Assembly (NCBI RefSeq): GCF_005869855.1
Contig: NZ_SZNH01000011.1
Span: forward strand, 1 to 64,000
Source: Nostoc sp. PA-18-2419
GTDB taxonomy: Bacteria > Cyanobacteriota > Cyanobacteriia > Cyanobacteriales > Nostocaceae
Reading direction: 5' to 3'
DNA: 64,000 nt
Under the pieces are notes generated by a model. The model was given only the letters and a program-made list of their open reading frames with translations, did no database searches and was not told where the DNA came from. This document shows, piece after piece, positions 1 to 64,000 of the stretch (positions within the stretch are counted from its first letter, which is position 1; the number at the start of each line of letters is the position of its first letter). The position numbers were made by a program, and so were the translations under genes.

Positions 1-1
1 A

Positions 2-277
2 ATTTTATTGATTGCAATCGCCTACACAATTGCAGTTTTAGCTGGTCGCAAATCCCGAAAAATGGGGCTACAACAATATATTGGTCGCATTCAAGAATTA
101 AAGCGTTATACACGCCGACATAGTACTTTTTGGATTGGATTATATGGGTGTTTATGGGTAGGTGCTATGGAGTTTTGGTCAGATTTGGCGATCGCACTTG
201 TGCATCTCAAGCCTAGTAAACTTCCCTATTTTCAACGGGGTCTACGTGCTATGACCCTTATTCAATCAGCCTTCTAG
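2..277 (+). CDS. transposase C-terminal part (cut by window edge)
   Basis: The reading frame is open from the first complete codon, so the gene starts outside the window and only about 91 residues are visible. The end of the protein (short hydrophobic stretch, then a basic RIQELKR segment, RRHSTFWIGLYG, and a closing FQRGLRAMTLIQSAF) resembles the C-terminus of IS4-type DDE transposases common in Nostoc. No catalytic residue falls inside the visible part, so I cannot say if the element is intact. No terminal inverted repeat was recognised downstream before the next gene. A call of transposase is likely, the exact IS family is a guess. Confidence 0.6.
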   Translation: MLLIAIAYTIAVLAGRKSRKMGLQQYIGRIQELKRYTRRHSTFWIGLYGCLWVGAMEFWSDLAIALVHLKPSKLPYFQRGLRAMTLIQSAF

Positions 278-340
278 CCTCCTTGTCACCCCGTCAGGAA
301 TCATACTAGTGCCATTCGCGTTACATAGGAGGCTTAAAAC

Positions 341-964
341 ATGAAAGTCCTAGTTATAGGAGCTGCTGGCAAGACCGGTAGAGCTGTAGTCGAGCAGGCT
401 GTGGCCGCTGGTCACCAGGTCACCGCCTTCGTTCACAAAGCTGAGGAATACGAGGTCTCAGACGTTCGCGTCATTGAAGGTGACGCTACTGACAGTGCCA
501 CGATGAACGCAGCAGTCCTCGGTCAAGACGCTGTTATTGACACGATTGGTGGCAAAACGCCTTACAAGGCAACTACACTCGAATCGAGCGCCGCCAACAC
601 AATCATCGCTGCCATGCAGCGAAACGGTGTGCGCCGTCTGGTGGTAACTTCCATGCTTGGCGAAGGGGATAGTGAGGCGAATGCCACCCTGTATGAGCGC
701 TTACTTGTTTCGACCTTTTTGCGCGGCGCGGACAAGGACAAAGCGGCAATGGAGTCCGCTGTCGAGTCAAGCGGTCTAGACTGGGTAATTCTTCGCCCAG
801 CCCTCCTCGCCGACGACCCTGCCACGGGGAACGTTCGAGTCTTCGATGCTGAAACGGGCGAGAAGGCCCATAAAATTACACGTGCCGACTTAGCTTGTTT
901 CATGCTTGCCCAGCTTGACACTAACGAATATCTCCATCAAGCCGTTACTATCGCAAATAGCTAA
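341..964 (+). CDS. NAD(P)H-binding protein, atypical SDR (NmrA/YtfG-like)
   Basis: A 207-residue protein of one Rossmann domain. The N-terminus MKVLVIGAAGKTG carries the GxxGxxG dinucleotide motif of atypical short-chain dehydrogenases, and the middle LDWVILRPALLADDP segment is typical of NAD(P)H-binding NmrA-like proteins, many of which are sensors or quinone/flavin reductases rather than classical dehydrogenases. A ribosome site TAGGAGG lies 9-10 bases before the ATG. Base composition is clearly more GC-rich than the neighbouring genes and codons are unlike them, as in the following small gene, which suggests the two arrived together. Substrate unknown. Confidence 0.75.
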   Translation: MKVLVIGAAGKTGRAVVEQAVAAGHQVTAFVHKAEEYEVSDVRVIEGDATDSATMNAAVLGQDAVIDTIGGKTPYKATTLESSAANTIIAAMQRNGVRRLVVTSMLGEGDSEANATLYERLLVSTFLRGADKDKAAMESAVESSGLDWVILRPALLADDPATGNVRVFDAETGEKAHKITRADLACFMLAQLDTNEYLHQAVTIANS

Positions 965-1096
965 GAACTCTTCGACTACGCTCTCTTTTTGGGGTCAGCA
1001 GCGTGTTTGTTGAGGCTTCGGTGTCTGGTTGACCAGGCGGTATGCCTCCTTTTTTGTCCGGTTTTCACAACCTAGCTAGCTAAATAGAGGTGATAT

Positions 1097-1399
1097 ATGC
1101 AATATCTCGTTATCTTTACACCCAAACAGAAATTCGAGACTGACGGAATGCCCTCTGACTTTCAGAAACGGGAACTAGAAGAGCAGGCGCAAGCGCAAGT
1201 CCTTTACGCACAGGGAGGTCTCCGTCAAGTGTGGGCGCTGGACACGAAAAACCGTGGCGCAGCCGTTCTCTTTGAAGCGGAGTCACTGGAGCATCTGCAA
1301 AAGATGATCGACAGCTTTCCGCTGATCAAGGTTGATTACGCTGACTACCAAATTTTGCCGCTCGCGCCGTATCCAGCATTCGCGAAGAAGTCCGTCTAA
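1097..1399 (+). CDS. muconolactone-isomerase-like small protein
   Basis: A 100-residue protein with the ferredoxin-like pattern of the muconolactone delta-isomerase/YCII-type family: N-terminal strand MQYLVIFTPK, a helix rich in Glu/Gln (ELEEQAQAQVLYAQGGL), strand QVWALDTKNRGAAVLFEAES, helix HLQKMIDSFPLIK and a final DYQILPLAPY. Such proteins often sit beside NmrA-like oxidoreductases, as here 132 bases after one. The pair shares a raised GC content. A GAGGTGATAT ribosome site precedes the ATG. Whether it is an enzyme or only a dimeric alpha-beta barrel protein cannot be told from sequence. Confidence 0.7.
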   Translation: MQYLVIFTPKQKFETDGMPSDFQKRELEEQAQAQVLYAQGGLRQVWALDTKNRGAAVLFEAESLEHLQKMIDSFPLIKVDYADYQILPLAPYPAFAKKSV

Positions 1400-1579
1400 T
1401 TGTTGCGACCACCATACCATAGAAATTAACCCAAACCAGACTCTTGGACAATGGATGCTCATACTTTAGATGTGTTTACCCTGGTAATTTGAGTTGATAA
1501 AGCATTTATTCGCTGAAACTTAGATTTAGTAATGATTTGAGTATCCTTAATATTTTCTTGACGAATCAGATCTCAGAGA

Positions 1580-2572
1580 TCATCTTTTAGCTTTTTTAAT
1601 AGTTACTGCTTTGAAAGTACTTAAACTGTGATGTTGAAAAAAGCTCCAAATTGCCTTACTGGCATTAAAACCAAGCTGAATATTTAACCGATTTAATTTC
1701 GGATCGGTTGAAGCGCCACCAGGCCAGAAATGCCCACCGTTGACTACAGCGAACTGCAAGACTTCTGAACCGTTTCTACAACCCGAATAACGAAAAGTTT
1801 TGACTCCTAAGTGATTATGAGATTTAGTTGGAGCTAGGTGTTGAGATTGAGATGATGAAGTGCATTGGTCATGTCTTCGCCAAAAATTTATGGTTTCTGG
1901 GATAGAAACTAGTGCCTCTTTTTGAGTAATAGGATCGCCATGATAATGTACACTCAAATCGTTCGTACCATTAATCATCATCATTGATATCGAAACCGTC
2001 GGCTGACAGCTACGTGCAAATCGAGCGCTTAGAGAGCCAGCTACTGATGCAAAAGCAGCAATTTTATTCGGCAGCTTACAGGCCAAAGCTTGAGTGAGTA
2101 TCCCACCTTGAGAAAAACCAGTGGCATAAATTTTCCGAGTGTTAATATTTCTAATTTGCTCTATATGCCCAATCAAAGCTGCAACAAATGAAATATCATC
2201 CACTTTTTGTTTGACATGACCTGTAAAGCTCCATTGATGGTCAAGTCCATTTGGATAAACTGCAATGAACCCGAATACCTCTGCTAAATTATTGAAGCGA
2301 GAAATTTTAGCAATAGAATTGCCGCTGCCATTATCTCCATGAAACATTAAAACTAATGACATCGCATGTTTAGGATTATAAGATTTTGGCGTATACATAT
2401 AGTATGTACGTAACTTTCCTTGGTTTGTTAATCTTCCATAATTCTCGCCTCTAAAGATTTTTTCTCTAGGTATACTTTTTGCTTCTATTTGAATGGAATT
2501 AGAGCTAACAGCCAGAGTAGTTGAGAGTAAGCTAAGGAAAATATATTTAAAACAACTAGATTTTTTATACAT
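1580..2572 (-). CDS. exported PHB-depolymerase/feruloyl-esterase family hydrolase (LpqC-like)
   Basis: A 330-residue alpha/beta hydrolase with an N-terminal signal peptide (MYKKSSCFKYIFLSLLSTTLA). The nucleophile motif is GFSQGG, the acid is probably the Asp in NGTNDLSVHYHGD, and the base the His in NGGHFWPGG; MFHGDNGSG supplies the oxyanion region. This set is that of the polyhydroxybutyrate depolymerase/LpqC esterase family that cleaves polyester or feruloyl esters outside the membrane. I chose the ATG at 2572 because the frame runs 21 codons further upstream without a better start and this one begins the signal peptide, with AGAGGG 12 bases before it. The left inverted repeat of an IS remnant ends only about 10 bases upstream, so the native promoter is probably lost or replaced. 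Confidence 0.8.
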   Translation of the reverse strand: MYKKSSCFKYIFLSLLSTTLAVSSNSIQIEAKSIPREKIFRGENYGRLTNQGKLRTYYMYTPKSYNPKHAMSLVLMFHGDNGSGNSIAKISRFNNLAEVFGFIAVYPNGLDHQWSFTGHVKQKVDDISFVAALIGHIEQIRNINTRKIYATGFSQGGILTQALACKLPNKIAAFASVAGSLSARFARSCQPTVSISMMMINGTNDLSVHYHGDPITQKEALVSIPETINFWRRHDQCTSSSQSQHLAPTKSHNHLGVKTFRYSGCRNGSEVLQFAVVNGGHFWPGGASTDPKLNRLNIQLGFNASKAIWSFFQHHSLSTFKAVTIKKAKR

Positions 2573-2583
2573 TTGTATATATA

Positions 2584-3090
2584 TCCCTCTTCTGTCACTT
2601 TCCGAGATAAGCAAGTAGTTCAGGAGTGAAATCATCCAGAAGCAAAAAAGGTTTAAATTGGTTCATGGCAGAAATTAGATGATTAAATCCTAGCAATAAA
2701 TGAGAATTTGGGAAAATATCTAGCCAGAGATAAATCAGCCAAAATAGTAAAAGAGGTTGGACAATTAAACGAAGACCATTAAGAGTATTCTTCCATCCAG
2801 AATCATAATTCCATTGTTGATGATTAGAAAAATCTACACAATCAATACAAATACTATCTTCTACCTCTGTTTCAATTTGAGGAGCTTGATTTAAGCATAA
2901 GAAAGGTGGAGAACTTAAACTAATCATTGTGTAGACATAAAAAATAATCTCCCACCATCTCTCAATATGTTGGAAATTTGTAAACCTATAATCTGTCCAG
3001 CCCAGTTCCTGTTTACACTGCCGAAAACCATATTCTACCGATGTTCTTAATCCATTTATTTAGAATACTCGGAAAGTGACACAAGAGGGA
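2584..3090. mobile_element. internally deleted insertion sequence with terminal inverted repeats
   Basis: A 507-bp element bounded by 23-bp inverted repeats, left 2584-2606 and right 3068-3090, which match at 22 of 23 positions (core GTCACTTTCCGAG). The two flanking bases TA on both sides also fit the symmetry and may be part of the repeat or a short target copy. Inside is only the C-terminal part of a transposase on the minus strand. The element therefore cannot move by itself but both ends needed for mobilisation in trans look intact. Confidence 0.8.
2595..3066 (-). pseudogene. transposase C-terminal remnant (DDE, IS701/IS4-like)
   Basis: Reading from about 3066 the frame is open for about 156 residues with no start codon where one is expected: RTSVEYGFRQCKQELGW, then DYRFTNFQHIERWWEI, and later LRLIVQPLLLFWLIYLWLD and LLLGFNHLISAMNQFKPF. 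The VEYGFRQCKQELGW block is the region that follows the catalytic Glu helix in IS4/IS701-like transposases. The two N-terminal catalytic aspartates are absent because the 5' two thirds are deleted. The stop codon lies inside the left inverted repeat, as is usual for compact IS elements. Confidence 0.75.
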
Positions 3091-3119
3091 TAGCTTACAG
3101 CACAGCATAAATAAATTAC

Positions 3120-3252
3120 TCATTCTAAATCAATAAACCGCTAGCTGTATAGTAATTACATTAGCTAAGCGGTAGCGATAGCGAAGCGTTAGCGACGGAG
3201 GAGCGTCGGAACGAGCGTCATTACGAATTACGAATTATCCCAAGTAGTACTA
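3120..3252. repeat. dispersed intergenic repeat, copy 1
   Basis: This stretch and 8090-8169 share the same order of blocks: CATTC-AAATCAAT-AAA, TATAGTAATTAC, repeated TTACGAATTACGAATTA, and the end CCCAAG-AGTACTA. Copy 1 additionally carries the 70-nt module described separately. Both copies end at the stop codon of a minus-strand gene, here the Ser/Thr kinase. Confidence 0.6.
3167..3236 (+). repeat. 70-nt repeat, copy identical to 61971-62040 inverted
   Basis: Begins AAGCGGTAGCGATAGCGAAG and ends ATTACGAATTACGAATT. By direct comparison its reverse complement equals positions 61971-62040 over all 70 bases. It is GC-rich, built from short imperfect inverted parts (AGCG/CGCT), and unlike its AT-rich surroundings. 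A looser relative seems present at about 33395-33480. Confidence 0.8.
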
Positions 3253-5379
3253 ACGTGTGATCTGCGGTGGATTGGTAGAATTAGGAAGTGGGATAGTTGG
3301 TACAATTACAGACTTTGGTTTTTCGGCTTGTAGTTCAATTTGGGCTTGGTCGCGGGCGTTTATTGCTTGATGATAATTAGGCTTATATTTTATAGCTTGA
3401 TCGTAAGAAGCGATCGCATCTTGATAGCGTTGCAATTTTGATAGAGCATTGCCTCTACTATACCAGCTTTCGTAATGGCCTGGTTGATAACGAACTGCTT
3501 TATCATAAGATGCGATCGCTTCTACGTATTTTTGCAAATTATATTGGGAATTACCCAAATTATACCAAAGTTGATAATCGTTTTTCTTCAAATTTGCTGC
3601 TTTCTTATACGATTCTATTGCTGCTTCGTAACGTTGAGTTTGATGCATTGACCAACCCATGTTATACCATGCTTGATAATTACTAGGATTATATTTAATT
3701 ACTTGATTAAAAGATTCAATTGCATCCGGGTAACGTTGTAAATTCATCAGAATATTACCTCTAGACAACCAAGCTTGATAAAAATTTGGCTTGTATTGTA
3801 CTGCTTTATCATAAGCTGTAAAGGCATCTTCATAGCGTTGTAAATTAACTAGAGCATTCCCCCAATTGTACCAAGCTAAAACGTAGTCTGGTTTCAATTC
3901 AACAACCTTTTGGAAAGCGGCGACCGCATCTTGATATCGTTTTAGATTTTGTAAAGCCAATCCTTTTTTGTACCAAGCTTCAAAATCATCTGATTTTAAT
4001 TCAATTGCTTTTTCATAAGATTCAATTGCTTGGTCATATTGCCCTAAACTACTTAAAACTTCTCCTTTTGCATTCCAAATTTGGGAATTTTTGTTATTTA
4101 ATTCTAAGGCCTTGTTAAAAGAGGCGATCGCTTCTTGATAGTGCTGCAAATTTCCCAAGACAAAACCTCGTCCAATCCAAGCTTCTAAATAATCAGGCTT
4201 GATTTGAATTGCTTTGTCATATGCTGCTAGAGCTTCTTTATATTTTTTTAATTCCAAAAGCGTTCTGCCTTGACCATTCCATCCTTGAACATAATCTGGT
4301 CTAATATTAACTGCTTTTTCATATACTGCTAACGCTTCTTGATAGCGTTGTAAATCAAAAAGCGTATTTCCTTGTTTAGATAATTCTATGGCATTACTAG
4401 AATTAATCTGATTCAAAATAAATATTGATGCTACCCCACTCAAGCCAAACAAAAGTATTATTAATAATAACTTCTTGAATAAACCTTTTTTTGTTTGAGG
4501 ATTTTTTATCTTATTTTGTGGGACAATAGGAGTCAACGCTATTGTTTCAGCCGGGGGTTGTGTTAACTCTTGTAGCGCTTTTAATGCCACCTTTGCTGAA
4601 GGGTAGCGTTGTCGAAAATCATAGCACACCATTTTATCTAAAAATTGAGCAAAATCTGGTGTAACTATGGTTTTATTTTGCCAAATAATTTCATTATTTT
4701 CGGCATCTTTTACCATTTCTTCGGGAGATAATCCAGTCAGAGCTTGAATAGCAATTATCCCTGTAGCATAGATATCACTGCTTAATTTTGGCGTTCCATG
4801 AGCCTGTTCGCTAGCAATATATCCAGGTGTACCAATAGCAACAGTACATTGAGTTGAATTTTGGGGAGTAATAACTTGAGTAGCAATTTTTTTAACTGCA
4901 CCGAAATCAATTAAGATTAACTTGCCATCTAGCTGGCGTCTAAGAATATTTCGGGGATTGACATCGCGGTGAATTACATTTTGTTGATGGACAAATTCTA
5001 AGATTGTTAAAATTTCTTGTAGAAGCGAAATCACTTGGTCTTGATTCCAGGTTTTCCCTGGTATTAATTCTTTACTTAAGTCATGACCTTCAATTAATTC
5101 CTGGACGAGATAAAATTCGGCATTTTCCTCAAAATAAGCTAAAAGTTGGGGAATGCGATCGTGAGTACCTAATTTGTACAAAACTTGAGCTTCTGTATCA
5201 AATAAACGCCTCGCAGTTTCTAAAGTCACTGGGTCATTTGCTTGGGGTTTGAGTTTTTTGACTACACATAGAGGCGAACCAGGTAATTGAGTATCATAAG
5301 CAACAAAAGTTTCGCCAAAACCCCCACCTCCCAAGTTACTAATAATTTGGTATCTTCCAACAAGTGTGTTTCCCAGCAT
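3250..5379 (-). CDS. Ser/Thr protein kinase with C-terminal TPR repeats
   Basis: A 709-residue membrane protein. Residues about 8-275 form a Hanks-type kinase: glycine loop GGGGFGET, ATP-lysine in CVVKKLK, catalytic loop HRDVNPRN, metal DFGAVKK and activation end GTPGYIASEQ. A transmembrane helix (LLLIILLFGLSGVASIFIL) follows at about 305-325, then ten 34-residue TPR units, each with the W-x2-G-x3-L and Y-x2-A pattern, which would lie outside the membrane as a protein-binding superhelix. The catalytic loop has Asn where most kinases have Lys (HRDxK). I start at the ATG at 5379 because the frame upstream is purine-repeat DNA and the usual N-terminus of this family is MLGNTLVGRYQI. The stop codon TAG lies in the end of a dispersed repeat. 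The signal sensed is unknown. Confidence 0.9.
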   Translation of the reverse strand: MLGNTLVGRYQIISNLGGGGFGETFVAYDTQLPGSPLCVVKKLKPQANDPVTLETARRLFDTEAQVLYKLGTHDRIPQLLAYFEENAEFYLVQELIEGHDLSKELIPGKTWNQDQVISLLQEILTILEFVHQQNVIHRDVNPRNILRRQLDGKLILIDFGAVKKIATQVITPQNSTQCTVAIGTPGYIASEQAHGTPKLSSDIYATGIIAIQALTGLSPEEMVKDAENNEIIWQNKTIVTPDFAQFLDKMVCYDFRQRYPSAKVALKALQELTQPPAETIALTPIVPQNKIKNPQTKKGLFKKLLLIILLFGLSGVASIFILNQINSSNAIELSKQGNTLFDLQRYQEALAVYEKAVNIRPDYVQGWNGQGRTLLELKKYKEALAAYDKAIQIKPDYLEAWIGRGFVLGNLQHYQEAIASFNKALELNNKNSQIWNAKGEVLSSLGQYDQAIESYEKAIELKSDDFEAWYKKGLALQNLKRYQDAVAAFQKVVELKPDYVLAWYNWGNALVNLQRYEDAFTAYDKAVQYKPNFYQAWLSRGNILMNLQRYPDAIESFNQVIKYNPSNYQAWYNMGWSMHQTQRYEAAIESYKKAANLKKNDYQLWYNLGNSQYNLQKYVEAIASYDKAVRYQPGHYESWYSRGNALSKLQRYQDAIASYDQAIKYKPNYHQAINARDQAQIELQAEKPKSVIVPTIPLPNSTNPPQITR

Positions 5380-5611
5380 CTTGTTTACCCACTGTAAGTG
5401 CGATGCGATCTGATTTTGATTTTGCCACAGGTTAAGGGAGAGTGGCGAAATGGGAAATGTGGGGAGATGGGGAAGATACGGGGATGAGTGGGGACGTGGG
5501 GACGCAAACAGAAGTCTCCGCATCGGCTTGGGATGATGTAAACTTCTCCTTCAAAGAGGCTCCTGCTAGCTTACTTGACAGCAGGGGTACAGGAAACGCA
5601 AAGAAAAACTA

Positions 5612-5685
5612 ATCACAAATGACAAATGACAAATAACCAATGACCAATGACCAATGACAAATAACCATTGACAAATGATAAATCC
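5612..5685 (+). repeat. short degenerate tandem repeats (ACAAATGACAAATGA type)
   Basis: About 75 bases made of 7- to 14-base variants of AATGACAAATGACCA directly before the rhomboid-like gene. The same kind of repeat appears near 34145-34190 and inside uvrA near 32257-32300. It is typical of the short repeats scattered between genes in Nostoc. Confidence 0.7.
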
Positions 5686-6393
5686 ATGATTCCTATTAGT
5701 GACAATGTTCGTTGTTGGAATAAGCCAATAATTAATTACTGGCTAATTGGCATTAATATTGCTGTATTCTTATGGGAAATAAAACTAGAATTTAATGATG
5801 AATTGGGCTATTTTGTGAATAGTTGGGGTGTGATTCCTGCCCAAATTACTAATGCAATTACAAATACTATTTTTTTGAATTATGCGGCTTGGATAGTTGT
5901 AGTTTGGCGTTTATTTTCCCTAATTTTTGGAATATTTTTGCATGGAAGTTTTAGCCAAATCTTGGGAAATATGCTATTTTTATGGGTCTTTGGTAAGACT
6001 GTAGAAAATATTCTCGGACATAGACGTTATCTAGAATTTTACTTAGCGGCTGGCGTTATCACAGGGGTGGCACAAATTATAGCTGAACCAAGTTTGACAG
6101 TACCATTGATTGGGGCAAATGGGGCGATCGCAGCAATTTTAGGAGCATATATCAGCAAGTTTCCTCAAGCAAAAATTGACTCTGTTTTGCCGCTAATAAT
6201 TGTATATATACCTATAGAACTTCCAGCCTTTTTCTATGTATTTTGGTGGTTTGTACAACAAATATTTTATGGTATCGGTAGTTTAAATATTCCTCCCGGT
6301 GGTGTAAATCAATCTAGTGCTGTTTACTGGGGGCAGATTGTAGGATTAGTGATTGGTGCAGCTTTCATGCGATTTAGGATGTTTGCCAGGTGA
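5686..6393 (+). CDS. rhomboid-fold membrane protein lacking catalytic Ser and His
   Basis: A 235-residue polytopic protein whose spacing follows rhomboid proteases: first helix (INYWLIGINIAVFLWEI), GNMLFLWVFGKTVE with the conserved loop, HRRYLEFYL, the TM4 motif, and a last helix YWGQIVGLVIGAAFM. In active rhomboids TM4 has GxSG and TM6 has a His. Here these read GANG (Asn145) and WGQIVG (Gln217), so both catalytic positions are replaced. That makes it a probable pseudoprotease that may bind but not cut membrane proteins. The ATG at 5686 was chosen because MIPISDN is the usual start in relatives; a TTG six codons earlier lies in repeat DNA. Confidence 0.8.
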   Translation: MIPISDNVRCWNKPIINYWLIGINIAVFLWEIKLEFNDELGYFVNSWGVIPAQITNAITNTIFLNYAAWIVVVWRLFSLIFGIFLHGSFSQILGNMLFLWVFGKTVENILGHRRYLEFYLAAGVITGVAQIIAEPSLTVPLIGANGAIAAILGAYISKFPQAKIDSVLPLIIVYIPIELPAFFYVFWWFVQQIFYGIGSLNIPPGGVNQSSAVYWGQIVGLVIGAAFMRFRMFAR

Positions 6394-6819
6394 GAAACAA
6401 CATACTTACTAGCAGAATTTAAAATTAAAATATGATTTATACCTGGTGAAGTTACAGCAGAATTGGTAAATTCACCAATGGAAGTAGATTCTGTGCCTAG
6501 CTACCAGACCTAGATGGTGTACTTTAGGCTTGTTGAAATCTGCTGTATCTACATCGGCGCTCTCAAACTTATAAAAATATAAATATAATAAAATTGCTAT
6601 ACATGTTGGATGAAATTATTAAATGAATTTCAGAGAATAAGGCATATAACTAGTAGCTAGAGTGCTTAATATGAAGCTATTTTTAAATTTTAAACTTTTA
6701 ATTATTTGTTTATATACCTTTTGATAGATTGTATTTTTAACCAGAAAAATCCATACTCTTCAAGCTAGGGGATGCCTACTGTTGAGGTCGGTATTGTTTA
6801 GTTATCAGCGGTACAAAAG
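6394..6819. other. intergenic, no gene seen
   Basis: AT-rich stretch between the rhomboid-like gene and the response regulator. I see no open frame with a start and ribosome site and no clear hairpin. It probably holds the promoter of the response regulator gene. Confidence 0.6.
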
Positions 6820-7362
6820 ATGCCAAATGTCAATATAGTACATGGAGAAAAAGTTGAAGTTGAAGGTATTGGAGAACAATTCAATCCAACTTTCAGCGTA
6901 AACTTACCGCTATTAGTCACAAATGAACCCATCGGACATGAGGAGAATCAGTCTTTAGTTTCTGAGTTTGACACCCCATTCAACAGAAGCACTCAAGTTT
7001 TGCTGGTGGACGATGATCTAGATATCCGGGACTTACTAACATTTATTTTGCAAGATTACGGTGTACAGGTAACCGCCGTCGCATCAGCCCAAGAAGCATT
7101 AGATGCATTGTCTAACTCGGTACCGGATGTTTTGATCAGTGATATCGGAATGCCAAAAACAGATGGTTATATGTTGATACATGAAGTGAGAAAGCGATCG
7201 CCTCAACAAGGAGGACACGTACCAGCGATCGCTCTGACAGCTTACGCTGGAGACACAAATCAGCAGCAAGCACTAGCAGCAGGATTCCAAATGCATATTC
7301 CCAAACCAATAGATCCAGATGAATTAATAAAGGCGATCACTGATTTGATGAATGCAAGCTGA
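6820..7362 (+). CDS. single-domain response regulator (CheY-like) with N-terminal extension
   Basis: A 180-residue protein. Residues about 62-178 are a receiver domain: acidic pair in VLLVDDDLDIRD, phospho-acceptor Asp in LISDIGMP, switch Thr in AIALTAYAG and the Lys in HIPKPID. There is no output domain, so it should work by protein contact after phosphorylation. The first 60 residues are poorly structured and of unknown use; they are not seen in plain CheY proteins, though they occur in cyanobacterial relatives cut from hybrid kinases. No kinase gene is adjacent, so the partner is not known. Confidence 0.85.
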   Translation: MPNVNIVHGEKVEVEGIGEQFNPTFSVNLPLLVTNEPIGHEENQSLVSEFDTPFNRSTQVLLVDDDLDIRDLLTFILQDYGVQVTAVASAQEALDALSNSVPDVLISDIGMPKTDGYMLIHEVRKRSPQQGGHVPAIALTAYAGDTNQQQALAAGFQMHIPKPIDPDELIKAITDLMNAS

Positions 7363-7432
7363 TACTAGTAACAACAAGATAGCTTAATTCTGTTTAATCA
7401 ATACGCAAAAGACAAAAATTGTGACTGGTAGC

Positions 7433-7888
7433 TTAATAAGCAGACCGAGCTAACCAATAAACGGTTATACCCAAAGCCGACCCAGCTATTACTTGAACTG
7501 GTGTATGTCCAAGTAATTCCTTAAGACGGTCTTGGCTAAAGTCTGGTTTTTCATCAAATAACTCATCAATCATTTGATTGAGGATACGAGCTTGTTTACC
7601 AGCCGCTTGGCGAACTCCTGCTGCATCGTACATGACGATGATGGCAAAAATCATTGCTAATGCAAAATCAGCAGATGCCCAACCAAGTGTTTGCCCTACA
7701 CCAGCAGCTAGAGCCGTAACTAAAGCTGAGTGGGCACTGGGCATACCTCCAGTTGTTACTAAAACACGTACATTTAGCTTGCGATTTTTGATAATCTCGA
7801 TTACAAGCTTTAATGTTTGAGCAATTAAACAAGCTGTCAGAGCAACCAGCAGCACCCGGTTGTCTAAAATGTTGCCTATGTCCTGCAT
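7433..7888 (-). CDS. divergent PAP2 family protein (DUF212)
   Basis: A 151-residue membrane protein with about four hydrophobic segments. The block TTGGMPSAHSALVTALA holds the PSAH motif of acid phosphatase/vanadium-haloperoxidase-like enzymes, and VMYDAAGVRQAAGKQA is the second conserved block of the DUF212 group. It follows crtE on the same strand, 278 bases downstream, and a link between folD, crtE and this family is common in cyanobacteria. A role in dephosphorylating an isoprenoid diphosphate is plausible from the neighbour but is only inference. Confidence 0.85.
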   Translation of the reverse strand: MQDIGNILDNRVLLVALTACLIAQTLKLVIEIIKNRKLNVRVLVTTGGMPSAHSALVTALAAGVGQTLGWASADFALAMIFAIIVMYDAAGVRQAAGKQARILNQMIDELFDEKPDFSQDRLKELLGHTPVQVIAGSALGITVYWLARSAY

Positions 7889-8089
7889 GGTATTGTGGTT
7901 AGATTAGTAATATAGAGCAGCAGTTGTTGGTTGAGGAAACATTTAGATTCAACCCAAAATCCCAAATTAAGCTAGTAAATTGCGGCAAAAATACCTCGAC
8001 CATTAAAAATAGACAAAAAGTTTATGCTGTGAACATTTGTGCCCTTTGCCTTTTTGTACCAGTACAGCGATCACGTAAATCAACCACCC

Positions 8090-8169
8090 ATTCCAAATCA
8101 ATGAAACGCTTGTGGTATAGTAATTACGAATTACGAATTACAAATTACGAATTACCCCAAGCAGTACTA
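8090..8169. repeat. dispersed intergenic repeat, copy 2
   Basis: Shares the block order of 3120-3252 (CATTCCAAATCAAT, TATAGTAATTAC, ACGAATTACGAATTAC, CCCCAAGCAGTACTA) but lacks the 70-nt module. As in copy 1 its last bases CTA provide the TAG stop of a minus-strand gene, here crtE. Confidence 0.6.
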
Positions 8170-9099
8170 GTTATTGCGATTGACGATAAAATGAGCGATC
8201 GCTTGGAGTGGCTTGGCTCTGTTCCCAAATGGTTCTAATTCTGCACAAGCTGCTATAACTAGCTCTTGGGCTTTTGAGCGGGATTGCTCAAGTCCCCAAA
8301 GGCTGGGATACGTTACTTTCTTAGCTTTTTGGTCTTTGCCGGCTGTTTTGCCTAATTGCTCTTGGGTAGCAGTGATATCCAGAATATCATCTACGATCTG
8401 AAATGCTAGTCCGATATTTTCAGCATAACGGGTTAGTCGTTGCACATCTTCAGATGATGCCCCACTGACGATCCCGCCACAAACTACGCAAGCTTCTAAA
8501 AGGGCGGCTGTTTTATGTTCGTGAATGAAATTGAGCGTTTCTAGAGAAATATCTGATTTTCCTTCACATTGTAAATCCACAACTTGACCGCCAACTAAAC
8601 CAGCTGCCCCCAAAGCCCGACCAAGACGAGCAATTACCTGCAAGACTCGATCCCTGGGAACATGAGCAGGAGTTTTAATGGCTACATGTTCAAAAGCCAA
8701 AGCCAACAAGCCATCTCCAGCTAAAATCGCCACATCTTCGCCATAAACTTTATGATTCGTCAACTTCCCACGACGATAATCGTCATTATCCATTGACGGC
8801 AGGTCGTCATGAATCAAAGACATTGTGTGAATCATTTCTACTGCACAAGCTGTCGGCATACCCATTTCGATAGTGCCACCCATCATTTCACAAGTAGCAA
8901 GACAGAGGATGGGGCGTACACGCTTACCTCCAGCTAATAAGGAGTAGCGCATCGACTCATAAATTGTTTCTGGGTAAACAACGGGAATAGCCAGATCCAA
9001 AGCAGTATCGCAAAGCTTTTGTCGTTCTTTGAGATAGACTGCTAGGTTAAACTGAGCTTCCTCCGGTGGTGTCTTTTGAACGTTATCAGTTGCTACCAT
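8167..9099 (-). CDS. crtE: geranylgeranyl diphosphate synthase
   Basis: A 310-residue trans-isoprenyl diphosphate synthase that adds isopentenyl units to make C20 diphosphate for carotenoids, phytol and quinone tails. The first Asp-rich motif is [10 protein letters not shown], the second DDILD, with GGKRVRP for diphosphate binding and [15 protein letters not shown] in between. Length is normal. It lies 214 bases downstream of folD on the same strand and upstream of a PAP2-like gene. The last residues NRNN end at a stop codon within a dispersed repeat, so the extreme C-terminus may have been altered by that repeat. Confidence 0.95.
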
Positions 9100-9159
9100 T
9101 CTTAAATTCCTGACATTTTGAGATTTTTATCTTATAAGTCACAATTTTAAGGTGCTGTG

Positions 9160-9262
9160 GGACTCAAAAAATGAGGAGTTGGGAAAGAAGACGCAAGGAG
9201 GTGCGGAGTGTGGGGAGAGAGGGGGGATGGAGGAGTGTGGGGAGATAGGGGGGCAAGATTTC
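9160..9262 (+). repeat. purine-rich low-complexity tract
   Basis: Degenerate repeats of GTGGGGAGA/GGGGGGATGGAG about 100 bases long between folD and crtE. Similar tracts occur at about 5450-5505 and 24960-25000. Confidence 0.6.
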
Positions 9263-9313
9263 TTCTCTATCCTCCGACACCTCCGACACCTTTCTGTGTC
9301 TGTTCATCACCGC

Positions 9314-10192
9314 TCACTTGCTTACCGTCCTGGAATAGCTAGCGAATGTATTTTGCAACAATATGGCGACAGTCATCGGCCCAACACCACCAGGAACTGG
9401 CGTGATAAATCCTGCTACGGCAGCAGTTGATTCCAAATCGACATCGCCAACTAGCCGACTGTTGCCACTGCTGTCAGTAACGCGATTCATTCCCACATCT
9501 ACCACAACAGCGCCCGGTTTTACCATGTCAGCAGAGATCAGTCCAGGACGACCTACTGCTGCAATTAGAATATCAGCATTCTGAGCGATCGTTTTGAGAT
9601 TGTGCGATCGCGAATGAGCAATGGTGACTGTAGCATCAGCTTCTAGTAGCATTAATGCCATTGGCTTACCTACTAAAATACTGCGTCCCACCACTAGAGC
9701 CTGTTTTCCCTGGAAGGGAATCTCATATTCTTCTAAAAGCCGCATCACACCAGCAGGAGTGCAGCTACGTAAACCGGTTTCTCCCCGTACTAGTCGCCCC
9801 AAGTTCACAGGATGCAGTCCATCAGCATCTTTATCGGGATCGATTTGATGTAACAAGCTAACAGCATCCAAGTGGTTAGGTAACGGTAGCTGCACGAGAA
9901 TCCCATCTACCCGTTCATCGTGGTTGAGTGTAGTAATCACCTCTTCTAATTCCCTTTGGGTAGTTTCGGCGGGAAAATGCTTGCCAAAAGAGGCTATACC
10001 AACTTTAGCGCAGGCTTTTTCTTTATTGCGTACATAAGCAGTTGAGGCTGGGTTATCGCCAACCATCAGCACTGCTAAGCCAGGAGGTCGTCCAATTTTT
10101 GGCTGTAATTCGCTAATGGCAGCAGAAAGTTCTTGCTGAATTTTTGCAGCTAAAGCCTTACCATCAAGGAGTTTGGCAGTTTGTGTTTTCAT
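9314..10192 (-). CDS. folD: bifunctional methylenetetrahydrofolate dehydrogenase/cyclohydrolase
   Basis: A 292-residue cytosolic enzyme that interconverts 5,10-methylene-, 5,10-methenyl- and 10-formyl-tetrahydrofolate with NADP. Visible family blocks are [12 protein letters not shown] with the substrate YVRNKEKAC (catalytic Lys), [21 protein letters not shown], the Rossmann motif [13 protein letters not shown] and the ending [13 protein letters not shown]. The ATG at 10192 has AGGTGG seven bases before it; a GTG four codons upstream has no such site. It is the first gene of a minus-strand set with crtE. Confidence 0.95.
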
Positions 10193-10245
10193 TAAAATTT
10201 CCACCTATGTTCGTTTTTTGTCGCCAGGTGAGTACTGAGTGCTGA

Positions 10246-11025
10246 ACCTAGGTCATTCACGGTGATTAAAGATTGCGCTAACCGCTATTTTATTAGCTTC
10301 GTTGTAGAAATTGAACCCAATACTATTGTTGCTAAAATCGAAGCATGGGTATTGATTTGGGTGTGAAGACTTTTGCTGTAATGAGTAATGGAGAAAAAGC
10401 TTTAAGCCCTAGCTACTCAAAACATGACCGCAAGATTCGTAAATTGCAACGAAAATTAGCACGCCAGCAAAAAGATTCAAAAAGGAGAAATAAAACTCGC
10501 CTAAGGATAGCTAAACATCACAATCGGATTGCCGATACTAGGAAAGATTTCTTGCATAAACTATCAACCAAAATAGTTAACGACAACCAAGTAATTGTTT
10601 TGGAAGATTTGAATGTGTCAGGGTTGATTAAAAACCGTAGACTAGCAAGGGTGATTAGCCTGCAAGGATGGCGAGAGTTTAGAACACTTTGTGAAGCTAA
10701 ATTAGAAAAGTTCAATAGGGATTTTAGGGTAATTAATAGATGGGAGCCTACTAGTCAAGTTTGCTCTGATTGTGGTTTTAAATGGGGCCAAATTAACCTT
10801 TCCATCCGTTCAATACTCTGTATTAACTATGGCACTGAGCAGGATCGGGATTGCAACGCATCAAAAAATATAGAAATGGTCGGGATGGGGCATCGCCACG
10901 ACCTTAAACGGACAGGGGGTGACTGTAAGACTGGCAATGGTCAGCAAGTTACTGTGAACTGTCAAGAATCACTGACGTTCAAGGTCGGTGAGTATGTCAA
11001 TAAAACTCCAGTTCAATTTAATTAA
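10246..11025 (+). pseudogene. tnpB-like (IS200/IS605 OrfB) remnant, frameshifted
   Basis: RuvC-like nuclease remnant. From about 10250 one frame reads IKDCANRYFISFVVEIEPN, which is the segment that precedes the RuvC core; at about 10340 the frame changes by one base and continues as MGIDLGVKTFAVMSNGE (first catalytic Asp). LEDLNVSGL holds the Glu and EQDRDCNAS the last Asp. The zinc knuckle has CSDCG but its second pair reads CINYG, so one Cys is lost. The first about 130-180 residues are missing. No tnpA and no clear guide-RNA end was recognised. With a truncation, a frameshift and a lost zinc ligand it is almost certainly inactive. Confidence 0.8.
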
Positions 11026-11056
11026 CCAGAAGTTAATCAAATCAGCCGTAAGATTT

Positions 11057-12160
11057 TTAACTATAAGTTCCTGCTCTCTCAGTTGTAACCTTTGCAGGTT
11101 CTAACTCAATATCATGTATTTTATTCAACTCGCCAGCACGCCAACTATCAGCCGCATCCTTAATAAAACTGGCAACCGGAATTGCAATTAATAAACCTAG
11201 CACGCCTCCTAGTTTAGCCCCCAATAGTAAAGAAATTACCACCCAGACGGGATTTAAGCCAGTCAAATTGCCGAGAATTCGAGGAGCAATAAAATTAGAA
11301 TTAACTTGGTCAATCGCTACAGCTACACCTAAAACTTCCACTCCTAACCAAAAATTTTGCAACGCCACCAACAGACTGACTATGGCGATACCTATTCCTG
11401 TACCAAAGGGAAACAAAGAAAACAACCCAATAGCCAGACCAAAAAGTAGCGCCAAGGGAACTCGCAAAATCCAAAATGCCAGTGTAACCGTCAATCCCAG
11501 CACTGCACCCAATGTAGCCTGACCGATAAAGTAATTATGAAAATCCTCTCGGAGTAATTGCCGGACTTTTGAGCCGATATTGGGGGAAAACCATTGAAAA
11601 ATTCCATCCCAAAGACGTTCGCCGTTCAATATTAGGTAAATAGTCAGCACCACCGCCAGCAGTACATTGACCACAGTACTAATCGTATCCACAGCAAAAC
11701 TGAGAATTCTACCCGTAAAAGACTGGAGTTGATTAGATAATCTTTCTAAAATCTCGCTAACTAAAGCACTTAAATTAATCGGAAGTTGCTGTTGACTTAA
11801 CGCCCAATCTTGAAAAGCTTCTAGCTGCTGAGTACCAGAATCAATCCAACTAGGCAAAATATTCGCCAACTCGTTGAGCTGTTCTATAATCAGGGGAACC
11901 AAGGTGATGCCTAAACCCACTATAATCACCACAGTCAAAAGTAACACTCCCACGATCGCCAAATTACGTTTCACCCCTCGTTGCTGAAGAAACTGGATGG
12001 GATAGTCCAAGACAAAAGCCAGTAAGATGGCGGCGGCAATAATACTCACTAAAGGTTGAAAATACTGCACAAGCTGAAGGAACAGCCAGCCGTTGAGAAT
12101 GATAATGGGAAATGCTAATCCTATGCTTAACCATCGTGGGACTTTGTTTGCAGATTGCAT
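11057..12160 (-). CDS. AI-2E family transporter (PerM/YdiK-like)
   Basis: A 367-residue polytopic membrane protein with about eight hydrophobic segments, starting with LAFPIIILNGWLFLQLVQYF. The C-terminal blocks FNSNFIAPRILGN-like (NSNFIAPRILGNLTGL), NPVWVVISLLLGAKLGGVLGLLIAIPVA are diagnostic of the AI-2E exporter superfamily. Substrates of most cyanobacterial members are unknown; the family name does not prove autoinducer export. It follows the Nudix gene on the same strand with a 117-base gap that contains TGTTGACTG repeats. Confidence 0.9.
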   Translation of the reverse strand: MQSANKVPRWLSIGLAFPIIILNGWLFLQLVQYFQPLVSIIAAAILLAFVLDYPIQFLQQRGVKRNLAIVGVLLLTVVIIVGLGITLVPLIIEQLNELANILPSWIDSGTQQLEAFQDWALSQQQLPINLSALVSEILERLSNQLQSFTGRILSFAVDTISTVVNVLLAVVLTIYLILNGERLWDGIFQWFSPNIGSKVRQLLREDFHNYFIGQATLGAVLGLTVTLAFWILRVPLALLFGLAIGLFSLFPFGTGIGIAIVSLLVALQNFWLGVEVLGVAVAIDQVNSNFIAPRILGNLTGLNPVWVVISLLLGAKLGGVLGLLIAIPVASFIKDAADSWRAGELNKIHDIELEPAKVTTERAGTYS

Positions 12161-12277
12161 TAGTGATAACTACTCCATAAGAGTTTTAACTTTATTTTGA
12201 CTGCTAAACAGTGGGGAGTGTTGGCTGTTGACTGTTGACATCCTCTATCCAAAATCTCACTTTCTCATTTACGACTC

Positions 12278-12712
12278 CTATACTGAATTCTTCTCGATAA
12301 AATCCAACATAATTCGCTGATGCATTTCCCCTAATGGTCGCACTTCGCCAGCATTTTTTGAATAACAGTTACCTTGGCGAATATCTTCTGGCGTCAACAA
12401 TCCCATATCCCAGCCTTCATTCAAAACCAATCGATTTAACTCCACCAAGAGTGGTGCATGAAAAACATGACGGACAACTCTTTCGTCGGGATAACAGCCA
12501 AATTCAGCAAAAGGTGGTAAATCATAGCCGATTTCTTCTAAAATTTCTCGTTTGACTGCCACATTCGGCGTTTCACCAGGTTCGATATGACCGCCAAATA
12601 GCGCCCAGTAACCAGGATAAAGAATACTGGGGATATTGTCCCGCAGTTGCATGAGAAATTTGTTTTTTTGGTAGAGAATAGCGATCGCTACATGTACTAC
12701 TTGATTACTCAT
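12278..12712 (-). CDS. Nudix hydrolase
   Basis: A 144-residue soluble protein whose residues about 40-62 fit the Nudix box exactly: GHIEPGE, seven residues, then REILEEIGY, which binds the metal and the diphosphate. The hydrophobic start VVHVAIAILYQKNKFLMQLRD is the first strand. The substrate (a nucleoside diphosphate linked to X) cannot be inferred. It sits 22 bases after the lipoprotein gene 12735-13151 on the same strand, so the two are probably transcribed together. Confidence 0.9.
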   Translation of the reverse strand: MSNQVVHVAIAILYQKNKFLMQLRDNIPSILYPGYWALFGGHIEPGETPNVAVKREILEEIGYDLPPFAEFGCYPDERVVRHVFHAPLLVELNRLVLNEGWDMGLLTPEDIRQGNCYSKNAGEVRPLGEMHQRIMLDFIEKNSV

Positions 12713-12734
12713 ATATTGATTTTTAATTGCTAAA

Positions 12735-13151
12735 TTATTCTTCTTCTAAATAAACTTCTCCCAGTTCTTTACCAGCTACAGGGATACTTTGGTAGCGAAC
12801 TTTACCTCTAAACACCACTTGCGATCCCTCTCCCAAACTTTTTTGATTAGTGATAACCCAAATTTTGCCGGTTGTATCATCTACTTGATAAGCCCACTGT
12901 TTCATTAAAGGAGCTTGCTTTTCTACCTTTCCTTGGATGTAAACTGTAGCTTGATTCTTTGGTTCTGGTTTAATTTCTCGAATTGGGGTGACATTTGTGC
13001 CAAATTTTAAGCCAGTCCCACTCAAGCCAGAGGAGGATAAATTACCACAACTAGAAAGTCCTGCTACCAGAAAAAAAGCCAACCCTAGACGGTAGAGAAC
13101 AATTCTCTGCCCATCCAAAAAGCCAAGGAACAAATTTCTCGTTTGTTGCAT
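12735..13151 (-). CDS. putative lipoprotein, small beta domain
   Basis: A 138-residue protein with a lipoprotein signal peptide: hydrophobic LYRLGLAFFLVAG followed by LSSC, then a Ser/Gly-rich linker. The rest (ATVYIQGKVEKQAPLMKQWAYQVDDTTGKIWVIT, then SQVVFRGKVRYQ) has alternating strands like an OB-fold domain found in many cyanobacterial lipoproteins. Start at the ATG at 13151 with GGTGG close before it; a GTG eleven codons earlier is possible. Function unknown; it leads a probable two-gene unit with a Nudix hydrolase. Confidence 0.65.
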   Translation of the reverse strand: MQQTRNLFLGFLDGQRIVLYRLGLAFFLVAGLSSCGNLSSSGLSGTGLKFGTNVTPIREIKPEPKNQATVYIQGKVEKQAPLMKQWAYQVDDTTGKIWVITNQKSLGEGSQVVFRGKVRYQSIPVAGKELGEVYLEEE

Positions 13152-13675
13152 GAAAGCCACCGATTGAGCAAATTTTCGCTTCACTGCTTATTTTGTCGCC
13201 ACTTTAATCGACTCAGTTCCTATCTATGGTACTTTCTTGTGAATTGGGCATTAGCAAAGCCAGACAGAACAAAAGTATGTCCGGATGTATCTATCGCATT
13301 CTTTTTTCAAATTGGTATTAAAAGTGTTGACTGATGACTATTGAATTAGGAATTATTTTCTTTGTCCTCCCACCTCCCCCAATCCTGGCTAGTATTCTCT
13401 CTTATTCTTCAGACGACATGATTGATCTGAGAAAATAAACATTATGGATTTACTGCCAGAGAAACGCTACGACATCAAACAGCTACACAATAACAGTTAA
13501 AAGTCAAGGGCAAAGAGTCAAAGCGCAGCGTGCCAGACTAGGGATTGGGCAAAAAAGGCTTATAATAAACCTTTTTGCCCGGAGAATTTTTGAGCAAGTA
13601 GGCAAAGCAGACACTTGAGGCTGTAAGAATATAACAATAGCTATTGTAAGCAAACTTTTGAAATCATCCTCACCA
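13152..13675. other. intergenic region with hairpin
   Basis: No convincing gene between the lipoprotein gene and fni. The main feature is an inverted repeat at 13547-13558/13570-13580 (GGGCAAAAAAGG against CCTTTTTGCCC, one extra A, loop about 11 bases), about 95 bases before fni. It could be a terminator-like stem or a leader structure of the isomerase gene. Confidence 0.55.
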
Positions 13676-14725
13676 GTGAACGCCTCTACCAACGTCTCCG
13701 CGCAAACTCAAAATCGCAAAGCAGATCATATTCGCATCTGCCTAGAAGAAGATGTTCAATCTCACGAAGTCACCAATGGACTAGAACGCTATCGCTTCAC
13801 CCATTGTTGTTTACCAGAACTAGACTACAGCGACATTAAAATCAGTACAAATTTTTTGGGTAAATACCTTGGCGCACCTTTGTTAATTTCTTCGATGACT
13901 GGAGGAACCGAACAAGCAGGAATCATTAACCAACGGTTAGCTGAAGTCGCCCAACACTATAAAATTGCGATGGGTGTTGGTTCCCAGCGAATAGCTGTGG
14001 AAAAACCCCAAGTAGCCGATACATTTGCCGTCCGCAAGTATGCGCCGGATGTTTTGCTATTTGCCAACTTGGGCGCTGTGCAACTTAACTATAAATATGG
14101 CTTAGCTCAATGTTTGCGGGTAGTCGATATCCTAGAGGCTGATGCTTTGATTTTACACATTAACCCCCTACAAGAATGCATTCAGCCCAAAGGTGATACT
14201 AATTTTAAGGGGTTGCTTGATAATATTTATAAAGTATGCTCTAAAATGCCAGTACCAGTAATAGCCAAAGAAGTGGGTAATGGGATTTCAGCAGCGATCG
14301 CCAAAAAACTCTTAGATGCTGGAGTCACTGCCATTGATGTAGCTGGTGCGGGTGGAACTTCATGGGCGAAGGTAGAAAGCGAACGGGCAGAAAATGCCTT
14401 GCAACGTCGTTTAGGAAAGACATTTGCCGATTGGGGTTTACCGACAGCAGAGTGCATTACCAGTATTCGAGCGATCGCTCCAGATGTGCCCTTAATTGCT
14501 TCCGGGGGATTGCGTCATGGACTAGATGCAGCAATGGCGATCGCTTTAGGAGCAGACATAGCCGGTTTAGCAATGCCCTTCCTAAAAGCCGCAGCAGTAT
14601 CACAAACAGCAGTTGCCGAATTAGCTGAAGTATTAATTGCCGAAATCACCACAGTATTATTTTGCACCGGTAACGCCACCTTGGAGCAGTTAAAGCACTC
14701 AGGTAGTTTACAGCCCATAAAATAA
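13676..14725 (+). CDS. fni: type 2 isopentenyl-diphosphate delta-isomerase
   Basis: A 349-residue FMN/NADPH-dependent enzyme that interconverts isopentenyl and dimethylallyl diphosphate, feeding crtE-type synthases. Family blocks: [14 protein letters not shown] at the N-terminus, [51 protein letters not shown] (flavin phosphate loop) and [13 protein letters not shown] prefer the GTG at 13676 (VNASTNVS) because relatives begin MNAP or similar; a TTG six codons upstream is the alternative, and neither has a good ribosome site. Confidence 0.9.
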
Positions 14726-14850
14726 ATTTAGTAATAATCTGTAAAACATCTAGTTTGCCTGTTAAGGCTGATGGGGAGATAAGGATATGGGGAGAGGAAT
14801 TAAGCAATTAAGCAACAATCCAAAATATGTAAGTTAAAAGTGGAAGAGCT

Positions 14851-14901
14851 TACCAATTATTGATGAAGCTTTATTTAGCGCAGCTTCATCAATAATTGGT
14901 A
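14851..14901. repeat. perfect 20-bp inverted repeat, 11-base loop
   Basis: TACCAATTATTGATGAAGCT at 14851-14870 is followed after 11 bases by its exact reverse complement at 14882-14901. It lies in the 329-base gap between fni and the SDR gene. There is no T-run after it on either strand, so it is not a standard terminator; it could be a processed RNA hairpin or a miniature element. The rest of the gap is AT-rich without a gene. Confidence 0.8.
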
Positions 14902-15054
14902 TTAGCACAGGTGAATGCCTAAAAACTTTAAAAAGTATATTGCATCTCCACTTGGAGCATTAGTTAGTGTAAAAGTTTTTCAACTTATATCTATGGGGGA
15001 ACACGAAGTTATCAACCCTAGAAAACATCAAAATATTTAAGAAGGAGAAAATCA

Positions 15055-15828
15055 ATGAAGAAACTAGAAGGAAAGGTAGCTTTAGTAACTGGTAGCAGCA
15101 GCGGAATTGGTCAAGCTATTGCTATACATCTTGCCCAACAAGGTGCAAATGTTGTCATTGACTACCGTTCTCATCCTGAAGGCGCTCAAGAAACTCTGTC
15201 TAAAGTAGAAGAAGCTGGTAGCAAAGGCTTAACTATTAAAGCTGACTTGAGTGTAATTAGCGATATCCGCCAACTTATAGACCAGGGTATTCAATACTTT
15301 GGTAAGCTAGATATTCTCGTCAACAATGCTGGAATTGACGGTCGAAATGCTGACTTCTGGAACATTAGCGAAGCCGACTATGACGCAATAATCGATCTCA
15401 ACCTCAAAGGCACGTTTTTCACTACTCAAGCGATAGTACAGCACTTCATCGAAACCAAGCGAACTGGTAAAATCATTAATATTAGCTCCACCCATGAGGA
15501 AATAGCATTCCCCCACTTCACTGGCTACTGTGTTAGCAAGGGTGGTGTAAAGATGATGATGCGTAATTTAGCAGTTGAACTTGGTCCTCTGGGAATAACA
15601 ATTAACAATGTAGCCCCAGGAGCAATTGAAACACCAATCAATAGTAAGCTGTTAAATGACCCCGAAAAATTGGGAGCATTGTTGAAAAACATTCCTTTAG
15701 GTCGTTTAGGTAAGCCAGAGGATATCGCACCTATAGTTAGCTTCTTAGCCTCAGCCGATGCAGACTACATAACAGGGGCAACCTTTTATGTAGATGGAGG
15801 ACTCAGCCGGAACTATCATGAGCAGTAG
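15055..15828 (+). CDS. short-chain dehydrogenase (glucose 1-dehydrogenase-like)
   Basis: A 257-residue classical SDR: cofactor motif TGSSSGIGQA, NNAG, catalytic Ser in NISSTHE, then YCVSK with catalytic Tyr and Lys, and the C-terminal YITGATFYVDGG. Sequence style matches glucose 1-dehydrogenase/3-oxoacyl reductase members, which oxidise a sugar or secondary alcohol with NAD(P). A very good site AAGGAG lies eight bases before the ATG. It appears to be a single-gene unit. The real substrate is unknown. Confidence 0.85.
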   Translation: MKKLEGKVALVTGSSSGIGQAIAIHLAQQGANVVIDYRSHPEGAQETLSKVEEAGSKGLTIKADLSVISDIRQLIDQGIQYFGKLDILVNNAGIDGRNADFWNISEADYDAIIDLNLKGTFFTTQAIVQHFIETKRTGKIINISSTHEEIAFPHFTGYCVSKGGVKMMMRNLAVELGPLGITINNVAPGAIETPINSKLLNDPEKLGALLKNIPLGRLGKPEDIAPIVSFLASADADYITGATFYVDGGLSRNYHEQ

Positions 15829-16411
15829 GTAGTTTGCGTTGGCTCTAGTGTTATAGAGTTGAATGGCACGCTTGAGTTATTTGTTGAGGCAAGCAGGGGA
15901 AGCTGTAATGAAGCTGCCGCTAATGAGAACTTTATTACTACCATCGATTTCCCAAGGCGACTGCAACAAAAACAAACAGTGGATTAGGAATATCAGTGCT
16001 TGGGGTAGTTGTAATTGGAAAACATTTTTTGCTCGCTTACATCGGTTTGCCCAAGTTTCGCAAGCCCCAAGCTACTGGCTCGATTTTGCGCTAATACTAG
16101 ACAGCTAAATCCTAAATCCAAGGTGATGAAAAACTTGTACAAGCGCATCTTGCTCAATCAAAAGGAAAATTACCAAACTAGCAACACAAATTACTCTTTT
16201 TTCGCAAATGAGGCTTTAAACAAAGTAATTGCTTGATGTGTATTCAATATATTATTATAGACTCTAATTGAGAATAAAAAAAACTTATAATACTTGAGCA
16301 AACTTTTTCTCAAAATAGAAGTAAATCAAGGAGTAAAGAGTAGTGTATTTTGATAAGATTCAAAAAATAACAAAATTGGAATAACAGAATTATAAGTTCT
16401 GTAGAGATAGC
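15829..16411. other. intergenic, possible decayed coding sequence
   Basis: Between the SDR and the TPR gene. At about 15970-16100 one plus frame reads a hydrophobic stretch (GLGISVLGVVVIGKHFLLAY) interrupted by stops on either side, which looks like the relic of a membrane protein rather than a live gene. The last 200 bases are very AT-rich. No start, ribosome site or known motif was found. Confidence 0.4.
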
Positions 16412-17155
16412 ATGGTCTTTAGGCACGGGTTCATTGCATCTAGCTTAATAGTTTTCTTCGCATTTGGCTGTAGTAATGGGGCAAACTCATCAACAGAAAA
16501 TACCACACAATTTGTACAGAAAAGTAATGTGACCCAGCTTTTAGTAGAAGCGAAGGCTACCCAAAATGCAGAAGTTTTCCTGACTCAAGGCAATAATTTA
16601 TTAGATAACCAGCGTTACCAAGATGCAATTAAAGCATACGACAAAGCGATCGCCATGAAAGCTGAGATTGTTGAAGCTTGGATCAACCGTGGCATAGCTT
16701 TAACATCGCTACACCGCTACAAAGACGCTGTAGCATCCTATGATCGAGCGATCGCCATCAAGCCTGACAAAGATGAAGCTTGGTATAACCGTGGCATAGC
16801 CTTAACATCGCTACAACGCTACCAAGACGCTGTTGCATCTTACAACCAAGCGCTCTCTATCAAGCCTAACAAGTATGAAGCCTTAACTAACCGAGGCATT
16901 GCTTTGACAAAGTTGAAACGCTACCAAGACGCTATTGCATCTTATAATCAAGCGATCGCCATCAAACAGGATTTGCACCAAGCATACTATAACAAAGCTT
17001 GTTCTTATGCTTTACAGGGCGATGTAAAATTAGCAACTGAAAACCTAGACCGAGCAATTCAACTTGTTCCAGAAAAGTACAAAAATTTAGCCAAAACTGA
17101 CCCTGACTTTAACAAAGTGCGTAGTCAAAAGCGGTTTCAGGAATTACTGCAATAG
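16412..17155 (+). CDS. TPR-repeat lipoprotein
   Basis: A 247-residue protein with a lipoprotein leader (hydrophobic IASSLIVFFAFGC, Cys at about residue 20), then four to five 34-residue TPR units beginning near residue 58 (e.g. LLDNQRYQDAIKAYDKAIAMK and YKDAVASYDRAIAIK). The units resemble those of the kinase at 3250-5379. It should sit on the outer face of the plasma membrane or in the outer membrane and bind a partner. The last 50 residues have the pattern AYYNKACSYALQGDVKLA usual at the end of such proteins. No partner is indicated by neighbours. Confidence 0.85.
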   Translation: MVFRHGFIASSLIVFFAFGCSNGANSSTENTTQFVQKSNVTQLLVEAKATQNAEVFLTQGNNLLDNQRYQDAIKAYDKAIAMKAEIVEAWINRGIALTSLHRYKDAVASYDRAIAIKPDKDEAWYNRGIALTSLQRYQDAVASYNQALSIKPNKYEALTNRGIALTKLKRYQDAIASYNQAIAIKQDLHQAYYNKACSYALQGDVKLATENLDRAIQLVPEKYKNLAKTDPDFNKVRSQKRFQELLQ

Positions 17156-17729
17156 ACGGGCATTGAAAAGCTTAAAACGAACATGATATTAACGGGAGTA
17201 AATAAGTCCCAAAATCAGTTACTTTTTAAACTGAACTGCACGCTAGTTGCGATCGCTGCCGATAGGATAAATCTAAATATTAATTTTGATTTGTGCATTA
17301 TCTAATAGTTTGATATTTTATTTACTTGTGGGTTGCTTTGGATTTCATACTAGAGATCTAAATTAAACTTATATATTTAAAGTAATAAAGTTTACTGATA
17401 GTAGTTTCCGAATATCTTCTAATTTTTTAATCTTTTGGCATCTTATAGAATCCCGCTCAAGCAATATTTTAACTTATGACAGATGGCGATCGTATTCCTT
17501 AACAGAAAAATTTACTGATAAATAAAAATTTATAGTGAACAAATATCACAATACAAAATTATTACTTCGGGGATCTACTAGACAGAATAACGCACAAAAC
17601 CATTAACCGATGTGTATTGGCAAACGTAGTAAAAAAAATATCATCAAATCATCGCAATCATGCTTACAAATAACTAAAAGATGCATGTTAATGTTTTAAT
17701 CTCATCGTCTTGCCTTTGGGCTTTTTGTT
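17156..17729. other. AT-rich region upstream of the replication protein
   Basis: No gene seen. It includes a direct repeat of TTTACTGATA at about 17390 and 17509 and several A/T runs, which would suit a replication origin or promoter for the following gene, but no clear iteron array or DnaA box cluster is visible. Confidence 0.4.
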
Positions 17730-20700
17730 ATGCATCTGCACTATTCACACCCCCAACACCTTGAAGAATTAGTCAAGAGTAGTGGTATAGACTTACACTT
17801 AGTGCATCTTAATTTTCGGTCAGTCCTAGGTGTAACTGCTTATGAGTACTTGTTGATTTCTCAGTTACTTCCTCGCACCAATACAGGAATGGTAAAAAGT
17901 AGTTGGTTGCAGCGTTACGCTCATATTACTGAAGGTGGTTGGTGGTGTTCAGGACTAGACCCCTTAAATAATTGGCAAATGATGGAATGGGGATGCTTTA
18001 AACCAAACCAACCTCGAAAAAATAACAATGGCAAATTTATCAAATACGAGCATCCCCCCAGCACGCCAACGCGGGTATTTTGTTTGCGCGTAACACAGCA
18101 AGTCTGGCAGCAAGTTGCAGGGCGTTATAATCTGCTAATGCCCGATGATATCACTATTAGCCCCGATGGCGAAGCTAGCGGTTTTTGGCAATGGGTGATA
18201 GAAAACAATATTCCTGTGATTATCTGCGAGGGTGTGAAGAAAGCAGCAGCACTGCTGACACAAGGATATGCAGCTATTGGTGTTCCTGGAATTACTAGTG
18301 GTTATCGGGTTGTCAAAGATGAATTTGGTAAAATCACCCGTCGCCAGCTGATTGCTGACTTAGCCGCCTTGGCGATAACAAAACGTCGCTTTTATATTTG
18401 CTTTGATTTTGAAACTCAACCTCAGAAAATCGCTGCTATAAATAATGCGATTTCTCAACTTGGTTGTTTACTCCAGCAAAAAAATTGCTCTGTTAAAGTC
18501 ATCGAGCTTCCAGGAACAGAAAAAGGTGTTGATGATTTTATTATTGCCAAAGGTGCAAGTAATTTCGATAAACTTTATCGTCAAAGTCTTGATTTAGAAA
18601 TTTATCTAGCCCAAACCAAACCCCACACTGAATTAAGTATTCCTGCTACATTAACTTTTAATCGTCCTCACATCGGCGAAATGCCTTTCCCGACCTCTGG
18701 ATTAGTCGGAGTAAAATCAGCAAAAGGAACAGGTAAAACCACAGCATTACAATCTGTTGTCCACCAAGCAAAAAATAGAAATAAACCTATTTTATTAATT
18801 ACTCATAGAATCCTTCTTGGACGATTTTTGTGTGAAAAAATTGGTATCCAATGGGGATTGGGTATAAGTAACTGGGAATTAGAGAATAATTTTCCCAATA
18901 ATCAATATTCAATTCCCAAATCTTTCGGCTTGTGCGTTGATTCAATTTGGAAACTAAATCCCAAAGATTGGCATGGGGCAATAGTAGTTTTGGATGAAGT
19001 AGAACAAACTTTATGGCATCTATTAAATAGTAATACTTGTAAAAATAAGCGTGTCAAAATACTAAAATTATTCCAGCAACTAATTGCTACAGTTTTAACA
19101 ACTGGAGGATTAGTAATTGCCCAAGATGCTGACTTATCAGATGTCTCACTTGAATATTTACAAGGATTGGCAGGAATACAATTAACACCTTGGATAGTTC
19201 TTAACGAGTGGAAACCTCGGCAAGGATGGGATGTTACTTTTTATGATTCGCCAAATCCAACACCGCTAATTCATCAACTAGAATTAGATTTACTTGCTGG
19301 GCGTAAATGTTATGTTACTACCGATAGTCGTGCTGGGCGTTACAGTTGTGAAACTATAGAACGTTATTTGAAAGAACGGTTACAAAAATTAAGACAAAAG
19401 TTTCCTCAAACTCTAGTAGTTAGCAGTCACACTACAAACACACAGGGTCATGCAGCAGTAGATTTTATTGCAGGTATTAATCAAAAAATCTCTGATTATG
19501 ATGGTGTTTTTGTTACCCCTAGTCTTGGCACAGGAATTAGTATTGATGTTCAACATTTCGACCGAGTTTATGGAATTTTTCAAGGCGTAATTCCTGACTC
19601 GGAAGCACGACAGGCATTAGCAAGAGTGCGGGATGACGTGCCGCGTATTGTCTGGTGTGCTAAGCGAGGTATTGGTTTAATTGGCAGTGGTAGTACAAAT
19701 TACCGTTTGCTATCTGACTGGTACCAAGAAAATCAAAAAGAAAATTTAGCTTTGCTCAGTCCGTTACATAAAATAGACGTAGATTTACCTTTAGTTCAGG
19801 ACCCAATTCATTTGAGAACATGGGCAAAATTATCTGCTAGGATAAATGCATCAATTCGCCTCTACCGTCAATCGATGCAAGATGGTTTAATTGCTGATGG
19901 ACATCTAATTCAAATACGAAGTAATGCAGTTCACAATAATATTATTCGAGATTTACGTCTTGCATTTTTAGCAAGTGATCCCAATGATTTTGCAACCCGC
20001 AAGAGATTAATTTTAGAAATTGTTAAAGTTCAAAAAGATTGGGCACAAAGCCGACAAAAAGCTAAAGATATTAAATATAAAATTAAAGAAATTAAGCAAC
20101 AAAATCAATTGGCAGCGGCAAAATATGTAGCTAACGCTAAAGATATCGATTATGTAAAATATGAGCAACTATTAGTTAAAAGTTTTTTGACTAATGAAGA
20201 ACGTAACGAAATTAATAAATATATTCTCAGACAAAAATATGGAATAGAAGTTACTCCGGCGCTGAAATTACAGGATGACCAAGGATATTATACTCAATTA
20301 TTAATTCACTATTATCTGACTCACGAAAGTGAGTATTTTCAGATTAGAGACCACCAAGAATGGCATCAACAATTATCTTGTGGTCAAGGAAAGGTTTTTC
20401 TACCAGATTTAAATACTTACACTCTAAAAGTTGAGGCAATGAGAGCTTTAGGCATATTGCAATTTCTGGAAATAGGACGAGAATTTACAGAAAACAATAC
20501 TGAGTTAATTTTACTGAAAAATGTTGCTTTTCAGTATAATAAGCATATTAAAAGAGTACTTGGTGTTAGTTTGTTTGGAGGAAAACAACAACTTTTGGGA
20601 ATTAAAATACTCGCCCAACTGTTAAATTTATTAGGTTTGAAACTGAAGCGATTAAATGAAGTTTATCAAATAGATTCAGCAACATTAAATGATGGTAGAG

Positions 20701-20819
20701 AAAAAATATTTGAAGTTTGGCATCAACGAGATGAATTGATGTTATCTCATGTTAAGAGCGGTGGCTATCGAGTAGCTAATTATTCACCAGACTCCAAGGC
20801 TAAGATTATTTACGCCTAG
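17730..20819 (+). CDS. CyRepA-family plasmid replication protein (DUF3854 + helicase)
   Basis: A 1029-residue protein. Residues about 150-290 form a Toprim-like DUF3854 domain (Glu in VIICEGVKKAA, FDFET, and GVDDFI). Residues about 320-620 form a P-loop helicase: Walker A SAKGTGKTT near residue 330, Walker B-like VVLDEVEQ near 417, and later LGTGISIDVQHFD and RQALARVRDDVPRIVW with the arginine-finger type motif. This order is that of the cyanobacterial plasmid initiator CyRepA1 described for Synechocystis pSYSA, where it acts as primase/helicase at the origin. The C-terminal 350 residues are Lys/Gln-rich and less conserved. Here it is surrounded by chromosomal genes. Confidence 0.8.
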   Translation: MHLHYSHPQHLEELVKSSGIDLHLVHLNFRSVLGVTAYEYLLISQLLPRTNTGMVKSSWLQRYAHITEGGWWCSGLDPLNNWQMMEWGCFKPNQPRKNNNGKFIKYEHPPSTPTRVFCLRVTQQVWQQVAGRYNLLMPDDITISPDGEASGFWQWVIENNIPVIICEGVKKAAALLTQGYAAIGVPGITSGYRVVKDEFGKITRRQLIADLAALAITKRRFYICFDFETQPQKIAAINNAISQLGCLLQQKNCSVKVIELPGTEKGVDDFIIAKGASNFDKLYRQSLDLEIYLAQTKPHTELSIPATLTFNRPHIGEMPFPTSGLVGVKSAKGTGKTTALQSVVHQAKNRNKPILLITHRILLGRFLCEKIGIQWGLGISNWELENNFPNNQYSIPKSFGLCVDSIWKLNPKDWHGAIVVLDEVEQTLWHLLNSNTCKNKRVKILKLFQQLIATVLTTGGLVIAQDADLSDVSLEYLQGLAGIQLTPWIVLNEWKPRQGWDVTFYDSPNPTPLIHQLELDLLAGRKCYVTTDSRAGRYSCETIERYLKERLQKLRQKFPQTLVVSSHTTNTQGHAAVDFIAGINQKISDYDGVFVTPSLGTGISIDVQHFDRVYGIFQGVIPDSEARQALARVRDDVPRIVWCAKRGIGLIGSGSTNYRLLSDWYQENQKENLALLSPLHKIDVDLPLVQDPIHLRTWAKLSARINASIRLYRQSMQDGLIADGHLIQIRSNAVHNNIIRDLRLAFLASDPNDFATRKRLILEIVKVQKDWAQSRQKAKDIKYKIKEIKQQNQLAAAKYVANAKDIDYVKYEQLLVKSFLTNEERNEINKYILRQKYGIEVTPALKLQDDQGYYTQLLIHYYLTHESEYFQIRDHQEWHQQLSCGQGKVFLPDLNTYTLKVEAMRALGILQFLEIGREFTENNTELILLKNVAFQYNKHIKRVLGVSLFGGKQQLLGIKILAQLLNLLGLKLKRLNEVYQIDSATLNDGREKIFEVWHQRDELMLSHVKSGGYRVANYSPDSKAKIIYA

Positions 20820-21395
20820 TCTCCCGTGATCAAATATATGAGAACCCTTAATAAGGGAACTGAGCTCCAAAAAATAAATTATTTAGTTTGAAGTTGCTGA
20901 TTGATGATTGATGACTGTTAACTGTCAATAGTGGGATATTTTTTACAAAGGAACTCCCTAAGCGCTTAAGGGATGCTTTCAAACTCAGGTTGGGTATGGG
21001 AATCGTTCTTCAACAGTTGGGAGACAAGCTAGTTGAGAACGGAGCGGGTAGTAAACTGTGCCGAATCAACTTTTGGCAGTACTTACCAAAATCTAAACTA
21101 ACAGTCGCTTATCTGAGAATCCTATAGATAATGAAATTGCCTCTTACAAGGACGCGCTTAAAAGAAAAGTTGATAGTCCGGTAAACACCTACTCAAGGTT
21201 AAGCACTTGCAAAATAAGCTAATGTCCACAGTTGCCAATGTTCTGTATCGTGAACTGTTGAGAACTTGCGGCAAACAAACCCCATTGGTTAATGACTTAT
21301 GACTAATTACTAATGATAATCTCCCAATAGTGGGGGGTTGTAAAATGATTTAATACTTTAGAGTGAAATTAAATATATAAAAGAGCAATTTTCAA
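20820..21395. other. intergenic after the replication gene
   Basis: Contains a near palindrome CCCTAAGCGCTTAAGGG at 20956-20972 and GATTGATGATTGATGACTG-type short repeats at about 20900. A plus frame from about 20950 to 21127 is open (KELPKRLRDAFKLRLGMG, then GSKLCRINFWQYLPKSK) and could be a small or decayed gene with ATG at about 20995. No family is recognised. The palindrome next to a replicase is a candidate origin element. Confidence 0.35.
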
Positions 21396-21866
21396 ATGAC
21401 TATTTACTTTTATAAGGCTTGGCAGCCTTATGGCTGTTTTTCTAACTTTTCTTTCCATGAAATCCACATCCAAGGTACTCACTGGCCAACGGTTGAGCAT
21501 TATTATCAAGCACAAAAGTTTGTTGGTAGTACGGATGCAATAATTATACCTTTCATTCATGCCGCCCCTACTCCTGAAGAAGCTGCTGCTTTGGGAAGAT
21601 GTGGTACTCGTCAATTACGGCGAGATTGGGATTTGGTCAAAACTCAAGTGATGCGAGAAGCTGTACTAAAAAAGTTTCTTACTCATGCTGATATTAGAGA
21701 AGTTCTTTTAAGAACAGGTGATGAAATGTTGGTTGAAAATTCCCCAACTGATTATTTTTGGGGTTGTGGCGCTAATGAAACCGGTCAAAACCATCTCGGT
21801 AAAATTCTCATAAGTGTTCGTGAAGAAATCCGTAAGTTACTATCTTTAACAATAATTTACGAATAA
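21396..21866 (+). CDS. NADAR/YbiA-like family protein
   Basis: A 156-residue soluble protein with all main blocks of the NADAR (YbiA/RibX) family: YGCFSNFSFHEI, WPTVEHYYQAQKF with the catalytic-type Glu, the helix around LGRCGTRQLRRDWDLVKTQVM, and DYFWGCG followed by GQNHLGKIL. Members act as N-glycosidases, on early riboflavin intermediates in some organisms and as ADP-ribose removers from nucleic acid in others. The start is preceded by AGAGCAATTTTCAA without a clear ribosome site. It lies in the accessory region next to the replication protein, and so a defence or DNA-repair use is possible. Confidence 0.85.
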   Translation: MTIYFYKAWQPYGCFSNFSFHEIHIQGTHWPTVEHYYQAQKFVGSTDAIIIPFIHAAPTPEEAAALGRCGTRQLRRDWDLVKTQVMREAVLKKFLTHADIREVLLRTGDEMLVENSPTDYFWGCGANETGQNHLGKILISVREEIRKLLSLTIIYE

Positions 21867-22551
21867 TTTAATTAAAAAAGTTACATCTAACATAAAATCA
21901 GCAATTCAACGGGGAATAGTTAAATTTTCCCAGTCAAAAATCTTTGAAGTAGTCGTTAATAATTAATTATTGAGCGGCAAAAATCTTGTTTAATTGGCTT
22001 GATGGGCACAATCATTAAAAAATATTATTAATTCTAGGCAATTATTAAGTTAGTAAGTTGAGTAATATTACTGAAATAATTTAATGATTGAGAATATAAA
22101 ATTAATAAGTATCAATAATTAAATTTTTCTAAAAAATAAATTTGTGAGGATTTGTGTAGCATATTTTTAATAAAAAAAGGGGTTTAATATTTTTTAAAAA
22201 TTTTATGAAATATCCTTATTCGGCAGAATATCTGATATCTCTAAAATATTCTCTAATACATCCAAAGATATTTGCGACAAATAATTGTTTGACCAGATAG
22301 ACCTAATAAAAATCCGATTCAATTTTGAAACATAATTAAGCACGCTTTAATATAATATAACGGAATTGTTAAGATACTGTTTGACCTCTTACCTAACTAC
22401 ACAGGTAAGTTTGTGAATAAAATCAGACTGCTATATTTGTAGGAACAATTTAGTGAAATGGAATGAAAATCAAGGAAATGTAAGTTGAAGATTTCGATTA
22501 AAGACAACTATAAAAAACTTTTTAATACTTCAGTTATGGTGTATATAAGCA
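21867..22551. other. long AT-rich intergenic region
   Basis: No gene seen in 685 bases. Very rich in A and T with many TTAAT/AATTAT runs. It probably contains the promoter of the sensor kinase gene; no specific operator was recognised. Confidence 0.5.
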
Positions 22552-25380
22552 ATGACATTTACCGATAAACCAAACTGGTTGCAACAAAGCTTAGACCAAG
22601 AAAGTTTACTGCACCGGATGACAAAACAGATCAGGCGATCGCTTGATCTCCAAGAGATATTAACGACTACCGTTAGCCAAGTACGGTTATTTTTAGGTAC
22701 AGATCGGGTGAAGGTATATCGGTTTGATGCTGATGGTAGTGGTGAAGTTATTGCTGAATCAATTCATGAGCAGCGTCTACCATCTCTATTGGGGCTACGC
22801 TTCCCAGTCCATGATATTCCCCAAAAAGCTAGAGAGATGTTTTTGGTAGCCGGGCAACGCTCGATTGTAGATGTGGGTAACGGGAAAATTGGGCTATCAC
22901 CTCTACATTCAAAAGAAACTGGTAAACGTCTACAAAGTAATATCTCCTATCGGCAGGTAGACCCTTGTCATATTCAATATTTAAAGGCAATGGGCGTGCA
23001 ATCTTCTTTAGTAGTGCCAATCTTACATTACAACCTCAAAGAAGAATCGGCAAAACCCCAATTGTGGGGATTGTTGGTATCTCATCACGCCCAACAGCGA
23101 ACGATTTTGAAGCGAGAACTGAGATTAGTGCAGCAAGTTGCCGATCAAGTAGCGATCGCCATCGCTCAAAGTTACCTGTTCGCTGAAGCCATCGCCCAGC
23201 AACAACGAGAAGCTACTATTAACCGAATAACCACACTACTACATAAACTACCAACAATCCAATTACAAGGGGCACTAGAAGAAGCTATCGCTGCCTTCGA
23301 TGGCGTAGGTGGCAGGCTTTATATTCAACAGACTGAAGAATTATACACCTGGGGTAAGCAACCAAAACTACCTTATGAGTTAGGAAATGGTGTCATCGAA
23401 CAGCATTCCATGTGGCAAAACTGGATGGCTGAGTGTAAACCAGGTAATATTTGGGCAACCACTGACGTTTATAAAGAACCGCGTTTACGAGTTTTAGCTT
23501 TAGGGTTCCGTTCCACTCCAATTCGGGGACTGATGGTGATTCCCTTACATTACCGAGAAAAATTTACTGGTGTATTAAGCATTTTTCGCTCGGAATTTAA
23601 TACAGAAATTTTGTGGGCAGGACAGTGTGAGGACAATCGGCGGCAATTACTACCGCAACTTTCCTTTGAAGTTTGGCGAGAGCAAAAAAAGGGGCAAGCA
23701 TGTGAGTGGAGGGCAGAAGACATTTCATTAGCCCAAGCACTATACGATCATTTTTCAATGGCAATTGAGCAGCAGCAAATGTACAAACAGGTACAAGCGC
23801 TCAATTCCAACCTAGAACTGCGGGTGCAAGAGCAAACTGCCGAACTAAAAAAATCATTACTATTCACCAAAGTACTCAAGCAAGTCACAGACCAGATCCG
23901 CAGTACATTAGACTTGCAGACAACTCTGCAAGCGATCGTCCGCGAAGTTCGCTCGCTGCTAAACTCAAACCGGGTGTTGATTTTCCAAATCAAGAGTAGA
24001 TCGGTGATTGTGGAAGAAATTAACGGCAACTGGCAGTCAGTTTTAGAAGTGAAAGCACCACCAGACTGCTTTCCTGATGAGTTTATTAATTTATACTTTC
24101 AAGGCAGAATCCGGGCTGTTAACAATGTATCAGCAGTTTCTTTAAGCGCTTGTCATCGAGATTTTTTGCAAAGTCTGCAAGTGCAAGCCAACTTAATTGT
24201 TCCGATAAAAATAGGTATGCAAGTATGGGGATTACTGATTGCTCATCAGTGCGACACTCCTAGAAATTGGCAGGATGCGGAAATCGATTTATTGCAACAG
24301 CTAGGAGATCAAGCTGCGATCGCCATTCAACAAGCGCAACTGTATGAACAGACCTTTAGAGCCGAAACTGAAGCTAGGAATCAAGCTGCACAGTTAGAAC
24401 ATACTCTGCATCAACTCCAAGAAACACAAACAAAATTGATTCACACCGAAAAAATGTCCGCCTTAGGACAGCTAGTGGCGGGTATCGCGCACGAAATCAA
24501 TAACCCCGTTAACTTCATCTACGGTAACCTCTGCCATGCCAGCGATTATACCGAACAACTACTGGAAGTTTTACGGCTCTACCAATTATATTATCCCCAC
24601 CCTCATAGTGAAATTCGCGCCGCCCTCGAAGGGATCGATTTTGAGTTTTTGGTAGAAGACCTGCCAAAAATCATCACCTCAATGCAAGTGGGAAGCGATC
24701 GCATTCGCTCAATAGTGCTGTCATTACGCAATTTTTCTCGCTTGGATGAGTCGGAAAACAAGCGCGTTGACCTGCATGAAGGCATTGACAATACTTTATT
24801 AATTTTGCAACACCGCCTGAAAGCAAGTCCTGAATTTCCAGGCATTGAAGTAATTAAAAAATATGGCCAGATCCCACGGGTGGAATGCTATGCCGGACAA
24901 ATGAATCAAGTATTTATGAATATTCTCAGCAATGCTGTAGATGCCCTATTAATGAAGAATGGGGAGTGGGGAGTCGAGAGTAGCGAGATGGGGAGACAAT
25001 CAGACAATCAGACAAATTGCAATAAGTCTTTCCCCTTGTCCCCAATTCCCATTGTTCCCTCATCCTTATTTCCAATGCCCACTATCCACATTTTCACTCA
25101 AGTCTCAGCAGACAACTCTGGTGTGTTGATTCGTATTAGTGACAATGGGCTTGGAATGACTCAAGAAGTCAAAAAGCGAATTTTTGACCCATTTTATACT
25201 ACCAAACCTGTAGGTAAAGGCACAGGACTGGGATTGGCAATCAGCTATCAAATTATTGTAGAAAAACATGCCGGAACGATGGAGTGCATTTCAGAACCAG
25301 GCAAAGGTACAGAATTCTGGATTGAGATTCCCCTCAAGCCTCCAGTAACAAGCAGTGAAGTGGAGGTGGGGGAGTGGTGA
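22552..25380 (+). CDS. phytochrome-like GAF sensor histidine kinase
   Basis: A 942-residue cytosolic kinase. Residues about 18-220 are a GAF domain with RVKVYRFDADGSGEV, RFPVHDIPQKAR and DPCHIQYLKAMGV, where Cys139-His140 match the bilin-binding Cys-His of phytochromes and cyanobacteriochromes. A second GAF (about 225-410) has no such Cys. A third (about 445-600) again carries a Cys-His (SACHRDFL, Cys534). A coiled coil leads to HisKA with His647 in GIAHEINNP, and an ATPase with N box MNQVFMNILSNAVDAL, DNGLGMT and GTGLGLAI. No PAS or PHY domain is seen. About 40 residues between the N box and the next strand come from an embedded intergenic repeat. The cognate regulator is not adjacent. Confidence 0.85.
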   Translation: MTFTDKPNWLQQSLDQESLLHRMTKQIRRSLDLQEILTTTVSQVRLFLGTDRVKVYRFDADGSGEVIAESIHEQRLPSLLGLRFPVHDIPQKAREMFLVAGQRSIVDVGNGKIGLSPLHSKETGKRLQSNISYRQVDPCHIQYLKAMGVQSSLVVPILHYNLKEESAKPQLWGLLVSHHAQQRTILKRELRLVQQVADQVAIAIAQSYLFAEAIAQQQREATINRITTLLHKLPTIQLQGALEEAIAAFDGVGGRLYIQQTEELYTWGKQPKLPYELGNGVIEQHSMWQNWMAECKPGNIWATTDVYKEPRLRVLALGFRSTPIRGLMVIPLHYREKFTGVLSIFRSEFNTEILWAGQCEDNRRQLLPQLSFEVWREQKKGQACEWRAEDISLAQALYDHFSMAIEQQQMYKQVQALNSNLELRVQEQTAELKKSLLFTKVLKQVTDQIRSTLDLQTTLQAIVREVRSLLNSNRVLIFQIKSRSVIVEEINGNWQSVLEVKAPPDCFPDEFINLYFQGRIRAVNNVSAVSLSACHRDFLQSLQVQANLIVPIKIGMQVWGLLIAHQCDTPRNWQDAEIDLLQQLGDQAAIAIQQAQLYEQTFRAETEARNQAAQLEHTLHQLQETQTKLIHTEKMSALGQLVAGIAHEINNPVNFIYGNLCHASDYTEQLLEVLRLYQLYYPHPHSEIRAALEGIDFEFLVEDLPKIITSMQVGSDRIRSIVLSLRNFSRLDESENKRVDLHEGIDNTLLILQHRLKASPEFPGIEVIKKYGQIPRVECYAGQMNQVFMNILSNAVDALLMKNGEWGVESSEMGRQSDNQTNCNKSFPLSPIPIVPSSLFPMPTIHIFTQVSADNSGVLIRISDNGLGMTQEVKKRIFDPFYTTKPVGKGTGLGLAISYQIIVEKHAGTMECISEPGKGTEFWIEIPLKPPVTSSEVEVGEW

Positions 25381-26010
25381 GATGGAAAGACAAAGGGACA
25401 TGCAACAAGTCTTTCCCCTTGTCCTTGTTTCGCTTTGTAACAAGCCCTGAATACTACAATTATCTGACTCCCGGAGGATGTAATACAACTTCTTCGTACC
25501 ACTGAAGCTTCTCTCGTCAAGGCTTATCAGTCTGTCTCTGGCTAGTTGGGATAAACAGCGCCGAGCGTTGCCAGTGGTGGTGTGTATGTAGTGGGCTACC
25601 TCCTCGGCTTCAAACTTATTATTAGCGTTTTCTTGCAAAAATTTGATGATACGGTCTTTGGTGGAGTTATCTGGAGAGCCTAACTCTTCTCCTACTTCCT
25701 CCAGGAGTGAGAAACTAAAATCTTCTTCATTGAAGAACAGGCGATAACTCGCTGGGAAGCGGCGCGATCGCGATTTTTCAATGGTGAGAATTTTTTCTTG
25801 GACATTGGCGCTGGGGTTAGTGTCCTTTTCTAGCTTGATCACCTCTGAGACAGCGTTTGTAACTGCTGTTGTCCCCCTGGCTTGTCCGTTTCTATTGGTA
25901 TGGTGAACAATGACTAGAGTTATTCCGGTTTCGGCGGCATTCGGCGATAAGCAAAAAACCAAAGTTGTTGGAGGGTCAGACTTGTGTAGACTTTCTCTGT
26001 GGCAATGAGT
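25291..26010 (-). pseudogene. RepA-like/primase AAA ATPase C-terminal remnant
   Basis: The frame opens at 26010 after a stop and has no convincing start. Recognisable blocks are ETGITLVIVHHTNRNG, ARGTTAVTNAVSEVIKLEK, RFPASYRLFFNEEDFSF and a following winged-helix part (DRIIKFLQENANNKFEAEEV, then GNARRCLSQLARDRLI). These are the end of RecA-like RepA/primase-helicase proteins of plasmids and phages; the Walker A part is missing. The last 50 codons run antisense into the kinase gene and are not homologous. It is a remnant of a mobile replicon in the same accessory region as the CyRepA gene. Confidence 0.65.
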
Positions 26011-26500
26011 TTATACCAGACTAGAACCTCAGTGATCGCGTTTAAAAAATGAGATTGATAAAACTTTGGGTGAAAAACTGGTAGCACAAAAACAAGCTGG
26101 TCGCCCGATCAAGTTGATGAGGATGAAAATTGCAGCTTTAGGAGCAAGATTATTGTTTAGAGAACTAGTCAAAGCCCATGAGTCATATTCCTCCACAACT
26201 TCAACCACTACCGACTGATGTCACCTTTAGTTATTACCGTCAGCCGGGAAATCCTGGTTGCTTGTGTTTGCGGTGTCTGCTGGCCATCGGCACAAAAGAA
26301 TCACCAGTTATTTTTATATCCTCAAAGCAGTCAGTGGATACTTCGCTATCATCCTGGCTGCTTGAGAATGGTGACTTTTGACAATGATCGAGACTCGGAA
26401 GATGACTATAAAGATTTGCCCTACTAATTCCCTGTCCACCCCATAAATCGCTAGAGTGAATACGAAGTTAAATAGCGATAAACAGTTAAAATAGCGCCTT
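26011..26500. other. intergenic with decayed reading frames
   Basis: A plus frame at about 26035-26218 (EKLVAQKQAGRPIKLMRMK) and another at 26218-26427 (ending WILRYHPGCLRMVTFDND) look coding in composition but have no ribosome site and no recognised family. I treat them as fragments or at best a small unknown gene. Confidence 0.35.
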
Positions 26501-27271
26501 ATGTCAATTATTGCGCTCAGAGCATGGTATTTACAGGATTATGAGCCGATTCCAGAATTGGAAAAACGTCCACCAGACATTCGCCTCAGCAAAAAAAGTC
26601 TGCTGAGATCGGCATTGCGAGCGGACTTTTTAGAAGAAAGTGACGAAATTAAGAAATCAATTTGGTTTTGGCGCTATCTGGAAGGTGAAGATATTGAATT
26701 TTATATTGAGGGTAGTGGCGGTTATCGCGTAGCTAACATTGACTTGATTAGTCACGAAATTTATTTTACTAAGCAGGCGGTGCTGGCTCAGTTAGAACCA
26801 ACAATTTTTTTCTGCAATCAAACTGAGTATGCCGCAGCGAGTGATGTTCTCAGAGAAGAACTGCAAAAAAGTTTGGAGACTTTAAACTTGCGATCGCGCC
26901 TTCCCTTAACATTAGTAGAATCCTCTCGTCCCACCGGTGCTACTTTCCGAATTAATCGGACTATGATGCGAAAAATCCGTAAGAGTTTGTTATTTATCGC
27001 TGATACCACACCCATTGCTAGTATTGCTAGTAAAGAAACTCCTCAACTAATTCCGAGTCCCAATGTCTGTATTGAAATCGGCTATGCCATTCAAAGTAAG
27101 CGGTCTGAACAGATTCTACTAGCGCAAATGCAACGTCCAAATTTTGAAGGACAATTTCCTTTCGACTTACCCACACAGCAAATTTTACAATTTCAAGACA
27201 TGAAAGAACTGAATAAAATTCTGACACGAACGATTGAAAATCAGCTAGCACGATTCAAATTGTTTTTTTAA
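26501..27271 (+). CDS. unknown protein with C-terminal TIR-like nucleotide-binding fold
   Basis: A 256-residue protein that I do not recognise as a whole. The first 95 residues (ALRAWYLQDYEPIPELEKRP, WFWRYLEGEDIEFYIEGSGGYR) are of unknown type. The C-terminal half reads KSLLFIADTTPIASIA, then PSPNVCIEIGYAIQSKRSEQ, and FPFDLPTQQILQF, which follows the pattern of TIR-like predicted nucleotide-binding proteins: Asp after a hydrophobic strand, pNVxxEiGyA with the conserved Glu, and PFD near the end. Such folds occur in NAD-cleaving immune effectors and in plain stress proteins. No sensor or second component is adjacent, so a defence role is only a suggestion. Confidence 0.5.
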   Translation: MSIIALRAWYLQDYEPIPELEKRPPDIRLSKKSLLRSALRADFLEESDEIKKSIWFWRYLEGEDIEFYIEGSGGYRVANIDLISHEIYFTKQAVLAQLEPTIFFCNQTEYAAASDVLREELQKSLETLNLRSRLPLTLVESSRPTGATFRINRTMMRKIRKSLLFIADTTPIASIASKETPQLIPSPNVCIEIGYAIQSKRSEQILLAQMQRPNFEGQFPFDLPTQQILQFQDMKELNKILTRTIENQLARFKLFF

Positions 27272-27744
27272 ACGAGATGATAACATTCAGTATCGGGAAT
27301 GGGGACGTCGGATTTTAATCGCTCAATTGTCGTTGATACTGTGCCAAGGCTGTTGAGTATATTAACCTTGATGTCAGTAAAATCATTGCCTAACAAGGCT
27401 TAAGAGATTTTTACTACAAATACACCAATCAACTAGGGTAGCAGAGCTTGTGCTACCCTACTACATATTTACCACTACCTTTTATTCAATTGAAAACCGC
27501 TTTCTAGTAAATTTTGATTTGTTACATTAATCTTAGCGATTAACAGTTATATTAAAATATTTTAACATTTACAGCTATTGATCAAACTGTAGGGACACAG
27601 TATTACTGTATCTTGACAACAGATGTGATTCACATATATAAAAACTCCTATAAGTGCAAAAGGTGTATCCTGTCGCAAATATTGCCTCTAGCTAAAAGTA
27701 GTTGGGGGCGAAGGACAAAATTAAAACTACATAGTTATTAGCAG
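27272..27744. other. intergenic with hairpin
   Basis: A 10-bp perfect inverted repeat TAGGGTAGCA/TGCTACCCTA at 27434-27443 and 27451-27460, loop seven bases, may act as terminator for the upstream gene. No gene seen in the remaining AT-rich DNA. Confidence 0.5.
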
Positions 27745-28155
27745 ATGGAACAAGTAATTGAAACTCTCAAACAAGATTTACCAACACTTTTTCAAAAAGA
27801 TATTTCCTATAATATTTATACACGGGATATCTATTTTAAAGACCCAGTGAATACATTCAAATACAAATTTAATTATCGGATTATATTTTGGACTTTGCGA
27901 TTTCATGCTCGCCTATTTTTTACCAAAATTTACTTTGATGTACATGATATAAAACAGTCTGCTGAAGATACTATTTTAGTAAATTGGACAGTGCGGGGAG
28001 TGTTGCGTGTTCCCTGGAAAGCACCTTTGTTGTTTAATGGTTGTTCAACTTATAAACTCAACCAAGATAATTTGATATACGAGCATATTGACACTTGGGA
28101 TAGAAAGCCAAAAGAAATATTAAAGCAGTTTTGGCAAAGGGGAGAAGCTAATTAG
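27745..28155 (+). CDS. DUF2358 family protein (NTF2-like)
   Basis: A 136-residue protein matching the DUF2358 pattern found across cyanobacteria and plastids: start LKQDLPTLFQKDISYNIYT, RDIYFKDPVNTFKY, then WTVRGVLRVPWKAPLLFNG and the closing YEHIDTWDRKPKEILKQF. The fold is expected to be a cone-shaped NTF2-like domain; no enzyme activity is known for the family. It stands alone, with long AT-rich gaps either side. Confidence 0.85.
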   Translation: MEQVIETLKQDLPTLFQKDISYNIYTRDIYFKDPVNTFKYKFNYRIIFWTLRFHARLFFTKIYFDVHDIKQSAEDTILVNWTVRGVLRVPWKAPLLFNGCSTYKLNQDNLIYEHIDTWDRKPKEILKQFWQRGEAN

Positions 28156-28546
28156 CTACTAGATATTCATCTTTTAGAATGGCTGATTTAAGAAACAAGC
28201 TTTTGCTTAAGGCTATCTTTTGTAAGCTCAAATTTTGTCAGAGCGTAGTTATTTTATGGATAAGTGATCGCTATTCCAAGATTTAAATAGTTCAAAGGTA
28301 CTATATTTCTTGATTTTGCCCAATATAGTTGCTACCAAAACTTTTGGGTATTATTTTGATAAACTATAAGTTTTGTAGTATAATTATCTACTTAAGTAGT
28401 ATATAAAACTCTTATCTGATTTTTGCAAAAACTCTGTACAACTCGAAAAGGCTGATTCTCTACTCCTGCTTACGCAAATAAGCTTAAAAACCAAAACAGA
28501 TTACTATATATACTTAATAAATATAAAAACTAAAGAGAGACTGAAG
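28156..28546. other. intergenic, no gene seen
   Basis: 391 AT-rich bases upstream of the DUF262-HNH gene. No motif recognised beyond scattered TATAAT-like hexamers; GAGAGACTGAAG before the next ATG is a weak ribosome site. Confidence 0.5.
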
Positions 28547-30102
28547 ATGGCAAAAGAGAGTCTAAAAGTTTATTTAGATGCCCTCATATGTAGAGAAGCA
28601 TTTGAAGTACAAGGTCAAAACATAGGAAGAAATATTCCTATGATATCTATTCGTGATTTAGAAAAAAGTTCTTTTTTCTATCCATTTTTACGCAAACCTG
28701 ATTTTCAAAGAGAAACTAATGAGTGGGAATCTCAGAAAATATGTGAGTTTATAGAAAGTTTTTTAGACGGTGATTTAATTCCATGTGTAATTCTTTGGAG
28801 AAGTTCTAGTAGTTATTATTTTGTGATTGATGGCTCCCATAGACTTAGTTCTTTAATAGCTTGGATCAATGATGACTATGGCGATGGTAAAATTTCTCAA
28901 GAATTTTATGATGGAGATATTACAGAAGAGCAAAAAGTCGCTGCTCAAGAGGTAAGGAAACTTATTAAAGCAGCTATAGGTTCTTATAAAGATTATCAAT
29001 CTTTAACACAACATCAAGGACAAGTTGATCAAAAATTTCTCGATAGAGCAAGAAACTTAGGAGCTTTAGGTATCCAGCTACAGTGGGTTGAAGGTAATTC
29101 AGAAAAAGCAGAAGCATCTTTTTTTAAAATTAATCAACAAGCAGCACCTATTGGTGAAACTGAAATGCGTTTACTACTTGCACGAAAGACACCTAATGGT
29201 GTTGCAGCTCGTGCAATCATGAGAAGTGGTAATGGTCATAAATATTGGTCAGACTTTTCACAAGATAAACAGGATGAAATAGAACAACTTGCTCAAGAAA
29301 TACATCAACTTATTTTTGAACCTAAATTAAAAAACCCGATTAAAACTCTAGATGTGCCAATAGTAGGAAGTCTCTCGGCTCCTGAAAAACTTGAAGTCAT
29401 ATTAGAATATGTCAATATAGTTAATAATATAGAAGTAGATAGTCAATTAGGAGACGATCCTACAGGAGAAAAAACAGTAGAACTACTCAAAAATTGTAAA
29501 AAAGTGGCGCAAAGAATAAATAGCAATCATCCTTCATCTCTGGGTTTGCACCCTATTATATATTTTACACTAGCGCTGGTAAGCCCAAAATTGGGTCATT
29601 TTATGGCATCATTACTTTAATACTACATTTAGAAAAAACTAAATACTTTTCTAAATTTATAGATGTCCGAAAAGATTTTGAATGGGTGATTTGGCAAGAT
29701 GATATGGTTCCGCAGATTGTCAGCAAAAATGGAAATGCACTCAAAGCAAGAGAGAAAGTTAAAGATTTTTATATAAAAATTATTGATAAATTATTAGAAA
29801 AAATAGATAAGAAAAATGTCATTAAGGAAATCATCATCGAAAAAGGTTTTGGCTCATTAAAAGCTAAAACTAAAAGTAATGCAAGTGAAACCCTAAGTAA
29901 AGAATTCTCACGAGAGACAAAAGCAGCAGCTTTTATTAGAGATGCTTTACCTGGTTCTCCACGATGTAAAATCTGTGCAGGCTATCTCCCCAGTCGTCTT
30001 AACTCCATAGATCACATTAAGAGAAAAGCTGATGGTGGCTTAGGTACTTTAGATAATGCGCAATTGACTCATGCATACTGTAATACAACATACAAAAATT
30101 AA
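28547..30102 (+). pseudogene. DUF262-HNH nuclease (GmrSD-like), broken by a one-base frameshift
   Basis: Two adjacent frames form one protein of about 518 residues. The first (28547 to a stop at 29620) has the DUF262/ParB-like domain with FRKPDFQRE-type start (RKPDFQRETNEWE), DGDLIPCVILW and VIDGSHRLSSL (Asp95, His98, Arg99). Near 29563-29566, in TATTTTACAC, adding one T would continue HPIIYF into YTSAGKPKIGSFYGIITLI and on through the second frame, which stops at 30102. The second part ends with CKIC, IDHIKRKADGG, DNAQL and HAYCN, an HNH nuclease with zinc Cys residues. DUF262-HNH proteins often act in phage or modified-DNA restriction. The break may be real, phase-variable, or a sequencing error in a T run. 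Confidence 0.75.
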
Positions 30103-30176
30103 ATATTTTAAAACTAAGTATAAAATTTAGATATAGTAGTGCGCTAGTAAAAGACATTACCTTTTGTTAAGACATA

Positions 30177-33107
30177 CTACGACTTCTTCACTGCGGGATA
30201 TTGCTGCAACACCTGTTGCAAATATTGCCCAGTATAAGACTTGGGATTTGCTGCAACTTCCTCCGGTGTCCCGATAGCAATTAATTCTCCACCCTTATCG
30301 CCACCTTCTGGCCCCAAATCTACCACCCAATCTGCACAACGAATCACATCTAAGTTATGTTCAATTACTAAAATTGAATTACCTTTATCCACCAATCTTT
30401 GCAAAACATCTAACAATTTGTGGACATCGTAAAAAGATAACCCTGTTGTTGGTTCATCTATTAAATAAAGTGTCTTACCTGTGGCGCGTCTAGATAATTC
30501 TGTAGCTAGTTTTACGCGCTGCGCTTCACCACCAGATAAAGTAGTCGCAGGTTGTCCCAATTGAATATAACCCAAGCCGACATCAAATAAAGTTTGCAAA
30601 CGGGCGAAAGCTTTGGGAATATTTTGGAAAAAATCTAAACTTTCCTCAACTGTCATATTGAGAACATCAGAAATAGATTTGTCTTTGTACTTTACTTGCA
30701 ATGTTTCGCGGTTGTATCTTGCGCCTTTACAAATTTCGCACTGCACGTAAACATCAGGGAGAAAGTTCATTTCAATTACATTCACACCCTGTCCGCTACA
30801 AGCTTCGCAACGTCCACCTTTAACGTTGAAAGAAAATTGCCCGGGTTTGTAGCCTCTAGCTTTGGCTTCTATTGTTTGCGAAAATACATCGCGAATCGCG
30901 TCGAAAATTCCTGTATAAGTTGCAGGATTAGAACGCGGTGTGCGTCCAATTGGCGATTGATCGATGACGATCGCTTTATCAATCGCATTTAATCCCTGAA
31001 TTTTATCTAAGTCTTTGGGTAAGGGAACTTTCTTAGTTAAATGATGTTGTAATGATGGATAAAGTAACTCATTAATTAAAGTAGATTTACCAGAACCAGA
31101 CACGCCAGTAACAGCAACAAGCTTACCTAACGGAATTTCGACATCTATATTTCTTAAATTGTTGCGATGGGCATTTTTAATAATTAAACTGCGTCCATTT
31201 CCGTCTCGGCGTTCTGTTGGCGTAGTGATTACCCGTCTTCCTGATAAATAAGCACCTGTTAAGGAATCTTCTGCTGTTAATAATGCTTCTAAATCACCTT
31301 GGGCGATAATGTTTCCGCCATGAATTCCTGCACCAGGGCCAATATCAACTATATAGTTGGCTGCACGAATTGTTTCTTCATCGTGTTCAACAACAATTAA
31401 GGTATTACCCAAATCGCGCAATTTCGTTAAAGTTTTCAGCAATCTACCGTTATCTCGTTGATGCAAACCAATACTTGGTTCATCTAAAACGTAAAGAACT
31501 CCTGTTAATCCAGAACCAATTTGTGTAGCTAAACGAATGCGTTGCGCTTCGCCACCAGAAAGGGTCATGGCTGGACGGTCTAAGGTGAGGTAATCTAAAC
31601 CGACATCTAACAAAAATTGCAATCTGGCTTTAATTTCTCTGAGTACTAAATCAGCAATTTGCAACTGGCGATCGCTCAATTTTAATTGCTCAATTCTTTC
31701 CCGACAATCTCGAATTGATACTCCAGTTAAATCCAAAATTCCATATTGTCCCAACTTCACCGCTAAAGCTTCTGGTTTTAATCGTTTTCCCAGACAAACT
31801 TCACATGGTTGATCAATTAAATACTGATCTAATTTTTGCTTAATTAACTCCGAGCCACCCTCATATTGCCTTTGTAAAATTGGAATAATACCTTTAAAAC
31901 TTTGTTTTTTATCTGTTTTTGTAGTTTCTGCTTTTTCTCCATATAAAAGAGTCTGCTGCTGTTCTTCTGTCAGCTTGCTCCAATTTGTTTGTAATTCAAA
32001 TCCATAAGCTTGCCCCACACTGTAGAGCAATTCCAAATAATAAGAATTATCTTTTTCTGACCAAGGGGCGATCGCAGCATATATTGGCGCTTCCGGGTCG
32101 GGTACGATCAAATCTGGCGCAAATCTTCTTAAAGTCCCAATTCCATGACAGTTAGGACAAGCACCATAAGGTGAGTTAAAAGAGAACAATCGCGGCGACA
32201 ATTCCTCCATTACCGCGCCATGTTCTGGACAAGCAAAATTTTCCGAAAATGCTAATTCTTCGTCATCTGTTGTTTGTCCTTTGTCATTTGTCTCATGACC
32301 GAAGACTATGTTTGCAATGCCACCAGACTGTTTTAAGCACGTAGATAGCGAATCAACTAAACGCTCTTGAATACCAGCTTTTTTCACTAAGCGGTCAATT
32401 ACCACTTCTATGGTGTGCGTCAAATTTTTATCCAAATCAATGGAATCTGACAGTTCGCGCACTTCGCCATCAACACGAATGCGGACAAAACCTTGGGAAG
32501 CTAGACTTGACAAAAGCTTGCGGTGTGTGCCTTTTTTACCGCGAACCACAGGTGCAAGAATTTGGAAACGAGTGCGGTCTGGTAATTCCAGAATCCGATC
32601 GCACATCTCATCAATTGTTTGGGGTGCAATACAGCGATCGCAAATCGGACAATGCGGTTCGCCAGCGCGACCAAACAACAGCCGCAAATAATCGTAAATC
32701 TCCGTCACCGTACCCACAGTGGAACGGGGGTTATGAGAAGTTGACTTTTGGTCAATGGAAATTGCCGGACTTAAGCCTTCAATCGCTTCCACGTCCGGCT
32801 TATCTAACTGTCCTAAAAATTGCCTTGCATAAGCGCTAAGGGATTCCACATAGCGACGTTGCCCTTCAGCGAAAATCGTATCAAACGCCAAAGAAGATTT
32901 ACCAGAACCAGAAACACCAGTGAACACAATTAAGCGATCGCGTGGCAATTCCAAGTCAATATTTTTCAGATTATGCTGCCTAGCACCCCGAATCCGAATG
33001 GTATTCTGGCTATTGTGCGAGGGAAGATGTCCGTTCAACAGAGAAGCCTGAGCGTTAGCCTGCTCTGAACGGAACTTCGGGGATGCTGTAAGCTGTGGGT
33101 CTGACAT
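30177..33107 (-). CDS. uvrA: excinuclease ABC subunit A
   Basis: A 976-residue DNA damage sensor of nucleotide excision repair. Both ABC ATPase halves are complete: Walker A FTGVSGSGKSSLAFD and AVTGVSGSGKSTLINE, signature LSGGEAQR twice, and Walker B with LYVLDEPSIGLH and LYLIDEPTTGLS. Zinc modules CPICDR, CPNCHG and CEACSGQG are present. The ATG at 33107 (MSDPQLTAS) is preferred over a TTG four codons earlier. In the insertion region (about residues 270-285) the sequence NDKGQTTDDEE corresponds to a TGACAAA-type intergenic repeat inserted in frame. Confidence 0.95.
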   Translation of the reverse strand: MSDPQLTASPKFRSEQANAQASLLNGHLPSHNSQNTIRIRGARQHNLKNIDLELPRDRLIVFTGVSGSGKSSLAFDTIFAEGQRRYVESLSAYARQFLGQLDKPDVEAIEGLSPAISIDQKSTSHNPRSTVGTVTEIYDYLRLLFGRAGEPHCPICDRCIAPQTIDEMCDRILELPDRTRFQILAPVVRGKKGTHRKLLSSLASQGFVRIRVDGEVRELSDSIDLDKNLTHTIEVVIDRLVKKAGIQERLVDSLSTCLKQSGGIANIVFGHETNDKGQTTDDEELAFSENFACPEHGAVMEELSPRLFSFNSPYGACPNCHGIGTLRRFAPDLIVPDPEAPIYAAIAPWSEKDNSYYLELLYSVGQAYGFELQTNWSKLTEEQQQTLLYGEKAETTKTDKKQSFKGIIPILQRQYEGGSELIKQKLDQYLIDQPCEVCLGKRLKPEALAVKLGQYGILDLTGVSIRDCRERIEQLKLSDRQLQIADLVLREIKARLQFLLDVGLDYLTLDRPAMTLSGGEAQRIRLATQIGSGLTGVLYVLDEPSIGLHQRDNGRLLKTLTKLRDLGNTLIVVEHDEETIRAANYIVDIGPGAGIHGGNIIAQGDLEALLTAEDSLTGAYLSGRRVITTPTERRDGNGRSLIIKNAHRNNLRNIDVEIPLGKLVAVTGVSGSGKSTLINELLYPSLQHHLTKKVPLPKDLDKIQGLNAIDKAIVIDQSPIGRTPRSNPATYTGIFDAIRDVFSQTIEAKARGYKPGQFSFNVKGGRCEACSGQGVNVIEMNFLPDVYVQCEICKGARYNRETLQVKYKDKSISDVLNMTVEESLDFFQNIPKAFARLQTLFDVGLGYIQLGQPATTLSGGEAQRVKLATELSRRATGKTLYLIDEPTTGLSFYDVHKLLDVLQRLVDKGNSILVIEHNLDVIRCADWVVDLGPEGGDKGGELIAIGTPEEVAANPKSYTGQYLQQVLQQYPAVKKS

Positions 33108-33159
33108 ATTACGCGGCAAAAAAGGAGTTTCCTGTGAAACAGTCCTTAATAATACTATC

Positions 33160-33527
33160 TTTAATTAGTTTATAGTAGAACAATCGTACTGTTTTACATA
33201 CTTATTGAGTATTGGGCATTAGGAGTGGTGAGTTAGAAGTTAAGAATTATTCTCTGCCTCCCCGCGTCCTTGCGTCTCCCCATCTCTTCTTCTGTTTGCG
33301 CCTCTCGTCTTGGAAAGTTCTGATGCCTGCGGCAAGCCCTGTGGGTTCGGGGGATCGCAATCGACGGAAACCACCAAGACCGCGACCCCCTTACCGCAAA
33401 GCGTCTACGGATAGCGCAGCGTTAGCGAGTCTGCGAGCGTCGCAAGCGGGCGCTCAGGCTTTCTGCTACGCCTGGAGCGTGCAAAAATCATCCCCCAACT
33501 ATCGAAGCCACTTTCTGTGCAAAATTC
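33160..33527. repeat. intergenic repeat cluster
   Basis: The gap between uvrA and tenA holds GC-rich palindromic repeats (GCCTGCGGCAAGCCCTG-type, then TAGCGCAGCGTTAGCGAGTC and GCGAGCGTCGCAAGCG) related in style to the 70-nt module at 3167. No gene is supported here. Confidence 0.6.
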
Positions 33528-34148
33528 CTACAAACTCCATGCAGCTTGAAAAAAGTCATACTCACACAACATCGCATAACGGTAGGTTGAATGCACAACA
33601 GCATTAGTTGTGGCATAATTGTCAACCAAATTTTGTAATTGCTGTACCAATGCCTGAAAATCGGCGCTACTGTAAGTCCGAATCCAGTCTGCATATTGAT
33701 GATTTGGGATGCCATTAACAGCTAACTGTTCTCCCAAAAAAGCATACAAACGCATACAGGGAGACATAGCCGCAGCTGTTAAACTCACATCTCGACCCCA
33801 AGCAGTTGCTAATAAAAAATCAGTATAGTGCCGGGTAGCGGGTCCAGGTTCCACAGAATATAAATTAACTCCCCAGTCAGAAGCATAGCTACTATGCAAT
33901 TGCAGTTCTGCTAAAACTCCATCAGCTAAGTTATGAAATTTCGTGAAACCTTCCCAATCTGGTGCTTTAGCTGCGGCGATACTATAAGCACGGGCAAAAG
34001 CTTCTAAGAAAAAAGCATCTTGCCCTACATAGTAAGCAAACTTTGCTTGCTCAAGAGTACCATCACTAATGCCTTGAACAAAAGGATGCTCTAGACACAC
34101 TTTGGCTAAATCTTGATTTACCATCCATAATTCATTGGATAAAGTCAT
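33528..34148 (-). CDS. tenA: TenA-family aminopyrimidine aminohydrolase (thiaminase II)
   Basis: A 206-residue all-helical protein. Family blocks are HPFVQGISDGTLEQAKFAYYVGQD, the aromatic pocket FLEAFARAYSIAA, the catalytic-type Cys in AAAMSPCMRLYAFLGE, and the C-terminal Glu in LCEYDFFQAAW. TenA recovers 4-amino-5-hydroxymethyl-2-methylpyrimidine from degraded thiamin for re-use. The gene is followed 53 bases later by the pentapeptide-repeat gene on the same strand, with a TGTCATTTGT repeat between them. No TPP riboswitch was recognised upstream. Confidence 0.85.
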   Translation of the reverse strand: MTLSNELWMVNQDLAKVCLEHPFVQGISDGTLEQAKFAYYVGQDAFFLEAFARAYSIAAAKAPDWEGFTKFHNLADGVLAELQLHSSYASDWGVNLYSVEPGPATRHYTDFLLATAWGRDVSLTAAAMSPCMRLYAFLGEQLAVNGIPNHQYADWIRTYSSADFQALVQQLQNLVDNYATTNAVVHSTYRYAMLCEYDFFQAAWSL

Positions 34149-34201
34149 TTGTCATTGGTCATTTGTCATTTGTTAATAGTCAACAGTCATCTCCCCACTC
34201 T

Positions 34202-34972
34202 CTAAAAAGGTAAAAACTGAAGCAAGATTGAGCCAAGACTTCCAACAAAGTCAACAAAACTAGGCTTACCAGAGCTGACTTTTTCAGTATAGGGTGTTTG
34301 CAGTTCTTTCATAAAAGCCTGAGCTGTTTCGGTTCCAGAGGTATTATTTTGAGATATAAACAATTTTTCAGCAGCTTGGGCATCTACGAATGCACCTTGC
34401 CTATCTAATATTTGGTATCGGGCGACACCACGAGCTAGATAAGCACCTGCATATTCTGGTTTAATGGCGATCGCTTGACTAAAATAACTAATTGCTTGCT
34501 GCTGGTTGCCTTTTTCTGCTTCTGCTACACCCCAAGCATAGAAATCCTCTGGTGAAGCAATTTGTGATGGTATACCAATTGCCCCCTGGAAGTTAGCGCC
34601 ATTCAGGTAAGCACCATTCAATTGTGCGTTTGTGAGATAGGAATTTCTCAAATCAGCACCCGCTAAATTTGCGCCACTAAATCTAGCCTCGCTTAGGTTA
34701 ACACCAAATAAGCTAGTGCCGCTCAAGTTTGCCCCTCGCAAATCTGCACCGCTCAAGTTGGCGCGGCTCAAGTTTGCACCTGCAAGATTAGCGCCGCTCA
34801 AATTCGCTCCAGATAAATCAGCCATCACTAAACCTGCATTAGTCAAATCACAGTTTTGACACTGTTTGGTTGCTAATAACTGTCTAACGTGTTCGGAATT
34901 TGCGGCTTGTACGGTTGTGGTCAGGCTAATTGTGGTTAAAAATGTGGCTGTAGCGAGAATTTTGCTTTTCAT
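34202..34972 (-). CDS. exported pentapeptide-repeat and TPR protein
   Basis: A 256-residue protein. A signal peptide (MKSKILATATFLTTISLTTT, cut after VQA) is followed by a short Cys pair segment TKQCQNCDL, about eighteen pentapeptides of the A(D/N)LSG type (residues about 40-145) forming a right-handed beta helix, and one or two TPR-like helical pairs (NQQQAISYFSQAIAIKPEY). The last segment FVDFVGSLGSILLQFLPF is hydrophobic. The ATG at 34972 is the true start; the frame upstream offers only a TTG. Combination of pentapeptide and TPR in the periplasm suggests a scaffold role; nothing more can be said. Confidence 0.8.
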   Translation of the reverse strand: MKSKILATATFLTTISLTTTVQAANSEHVRQLLATKQCQNCDLTNAGLVMADLSGANLSGANLAGANLSRANLSGADLRGANLSGTSLFGVNLSEARFSGANLAGADLRNSYLTNAQLNGAYLNGANFQGAIGIPSQIASPEDFYAWGVAEAEKGNQQQAISYFSQAIAIKPEYAGAYLARGVARYQILDRQGAFVDAQAAEKLFISQNNTSGTETAQAFMKELQTPYTEKVSSGKPSFVDFVGSLGSILLQFLPF

Positions 34973-35263
34973 ATTTGCGTAATATTTCTTACTCAAAACT
35001 CAAGATTAACCGAGATAAATTTATACCTCAGCCTATGATATGAGCAATCTGAATAGTTTGCCCTCTGTAGTTGCCTATATCACTTGTCAAGTTGAGTCAG
35101 AGTAAAAACTTGCTAGTACAGTAGGCGTGGAAATAGACCATACCCTCTAGAAACCTCCTTCATCTTCCTTTAAAAGAATTATCATTATTGTTTGGCTAAC
35201 AGTTTATTTTCTGGAAGTCCCTAAGAAGTTATAAAATTTCTAGTTCCACTTAAAGTGTAGTAA

Positions 35264-35305
35264 TCAAAAAGCTCTGCCTTTAGTTGTTTGAAGGAGGCAG
35301 AGCTT
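35264..35305 (-). terminator. Rho-independent terminator of the peptide gene
   Basis: On the minus strand AAGCTCTGCC and GGCAGAGCTT (35296-35305 and 35269-35278) form a perfect 10-bp stem with a 17-base loop and run into TTTTTG. It lies about 80 bases after the stop of the double-glycine peptide gene and nothing else is transcribed into it. Confidence 0.8.
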
Positions 35306-35385
35306 GAGTAAATGTATTTATCGGTTAAAGTTGAAAAATGAGGTAGATAAGTTGTTTAAGTTTTGTTATTCTAATTTCTGTTAAT

Positions 35386-35661
35386 CTAATTTCCGTCTAT
35401 TTGGTTTTCTCCTACTATTCCAGTTGCTTCTAAAGCTAGCTCACCTGCTGTGTAGAGTCCAAGTGCTGTCATGCCTCCGGCCTGAGTCACTGCACTGCCT
35501 GCATTATTCAAAGTTTTTATTGTCGCATGTGAAAGTGTTTTTGTAACTTTCTTCCACCAACTTTTACCTCCTGTTAATTGTTCGCAGTATTCATCTGATA
35601 AGACTTCAAACAATTCTTCTTGGTTTTCAATTATCAGGTTTTCATTTTTGTTTATAGACAT
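35386..35661 (-). CDS. putative bacteriocin-like peptide with double-glycine leader
   Basis: A 91-residue peptide. Residues 1-32 look like a leader: acidic, hydrophobic at spaced positions (ELFEVLSDEYCEQLTGG) with the LSxxxxxxLxGG pattern cut by C39-peptidase ABC exporters. The mature part would start KSWWKKVTKTLSHATIKTLN and continues as a Gly/Ala-rich amphipathic stretch (GSAVTQAGGMTALGLYTAGE). The gene has a strong ribosome site GAAGGAG, its own terminator and a 465-base AT-rich upstream region, so it seems to be a real monocistronic unit. No exporter, immunity or modification enzyme is adjacent; these could be elsewhere in the genome. Antimicrobial or signalling roles are inference. Confidence 0.65.
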   Translation of the reverse strand: MSINKNENLIIENQEELFEVLSDEYCEQLTGGKSWWKKVTKTLSHATIKTLNNAGSAVTQAGGMTALGLYTAGELALEATGIVGENQIDGN

Positions 35662-36126
35662 GGTTAGTTCTCCTTCAATATAAAAAATACGAGCATTTGC
35701 TTGTTATATATTGAGCCAGGAAAAATATTATTTGGCTCTAACTATTAAATAGATTAATTTAAAATAATGTATCTGCACAGGCTTGACAATCGACATTTTG
35801 AGAGATAACAGCCATTATGACAATTTTTTGACTCTTGATTCAGTATTTATTTGGATTATTTTTGGGACTTAAGCTCAGTAAGTAAATCTCTGGAATATAA
35901 TCTGATATATAGCCTTTGTTACTATAATTCTCAAGCTTTTCAATATACAAAATTTTAAATTATTATGTTTATAAAGAATATTTATAAAGATAATATGAAT
36001 TAGTTCTAGTTTTATATAATTTCCTTAAAGTTATCAATAAACTTTCTAAGTTATTTCTACTTATTTACCCGTAAATTGATTTTTTTGATTTAAAAAAACT
36101 GATAATAGCCAGCACTTACCCTGAGA
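35662..36126. other. AT-rich intergenic region
   Basis: Separates the peptide gene from the end of the hybrid kinase, both on the minus strand. It probably carries the promoter of the peptide gene. No further gene or repeat recognised. Confidence 0.5.
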
Positions 36127-38760
36127 TTATGACTGGCTCAAGAAGTTATTAATAGCATGTAATAATTGGTGGAAAGTATAAGGCTTCCTCAAAAATATAT
36201 CGACACCAGCATTGGCAGCCTCGACCATCTGGTTGTCCGTTACCATGCCGCTGATACCCATAATTTTGACTTGTGGGTTCATTTGTTGCATGATATTAAT
36301 CGCAGTTAACCCATCCATTGACGGCATCATCATATCCATCAATACCATGCTGATTTTCTTTTTATACTGGGCGTACAATGAAATGGCTTCAATGCCGCTA
36401 ATAGCCGTTAAGGTTTCGTAATTGTGATCTTCTAACAAAGTTTTACTAATTTCCAAAATAGCGGCTTCATCATCAACAATTAAAATCAATTCTCCATTGC
36501 CGTTGGGCAATTCTATGCTCTGTGCTTGGTGGTTTGTACTTTTATTTATAGCTGGTAAGTACACCTGAAATTGAGAACCTTTACCTACCTCACTAGACAC
36601 GTTCACAAAACCATTGTGGTTTTTGACAATGCCAATCACAGTTGACAAACCTAACCCTGTGCCTTTACCTGGTTCTTTAGTTGTGAAAAAAGGTTCAAAA
36701 ATTCGCTCTAAAATTAGTGGAGAAATCCCAAATCCCGTATCTGAAATAGTTATAACTATATAGGAGCCAACCTGAGCATTTAGATTCATTTTGGCAAAGT
36801 TTTCATCAAGGAATAAATTATCCGCAGACATCCATAATGTGCCACCCTTGGGCATGGCATCACGAGCATTGAGGCATAAATTCATTAATACCTGATGAAT
36901 TTGAGTAGGATCTGCCAAAATAGTCCAGAGTTTATATCTAGGTCGATGATTAATAATTGCGATCAATTTGGGAAATGTGCTTTGAAGAGTTTGCTCAACT
37001 TCTAACAGTAGGTGTTCTATTTGTAAAGAAACACCTTTGCCTTCAGATCTACGGGAAAAAGTTAGAATTTGCTTGACTAAATCTGCCGCACGTTTAGAGT
37101 TATGTTCGAGAAGTTTTAACAGTTGCTGATTGCGTACATCCAGATTAGGAAGTTTGAGCGCCAACATTTCCACTGAGGACAAAATGGGTGTCAGGATATT
37201 GTTGAGGTCGTGGGCAATGCCACTTGCCAAGGTACCAAGGCTTTCTAGGCGCTGAGCACGGAGAAATTGAGCAAAGAGTTGTTTTTTTTCTGTGATATCG
37301 GTATCAACGGAGAGGATGGATTTAGGTTTGTCTGCTTCATCAGGCATCAGTGTCCAGCGGCTTTCCACGATAATTTCTTTTTTGCCTTTGGTCACTTTAT
37401 GTAACTCACCTTGCCAGAACCCAGAGTCAGTAACGCTTTTTAAAGCTGCTTGCAATTGCTGTGAAGTTTCTTTGCACAAAATCTCTTCTAGGTTCTTTCC
37501 TAAAACCTCATGAGCCTCCCAACCATATAGACGTTCTGCACCTTGATTCCAAAACAATATTTGATTTTGCAAATTTCGCACAACGATCGCGTCAGAAGCG
37601 ATATCGAGTAGGGCTGCTTGTTGGCGGATTTTCTGCTCCGCCCACTTGCGCTCAATGGTGGTAGCCAATACATTAGCGATCGCCTGCAAAAAGTGAATAT
37701 CATTTTGGGTAAATTCCCGGAGTCTAGTTGTATGTGCACCTAAGACACCAAAAGGTTGTTTTTGACCCTGAATAATGACGCTAATGCCACTGACTACAGA
37801 GTGGTCAATCAATAACGGTGGCCCTTGAAACCGTGTTTCTTTCTGAAGGTCATAAACAATTACTGGCTCACTGGAAAGTAGTGTATAAGATGCCTGAGTT
37901 TCACTCCCTGAACCTAACGCCAATTTAAAATTTCCCACTAGCCCTGAATGCCAACCGACTCCCGAGCGCAACAGCAACACGTTCCCCGCAAGCAGTTCCA
38001 AAACCTTACTGTACTCTACCTCTAGGCTTTGAGTAACCAGGACAACGGCTTTATCCATTAATGCGTAAAGATCTAAATTAGCTAGAGCTAACTGACCCAG
38101 TTCAGCCACCGCTGCCTGCTGGCGGACGCGCGCTCTTAAACCAGATTCCACCCGCTTGCGCTCAGCGAGTTCAGTTTGTACCTGCTCATACAATTGAGAT
38201 TGCTGGATAGCAATGCCCACCTGTATAGCCAATTGTTTGAGTAAATCAATTTCCCAGGTTTGCCACTGTCGGGGTGCCGCACACTGGTTGGCAACTAATA
38301 ATCCCCATAATTTTTTTCCTTGCAAAATGGGGACTGCCAAGTTTGCTCTGACTTGAAACTGAGTAAGTAAATCCCTATGGCATTCAGTCAGACTTGCTGT
38401 ATAAATATCTGCGATAGCTTGGATACGCCCCTGTCTGTACTCTTTGCCACGAGTTTCCATGAAATAAGTATCTTCGACTTGGGTATTTAAAGCAGAAATC
38501 CAACGTTTATCAACAGACTCTACCACCACTACCCCGCTATAGTCTGGTTCAAACTGATACATGAACACTCGATCAACTTGGAGCAACTGACGTACTTCAG
38601 TTACGGTGGTATTAAGAACTTTGTCCAAATTCAAACTCTGGCGGATGCGCTGGGCAATTGCCATCACCAGTCGCTGCCATTGAATTTGCTGTTCGAGTAC
38701 CTCCTCTGCCTGCTTACCATCTGTGAAGTGGCACTCTGAATTCAACTCATCGTTGTTCAT
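36127..38760 (-). CDS. GAF-GAF-PAS hybrid histidine kinase with receiver
   Basis: An 877-residue cytosolic protein. Order: GAF 1 (about 30-200) with RVFMYQFEPDYSGVVVVES and a Cys-His in LTECHRDLLTQFQV; GAF 2 (about 215-375); PAS (about 385-500, LFWNQGAERLYGWEAHEVLG); HisKA with GIAHDLNNILTPI; ATPase with HQVLMNLCLNARDAM, ISDTGFGIS and GTGLGLSTV; C-terminal receiver with LIVDDEAAI, phospho-Asp in VLMDMMMPSMDG and the Lys in FLRKPYTF. The HDLNNxLTPI box is that of the NtrB-like hybrid group. The ATG at 38760 has GAGGGGG ten bases before it. The Cys-His in GAF 1 resembles the bilin site but many such GAFs do not bind a chromophore. Confidence 0.9.
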   Translation of the reverse strand: MNNDELNSECHFTDGKQAEEVLEQQIQWQRLVMAIAQRIRQSLNLDKVLNTTVTEVRQLLQVDRVFMYQFEPDYSGVVVVESVDKRWISALNTQVEDTYFMETRGKEYRQGRIQAIADIYTASLTECHRDLLTQFQVRANLAVPILQGKKLWGLLVANQCAAPRQWQTWEIDLLKQLAIQVGIAIQQSQLYEQVQTELAERKRVESGLRARVRQQAAVAELGQLALANLDLYALMDKAVVLVTQSLEVEYSKVLELLAGNVLLLRSGVGWHSGLVGNFKLALGSGSETQASYTLLSSEPVIVYDLQKETRFQGPPLLIDHSVVSGISVIIQGQKQPFGVLGAHTTRLREFTQNDIHFLQAIANVLATTIERKWAEQKIRQQAALLDIASDAIVVRNLQNQILFWNQGAERLYGWEAHEVLGKNLEEILCKETSQQLQAALKSVTDSGFWQGELHKVTKGKKEIIVESRWTLMPDEADKPKSILSVDTDITEKKQLFAQFLRAQRLESLGTLASGIAHDLNNILTPILSSVEMLALKLPNLDVRNQQLLKLLEHNSKRAADLVKQILTFSRRSEGKGVSLQIEHLLLEVEQTLQSTFPKLIAIINHRPRYKLWTILADPTQIHQVLMNLCLNARDAMPKGGTLWMSADNLFLDENFAKMNLNAQVGSYIVITISDTGFGISPLILERIFEPFFTTKEPGKGTGLGLSTVIGIVKNHNGFVNVSSEVGKGSQFQVYLPAINKSTNHQAQSIELPNGNGELILIVDDEAAILEISKTLLEDHNYETLTAISGIEAISLYAQYKKKISMVLMDMMMPSMDGLTAINIMQQMNPQVKIMGISGMVTDNQMVEAANAGVDIFLRKPYTFHQLLHAINNFLSQS

Positions 38761-39110
38761 CTGTAATATGCCCCCTCTCATCTGTGACGTTATCAATATT
38801 TCTTGACTGCTGATGATTATACTTACGGACTATTGCCTCTAGCCCATATTTGGTAGTAATAAATGTAAAAATTACTTAATACGATTAGAATCTAAATTTT
38901 ACAGTAGTTATTATTTTTATAAATCTGTCTTCAGAGGTTTACCGATTCAATATGTGTTTACTTTATTTCAACATAAATCTTAATTTGTAACAACTTCCAA
39001 AAAAAATACATATGTTGAGTCATTCAATGAAATCAGGTCATGAATCTAGCTTGAACATAGTTTTTTACTCTGTTTTAACTATAAGTCCTAGAATTTTTGG
39101 GAGATAAGGC
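38761..39110. other. intergenic, no gene seen
   Basis: AT-rich leader and promoter region of the hybrid kinase, and the 3' side of the next two-component operon. No hairpin terminator stands out. Confidence 0.5.
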
Positions 39111-40589
39111 TCAGCTTGATGAAACTAATTTGTTAGTGTGCGGCAAAGTGAGAGTAAATGCTGTTTGACCAACAGATGTTGTTGAGTCAAGGGTAAGATC
39201 CCCACGATGTGCCCGGACAATTTCACGGGCTAGGCTCAATCCGAGTCCAATTCCTTCTACTTTGCGGGTGCGGGCAGGATCGCTGCGATAAAAGCGGTCA
39301 AAAAGGCGGGAGCGATCGCTGGCTGGAATATCAATTGAAGCATTGGTAATCGTGACGCAAAGCCTTGTTTGAGTTTGTTCGGCGTGAATTTGTATCCAAC
39401 CGTGGGCGAGATTATATTTGATGGCATTACTCAAGAGGTTTTGCAGAACTTGAATTAGGAGATCGCGATCGCCCTGTACCTTGAGACCATCAGGAATATT
39501 GGTTTGCAGGCTCAAATGAGGAGCCAGCAGTTCTACATCCTCTACCATTTCCCAAAGCAACTGTGACATATCTACTTCAACTAAATACAAGCTCATTTGT
39601 CCTGCATCTGCCAAAGATAACAGCAAAAGTTTCCGCATAATGCCGCTTAAGCGACGCACTTCATCCAACAGGTTACTTAAGCGCTGTTGTACTTCCGATC
39701 CAGGTTCAACCTGTTGCAGTGTTCGTTCGAGTTCGCCTTGAAGAATGGTTAGTGGGGTTTTCAACTCGTGAGCAGCATCAGCACTAAAGCGAGAAGCTTG
39801 TGTAAAACTGCGTTCCAGGCGTTCTAGCATTTGGTTAAATACCCGAATCAGTTCGACGAATTCAACATCCGTTGTCCCAATGGGAATCCGCTGATCTAGT
39901 CCTTGGACAGTTACCTGTTGAATGACACCTGTTAATTGACCGACGGGATACAAGGCACTACCAGCAACCAGCCATGCCCCGACGGCAACCAGCAAAAGCG
40001 CTCCTGGAATTGATACAAGAAAGATATTGCGAATAATAGCCATCTCTTGATTGACGGCTTCGAGGTTAACGGCAATGGCAACCCGAGCATTGGGAAATCT
40101 CGCTGCCCCAATTCGCCAAGTTGCTGTTGCTGTCTGCTGGGAGATAAATTGAGGTGGGCGTGAGGGAGGAAAAGGTGGATTTGTATTCTCTGCTATGGGT
40201 GGTCGTTCTCTATTCGGGGGCGGTGGTATAGGTATCAAGTTAATCTGCCGAAGTAACAAACGATTTAAGTCGAGGTCGGTTTGCACTTCGTTGGATTGAT
40301 AAACTATGTTGCTGTTTGCATCAACTACTAAAAGTGCAATCCGAGTTTTTGTATTTGTTCCTAAGGTGTGGGTTAATGAGTTTTCGTAGCGTTGCCATTG
40401 CTGTGGTTCGGGTGGACGTTCGGGTGGACGGCTTACGCGCATTAATTGATTTAACAATTCTGCATCAAGGCGGCTGATCTTAGCCTCGTAAATCTGAAAC
40501 CAAGAGACTGCACCAAACCCAACTAATGCACCTCCAGCTAAAACCGCAGACAACAAAGCAATCCGGAGTCGAAACGAGGGGCGTTTCAT
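39111..40589 (-). CDS. membrane sensor histidine kinase (OmpR-pair type)
   Basis: A 492-residue kinase. TM1 is about 7-30 (ALLSAVLAGGALVGFGAVSW), followed by an outside loop of about 150 residues with an unusual Pro-rich part (IPIPPPPNRERPP and NPPFPPSRPPQF), TM2 (IFLVSIPGALLLVAVGAWL), HAMP, HisKA with DAAHELKTPLTIL, and ATPase with LLSNAIKYN and GLGLSLAREIV; a G1 box DxGxG is degenerate (ITNASIDIP). Its ATG overlaps the stop of the regulator gene (ATGA), so both are translated together. The loop is the likely sensor of an envelope or metal signal. Confidence 0.9.
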   Translation of the reverse strand: MKRPSFRLRIALLSAVLAGGALVGFGAVSWFQIYEAKISRLDAELLNQLMRVSRPPERPPEPQQWQRYENSLTHTLGTNTKTRIALLVVDANSNIVYQSNEVQTDLDLNRLLLRQINLIPIPPPPNRERPPIAENTNPPFPPSRPPQFISQQTATATWRIGAARFPNARVAIAVNLEAVNQEMAIIRNIFLVSIPGALLLVAVGAWLVAGSALYPVGQLTGVIQQVTVQGLDQRIPIGTTDVEFVELIRVFNQMLERLERSFTQASRFSADAAHELKTPLTILQGELERTLQQVEPGSEVQQRLSNLLDEVRRLSGIMRKLLLLSLADAGQMSLYLVEVDMSQLLWEMVEDVELLAPHLSLQTNIPDGLKVQGDRDLLIQVLQNLLSNAIKYNLAHGWIQIHAEQTQTRLCVTITNASIDIPASDRSRLFDRFYRSDPARTRKVEGIGLGLSLAREIVRAHRGDLTLDSTTSVGQTAFTLTLPHTNKLVSSS

Positions 40590-41269
40590 AGTTTCTCGTC
40601 TGGCTTGCGAAACCGATATCCAACCCCGCGAATGCTTTCGATTGGGCCAGTTTCATCAATGGGGTCAATTTTTTTGCGAATTCGCTGGATACAAACATCC
40701 ACGACGTTGGTATTGGGGTTAAAGTCGTATCCCCAAACGTGTTCCAGGATTTGAGTACGGGTGAAAACTCGTCCGGGAGAACGCATGAGATATTCCAGAA
40801 GATTAAATTCACGGGTGGTAAGTTCGATCGCTCGTTGATTGTAGGTGACTTCCCGCGCAATCCGATCAAGCTTGAGCGACCCAACCGCCAGTAAATTTTG
40901 GCGATCGCCCACACTCCGGCGGACAACAGCATGAATTCGAGCCGCTAGTTCTTCGACAAAAAACGGTTTGGCAATATAATCATCGGCTCCCAAATTCAAC
41001 CCAGACAAGCGATCGTCGAGTTCATTACGAGCCGTTAATAAAATTACTGGTGTATTTTGCCCTGAGTGCCGTAGTTGTTTGAGAATCGATAGCCCATCCT
41101 TACCTGGCACCATGATGTCAAGTACGATCGCATCGTATTCGTTATCTAATGCCCGCAGATATCCTTCATCACCGTTGTCGCAGTAGTCTACAACAAATCC
41201 CTGCTCCTTCAATCCAGCCCGGACGAAGTTAGCAATTTTGGCTTCATCTTCGACAAACAAAATGTTCAC
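40586..41269 (-). CDS. OmpR-family response regulator
   Basis: A 227-residue DNA-binding regulator. Receiver (1-115): EDEAKIA acidic pocket, phospho-Asp in IVLDIMVPGKDG, Thr in LLTARNE, Lys in YIAKPFFVEE. Winged-helix domain (130-222): LTTREFNLLEYLMRSPG, VWGYDFNPNTNVVDVCIQRIRKKID and RGVGYRF. Start codon is GTG at 41269. It is translationally coupled to the kinase gene and sits divergent from a small secreted protein gene, with repeated TGTAATT motifs in between that could be its own binding sites. Confidence 0.93.
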   Translation of the reverse strand: MNILFVEDEAKIANFVRAGLKEQGFVVDYCDNGDEGYLRALDNEYDAIVLDIMVPGKDGLSILKQLRHSGQNTPVILLTARNELDDRLSGLNLGADDYIAKPFFVEELAARIHAVVRRSVGDRQNLLAVGSLKLDRIAREVTYNQRAIELTTREFNLLEYLMRSPGRVFTRTQILEHVWGYDFNPNTNVVDVCIQRIRKKIDPIDETGPIESIRGVGYRFRKPDEKL

Positions 41270-41302
41270 AAATTATTGATTACTTGACAAACATTACTCC
41301 AT

Positions 41303-41368
41303 TGTAAATTCATTACCCTTTGACTCAAATTACAAAAATGTAATTCGCAAACTCAGCGAGTTGTAATT
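41303..41368. promoter_or_regulatory. possible response-regulator binding sites between divergent genes
   Basis: TGTAATT occurs at 41339-41345 and 41362-41368 (23 bases apart, same face), with a related TGTAAAT at 41303-41309. AATTAC at 41328-41333 pairs with GTAATT at 41340-41345 as an inverted repeat. The region lies between the GTG of the OmpR-type regulator and the ATG of the secreted small protein. Direct repeats at about two helix turns suit OmpR-type dimers; the assignment is inference. Confidence 0.45.
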
Positions 41369-41415
41369 TTGAGATGGCTTAATCAAAAATATAAGCAACA
41401 TCAAGGTTAACGATA

Positions 41416-41685
41416 ATGAATATTCGTCGAGTTTTAGCTGTAGTAGGGATTCCTTTGGTAATTGGTACATTTGGTTTTGTTGCACGCCAAGCAAATGCCC
41501 AATCTCCATCCAATCCCAGGCCAGAGATTTCACAACAACGCCCAAGACCGGAAAATGAATTGCAAAAACCCAATAAAAAACCAAAAATCAAGCATCAGCA
41601 ACGACACCAAAAGCTAAAAAAACATCCTTCCCAACCTCAAAATCAAGGTGCACTTCCAAATCGGATACCACACAATAACCGTTAA
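41416..41685 (+). CDS. small secreted Pro/Gln/Lys-rich protein
   Basis: An 89-residue protein: signal peptide (RRVLAVVGIPLVIGTFGFVA, cleavage after ANA), then a mature part of about 60 residues with almost no hydrophobic residues, rich in Pro, Gln, Asn, Lys and Arg (SQQRPRPENELQKPNKKPK and HQQRHQKLKKHPSQPQNQ). No family recognised. It is divergent from the two-component pair whose kinase has a Pro-rich outside loop, so it is a natural candidate target of that system. Strong stem-loop right after the stop. Confidence 0.65.
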   Translation: MNIRRVLAVVGIPLVIGTFGFVARQANAQSPSNPRPEISQQRPRPENELQKPNKKPKIKHQQRHQKLKKHPSQPQNQGALPNRIPHNNR

Positions 41686-41686
41686 C

Positions 41687-41721
41687 AATCACTCTTCAAG
41701 ACTTCCTCACGAAGAGTGATT
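41687..41721 (+). terminator. stem-loop after the small secreted protein gene
   Basis: AATCACTCTTC (41687-41697) and GAAGAGTGATT (41711-41721) form a perfect 11-bp stem with a 13-base loop, two bases after the stop codon. The following bases are not a T run, so termination would be weak or the stem may protect the mRNA end. Confidence 0.6.
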
Positions 41722-41956
41722 ATGACCACTCAATTCTCAATTCTGAATTTTTTTCAAAGCAGGGTGATGAAAAATAACAATCGCCAATTAGCTCGAACTT
41801 TCTGACGCACAGTAACCTCAATTTTGGCGAAGGTTAGTTTTGATTTGCAATGAACATGATTTTTTCATCTCACGAAGATATTTATCTATCGTCATATTAG
41901 GTAGCCAAGATGCCTCTGTCACGGAACATTGCAAGTTCGTTTATAGACATTTTGCT

Positions 41957-42613
41957 TTAGACACTTACAGATACGTGACGGTTCTGTGAAATCAGCCATT
42001 GTTGCAATTTCGGGTCACTGTACACTTCATCGGCAATAAAATGATCGCCTTCAGGTAGTACAGTAAAATCTACTGTTCCCCCCAATCTGCGTAAGGTAGT
42101 CACAATCTGCTCTGTATCCTCAATTGGTAGTTTTTCGTCCTTTCCACCTTGGAATATCTGGATGGGAATTTCCTTGAGTGCAGCTAGTTGGGTTTCTTCT
42201 AATGTCTTAGGTACACGACCGGAAACTGCTACTAAACCAGCGAAGCGACCAGGATGGGAAGCGGCGATATGCCAAGCTCCGGCAGTACCTAAGCTGAATC
42301 CAGATAAAATTATATGGGAAGGATCTATGGGTTGGGAGGCGATGAGATTATCCAACAAAGCAATCACATTTGATTCTCGCTCTACCCAAGTCTGTCCTTC
42401 AGGAAGTTGAGGGGCTGCAAAGACATAAGGTAAAGGGCTGGATTCATCCACGAAACGAGGTAAACCCCATTTAAGTAGCACATTTAAATCTGTACCGCGA
42501 TCGCGTGCCCCATGCAAAAATAACACCAAGGGCGCAGGTTGGTTGACATCGGCAGAAACAGACGAGAAAAGATAAGGCAATGTGCTGGTGTTCAGGCGGT
42601 GTTCAACGGTCAT
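41957..42613 (-). CDS. alpha/beta hydrolase (phospholipase/carboxylesterase type)
   Basis: A 218-residue cytosolic serine hydrolase. LVLFLHGARDRGTD is the oxyanion strand, nucleophile elbow GFSLGTAGAW, acid in FQGGKDEKLPIE, base in LPEGDHFIAD. Size and order match carboxylesterase/phospholipase and dienelactone-hydrolase-like proteins. It follows the flavoprotein gene on the same strand (36-base gap), possibly co-transcribed with it. Substrate not known; an ester product of the neighbouring oxygenase-type enzyme is a guess. Confidence 0.8.
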   Translation of the reverse strand: MTVEHRLNTSTLPYLFSSVSADVNQPAPLVLFLHGARDRGTDLNVLLKWGLPRFVDESSPLPYVFAAPQLPEGQTWVERESNVIALLDNLIASQPIDPSHIILSGFSLGTAGAWHIAASHPGRFAGLVAVSGRVPKTLEETQLAALKEIPIQIFQGGKDEKLPIEDTEQIVTTLRRLGGTVDFTVLPEGDHFIADEVYSDPKLQQWLISQNRHVSVSV

Positions 42614-42649
42614 ACTTTTGACTCCTAAAATTTGGGGATTGGGGCAGAC

Positions 42650-44092
42650 TCAAGTGAGTGTCACCTTAGCCGGCTGTTTCCATACGGCGGCGGCATACAC
42701 TGAGGGATCAAAGTCTGGTGCAATGTTGTCGCTAGTGATACGAGCTTCATGTATTGACCAGTCAGCGAAGAATAAATCGTGGCTGATGCGCGTTACTACT
42801 GCCGACACATCGCGCCGGATACTAGGCACATCGCCAATAGGCAGACCAAAGCTCACGAAGCCCGCAGGATTAAAAATGTGGATGTCCTTCAGGTATGACG
42901 CACTACCAGGAACTTTCTCTTGGTATTCATGAGCGCTACCAAGATAAGGGTAAGTACTGAGTTTATCATCGTCTTGGTCGGTTGGTGGCTGATAGCGATC
43001 GCGCCAGAGGGCGATGTGATGGGCAAAGTCAGCTAATTCCGGTCGCTTTGTCGGATCGACGAAGTAACCAGTACCAGCGATCGCAAAATCGAACTCGAAA
43101 ACATCATCATTGACTTGAGCGATGATGTGATTGCCTTGGTCTTTAGCGTCTCTCCACGGTGCGGATAGGTGCAGATGGAAGTTGGAGAATGCGATTACCC
43201 GCTCGATTGCGTCTGGTGGTGGCGTGGAGCCAACCTGATTAAACCGCCAAGCTTGGAACCAGCGAGCTGCATCAGGTAACTGTGGATAGTTGTAGTAAGC
43301 ACCAGGATACCCACGCACACGAATCACTGGAAGTGAAGCGATCGCAGACCGTCGTGCGAACAGGTGTACTGCCTTAGCTCCTGATTCCAGTGCCACCCCT
43401 GCGGCATCAAAGGCCGAAGCTGCACTACCCAGCACTGCAACAGTCTTGCCACGCAACCCACCGAAGTCGATTTCATCAGCCGTATGTGCATACAAACTGC
43501 GGGGCACAGATGCTAGTACAGGCGGGATGTAGGGGCCACCTGTGCCACCTACACCGTTGGCGAAGATAATCTTGCGGGTGGTTTCCACCTGCGCGACACC
43601 GTTCACTTCCAGGTGCAGACGAAACAAACCTTCAACTGGCTCAATCCGCACCAGCTTCGTCTGATACCGAACGGCAATGTTTAAAAAATGCCGATACCAG
43701 CTAAGGTACTCAGCCCACACCACTCGTGGAATGCGGTCAAGCGCTGCGTAGGCCTCAACACCGTGCCGCGCCTCGTACCAAGCCTGAAATGACAGCGCTG
43801 GTATGCCAAGTTCTGGTCCTGGCAGGTTTTTTGGTGTGCGTAGCTTTTTCATCCGCGCTCGCGTCAGCCACACGCCAGCATGGGCTTCGTCAAGAGCCTC
43901 ATCAATTATCGTCACGCGGCCAATACCGGCGCGTCGGAGGGCAAATGCAAAGGTACTGCCACTGCCACTACCACCTACTATTGTCACATTATGGTCAATA
44001 TCTGGGCGATCGCTCACCCAGTTTTCCGGATCGGGGCCGAGTAAGCGCAACGCCTCGCGGGCGGCAAAATCGGGGTCAGTTATTGTTGTCAT
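42650..44092 (-). CDS. FAD/NAD(P)-binding oxidoreductase (flavin monooxygenase-like)
   Basis: A 480-residue two-dinucleotide-binding flavoprotein. The FAD motif near residue 38 reads TIVGGSGSGSTFAFALRRAG with GxGxxx slightly altered, the NAD(P) motif near 218 is VAVLGSAASAFDAAG, and DFAIAGTGYFVD is the ATG-like block near the end of the FAD part. This layout is that of class B flavin monooxygenases and related SidA-type proteins. The gene is GC-richer than most of the window. Its position next to the sulfur genes suggests an S- or C-oxidation step, but the substrate is unknown. Confidence 0.75.
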   Translation of the reverse strand: MTTITDPDFAAREALRLLGPDPENWVSDRPDIDHNVTIVGGSGSGSTFAFALRRAGIGRVTIIDEALDEAHAGVWLTRARMKKLRTPKNLPGPELGIPALSFQAWYEARHGVEAYAALDRIPRVVWAEYLSWYRHFLNIAVRYQTKLVRIEPVEGLFRLHLEVNGVAQVETTRKIIFANGVGGTGGPYIPPVLASVPRSLYAHTADEIDFGGLRGKTVAVLGSAASAFDAAGVALESGAKAVHLFARRSAIASLPVIRVRGYPGAYYNYPQLPDAARWFQAWRFNQVGSTPPPDAIERVIAFSNFHLHLSAPWRDAKDQGNHIIAQVNDDVFEFDFAIAGTGYFVDPTKRPELADFAHHIALWRDRYQPPTDQDDDKLSTYPYLGSAHEYQEKVPGSASYLKDIHIFNPAGFVSFGLPIGDVPSIRRDVSAVVTRISHDLFFADWSIHEARITSDNIAPDFDPSVYAAAVWKQPAKVTLT

Positions 44093-44188
44093 GTCGATCT
44101 CTCAGGGTGAAGGGATTGGGTACTGGGGAAAGGTTTAAGGGAAGAATCGTAGTGGCGTGGCAAGACTAAAACGTTGCATTATTCCGCA

Positions 44189-44995
44189 TTAAGCCCAATT
44201 TCGCACTACAACAATTTTGAATTTGGTTTCACTAGATAAGTCATAGTCTAGAGAACCGTAGTGTTCTAAAGCCCATCCGCGTAAATCATCAATGGCTTTG
44301 GCAAAGACATCATCAGGAAGATGCCAACTAGGACGATAGACTCTGTTTTGATAGTGTTCTAGTGATTTGTTAACAGTTAATTCAGATTGCCATTTAGCTG
44401 CAATTACTGTTTCTAAACTTGCACCTTGGGCGCGTAGTTCTGTTAATACTTCTTCTTCTGTTGCACCATAACGAGGTAAAGGATAACCATAACTAGCGAT
44501 AATATCTTCCCAACGTTGCCGAAACATCAGATCGTGATTAGGATTTGCTAAGTTAGAATCCATAGTGCCATGAGTATATAGATAAACACTACCGGATTTG
44601 AGGACGCGGCGGATTTCAGCGAGTGCTTGCTTCCAAGCAGAAACCAGATGGAACACATGAACCGTCAACCCGACATCAAAGGAGTTATCAGCAAACTGTA
44701 AAGTACTAGCATCTCCTTTAACAGCTGTCAGGAGGTGGGAAATACCTTCTAGCTTGCGGTGCAACTCAGATAACATCTTTTCTGAGACATCTATACCTGT
44801 GTAAGAATAGCCTCTTTTAGCAATCGGAATAGCGATTCTGCCGGTACCCACACCAATTTCAAAGAACTTAGTCTCTGATGTTGGTGAAACTATGTCGAGG
44901 ATAGTGTCAGTTATTTGTTCAGATATTCCTGGAGGTAATCCTCTTGTAGAATCGTAAACATCAGATAGACGGTCAAATGAAATTGTTGCAGTCAT
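44189..44995 (-). CDS. class I SAM-dependent methyltransferase
   Basis: A 268-residue protein with the Rossmann methyltransferase motifs: motif I FFEIGVGTGRIAIPI, acidic residue in YTGIDVSEKML, motif II DASTLQFADNSFDVGLTVHVFH and motif III ALAEIRRVLKSGSVYLY. The ATG at 44995 has AAAGGA nine bases before it; eleven further codons upstream are unlikely to be used. Methyl acceptor unknown. It lies between a broken MFS gene and the flavoprotein gene, all on the minus strand downstream of an operator copy. Confidence 0.8.
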   Translation of the reverse strand: MTATISFDRLSDVYDSTRGLPPGISEQITDTILDIVSPTSETKFFEIGVGTGRIAIPIAKRGYSYTGIDVSEKMLSELHRKLEGISHLLTAVKGDASTLQFADNSFDVGLTVHVFHLVSAWKQALAEIRRVLKSGSVYLYTHGTMDSNLANPNHDLMFRQRWEDIIASYGYPLPRYGATEEEVLTELRAQGASLETVIAAKWQSELTVNKSLEHYQNRVYRPSWHLPDDVFAKAIDDLRGWALEHYGSLDYDLSSETKFKIVVVRNWA

Positions 44996-45095
44996 CTTTT
45001 TATCCTTTGGAAATAAGTTAATTTGCAAATCTTAAGTCAAATAGATAATTAATAAATTTGCCTTTTACCAAGTTTTTTTAAAGTAAAAATATATT

Positions 45096-45712
45096 TTATG
45101 AATTATTTGCATTTAAATTCAACCGAACTAAATTCCGAAAGGTAGAAATTTGGTGCATAAAAATACCTGAACCTAGAATACAAATACTTGCACCAAGGAT
45201 GACAGTATTCACAACACCGATACAGCTTGCTAGTGTGCCAGCTATCAAATTGCCCAGAGGAACTGCACCCGTAGATGCCATCACGTAAAGACCTGTGATT
45301 TGTCCACGATTTTCATCGCTGACTAACAACTGAAGTAAAGTACGTCCGGCGATTATCTGCAAAATAAAGCCGAAACCAGCCGCTAATAGTGATAGCAAAG
45401 AAAGCCAGAACACACGCGATAGGGCAAAAACAATCAGACTCATGCCCATCAAACCTATACCTAATGCTAAAATTCTTCCTAATCCATGTACATTTTTATG
45501 CCTAGTTAAATAGATACCACCCGCTAAAGTTCCTAAGCTAGATGCTGTCATCAGAAAACCAAAAGTGTTAGATTCACCCTGCAAAATCTCTTTAGCAAAA
45601 ATCGGCCCCAAAGCTAGGTAAAATCCCCAAACACAGCAGACTAAACTTGAACCAATCAAGATAGAACTGTGTAGAACAAGCTAAAATTTCTAGAACTAAA
45701 AGCACGGAGCAT
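45096..45712 (-). pseudogene. MFS exporter (EntS-like), internal deletion
   Basis: The start survives: from the ATG at 45712 one reads MLRAFSSRNFSLFYTVLS, the normal N-terminus of EntS-type MFS proteins (RxFRLFxxG region), then a stop. After a one-base frame change the sequence resumes as LIGSSLVCCVWGFYLALGP and runs through the last four to five membrane helices (KEILQGESNTFGFLMTASSL, GQITGLYVMASTGAVPLGNL) to the stop at 45096. About half the protein, some 150-200 residues, is missing. An operator copy lies 40 bases upstream, so it once belonged to the sulfur regulon. Confidence 0.75.
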
Positions 45713-45751
45713 GACTTATGGTTTTTGGGTATCTGCATCTGATAATCAGAA

Positions 45752-45777
45752 TACGGTAAACATGTTAGTTTACCGTA
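45752..45777. promoter_or_regulatory. regulon operator copy a
   Basis: TACGGTAA-N10-TTACCGTA with both half sites perfect; arms extend to AATACGGTAAA/TTTACCGTATT (11 bp, 45750-45760 and 45769-45779). It is 40 bases upstream of the ATG of the broken MFS gene and could also drive the methyltransferase and flavoprotein genes that follow. Confidence 0.75.
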
Positions 45778-45859
45778 TTATTGAAGGTGATTGCTTTGTG
45801 CGATCGCCTTAATTTGTCTTATATATTGTTAGCCTTCGATCCAACTAGCACTTCATAAC

Positions 45860-46828
45860 TTAATTGAATGCTGGTTCTGCTAACACCTTCTCGGCTTTTT
45901 GCTTGAGGACAGTTGGTAATTCAGCCGTTAACGGCTCGCCTTCAACTTTCTGCGAACGGAAACCATCAGGTCCGACTGGAATATCACCTGTAATGGTGGT
46001 GCGATAGAGTACGCGCTCAACTTCTATATGATCCAAATCCTGTGGGGCTAAATGCGAAGTGGCGCGGTTATCCCAAAATGCAATATCACCATTGTTCCAA
46101 CGGAAGCGAGTGGTATAAGCGGGTTTAGTGATTTGGTTGAAAAACAACTCCAGCAGCAGTTCGCTCTCTTGTGGTGACACATCAAGAATGTGCGAGGTGA
46201 AGCCAGGATTGACGAACAATGCACGTTCACCTGTCTCTGGATGAACGCGTACCACTGGGTGAATCGAAACCTGCGGATTGGCAGCAATGCGCTGGGCATA
46301 TTTGCTACTGCTAGGTATCCGTAAACGTGCATTGAACCGATGCTCGGCTTTCAATCCATCTGCTAGGGCGCGTAGGGGTGCAGATAGACCTTCATAAGCT
46401 GCAACTAGATTAGTCCATTGTGTGTCACCACCAAAACTAGGGACGTTAACTGCTCGCAGAATTGAACCCGCAGGTGGGTTAACAACAGCAGTTACATCAG
46501 TATGCCAACGACTTTCATAGCTGGTACGGCGTAGACCGTTGCGGCGCTCAAAGCGGCTGCGATCAATTGGTAAAATTTCAGAAAAGCCTTCTATCGGGTC
46601 ATCTTCGTGGGGATGCGCGTAGGTCACTTCACCAAAACGAGCCGTGAAGGCAATCTGTGCAGCATGATCGATGTTCTGATTGCGAAAGAAAATCACCTTC
46701 CACTTCAATAATGCTTGACGAATTTCTGCAACTGCTTCATCGTCCAGAGGACGCGAAAGATCCACGCCGTTGATTTGGGCACCAGTGAAACCAGAAGTCG
46801 GTTTAACTTCAATGTGTTTATAGCTCAT
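45860..46828 (-). CDS. tauD: TauD/TfdA family alpha-ketoglutarate dioxygenase
   Basis: A 322-residue non-heme iron enzyme. Iron ligands are His109 and Asp111 in RWHTDVT and the distal His in RATSHLAP; the ketoglutarate Arg is in RVLYRTTI. KPTSGFTGAQINGVDLSRPL and VIFFRNQNIDHAAQ are typical N-terminal blocks. Such enzymes hydroxylate taurine, other sulfonates or alkyl sulfate esters so that sulfite or sulfate falls off. It has a good site GGAGAATAAAC before the ATG and an operator copy 115 bases upstream, and stands apart as its own unit. Exact substrate (taurine or alkyl sulfate) cannot be told. Confidence 0.88.
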   Translation of the reverse strand: MSYKHIEVKPTSGFTGAQINGVDLSRPLDDEAVAEIRQALLKWKVIFFRNQNIDHAAQIAFTARFGEVTYAHPHEDDPIEGFSEILPIDRSRFERRNGLRRTSYESRWHTDVTAVVNPPAGSILRAVNVPSFGGDTQWTNLVAAYEGLSAPLRALADGLKAEHRFNARLRIPSSSKYAQRIAANPQVSIHPVVRVHPETGERALFVNPGFTSHILDVSPQESELLLELFFNQITKPAYTTRFRWNNGDIAFWDNRATSHLAPQDLDHIEVERVLYRTTITGDIPVGPDGFRSQKVEGEPLTAELPTVLKQKAEKVLAEPAFN

Positions 46829-46942
46829 GTTTATTCTCCAAAGCTTGATCTATGGGTGAATGTTTGTACTCGTTAGCTTCCTTTGTCAGATTTTTATTGA
46901 GTCCCAGCAATATACCAAAGAAGCATCCGTAGCTTAATATCA

Positions 46943-46968
46943 TACTTTAAATCGATAGATTTATCGTA
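46943..46968. promoter_or_regulatory. regulon operator copy d
   Basis: TACTTTAA-N10-TTATCGTA: 6 of 8 and 7 of 8 matches to the consensus half sites at the same 26-base span, 115 bases upstream of tauD. The remainder of the 520-base gap 46829-47348 has no gene that I can support; AT-rich DNA with an ACTATTAGTATAACTAATATT run at about 47241. Confidence 0.6.
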
Positions 46969-47348
46969 GTATAAAATGTTAAGAAAGTTCAGTCAAACCA
47001 GTTTGATAACTATGCAAGCTCTTAATTTACCTTAGATGAAATAGTCTGCCATCAGGAAATGCTCTCCAGCAAACAAACTTGCTTCCACACACTTAATTAA
47101 TTGCTGTACAAGGAGTGAAAAGGAATGCTATTTGGTTAGCGATTTACCACAAATTTATGCAGCAATTTTACTGAGCAGATTTAGCTTATACACATTAATA
47201 CAAAAAATCTGTACTGAAGAACACAATATCATGTTAAACTAACTATTAGTATAACTAATATTAAGTTTTGCGAAAAGAATGAGAGTTGACAATTAGTATT
47301 TATCTTTATTTATTGGCGATCGCTCATTTAATTAGTCAATTCTGCGTT

Positions 47349-48383
47349 CTACTTGCATTTAGTTATATCTTCGTTAAAAGTACTGTCCCAAAGTGGTTTC
47401 ACATCAACTTTTGTGGGAATTACACCTGCTTGAAAAAAGGTATCTGCAACCTTTTGCTCAGAAGCAATAGCTTCCTCAGAAACAGGAAGTACTTCTTGAG
47501 GACGCTGTTGTTGACCTTGCTGGGCATCCTGATAAACGATGTTTTGATCAACATCAATGGTCTTTGCATAATTCTTCGACCACTTCTTAAGATGAGATTC
47601 CCGCCAAGTTTGAGATTTTTGCAAGCGACAGAGAAAATCAGCGATCGCAACTTTCTTTTGCGGATCGGCGATCGCATCAGGTGAAGCAATAATTACGAAG
47701 TTACCGCTCAAAATATCTTTTGCAGATTCTAGCACCCGTGCCCCTTCTTTTTCGGCTTGGGGGATGGCATAACCGTAGGTAGCCCAACCATCAAGCTGTC
47801 CTTTACGAAAAGCCGAAAGCCCATCGGGTATTGATAAAGGAATTGCATTGATATCCTTCATCGTCAGCCCGACTTTTTCCAACATTTTAATCAGGAAGTA
47901 GTGGGCAGTTGTGGCTTTAACATAACCCACTTTTTTACCTTTCAGGTCAGCGATCGTTTTGGCAGTGGAGTCTTTGGGTACAAGTACAACTTGACCAATC
48001 GTCGGCCCTTTGAGAGTGGCAATAATTTTTACAGATGCTTTCGATTCAATCGCAAAAATCGGCGGAATTTCACTAGCTGAACCCAAGTCAATCGCACCAG
48101 CATTGATTGACTGTACCATCAAATTACCCCCAGTAAACTCAGTAAATTGAGTTTGATAAGGGAAATTATCTAGTCCAGCCCACTTTAAATTTAAGTCCCA
48201 ACCACCTTTATACTTAGCAACACGTAGTTGAGTTGTATTCGATACTGCGATTTTGGATGAGCCAGAATTAGCAGCGATCGTTGCCGGACTGGTAGACTTC
48301 ACCTCTGAGCAAGCCGTTGTTGCTAGGGCTAACAAGCAACCCAGAGATAAGAAAAAATTCTGCGATAGCCAATTGGTAGACAC
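47349..48383 (-). CDS. ABC transporter substrate-binding lipoprotein (sulfonate/nitrate type)
   Basis: A 344-residue periplasmic binding lipoprotein: hydrophobic LSLGCLLALATTAC with the lipobox Cys near residue 25, then LRVAKYKGGWDLNLKW, FTGGNLMVQSINAGAIDLGS (ligand cleft), TIADLKGKKVGYVKATTAH, and FRKGQLDGWATYGYAIPQ. This is the SsuA/TauA-like type II fold. I take the GTG at 48383; a TTG at 48419 is an alternative. It is the last gene of a four-gene minus-strand operon. No ATPase or permease gene lies in the window, so it must share those from elsewhere. Ligand probably an organosulfonate. Confidence 0.8.
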   Translation of the reverse strand: MSTNWLSQNFFLSLGCLLALATTACSEVKSTSPATIAANSGSSKIAVSNTTQLRVAKYKGGWDLNLKWAGLDNFPYQTQFTEFTGGNLMVQSINAGAIDLGSASEIPPIFAIESKASVKIIATLKGPTIGQVVLVPKDSTAKTIADLKGKKVGYVKATTAHYFLIKMLEKVGLTMKDINAIPLSIPDGLSAFRKGQLDGWATYGYAIPQAEKEGARVLESAKDILSGNFVIIASPDAIADPQKKVAIADFLCRLQKSQTWRESHLKKWSKNYAKTIDVDQNIVYQDAQQGQQQRPQEVLPVSEEAIASEQKVADTFFQAGVIPTKVDVKPLWDSTFNEDITKCK

Positions 48384-48429
48384 GTTAATTTTTGGGTATA
48401 AAAAGACAAGCAATAACAATAACCGCCAA

Positions 48430-49191
48430 CTACTCTAGTAAGTCTGGTTGTTCGCTCACAATTCGGTCGTAGAGTGGCTGAAAGCTAAACCAACCGCCAG
48501 AATGGGTTCCGACTTGGTTATGAGTAAAAGTTGCTGTTTCGTGGTCAATGGGAAATGGTTTGCCAGCTGCTTCTGCAAGCAGTTGGGCTTGAGCCGATCG
48601 CTCAAAAGAAATGTACCAAAAAGCAGCCTCGTCTACTGTTTCTCCCACTGTCAAAAAACCATGATTCCGCAGGATGACAGCTTTTTTGTCTGCCAAAGAT
48701 TCAGCAATTCTTTTACCCTCTGAAGTATCTAAAACTACACCTTTATAGTCATCAAAGAGAGCGTGGTCTTGATAAAAAGCACAAGCATCTTGAGTTAGGG
48801 GATCGAGCAGGCGACTAAGACTTGACCAAGATTTACCATACAGAGAATGAGCATGAGCAGCTGCAACTATATCAGGCCGTGCCTCATGAACCTGTGAATG
48901 AATGGCAAAGGCGGCACGATTGACAGGAGCATTACCTTTGACAACTTCTCCTTCTCTATCAACCAAAATCAAGTCAGAAACACGGATGTGACCAAAGTAC
49001 TTGCCAAGGGGATTTACCCAAAAATGGTCGGTAAACTCTGGATCTCTGGCAGTGATGTGGCCTGCTATTCCTTCGCTAAAGCCAAAACGAGCAAACAACC
49101 GAAATGCAGCAGCAAGGCGTTGTTTGCGGTGGAGTCGTTCTTTTTCAACTCGTTCAAAGACTGGCGGTTGTGGTCTAGTGAAATTTGGCAT
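48430..49191 (-). CDS. class II aldolase/adducin family protein
   Basis: A 253-residue metal-dependent aldolase-fold protein. Visible blocks: SEGIAGHITARDPE (substrate phosphate/carboxylate site), zinc ligands in AAAHAHSLYGKSW and a third His in ILRNHGFLTVGETV. Members cleave or decarboxylate sugar-like or short hydroxy acids. Its place inside an operon with sulfonate-binding proteins and SsuD suggests it handles the aldehyde or carbon skeleton left after desulfonation, or a C3 sulfonate itself; this is inference. Gaps to neighbours are 29 and about 46 bases. Confidence 0.85.
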   Translation of the reverse strand: MPNFTRPQPPVFERVEKERLHRKQRLAAAFRLFARFGFSEGIAGHITARDPEFTDHFWVNPLGKYFGHIRVSDLILVDREGEVVKGNAPVNRAAFAIHSQVHEARPDIVAAAHAHSLYGKSWSSLSRLLDPLTQDACAFYQDHALFDDYKGVVLDTSEGKRIAESLADKKAVILRNHGFLTVGETVDEAAFWYISFERSAQAQLLAEAAGKPFPIDHETATFTHNQVGTHSGGWFSFQPLYDRIVSEQPDLLE

Positions 49192-49220
49192 GATTTTCTC
49201 TTTCTTATTTCACAGGTAGA

Positions 49221-50330
49221 TTAAGCTATGGTTACTGTTGGTCGTTCTTGTCGTTGCACTTGTTGACGCACCAAAGGAATCACATCTCGTCCGTAAGCGA
49301 TCGCATCTTCCACTGGATCAAAACCGCGAATCAACAGTGTTGTCACGCCAGCTTTGTAGTAATCAAATAATGACTCTGCAACTTGTTCTGGAGTCCCTAC
49401 CAAAGCAGTAGTATTACCACGAGCGCCAGTAGCAGCTGCGATCGGTGTCCATAAACGCTTATCATGAATTTCGCTTTCCTGAGCAAAATCTAGCAACCGC
49501 AATGAACCAACAGCTTGAGGTCGTGCAGAAGCCTCCGGAGATAATTGAATCCCTGCCTTAGCGCGGGTTTCATTAATCCGTGAGAGAATATAATGCGCCT
49601 TTTCCCATGCTTTTGCTTCTGTTTCGCCCAAAATTGGACGCAAGGAAACACTAAACTGTAAATCTTTTCCAGGCGGTGCTGCGGCTTTCACCTCTGCAAT
49701 GCGTTGTTTAATAGCAGCTATGGGTTCTCCCCAAAACGCATAGACGTTACTGTGCTTCGCACCTACACCTACAGCAGCACCAGAAGCGCCCCCGAAATAT
49801 ATTGGAATATGTGGTTGCTGTAAAGGTTTAACTTCCGAAAATGCATCTTTGAGTTGGTAAAATTCTCCTTTATAATCGAAGGGTTCTTCACTCGTCCAAA
49901 CTCGCCGCACAACATCAAGATATTCATCGGTACGGCGATAGCGAGTATCATGATCGAGCCAATCACCATCGCGCTCTTGTTCGGCATCGCTTCCACCAGT
50001 AATGATATGCACTGCAACCCGACCATTAGAAAAATGATCTAATGTTGCTAATTTACGGGCGGCTAAAGTCGGAGCCACAAAACCCGGTCTATGTGCAAGT
50101 AAAAACTTGAGTCGTTCTGTTGCAGCAGCCACATAACTAACTACATTAAAGCCATCCGGACCTGTAGAGCTATAACCAACTAGCACTCGGTCAAAGCCAC
50201 CATCTTCATGGACTTTCGCAAATCTGCGGACATAATCTAAGTCTATACTTCCCCCCGTGATAGATACGGTAGGGCTATGTAATTCTGACGCTTCTCGCGT
50301 ACCAATCATGCCAATAAATTCTACAGGCAT
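49221..50330 (-). CDS. ssuD: FMNH2-dependent alkanesulfonate monooxygenase
   Basis: A 369-residue bacterial-luciferase-fold enzyme that splits alkanesulfonates into aldehyde and sulfite using reduced FMN and oxygen. Characteristic blocks: GGFDRVLVGYSSTGPDGFNV, LKFLLAHRPGFVAPTLAARKLATLD, GRVAVHIITGGSDAEQ with DGDWLDHDTRYRRTDEYLD, and PIYFGGASGAAVGVGA. Length close to known SsuD. Ribosome site GGAGCAATAAT before the ATG. Located 57 bases after a binding-protein gene in the same operon. A separate flavin reductase is not seen in the window. Confidence 0.9.
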   Translation of the reverse strand: MPVEFIGMIGTREASELHSPTVSITGGSIDLDYVRRFAKVHEDGGFDRVLVGYSSTGPDGFNVVSYVAAATERLKFLLAHRPGFVAPTLAARKLATLDHFSNGRVAVHIITGGSDAEQERDGDWLDHDTRYRRTDEYLDVVRRVWTSEEPFDYKGEFYQLKDAFSEVKPLQQPHIPIYFGGASGAAVGVGAKHSNVYAFWGEPIAAIKQRIAEVKAAAPPGKDLQFSVSLRPILGETEAKAWEKAHYILSRINETRAKAGIQLSPEASARPQAVGSLRLLDFAQESEIHDKRLWTPIAAATGARGNTTALVGTPEQVAESLFDYYKAGVTTLLIRGFDPVEDAIAYGRDVIPLVRQQVQRQERPTVTIA

Positions 50331-50387
50331 ATTATTGCTCCAAATCTTTGTTATTTAAAGGTGATTGTTTGTGTTTCCCTATTTTTC

Positions 50388-51461
50388 CTACTTAGGGGCA
50401 GTAGTTTCCAACGGACACACTGCTGTTGCAATATCTACTCGTTGCGGAATAATTTTTTGCTCTAGTAACCAGTCAGCTGTTTTTTGAAGATTGGCAATAT
50501 CTTCAGTGTTAGGAAATACATAAGACTCTGGGCCTCGATTTTTAGTCACTTGCTTGGCTACAGCATCCGAGATTTTTAACTCTTTAACTAAAAAATCTGA
50601 TGCTGCATCGCTATGCTGATTTAGCCATTCACCATTCTGGCTCAAACCAGTCAGAGCAGCTTTGACTGCTACTGGATTATCTTTAGCTGCATCACTACGA
50701 ACAACCAGAATGCCGTAGGTAGGAGCAGGATGTGTAGTAGTAATTCTTCGCGCCTGATGCTCTAATTGGGCAATAGAAATATAAGGTTCCCAAACTGCCC
50801 ACGCATCAACAGAACCTTGATATAGAGCAGGTGCGGCATCATTTGGCGATAGATAAACTCGCTGGACTTTATATGAAGGAATATTTTCTTTTTCCAAAAC
50901 TTTTAATAACAGATATTCCCCTGCACCACCTTGATTGACTGCAACTTTTTTACCTATTAAATCAGTAGGTTTACGAATAGCAGAATCACCGCGAACTAAA
51001 ATGGCATTACTCAAAGAATTTAGAACAGGACGCTGTACAGAACCAATACAAAGAGGCTGTCCAGCAGCAATTCCAGAAATCGAAGGAATATCACCACAGC
51101 CGCCAATATCCGCTCGATTACCATTGAGAGAACTTAAAAGCGTCGCGCAACGGTCAAATGGCCCACTCCATTCAACTTTAATATTTTGCGTTGCTAACTG
51201 ACGTTCTAGCTCACCTCGTTGACGCGCAATGGGAATAATCCCGCCTTTTTGGTAGCCCAAGCGAATCACATTGTTTTTCTCTGTAGTTTTGGTACTGAGT
51301 GTTTTTAAGGAGGAATCTTGGTTAGCTGCGGCATTCATAGCTGTTTGTTGGCTGCAACTAGAAGCCATCAATCCAAAAAAAGACGTTGTAACTGCAAAGA
51401 TTTTACTAACAGAATATTTTTGTTTGTGCGGAAAGCGGCGTTCTGTAAAATAATTCACCAC
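50388..51461 (-). CDS. ssuA: aliphatic sulfonate-binding lipoprotein of an ABC transporter
   Basis: A 357-residue periplasmic lipoprotein: signal with TTSFFGLMASSC, then IRLGYQKGGIIPIARQRGELERQL (conserved first lobe of SsuA), FDRCATLLSSLNGNRADIGG, KKVAVNQGGAGEYLLLKVLE and PALYQGSVDAWAVWEPYIS. Start is the GTG at 51461 with AGGAG six bases before it. It heads the operon ssuA-ssuD-aldolase-binding protein. An operator copy is 66 bases upstream. SsuB and SsuC partners are not in the window. Confidence 0.88.
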   Translation of the reverse strand: MVNYFTERRFPHKQKYSVSKIFAVTTSFFGLMASSCSQQTAMNAAANQDSSLKTLSTKTTEKNNVIRLGYQKGGIIPIARQRGELERQLATQNIKVEWSGPFDRCATLLSSLNGNRADIGGCGDIPSISGIAAGQPLCIGSVQRPVLNSLSNAILVRGDSAIRKPTDLIGKKVAVNQGGAGEYLLLKVLEKENIPSYKVQRVYLSPNDAAPALYQGSVDAWAVWEPYISIAQLEHQARRITTTHPAPTYGILVVRSDAAKDNPVAVKAALTGLSQNGEWLNQHSDAASDFLVKELKISDAVAKQVTKNRGPESYVFPNTEDIANLQKTADWLLEQKIIPQRVDIATAVCPLETTAPK

Positions 51462-51526
51462 AATTGACTCCTTGATATCAATTTTTAGGAGTTTAGGGAG
51501 CTATATCTATAATAAAAGCAACTAAC

Positions 51527-51552
51527 TACGGTAAGTTTATACAATTACCGTA
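51527..51552. promoter_or_regulatory. regulon operator copy b
   Basis: Perfect half sites TACGGTAA-N10-TTACCGTA; the arms extend to 12 bp, TAACTACGGTAA (51523-51534) and TTACCGTAGTTA (51545-51556). It stands 66 bases upstream of ssuA, in the 686-base gap before the formylglycine-generating enzyme gene. Confidence 0.8.
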
Positions 51553-51787
51553 GTTAATAAAAATTAAGAATACCACCTTTTGATGGATTGTCCAAATCAA
51601 TCTTTCTTTATTTCTATGCATCGCTTTGAGCAACAGTCTCTAAAAAACGGGTATGAGTCTTCCTTTATGTTCTTTGTCTCTTGCCTATCTACACAAATAA
51701 TTTCTCCGAATCAAACTGGATTCCCTATATAACAAAGCTCTTGACTTATTTTTGTCTTAGAGGTAGTTTATCAATATTGTAATTAAA

Positions 51788-51813
51788 TACGGTAAATTTA
51801 TATATATACAGTA
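51788..51813. promoter_or_regulatory. regulon operator copy c
   Basis: TACGGTAA-N10-ATACAGTA: left half perfect, right half 6 of 8, same 26-base span. It lies 335 bases upstream of the formylglycine-generating enzyme gene, with the plus-strand sulfatase unit as likely target. Bases 51830-52147 between it and the gene hold nothing else that I recognise. Confidence 0.55.
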
Positions 51814-52147
51814 TTTTTGAATAACAAGTCAGGAATCAGAATTCAGCATGAATTAGAGTCTGAGTGGTAGTGAGGGTTGAAATGCCCCACTTTATTGTTA
51901 TGTATTCTGCATTTTCCTTTAACTAAATTATTTTGATTAAAGGTCAATATGTCTCAATTTTTAATCAAGGTATTAATCTTTATAAGTTTTACATTGTAAG
52001 TATTTGAGCCAAAGTTAGTTTTAATTTTGATGTGTTTTATTCGCAGTAAATTACGACTTGATGCAAGCGCTGTAAAAGCTTGTAATAATTTTGCATGTTA
52101 TTGATGAAAAGCGTATATGTAGCCCCACCGAGGGGGTAATTTTTAGC

Positions 52148-53158
52148 ATGTCCAAGCCAGGGAAAAGTTTTTTAAGATTATTGTTCACTACAGGAGTGGC
52201 GATCGCACTTTTATTCATCCCACATTCCGCTGCCGCTACCCTAAATCCCTGTCCACAAGAAATGGTAATGATCCCAGCAGGGACATTCACAATGGGGTCA
52301 GATAATTCTGGTTTTGTGGAAGAACAATCGGCTTTTGATGTCACAGTTAGTTCCTTTTGTATTGATAAATATGAAGTGACAAATGCACAGTTCGCAGCAT
52401 TTGTCAAAGCAACAGGGTATGTAACAGTTGCAGAGCGGCCTTTACCCAAAGAACAGTTTCCCGACTTACCAGATGAGCAGAGATTACCAGGTTCCTTGGT
52501 GTTTGAAATGGCACAACCAGGAGCAAAGCAGCTGAGTTGGTGGCATTGGACGACTGGGGCGAATTGGCGGCATCCCTTTGGCTTGGGAAGTGCAATTGCC
52601 ACAAAAGACAACTTACCAGTTGTTCATATTGCCTATGAAGATGCCGCAGCCTATGCCCAATGGGCAGGAAAATACTTACCCAGCGAAGCTCAGTGGGAAT
52701 ACGCCGCCCGTGGCGGGTTAGACCGTGCAACTTATACATGGGGCGATCGCTACTCTGAAAAAAAAGCCAACACCTGGCAAGGAACCTTTCCCTTTTTCAA
52801 CAATAAAAGCGATGGTTACGTAGGTATCGCTCCCGTTGGTTCCTTTCCACCCAACGGTTATGGTCTTTACGACATGGCAGGTAATGTCTGGGAATTGACC
52901 TCAGATTTGTTTGGGGTAGGACATGACCAGAAAAACTATAGTGTCGATCCCATAGGCCCAGAACAAAGTTTTGACCCCAACAAACCCACAGAAAATGTCT
53001 TACACACCATCAAAGGAGGTTCTTACCTTTGCGCGCCTAACTATTGCAGCCGCTTCCGCCCAGCAGCACGAGAATCTCAAGCTCCCGACACCGGAACTAC
53101 GCATATCGGATTTCGTTTAATTAAGAGCTTGAATCAAGTTCAACCAATTACCAATTAG
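52148..53158 (+). CDS. formylglycine-generating enzyme (SUMF1/FGE family), exported
   Basis: A 336-residue protein with a signal peptide (FLRLLFTTGVAIALLFIP, cut near AAA). The FGE-sulfatase domain fills the rest: MVMIPAGTFTMGSD, FCIDKYEVTNAQFAAFV, LPSEAQWEYAARGG, GLYDMAGNVWELTSD and GGSYLCAPNYCSRFRPAAR. Cys295 and Cys300 match the copper-binding redox pair of true FGE (human Cys336/Cys341), so it should be active rather than a structural relative. It converts the Cys of sulfatases into formylglycine. The arylsulfatase gene starts four bases after its stop, clearly one operon. Confidence 0.92.
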   Translation: MSKPGKSFLRLLFTTGVAIALLFIPHSAAATLNPCPQEMVMIPAGTFTMGSDNSGFVEEQSAFDVTVSSFCIDKYEVTNAQFAAFVKATGYVTVAERPLPKEQFPDLPDEQRLPGSLVFEMAQPGAKQLSWWHWTTGANWRHPFGLGSAIATKDNLPVVHIAYEDAAAYAQWAGKYLPSEAQWEYAARGGLDRATYTWGDRYSEKKANTWQGTFPFFNNKSDGYVGIAPVGSFPPNGYGLYDMAGNVWELTSDLFGVGHDQKNYSVDPIGPEQSFDPNKPTENVLHTIKGGSYLCAPNYCSRFRPAARESQAPDTGTTHIGFRLIKSLNQVQPITN

Positions 53159-53161
53159 TTT

Positions 53162-55501
53162 ATGTTGCATTTACTTTGGCGATCGCTGATTTTATCTATA
53201 GTCATTATTTTATTGACGGCTAATAACCCTGCCCTAGCAGCCACATCAAAGGTTTTACCCATTCCCCAACCAGACTTCAAGGGCAAAATTGGCATCACCT
53301 ACAAAGACTCAAAACCAGATTTTCCCCAACCGAACGCTGCCCCAGCCAAAGCCCCCAATGTTCTACTAGTGATCCTAGATGATGTTGGCTTCGGACAAGC
53401 TGGTACCTTTGGCGGCCCGGTGGAAACTCCTAACTTAACTCGTTTAGCCGAAAGAGGATTACGCTACAATCAATTCCACACCACAGCCCTTTGCTCACCT
53501 ACCAGGGCAGCCCTGTTAACTGGACGCAATCACCATTCAGTCAATACAGGGGTAGTTGAGGAATTGGCCACAGGTTATCCTGGCTACACAACAATTTTGC
53601 CCAAGAGTGCTGCTACCGTCGCCGAAGTCCTGCGACAAAACGGCTATAATACAGCTGCTTTCGGTAAATGGCACAACACACCAGACTATGAAACCAGCGC
53701 CGCTGGGCCTTTTGATCGCTGGCCTACAGGATTAGGATTTGAGTACTTTTACGGTTTTCTGGGTGGTGATACTAATCAGTGGAGTCCAGCCTTAGTCGAA
53801 AATACGAAACGAGTCGAGAAACCAGCCAATAACCCTGATTACCACCTGACTCCCGACTTAGTAGACCATGCGATCGCCTGGATTCGCAACCAACAATCTA
53901 TTGCCCCTGACAAACCCTTTTTCACCTATCTCGCCACTGGAGCCACCCATGCACCCCACCACGCCCCCAAAGCTTGGATTGACAAGTACAAAGGCAAATT
54001 TGACCAAGGGTGGGATAAATTGCGCGAAGAAATCTTTGCGCGTCAAAAACAACTGGGTGTAATTCCTGCGAATGCCCAACTAACACCCCGCCCCCAAGAA
54101 CTGCCGGCTTGGGATTCCCTTTCAGCAGATCGAAAGAAACTCTCTGCCCACATGGCAGAAGTATTTGCTGGATTTCTAGCGCACACAGATTATGAAATTG
54201 GACGCTTAATTGACGCAGTTGCCCAACTCGGTGAACTAGACAACACTTTAGTGATCTATGTCGTGGGAGATAACGGTGCTAGTGCAGAAGGCGGTTTAAC
54301 AGGTACCGTTAACGAATTGAAATTCTTCAACGGTGTACCCGAAAATCTACCACAACTGCTTGCTTCCTATGATGACTTGGGTAGCCCCAAGACATTCAAC
54401 CATTCTCCCGCCGCTTGGGCATGGGCAGTCAACACTCCCTTTCAATGGACAAAGCAAATCGCCTCTCACTTTGGTGGAACTCGTAACCCCTTAGTAATTT
54501 CTTGGGGCGAAGGCATTAAAGACCAAGGTGGAATCCGCAGTCAATTCCATCACGTAATTGATATTGCACCCACCATTTTAGAAGCAACGGGAATTACAGC
54601 CCCTACAGAAGTGAATGGGGTCAAGCAACAACCAATCGAAGGAACTAGTCTGGTTTATACCTTCGATCGCCCTGATGCTCCATCCCATCGTGAAACACAG
54701 TACTTCGAGATGTTGGGCAACCGAGCGATTTACGATCACGGATGGGTGGCGGCGGCTCGTCATGGTCGCTTACCTTGGGAACGTACTGCAAAAGGTGACT
54801 TTGACACAGATCCGTGGGAACTGTACAACATTGCAGAAGATTTCAGCGAAGCGAACAACCTGGCTCAAGAAAATCCAGACAAGCTAGAAAAACTGCAAAA
54901 ACTGTTTTTAGAAGAAGCCCGTAACCACCAAGTCTTACCATTAGACGATCGCGCCCTAGAACGGTTTGATGTCAAAATTCGCCCCGGTTTCACCACCGGA
55001 CGCACAAGCTTTACTTATTATCCTGGTGTATTTGGCATCCCAGAAGGTAGCGCCCCAAATCTAAAAAACAGATCCTTCAGCATCACAGCTAATGTGGAAA
55101 TTCCCGAAACTGGGGCAGAAGGTATCCTCTTAACTCAGGGCGGACGTTTTGCTGGTTGGAGTTTTTTCCTTGAGGATGGCAAGCCCACCTATGTCTACAA
55201 CTATGCCAATGCTGTTCGCTACATTATTCAATCCCCTGAAAAACTGCCCACAGGTAAATCTAGATTACGGTTCGACTTTGATTATGACGGTGGCAGTGTA
55301 GGTGCAGGGGGAACTGGAAAATTATTCATCAACCAACAGCAGGTAGCTGAAGGTCGAATCGAAAAAACCATCGCTTATCGTTTAGCCCTAGATGAAACCT
55401 TTGATGTCGGTAGAGACACAGGTACTCCGGTCGTTGACACCTATCAAGTACCCTTTGCCTTCACTGGTAACTTACAGCAAGTCAGCCTTGAGTTGAAGTA
55501 A
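53162..55501 (+). CDS. arylsulfatase (type I, formylglycine)
   Basis: A 779-residue exported sulfatase that frees sulfate from sulfate esters. Signal peptide ([18 protein letters not shown]). Metal site in [15 protein letters not shown], active-site Cys111 in [12 protein letters not shown] (CxPxR motif), AFGKWHN, then [11 protein letters not shown] for the second metal half. Residues beyond about 580 form a beta-sandwich domain ([19 protein letters not shown]) as in long bacterial arylsulfatases. It is co-encoded with its activating FGE, 3 bases apart, and followed by a BASS transporter. Substrate may be aromatic or steroid-like sulfates, or algal polysaccharide pieces; sequence does not decide. 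Confidence 0.92.
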
Positions 55502-55539
55502 GTAATGGAGATTGGGCATTGGGGACTTGTCCATTTTCC

Positions 55540-55757
55540 TCAAATACTCATTAATGAAGCTCAAATACTCATTAATGGAGTTCAAATACTCATTAATGGA
55601 GTTCAAATACTCATTAATGAAGCTCAAATACTCATTAATGAAGCTCAGATACTCATTAATGAAGCTCAAATACTCATTAATGAAGTTCAAATACTCATTA
55701 ATGAAGTTCAAATACTCATTAATGAAGCTCAAATACTCATTAATGAAGTTCAAATAC
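55540..55757 (+). repeat. tandem array, 10 units of 21 bp plus partial
   Basis: Ten units TCAAATACTCATTAATGAAGC (variants GGAGT, GAAGT) at 55540-55749 and a partial eleventh. Each unit contains TCATTAATGA, a perfect 10-bp palindrome, except two units with TCATTAATGG. The period is two DNA turns. It lies between the sulfatase stop and the BASS start. All frames are open through it, because 21 is divisible by three, and each unit has an ATG in frame with the BASS gene. Confidence 0.9.
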
Positions 55758-55802
55758 CCAATTTCTATGCCCCGTGCCCAATCCCCAATTCCTATTAAAA
55801 TC

Positions 55803-56675
55803 ATGAATGAAATTTTGGTAGTAATCGACAAATTAGCGCTTCTCACATTCATTGTTTTCACTATGTTGGGTGCGGGTTTACGCCTAACCGTACAAGAGAT
55901 TTGGGAACCACTCCGCAACCGCCGTCTGGTGATATTATCTCTGGTGACAAATTTTGTACTGGTGCCACTTTTTGTCTACCTGCTGCTGCAAGTTGTACAT
56001 TTAAGCGAACCACTCAGAGATGGTTTACTGGTCATGGCAGTAGCATCAGGCCCCCCAGCTTTACCAAAACTTGCTCATATAGTCAAGGGGAATATAGCTT
56101 TTTCCGTAGGGTTAATGATGTTGCTGATGTTGGGCACAATCATTTACATGCCGATTGTATTACCTTTAGTGGTAGAAGGCGTACAAATCAACTCTTGGGA
56201 GATTGCGGAACCCTTATTATTAATGATGGTCAGCCCATTAGTAATTGGGCTATTTATCAAAGCTAAATTTCCAGCGATCGCTATGACTCTTCAGCCGTTT
56301 TTGTTCAAATTATCTAATGCTGGATTACTTTTAGGTCTAATAGTCAGACTGGCAGTTCATACTAACGATATGATTGCCTTATTAAAAACTGGTGCAATCT
56401 TTGTTTGTGCTGTATTTATTATCTTTTCTTTTAGCGTCGGCTATCTTTTAGGCGGCCCTGGTATTGACACCCAAAGAGTGCTAGGAGTCGGAACAGCTCA
56501 ACGCAATTTTGCCGCCGCATTATTAGTAGCTACAAGCAACTTTGAAGATCCCAGCGTGGTGAGCATTATCATGGTGACGAGTATATTAATGATGGTTACA
56601 GTTCTCATTGCCGGGCCAAAGTTTACAGAAATAGATCAGCCAACTAATGCAAAGATAGAACAGGTGGAAGTTTGA
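55803..56675 (+). CDS. BASS-family (bile acid:sodium symporter-like) transporter
   Basis: A 290-residue membrane protein with about nine hydrophobic helices: LALLTFIVFTMLGAGLRLT at the start, VTNFVLVPLFVYLLLQVV, the unwound crossover region GPPALPKLAHIVKGN, and the second crossover GTAQRNFAAALLVATSNF. This is the BASS fold that carries organic anions with sodium. The ATG at 55803 is the usual start for the family; the frame is open through the upstream repeat array, so longer forms are possible. It lies in the sulfatase unit, so it may take up the freed alcohol/acid or another organic anion. Confidence 0.85.
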   Translation: MNEILVVIDKLALLTFIVFTMLGAGLRLTVQEIWEPLRNRRLVILSLVTNFVLVPLFVYLLLQVVHLSEPLRDGLLVMAVASGPPALPKLAHIVKGNIAFSVGLMMLLMLGTIIYMPIVLPLVVEGVQINSWEIAEPLLLMMVSPLVIGLFIKAKFPAIAMTLQPFLFKLSNAGLLLGLIVRLAVHTNDMIALLKTGAIFVCAVFIIFSFSVGYLLGGPGIDTQRVLGVGTAQRNFAAALLVATSNFEDPSVVSIIMVTSILMMVTVLIAGPKFTEIDQPTNAKIEQVEV

Positions 56676-56814
56676 TATCATGTGCGTTTAAATAACCGTC
56701 ATTGCAACACTTTGCAAAGCGTCTTGTTAGCGTAGCCTCTCCCAGAGAAGACAAGTAAAGATTAGAAAGCTTATAAAGTATTATCTTAATATTAAGATGT
56801 TTTTCATATAAAAT

Positions 56815-57474
56815 ATGCCTAGCAAACATAGAGCTATCGAATCTCCTATTTTACCTTCACTTGAAACAATGAATAAGGGGATACCAGATAAGCAATTATA
56901 TGAATCGGAAAGCTATCAAAATGTATATTTATCAAATTGCCAGCTTCAGGGAACTAAAGGAGTAGATTTTCAGTATGCCTACTTTGATAATGTTAAAATT
57001 ATAAATACTTACTTTAAAAGACTTTCTCTACAAGATGTTAGAATTACTAAAAGTGATTTTGCTAATACTCAATGGGAAGAAGGTTCACTTAATAGAATTG
57101 AGTTTATTAACTCTAGATTATTGGGATTTAAAGCAATAAAATGTAGATTAAAAAATGTTGTTTTTCAAGAGTGTCAGGGACAATTTTCACAGTTTACTTT
57201 TAGTAAATTTGATAATATTATTTTTAATAATTGTAATCTTGAAAATTCTACATTTTTAGAAACTTCTCTAACAAATGTAAAATTTATAAATTGCCAAATG
57301 AATAACGTTATCCTTGCTAATGCTAAATTTAAAGACACAGATTTTAGAGGTTCTAATATAGAAGGCTTGCAAATTAATATAAGTCAGCTTAAAGGTGCAA
57401 TTTTAGATCCATTTCAAGCTGCTTATATTCTTCAAAGGTATGCAAATGTAGTAGTTAAAACTGTTGATGAATAA
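56815..57474 (+). CDS. pentapeptide-repeat-like protein
   Basis: A 219-residue soluble protein. From about residue 35 it shows degenerate pentapeptides of the A(N/D)(F/L)xx type with unusual Asn/Phe-rich positions (e.g. NVYLSNCQLQG, NVVFQECQGQFSQFTFSKF, ANAKFKDTDFRGSNIEGLQ), giving a beta-helix of about 30 strands. It is AT-rich and starts with ATG at 56815 without a strong ribosome site. It follows the transporter by 139 bases but shows no sign of being tied to sulfur use. Target unknown; some relatives bind gyrase or other proteins. Confidence 0.75.
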   Translation: MPSKHRAIESPILPSLETMNKGIPDKQLYESESYQNVYLSNCQLQGTKGVDFQYAYFDNVKIINTYFKRLSLQDVRITKSDFANTQWEEGSLNRIEFINSRLLGFKAIKCRLKNVVFQECQGQFSQFTFSKFDNIIFNNCNLENSTFLETSLTNVKFINCQMNNVILANAKFKDTDFRGSNIEGLQINISQLKGAILDPFQAAYILQRYANVVVKTVDE

Positions 57475-57559
57475 ACATTGCGTTTGCGTCGTTCCACCAC
57501 TTTTTATATAGACTCATAAAGCGATCTCTCCAAGCTAGAAGTCAGGAATTTGAACAGAA

Positions 57560-58798
57560 TTAAAAGAATCCTCTCTGCGGTAATGGTGTACCGTTAATCT
57601 CGTAATCGCCGATCGCACGAGCTTTAAAATGATTTGGGTTGTGTGAGGACAAAGTACGAGCGTTGCGCCAGTGACGATCAAAGTTTGAGCTTTTTTTAGT
57701 TGTAGAAGCCCCACCAACTTCAAACAACAAGGTAGCCGAACGTAATGCCAAATCATCAACTATCAATTTGGCTTTGGATGCACTCAGAGAAGTTGCCAGT
57801 GCCACAGCCGTCTCTGCCTCTTCACCCTGAGCTTGGGCAGCAGGGAGGCGATCGAGACCATCCGCTGCTGCTAAAACAATCGCTTCGGCAGCAAAGGCAT
57901 TGGCGGCAATCTGCCCCACAGTCTGCTGCAAGATTGGGTCTTCTGAGGCTTGCTCGGATACAGCATGGTAGAAAGTGCGGGGTCTGTTGCGAATGAGGGC
58001 TGTAGCATCACGCAGAACGCTGCAAATAATACCGGCGTTGATGGCAGTCAGGAATAATTGCGGGACGATATTATAGGGCAGGTCGTCTTTGTCTGTGTCT
58101 GTCTCAAAAATTACTTCTTCAGCCTCTACACGGACATTCGTGAAGGTGGTCGTTCCGGTACCTGTGAGTCTTTGTCCAAAACCGTCCCAGTCGTCCACCA
58201 GTTCAAGACCTTCGCGGTTAGTCGGAATGAGTATATACGCTGTAGTGCCATCAGGTGTTAACACACGCACAAAAATCAAGTCTGCATAAAGGCTGCCAGT
58301 GCTGTAATATTTCTTTCCATTCAGACGATAACCGTCGCCATCGGGTGTCAATTTTGTATTCACGACTTGGCGACCGCCTGATCGCTTGGCTTCTAGTTCG
58401 GTGGAAGCGAGTCCAATAATCGCACCATCAGCAACGGCTTTGAGCCAACGGCGATTCCTTTGGGTGCGCTCAGAACGCAAAATCCGCTCTGTAACAGAAA
58501 AATGATTCCGCACAATGTGAGCGACGTTCGGGTCAGCATCCCCCAGCCGAATCACGACCTCGAATAATTCCCGCGCCGTGCTACCGCCACCACCTTCAGC
58601 TACCGGGATTCGCAATGCACCCAACCGAGAACGCCGGATTAATTCAACCACATCAAAAGGCAGGATGCGATCGCGATCGCGTTCACTTGCCCCCAGAGCA
58701 ATAAAATCAAAAAGCTGCTGGAGTTCCGGCGAGTTTGCTCTCACAGGAGCCGAAAACTGAATTGTTGTATCTGCAAGCTTCTCTGGACTCTTAATCAT
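57560..58798 (-). CDS. SfnB/DszC-like acyl-CoA-dehydrogenase-fold sulfur oxidoreductase
   Basis: A 412-residue flavoprotein of the acyl-CoA dehydrogenase fold. Family blocks: RLGALRIPVAEGGGGS, ADPNVAHIVRNHF (in place of the dehydrogenase Glu region), LTPDGDGYRLNGKKYYSTGSLYAD, and the ending SSNFDRHWRNARTLSSHNP, which is the DRxxRNxRTxxxHxP motif of the SfnB/DszC/desulfurisation group that uses reduced FMN and oxygen. Probable sulfone or related organosulfur oxidation. Operator copy e lies 205 bases upstream and GGAGATAAAAACTA precedes the ATG. GC content is above the window average. Confidence 0.82.
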   Translation of the reverse strand: MIKSPEKLADTTIQFSAPVRANSPELQQLFDFIALGASERDRDRILPFDVVELIRRSRLGALRIPVAEGGGGSTARELFEVVIRLGDADPNVAHIVRNHFSVTERILRSERTQRNRRWLKAVADGAIIGLASTELEAKRSGGRQVVNTKLTPDGDGYRLNGKKYYSTGSLYADLIFVRVLTPDGTTAYILIPTNREGLELVDDWDGFGQRLTGTGTTTFTNVRVEAEEVIFETDTDKDDLPYNIVPQLFLTAINAGIICSVLRDATALIRNRPRTFYHAVSEQASEDPILQQTVGQIAANAFAAEAIVLAAADGLDRLPAAQAQGEEAETAVALATSLSASKAKLIVDDLALRSATLLFEVGGASTTKKSSNFDRHWRNARTLSSHNPNHFKARAIGDYEINGTPLPQRGFF

Positions 58799-59002
58799 TA
58801 GTTTTTATCTCCGAATATTCTGTGAAAAATCTATGTTGATGAGTGGTGAGACAATTGCTAGTTCTGGGTTACGTGATAGCACTACAAAGTTGAAGAATGT
58901 TTCCAGCCTTGAGGCGATTACATCTGGTAACATATTCAAGCCATCGACTACACTCGACAAAAACCATTGTAAGGGTTTTAGATGTATTTAAGTTTTTTAA
59001 AA

Positions 59003-59028
59003 TACTAAAAATCTACCGAGTTACCGTA
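59003..59028. promoter_or_regulatory. regulon operator copy e
   Basis: TACTAAAA-N10-TTACCGTA: right half perfect, left half 5 of 8, span 26 bases. It is 205 bases upstream of the SfnB-like gene on the minus strand. The rest of the gap 58799-59418 holds no gene I can support. Confidence 0.6.
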
Positions 59029-59418
59029 GTTTGATACTCCCAAATTTTCTCCAAGTTGTCAATCTGTTTTAACGTCTTTTTGCGGGAAAGACACATTCGT
59101 TCTTTTTTGCTAAAGGAACGAAACCTGCATTGTTTTTCAACTTTTACAATAAGTCCAATCATAAATTTTACAGAGAATAGTAGTCACTGCCGCCGCTTGG
59201 TAGTATGTGATGCTTCAACAGCGTAAAGGTAATAGGAAAGTTGTTTCTGACCTGCCTAAATAAACCAAACAGCGACTAATCAGCTAGGCTGAAACATACT
59301 TACCAAACTTGATATATCTTTCTGAGGAGGGACAGACTTACTCAAACCTCACGAGAATATAGAAAAAGTGAGTTTGCTTGTCATAACCGATAAAACTTGT
59401 AGTCTGGAGTTAATAATA

Positions 59419-59973
59419 ATGACCGATGTGACAAATATAGCGACTAAGCTTGCCGATCTAAAGCTTTTTCAGAATGTTCTGTTGGAAAGTGAGCAAAAGT
59501 TAATAGCACAGACGGACGACAATACGATTTGCGAGCGGCTCGAAGGAATGATAAACAGCGATCGCGAAAATCTTGGCGTCATCGAAGCAGTTATTTCTAA
59601 ATATGGCAACGCAGCAGAACCTCGCGACATTACTACTCAACATGCTCAGAAGGTAAGCCAAATGATGAGCGGCTCCGAGCTAACTCTGTATGACAAATAC
59701 TTACAGCTTGAGTTGCTAAAGCATCAACAGACAATGACCGGGCTGGTTCTACATAAGGTTGCCCAGTCCTTGAATGATGAGCTTCAAGATTTGATGGAAC
59801 CGCTCAACCGAGTTAATTTTGAAAATCGCGCTCATCAAGAGATTCTTAAAGGCGTTCTTTACTTCGTCGGAACGCGAGAGATAGCCGGTAAGGAACCTGA
59901 CATGGGTCTGTGGGCTAGCATTGAACAGGGAATTGCAGCCCTTAAGGGTGTTATAAGCAGCGCGGTAAACTAG
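59419..59973 (+). CDS. hemerythrin-like/HHE-domain helical protein
   Basis: A 184-residue all-helical protein of a type common in cyanobacteria and usually annotated as hemerythrin HHE: NVLLESEQKLIAQTDDNTI, VIEAVISKYGNA, LELLKHQQTMTGLVLHKVAQ, and VNFENRAHQEILKGVLYFVGTRE. Histidines at the helix positions could bind a di-iron centre or oxygen/NO. I start at ATG 59419 because the 17 codons upstream do not resemble the family. It stands between two sulfur-oxidation genes but has no operator copy of its own, so its tie to the regulon is open. Confidence 0.6.
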   Translation: MTDVTNIATKLADLKLFQNVLLESEQKLIAQTDDNTICERLEGMINSDRENLGVIEAVISKYGNAAEPRDITTQHAQKVSQMMSGSELTLYDKYLQLELLKHQQTMTGLVLHKVAQSLNDELQDLMEPLNRVNFENRAHQEILKGVLYFVGTREIAGKEPDMGLWASIEQGIAALKGVISSAVN

Positions 59974-60615
59974 TAGTAATGAGTGGCAGAGGGCGCGTCA
60001 TTCATGGGAGCGTAATATAATGATTAGCTAGTTTATGCCCAGGCTTGTATTTCAGCCTTTATTGTTAAAGGTAAATTATCAAGTTTACTATCCATGTAAA
60101 TATGGCATTTTCTTGTGTTATTGCTGAAGCTGTCAGTAGTCATTGTAAAAAACCTCTAGCAATGTCATTTTTGAAGCTAAACTTATAGCAATAACACCCC
60201 GACTTATAAAGTTTGTATTCCCTCTGTTTGCCTTTGACAACTGAGGGATTTGTTTTTAATTACTAACTGAAAGCGTCCATTAGACTTATTGCATAAGTGG
60301 GAAAAAGGGAGAAAGGTTTTTGTATTTTCCCTTTTCCCTTTGACCATAAGAGTGCAAAAAGTAATGAATGCAAGAGGTCTATTCTCTGACTTGCAATTAT
60401 TCGGGAAACTCTGAGATATTTCCTCTCCAGCTTGGTCATATTTAGAACTAGTTTCTCTACAAGTTCAAAAAGATTCAATGCACTGTTCCAGTCTCGGTCA
60501 ATAACCAACCTACAGGAACAACTATAGAACGCGAATTGCAAAGGTTTTCTCAACCCCCTGCCCTGCGATCGCTGCGAGTAACTGTCAGTAGACCGAAAAG
60601 TTTTGCGATCGCTGT
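59974..60615. other. intergenic with transposase (TnpB) remnant
   Basis: On the minus strand at about 60420-60552 one reads CSCRLVIDRDWNSALNLFEL, the zinc-knuckle and last catalytic Asp region of TnpB proteins of the IS891/IS1341 type (normally CSCG-x-DRDWNSA); the rest of the gene is absent. A purine/pyrimidine repeat (GAAAAAGGGAGAAAGG against CCCTTTTCCCTTTG) is at about 60298-60342. Otherwise nothing seen. Confidence 0.55.
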
Positions 60616-61953
60616 TTACACTAAACTGGTTTGGAAGAAGCAATTAGCAGGGCGCGCCAATCCGAGATTTTCGCGCAGGGTTTTACCCTCATACTCTTTG
60701 CGGAAAATTCCGCGCCGTTGGAGTTCTGGCACAACTTTGTCAACAAAATCATTCAGCCCTTCAGGAAGAAAAGGAAACATGATATTGAAACCGTCAGAAC
60801 CTTCCTCAGTCAGCCATTGCTCCATTTCATCAGCGATCGTTTGAGGTGTGCCGACGAAGGCTAGTCCGCCGTAACTGCCAATGCGTTGCGCCAGTTGTCG
60901 AATAGTCAAGTTTTCACGTTGGGCTAAGGCTATTACTCTTTCTCGTGAAGAGTGACCAGCGTTAGTCGGTGGGATTTCTGGCAAGGGCCCGTCCGGATCA
61001 AAGCCGGAAACGTCGTAGCCAAGCGCGCCATTTAAACTGGCGATCCCACTGTCATAATGTACTAGGTTGTCTAAATGAAGACGCTTGGTATGTGCTTCGG
61101 CAACAGTTTCTCCCACAATGACTAAAACACCTGGAAGGATTTTTATACTGTCTGGGTCACGTCCGATCGCCCGCGCCCGTCCCTTAATGTCTGCAAATAA
61201 AGCTTTGCCAGCCTCCAGATTACCAGCAGGTGCAAACACAGCTTCGGCTGTTTCTGCGGCTAATTGCCGTCCGGCTTCGGATGCACCCGCTTGGACAATT
61301 AGCGGCCAACCCTGGACTGGTCTAGCAATGTTCAATGGCCCCCGCACCGAGAGATATTTTCCCTTATGATCCAGAACGTGAAGCTTTGCGGGATCAAAAT
61401 AAATCCCTGCTTCCACGTCCCGAATAAACGCATCGTCAGCAAAAGAATCCCAAAGACCTGTGACGACATCATAAAATTCTCTAGCCCGCCGGTAGCGTTC
61501 GTCATGCTCTACCTCCTCTTCTAAGCCGAAATTGAGCGCTGCGTCTGGATTGGCTGTGGTGACGATGTTCCAGCCAGCGCGACCGCCACTTATATGGTCG
61601 AGAGAGGCGAAGCGACGAGCGATGTGGTAAGGCTGGTCATAGGTTGTGGAAGCGGTGGCTACTAGTCCGATGTGTTCGGTGACGGTGGCGAGGGCAGAAA
61701 GCAGGGTAAAAGGTTCAAAGGATGTAACAGTATGGCTGCGTTTGAGCGCGTTGATTGGCATATTCAGCACCGCTAAGTGATCGGCCATGAAGAATGCGTC
61801 AAACTTGCCCTGTTCTAGTTTTTGGATGAATTTTTTCAGTGCCTGGAAGTTGAAATTGGCATCAGGTATAGCCCCAGGATAGCGCCAAGCGCCTGTATGT
61901 ATGCTTACCGGACGCATGAATGCACCTAGTTTTAATTGCTTCGATCTGCTCAT
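60616..61953 (-). CDS. FMN-dependent monooxygenase, NtaA/SnaA/DmoA/SoxA family
   Basis: A 445-residue luciferase-fold enzyme of the two-component NtaA/DmoA group: LKLGAFMRPVSIHTGAWR, KFDAFFMADHLAVL, STTYDQPYHIARRFASLDHIS, GRAGWNIVTTANPDAALNFG, HDERYRRAREFYDVVTGLW and PLIVQAGASEAGR, GGLAFVGTPQTIADEM. Members desulfurise dibenzothiophene sulfone (DszA), dimethyl sulfide (DmoA), or oxidise EDTA-like amines. In this sulfur island an organosulfur substrate is likely. Good ribosome site CGGAGAGATA. Operator copy g is 124 bases upstream, now separated from the gene by an inserted 70-nt repeat. Confidence 0.88.
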   Translation of the reverse strand: MSRSKQLKLGAFMRPVSIHTGAWRYPGAIPDANFNFQALKKFIQKLEQGKFDAFFMADHLAVLNMPINALKRSHTVTSFEPFTLLSALATVTEHIGLVATASTTYDQPYHIARRFASLDHISGGRAGWNIVTTANPDAALNFGLEEEVEHDERYRRAREFYDVVTGLWDSFADDAFIRDVEAGIYFDPAKLHVLDHKGKYLSVRGPLNIARPVQGWPLIVQAGASEAGRQLAAETAEAVFAPAGNLEAGKALFADIKGRARAIGRDPDSIKILPGVLVIVGETVAEAHTKRLHLDNLVHYDSGIASLNGALGYDVSGFDPDGPLPEIPPTNAGHSSRERVIALAQRENLTIRQLAQRIGSYGGLAFVGTPQTIADEMEQWLTEEGSDGFNIMFPFLPEGLNDFVDKVVPELQRRGIFRKEYEGKTLRENLGLARPANCFFQTSLV

Positions 61954-61970
61954 TATCTCTCCGTATATAT

Positions 61971-62040
61971 AATTCGTAATTCGTAATGACGCTCGTTCCG
62001 ACGCTCCTCCGTCGCTAACGCTTCGCTATCGCTACCGCTT
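61971..62040 (-). repeat. 70-nt repeat, inverted copy of 3167-3236
   Basis: Exact reverse complement of the copy at 3167-3236 over 70 bases. It sits 18 bases upstream of the monooxygenase start and between that gene and operator copy g, so it may alter the promoter of the gene. Confidence 0.85.
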
Positions 62041-62076
62041 CGAAGACAGTAATTCGTAATTAAAACATCTAAAAAA

Positions 62077-62102
62077 AGGTTTAATTCAAGTGGTTTACAG
62101 TA
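62077..62102. promoter_or_regulatory. regulon operator copy g
   Basis: AGGTTTAA-N10-TTACAGTA: right half 7 of 8, left half close to the TACTTTAA form (5 of 8), same span. Weakest of the seven on its own; supported by its position 124 bases upstream of the minus-strand monooxygenase gene. Confidence 0.45.
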
Positions 62103-62154
62103 TTTTGTCTAATTTCTCAAATGATACATCTTTTGCCGATTTAGTCTTAAATGC

Positions 62155-62403
62155 GCTGCTCTTTGCTACCTGTTCAGTCTTTAGTTTCTTCTACTTCAAA
62201 CTCTGCTTTTTGTAAATATTTCAAAGCTTGGGTGACTTTTTATTTTCTAATTTCATGTGAAACTGACTGGCTGAATTTTGATAGTTATCTTTAGACCAAG
62301 TAGCAGCCTTTTTTAGCTCTTGTATAATGGTCACAGAAATACCCAAGGGCTGTAAGGGCTTTTCTAAATTTACTTGCGCTTTCACAATATTCAACAGCGC
62401 CAT
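62155..62403 (-). pseudogene. sulfonate-binding protein (SsuA-like) remnant
   Basis: A minus frame from 62403 reads MALLNIVKAQVNLEKPLQPL then GISVT, which is the first conserved lobe of SsuA-type binding proteins (xLNxxKAxGxLEKRLxPxGxSVTW). It then jumps to IIQELKKAATWSKDNYQNSA, which matches the helix near the end of such proteins, and stops at 62221; the other frame then reads VTQALKYLQKAEFEVEETKD before a stop at about 62155. The middle 200 or so residues are deleted. It directly follows the SfnG-like gene (13-base overlap), so an sfnG-ssuA pair once existed here. Confidence 0.6.
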
Positions 62404-63476
62404 ACCTTCAAATTAGCTATGGCTTCACTATCTACTGTTAACGGTTGCACTCTTGGTATAATTTCCGCAGCAAAACGCTCCATTTCTGTGGCAAAAGGCT
62501 GGAATTGCAGCATGAAAGTATCAACTCCTACTTTGGTAAACTCAGCAATCCGATGGGCTACAGTTTCATAGCTACCTACCAATCCTGCTGCTGTACCGCC
62601 ATTGCTTCCCACACCGGGGTACTTAGCCATATTTTTAAACATAACTACTTCCGAATCTACGCCTTTGAGTAGTTCCGAGCGATCGTCTCGTGCTAATACC
62701 ATTGCTCTCAAGTTTTGATATTCCGCTTCTGCCTCTTCGTCTGTGGGTCGAGCAATCACAAAAGCTGACATAGCAAAGCCCAAAGGTTGAGAGCGAAACT
62801 GAGTTTTTTTAGCAATTTGAGCAATAGTTTCCCGGATAGCTTCAATCGGACGACCGTTGAGGAAAAATGTATGCGCTTGTTTTACGGCTAGTTGTTGGGC
62901 TGCTTCTGACTCTCCTCCCACATATACGCGCGGATGTGGTTTGGCTATAGGTGGGGGATTAAACTGCAAATCGTTGATTTGAAAATAATTACCGTGGAAA
63001 TTGACTTTTTCTCCACTCCATAGGGCTTTTACGACGTTAATCCATTCATCTGAATAGCGATAACGCTCATCGTGAGGAAAAAAATTTATCCCTGTTTTTT
63101 CCATTTCTGGCTTGAACCAAGCACTGACTAGGTTAATAGCAAAACGTCCACCGCTAATCGCATCAATACCTAAAGCCATCTTTGCTAAGACGGCTGGATG
63201 GAAAAGTAAAGGCTTGACAGCTGCAATAATCTCGATGGATTTTGTTGCTTCAGCCAGGGCTGCTGCTGCTGTCCAAGTTTCTAGCTGATCAAGTTCTTGG
63301 TTCCTGGGATTGATGATGTGTTGTGCAATTAAAGTCGTGTTAAATCCACACCTTTGGGCCAACTGAATTAAATTCTTGGCTCGTGAGTAACTAGCATCAC
63401 GAGCCTCAAGAGGATGGTTCATGACGCCGCAGTTACCGTAAACGGGAATCCAAATCCCGTAACGTGGCTCAGACAT
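62391..63476 (-). CDS. sfnG: dimethylsulfone monooxygenase-like (SfnG family)
   Basis: A 361-residue FMNH2-dependent luciferase-fold enzyme. The start MSEPRYGIWIPVYGNCG, then LDQLETWTAAAALAEATKSI, FHPAVLAKMALGIDAISGGR, INLVSAWFKPEMEKTGI, HDERYRYSDEWINVVKALW and PHPRVYVGGESEAAQ match SfnG, which converts dimethylsulfone to methanesulfinate. A methanesulfinate/sulfonate product could be passed to SsuD-type enzymes. It is divergent from a close paralogue with a shared operator between them. Confidence 0.88.
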   Translation of the reverse strand: MSEPRYGIWIPVYGNCGVMNHPLEARDASYSRAKNLIQLAQRCGFNTTLIAQHIINPRNQELDQLETWTAAAALAEATKSIEIIAAVKPLLFHPAVLAKMALGIDAISGGRFAINLVSAWFKPEMEKTGINFFPHDERYRYSDEWINVVKALWSGEKVNFHGNYFQINDLQFNPPPIAKPHPRVYVGGESEAAQQLAVKQAHTFFLNGRPIEAIRETIAQIAKKTQFRSQPLGFAMSAFVIARPTDEEAEAEYQNLRAMVLARDDRSELLKGVDSEVVMFKNMAKYPGVGSNGGTAAGLVGSYETVAHRIAEFTKVGVDTFMLQFQPFATEMERFAAEIIPRVQPLTVDSEAIANLKVWRC

Positions 63477-63558
63477 AGCTTTCCAGAACCTTTGTCATAG
63501 GCACTAATAGGATGTTTAGCAGTAAATGTTTAACTTATTGGGCAATTCGTTTATTTAC

Positions 63559-63584
63559 TACTTTAAATCAGTCAATTTACCGTA
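63559..63584. promoter_or_regulatory. regulon operator copy f, shared by divergent genes
   Basis: TACTTTAA-N10-TTACCGTA: right half perfect, left half 6 of 8. It lies almost exactly in the middle of the 188-base gap, 83 bases from the start of the minus-strand SfnG gene and 81 bases from the start of the plus-strand copy. Confidence 0.75.
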
Positions 63585-63664
63585 GTATTTAAATATGAGA
63601 TTTGCACAAATGAGCATAAAAAACAAGGGGTTACAGCAAAAGGCAGTTTCAATTGGAGGTAAAA

Positions 63665-64000
63665 ATGTCAGAACCACGCTACGGTATTTGGTTGCCTGTG
63701 GGCGGTAACTTTGGCCCTCTCAATACGCCAGATGAACCGATTGATGCTAGTTACGAGCGCACGCGATCGCTAGTATTAGAAGCAGAACGTTTAGGATATG
63801 TCACAACTTTAGTAGCACAGCACCTTGCCAACCCCCGCAGTTTAGAGTTAGACCAATTAGAAACTTGGACAGCTTGTGCGGCGTTGGCTGAAGCTACAGA
63901 AAAAATAGAGATTATCGCTGCAATTAAACCTTTATTGTTTCATCCGGCCGTTTTAGCCAAGATGGCCTTGGGAATTGATGCCATTAGTCAGGGACGTTTT
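63665..64000 (+). CDS. second SfnG-like monooxygenase, 3' end outside window
   Basis: 112 codons are visible from the ATG at 63665, preceded by the good site GGAGGT. The protein starts MSEPRYGIWLPVGGNFGPLN and continues LDQLETWTACAALAEATEKI and FHPAVLAKMALGIDAIS, closely similar to the divergent sfnG product, so the pair looks like an inverted duplication that has diverged in residues 11-60. The frame runs off the right edge; it is likely full length beyond. Confidence 0.9.
   Translation, partial: MSEPRYGIWLPVGGNFGPLNTPDEPIDASYERTRSLVLEAERLGYVTTLVAQHLANPRSLELDQLETWTACAALAEATEKIEIIAAIKPLLFHPAVLAKMALGIDAISQGRF

Follow-up and report, generated by a model that had tools for sequence, protein, structure and literature searches.

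A 26-base palindrome as operator of a predicted cyanobacterial sulfur regulon, and an Rrf2-type protein encoded with cysK as its candidate reader

Introduction

The closest described counterpart of the system reported here is CymR-CysK of Bacillus subtilis and Staphylococcus aureus, the mechanism of which is treated in the excerpts consulted of PMC2940859, PMC4961446, PMC12895370 and PMC9338935. The cyanobacterial Rrf2 protein introduced below resembles it in the Rrf2 fold, with CymR among its closest structures, in targets of cysteine and sulfur supply and in cysK as genetic partner. Differences lie in the gene order, since the cyanobacterial gene lies with cysK and points away from cysE, in an operator of its own with 26 bases, and in a predicted regulon that takes in tau, ssu, sfn, sulfatase and a CRP gene. 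The other Rrf2 proteins IscR, RsrR and NsrR have the same winged-helix dimer fold, but bind Fe-S clusters and serve other targets, whereas the cyanobacterial protein holds a single Cys. The [2Fe-2S] ligands of IscR are three cysteines and one histidine.

To our knowledge, little is known about sulfur sensing in cyanobacteria beyond CysR of the CRP family. In proteobacteria the same target class (ssu, tau, sfn) is under CysB/Cbl, SfnR and TauR, which belong to the LysR, sigma-54-dependent or MocR types and recognise other sites. CysR is known as a sulfur regulator of cyanobacteria (title of Nicholson and Laudenbach 1995, cited in PMC8049743), and for Limnospira an excerpt of PMC8400943 reports a cysARPWT cluster that includes CysR. 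In the open-access literature searched, no report was found of the motif described below or of an Rrf2 sulfur regulator in cyanobacteria.

Results

Sites in the organosulfur island

The window, i.e. the whole 64-kb stretch of Nostoc DNA that was analysed, contains an organosulfur island with the following genes:

45096..45659, minus strand: remnant of an MFS transporter, 187 aa (its homolog in locus L268 has 408 aa)
45860..46828, minus strand: TauD-family dioxygenase (domain and family matches)
47349..51461, minus strand: SsuA-like SBP, alkanesulfonate-monooxygenase-like LLM monooxygenase, class II aldolase, SsuA-like SBP (family matches)
52091..56675, plus strand: formylglycine-generating enzyme (FGE), arylsulfatase, bile-acid:sodium-symporter-like transporter (family matches)
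57560..58798, minus strand: SfnB-like acyl-CoA dehydrogenase family protein (TIGR04022 at 305 bits, curated cut-off 430.9 not reached)
60616..61953, minus strand: NtaA/DmoA family FMN monooxygenase (TIGR03860, above cut-off)
62391..63476, minus strand: SfnG-like LLM monooxygenase (TIGR04021 at 248.6 bits, cut-off 382.95 not reached)

A first-pass annotation had described seven copies of one operator with fixed geometry, one before each unit of the island:

45752..45777: operator site, perfect 8+8 palindrome, 0 mismatches, between tauD and the MFS remnant, 93 bp 5' of the MFS ORF
46943..46968: operator site, 3 mismatches, 115 bp 5' of tauD
51527..51552: operator site, perfect, 0 mismatches, 66 bp 5' of the ssuA-LLM-aldolase-ssuA genes
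51788..51813: operator site, 2 mismatches, 5' of the FGE-arylsulfatase-transporter unit, at a distance of 278 bp from the longest ORF
59003..59028: operator site, 3 mismatches, 205 bp 5' of the SfnB-like acyl-CoA dehydrogenase gene
62077..62102: weak, doubtful half-site 5' of the DmoA-like monooxygenase gene, no match at up to 3 mismatches
63559..63584: operator site, 2 mismatches, between the divergent SfnG-like gene (left) and an LLM-type ORF (right)
Right of the 63559 site: LLM-type ORF, truncated by the window end, as assigned in the first-pass annotation

At up to three mismatches the pattern TACGGTAA-N10-TTACCGTA matched six times in the window, always with exact spacing, compared to a mean of 0.24 and a maximum of 2 in 100 dinucleotide shuffles. 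With a matrix of 67 sites these six scored 30.4-38.6, values that are not independent, as the six belong to the matrix themselves; the sole other place scoring at least 8 was the copy at 62077, which reads AGGTTTAA-N10-TTTACAGTA. In 100 dinucleotide shuffles no score of at least 20 occurred, and scores of at least 8 occurred 0.08 times on average. Because its matrix score is only 9.1, the copy at 62077 is a half-site at best. Thus, six of the seven copies stood, each placed before a unit of the island, while the DmoA unit is left without a good site, and both scans agreed with the annotation that there are no copies elsewhere in the window. The right half TTACCGTA, which had been taken as constant, reads ATACAGTA at 51788 and TTATCGTA at 46943, so that either half varies.

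Several of these sites have counterparts at other loci. The arrangement at 45752 is repeated in L268, where the MFS gene is intact; counterparts of the 46943 site lie 5' of tauD homologs in L160, L170, L178, L181 and L252, and sites homologous to that at 51527 in L158 and L247. The 51788 site has a homologous site in L153 and another on a plasmid of Nostoc sp. UHCC 0302, 241 bp 5' of FGE.

Neither an Rrf2 nor a CRP gene was found when sought in the window; a regulator gene, of which the annotation had noted none in the window, is nevertheless present beside the island:

39111..40589: kinase-like ORF beside the response regulator (family matches to window ORFs)
40586..41269: OmpR-type response regulator (family matches to window ORFs)

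Among the window ORFs scanned, this response regulator was the one recognised as a DNA-binding regulator (25 of 42 families listed), and it could be thought to control the island. We regard this as very improbable, for OmpR-type sites usually are direct repeats, the sites recur genome-wide and in other families, and the loci examined, when searched, yielded no response regulator at E<=1e-20 and a single, distant match to the kinase.

Motif, distribution and targets

Across the 67 sites the motif extends to a longer palindrome of approximately the form AAAATACGGTAAaTYKATMRAtTTACCGTATTTT, with conservation in the palindrome and its short flanks and variation in part of the middle. Conservation spans 26 bases, the middle positions T10 and A13 are also fairly conserved, and the inner GTA/TAC pair is 12 apart.

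At up to one mismatch the whole genome held 10 sites of the motif and none of the reversed control, i.e. the motif is enriched genome-wide; at up to three mismatches the reversed control outnumbers the motif, which makes that level uninformative. Matches were present in all 17 genomes of the genus examined, and an exact search across 84,980 species yielded 32 stretches, 31 of them cyanobacterial. A locus on plasmid pNe_5, found through protein homology and not through the motif, bears seven sites scoring at least 20, with none in 50 shuffles. No site accompanies the FGE homologs on plasmids of Leptolyngbya and Synechocystis.

Genome-wide, many sites are placed before sulfate genes and genes of the ssu, tau and sfn groups. 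Elsewhere in this genome the site precedes sbpA (sulfate), ssuA, ssuD, tauD, tauE and a cysE/cysK cluster, and in other families sbpA, cysA-like, cysE and cysK genes. Sites are kept 5' of orthologous sulfur genes in other Nostoc and in other families. Neither of the two outcomes that the annotation had named as refuting, equal frequency at random sites and lack of such conservation, was observed. Rates of site conservation are biased, most loci having been fetched for having a site, and the fair part are the Rrf2 loci fetched by protein. Of the organosulfur regulon originally proposed, the sulfur genes hold as targets; since sites precede sulfate and cysteine genes in this genome and other families, the regulon is wider and appears to be a general one. 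On the sequence record, the palindrome is almost certainly the operator of a general cyanobacterial sulfur regulon, and operator and predicted regulon can be called secure. Conservation of the sites suggests that one regulator would serve all units.

The copies are palindromic, intergenic and many, as expected of a repeat with a mobile or structural role (terminator-like or REP-like). That they are such a repeat and not an operator is, however, hardly credible at all, because conservation is found in the palindrome and its short flanks but not throughout the middle, and because copies precede functionally related genes in different genomes.

As a separate observation, PSII-like, KDPG-aldolase and Na/Pi-transporter genes adjoin some sites.

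The Rrf2 candidate

The search for a co-occurring regulator gene, which the annotation had suggested, led to a candidate that carries the site in its own promoter. This is an Rrf2 gene (G000:C28:124657-125109), which is lined up with cysK and diverges from cysE. The protein matched PF02082 (E=7.5e-35) and, by sequence, the structures PDB 4cic (E=1.4e-22) and CymR 2y75 (E=2.2e-17); its model (mean pLDDT 84) was aligned by Foldseek to CymR 2y75 with a target-normalised TM of 0.88 and an rmsd of 2.0 A. The NCBIfam CymR equivalog NF047409 gave 94.7 bits, below the cut-off of 195. The candidate is thus not filed as CymR, but would probably work like it. Like CymR it has no Fe-S ligand cysteine set, its single Cys lying in the C-terminal helix, and the alignment revealed no IscR-type [2Fe-2S] ligand set. 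A C-terminal M[YF]YI is common to the CymR relatives 4cic and 3lwf and the cyanobacterial protein. Among the loci examined, 43 of 44 distinct Rrf2 proteins end in MYYI or MYFI and 12 of 13 distinct CysE proteins in GAGI.

Promoters of the Rrf2 genes fall apart by type. Type B promoters (seven loci of at least 60% identity, fetched by protein) bear the site in five cases (G000, G094, G077, G058, G091) and lack it in G001 and G033. In another family, three genomes belonging to a single genus have their sole site of up to one mismatch 116-117 bp 5' of an Rrf2-cysK pair. The expectation that type A promoters would carry the site was rejected, as 0 of 26 did, and a different conserved element was present instead. 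Several non-Nostoc genomes with sites carry only type A Rrf2. Therefore, either type A binds the operator without autoregulation, or another protein reads it.

Such a protein might be a third, unlinked transcription factor, with Rrf2, CRP, cysE and cysK as mere conserved targets, an explanation we find rather doubtful. The type A promoters without site are in its favour, and so is the length of the palindrome, which suits other dimeric families such as TetR and GntR. However, among the neighbour families listed (25 of 66; 66 of 73 selected neighbours) the regulators were CRP, Rrf2 and MarR-model matches, the last presumably being CRP cross-matches, and CysB/Cbl-, SfnR- or TauR-type regulators were not among them. 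It is also at odds with the co-occurrence in 100 genomes, which favours Rrf2: an MYYI-type Rrf2 accompanies strong matches in each of the 24 genomes that have them, versus 37 of the 76 others. The filters of this count were so strict that sites of G001, G011 and G092 were missed, and the Fisher values ignore phylogeny.

The CRP-family protein and the sbpA test

As a means of naming the regulator, autoregulation alone lost weight, for CRP genes carry the same site too. Next to cysE a PtrA/CysR-like CRP protein is encoded (G000:C28:126249-126836), which could be the direct regulator, as a CysR-like activator with the site at its own gene for autoregulation. We consider this unlikely, although several observations are in its favour. 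CysR is already known as a sulfur regulator of cyanobacteria, and the CRP homolog adjoining cysE carries a site; among the 20 best CRP loci (58 genomes have a homolog), 14 of the 18 that come from Rrf2-bearing genomes have an upstream site above the 200-shuffle maximum. CRP is present in 23 of the 24 genomes with strong matches and is the commonest regulator near sites outside Nostocaceae (7 versus 2 Rrf2, of 66 neighbours, at loci partly picked near CRP or Rrf2).

Operator geometry and recognition helix speak against the CRP protein. Sites of CRP/NtcA type have recognition triplets about 6-8 bases apart in an inner palindrome, that of NtcA being GTA-N8-TAC. The recognition helix GSTRVTITR is almost GSTRVTVTR of NtcA, yet in the motif 12 bases lie between GTA and TAC and the conserved stretch is 26 bases long, unlike such sites.

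Both candidates were compared in 24 genomes chosen for a test of sbpA, which was found in 13 of them: 6 of 10 with Rrf2 and no CRP, 5 of 7 with CRP and no Rrf2, and 2 of 7 with neither. A site before sbpA occurred in 3 of the 6, 1 of the 5 and 0 of the 2, respectively; the difference between 3/6 and 1/5, with G092 counted, is not significant (Fisher, p=0.55). The three (G002, G008, G056) have a type A MYYI Rrf2 and keep the sbpA site with no CRP homolog at E<=1e-30, and G003 and G088 of the same group have none, G073 a marginal one. In four of the five CRP-bearing genomes without Rrf2 (8 loci in G083, G095, G086 and G019) sbpA is not preceded by a site, and in G086 and G095 it is lacking before the CRP gene as well, a difference that is not significant (p=0.08). 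The fifth, G092, has a good sbpA site and is CRP-bearing by the same E-value rule, yet has no MYYI Rrf2, which again favours an unlinked factor; its assembly gave no cysK match. Tested through absence, CRP as the reader thus appears less likely.

Discussion

We put the probability that the operator is read by Rrf2-CysK, with Rrf2 as a dimeric, cluster-free, CymR-like repressor, at roughly 0.6. Under sulfur sufficiency the Rrf2 dimer would sit on the operator near the transcription start, stabilised by CysK holding its C-terminal MYYI tail, and would block sulfate, sulfonate, taurine and sulfone genes together with the gene of the CRP-type regulator. Under sulfur shortage the O-acetylserine that CysE makes would accumulate and loosen the partnership with CysK, and the genes would be freed; the GAGI tail of CysE and the MYYI tail of Rrf2 would compete for one CysK pocket. 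In the window six promoters of the organosulfur island would be switched by Rrf2 in this manner. Repression is suggested by the position of the sites, and control through a CysK complex and O-acetylserine, indirectly, by the neighbouring cysK and the MYYI/MYFI and GAGI tails.

In a broader sense, the odds seem even to us that cyanobacterial uptake of sulfate and organosulfur stands under an Rrf2-CysK sensor of CymR-like kind that has a 26-base operator of its own, in which CysE and the repressor compete for CysK, and which is placed above a second regulator of CRP type and in Nostoc has captured mobile organosulfur islands, of a kind thought relevant in moss symbiosis. If true, CymR-CysK logic would be placed outside Firmicutes. 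The operator can be scanned for in any genome, whereby the sulfur regulon is predicted gene by gene; it points to a putative regulator and signal (O-acetylserine via CysK) and would link organosulfur islands to global sulfur status.

The shape of the motif can be set beside solved Rrf2-DNA complexes, in which, according to the part consulted of PMC9338935, IscR, RsrR and NsrR operators were studied as fragments of 29, 39 and 23 bp, respectively, with the wings touching the operator ends. Such end contacts suit a motif that is most conserved at its ends. In the same excerpt the central 7 bp of the NsrR operator are described as free of base contacts (PMC9338935), and here the cyanobacterial motif differs, T10 and A13 in its middle being fairly conserved.

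Operator sites in the window and in the genome

Six of the seven operator copies claimed by the first-pass annotation were recovered in the window with TACGGTAA-N10-TTACCGTA at up to three mismatches, as compared with 0.24 matches in shuffles, and the copy at 62077 was absent from them. With a scoring matrix whose seeds include these six sites, 62077 reached only 9.1 versus 30.4–38.6 for the others, and no further position in the whole 64-kb window scored 8 or more. The fixed 26-base geometry was exact in the window sites; variation was reported to be confined to the left half, but the right half differs between sites too, and the motif turned out to be larger than described. The consensus of 67 sites, taken from the window's genome, from other members of its genus and from G004, a genome of another family, is approximately AAAATACGGTAAaTYKATMRAtTTACCGTATTTT, a symmetric sequence with A-rich flanks, near-invariant ends (TAC/GTA) and a partly conserved middle.

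Across the window's own genome (7.62 Mb) ten sites were detected when no more than one mismatch was allowed, against zero for the reversed control, while at up to three mismatches the control outnumbered the pattern, so that this level is uninformative. A 32-position model, applied to the top 150 among 4393 first-look candidates, yielded 85 strand-matches at E<=10, corresponding to about half as many places. In the fetched regions 28 of the 29 places with a matrix score of at least 23, 15 of them seeds of the same matrix, fall outside ORFs called mechanically at a minimum of 70 aa. By our reading, a recognised sulfur gene comes first after 13 of the 29.

Sites scoring at least 23 followed first by a recognised sulfur gene (contig:position in the window's genome, where noted)
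C46:390830 and C81:14537, before sbpA
C5:51527, C5:68320 and C84:241593, before ssuA
C15:82121, before ssuD
C5:46943 and C73:144539, before tauD
C28:119963, before tauE
C41:45462, before another luciferase-like monooxygenase
Three sites, before the FGE-sulfatase, SfnB-like and SfnG-like genes

The remaining places precede, among others, genes for an MFS transporter, a NIL protein, an ADH, an aldo/keto reductase, a dienelactone hydrolase and acetyltransferases as well as a PtrA/CysR-like gene of the CRP family (C28:126249-126836).

Conservation among cyanobacteria

All 17 genomes of the genus examined matched at E<=0.02, with 9 to 54 strand-matches each, as did three of 12 genomes of other families. 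Forty further sites (39 from the genus, one from G004) were fetched from a match list whose length is a lower bound; in 18 of them, by our count, a gene immediately downstream was at least 60% identical to a site-bearing gene of the window's genome (ssuD, tauD, ssuA operon, FGE-sulfatase, ADH, OprB porin, FAD reductase, NIL, DUF1932). An exact search with the 20 fixed bases of the core in 84,980 species returned 32 stretches, one of them within an open frame of a Bacteroidales bin and 31 cyanobacterial, mostly Nostoc but also Calothrix, Oculatella, Elainella, Pseudanabaena, a Leptolyngbyaceae bin and others; part of these 31 are loci found earlier in the analysis.

In other families sites stand before sbpA with permease genes, cysA-like ATPases, cysE, cysK, tauE and a CRP gene. 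Plasmid pNe_5 of Nostoc edaphicum CCNP1411 (L333, 66000-114000), a locus picked by protein homology, has an organosulfur island in which many window genes have homologs, together with seven sites of its own scoring at least 20, all outside listed genes (0 in 50 shuffles), and islands of this kind are therefore probably mobile. A purely organosulfur regulon, as initially proposed, does not agree with sites before sbpA, cysA-like genes, cysE and cysK, also in other families. Given this variety of sulfur genes across genomes and families, together with pNe_5, the motif can be regarded with confidence as the operator of a cyanobacterial sulfur regulon wider than the organosulfur island. No prior report of the motif or of a cyanobacterial Rrf2 sulfur regulator was found in searches of the open-access literature.

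In two Nostoc genomes (L156, L249) a strong site and a PSII-family gene (Pfam; CP43/antenna type) are some 200 bp apart, and a link between sulfur status and light harvesting is possible.

An Rrf2 protein as candidate regulator

On C28 an Rrf2 gene (124657-125109; its kind is termed type B here) lies in a row with cysK and divergent from cysE; behind cysE come the CRP gene and, in convergent orientation, a NIL gene. A 20-bit site precedes the likely start of the Rrf2 gene by 17 bases, with a half-site farther upstream. The protein has a single cysteine and the C-terminus MYYI, and among proteins with solved structures it is closest to 4cic and Bacillus CymR. Seven type B loci were fetched by protein at a minimum of 60% identity; the promoter contains the site in five of them (G000, the window's genome, and G094, G077, G058, G091) but not in G001 and G033, which belong to one genus. 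Three genomes of another family each have a single near-perfect site, which stands 116–117 bp before an Rrf2-cysK pair, and a fourth pair (G055) is preceded by sites at distances of 35 and 215 bp. At the loci examined, 43 of 44 distinct Rrf2 sequences of the group end in MYYI or MYFI, two that run off their locus being left out, and 12 of 13 distinct CysE in GAGI. In Nostoc foliaceum a further paralog of type B Rrf2 (66% identity; L147 and L276, the same locus) is found near ssuD with a site directly upstream.

CymR acts as a CymR-CysK complex whose signal is O-acetylserine (PMC2940859, PMC4961446, PMC12895370, PMC9338935), and a CysE-mimicking toxin inserts its GYGI tail into CysK (PMC12895370). 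The Nostoc Rrf2 has cysK as neighbour, a structure related to CymR and the MYYI tail, and it may share the partnership with CysK, but it scores below the curated CymR model. It is therefore best seen as a variant of the CymR kind not filed as CymR, and there is good, if indirect, support for it as the candidate reader of the operator.

The type A Rrf2 promoters examined, which belong to the other MYYI-type Rrf2-cysK pairs, contain no 26-base operator site. Another element, approximately CAAACyCCrGTGGAGAACCGGrGTATAmT, overlaps the likely -10 box there and is highly conserved upstream of type A Rrf2-cysK in several cyanobacterial families (L056, L121, L122, L125, L126, L131-L134, L136-L141, L331); it is probably a separate operator.

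Rrf2 or CRP

The main rival is that the CRP protein reads the operator instead of Rrf2. Strong motif matches occur in 24 of 100 genomes of the order, and MYYI-type Rrf2 is present in all 24 (61/100 overall), a CRP homolog (E<=1e-30) in 23 (58/100 overall), so that co-occurrence alone, in counts that ignore phylogeny, cannot decide. Four arguments nevertheless speak for Rrf2. The recognition helix of CRP is nearly identical to that of NtcA, whose site has a spacing different from the motif. Furthermore, the sbpA site is kept in three genomes devoid of a CRP homolog (G002, G008, G056), is marginal in a fourth (G073) and missing in two (G003, G088), whereas four of five CRP-bearing genomes without Rrf2 (8 loci) lack it. 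The CRP gene itself is preceded by a site at 14 of 18 loci from genomes with Rrf2 versus neither of two genomes tested without; neither contrast is significant alone (sbpA, p=0.55; CRP gene, p=0.08). Rrf2 dimers are described as contacting both operator ends via wings (PMC9338935), which suits an end-conserved motif; the middle is better conserved than wing-only end contacts would require. Also against Rrf2, several non-Nostoc genomes with sites have type A Rrf2 only, and G092, the fifth of the CRP-bearing genomes above, has an sbpA site without MYYI Rrf2. However, cysK is likewise missing from this draft assembly at E<=1e-60, although each of two congeneric genomes contains two copies, and an assembly gap or joint loss is hence likely. 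Reading by CRP is accordingly less favoured than reading by Rrf2.

Proposed mechanism

With gene starts taken from homology, the end of the site lies 6–9 bases before CRP (four promoters), 17 bases before Rrf2 (five promoters) and 40–45 bases before ssuD (seven promoters). Judged from such starts, these positions would fit a repressor, and repression by Rrf2-CysK is therefore proposed: in sulfur-rich cells Rrf2, partnered by CysK, would bind and repress the operator-bearing genes, and O-acetylserine would release this repression.

Further features of the window

The MFS transporter at 45096-45659 is shortened to 187 aa; its homolog in Nostoc sp. MG11 (L268) comprises 408 aa and has a site before it. 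An OmpR-type response regulator and a kinase-like ORF (39111-41269) adjoin the sulfur island, and ten near-identical 21-base direct repeats (AAATACTCATTAATGAAGCTC) occupy 55540-55760 between the sulfatase and a symporter-like gene.
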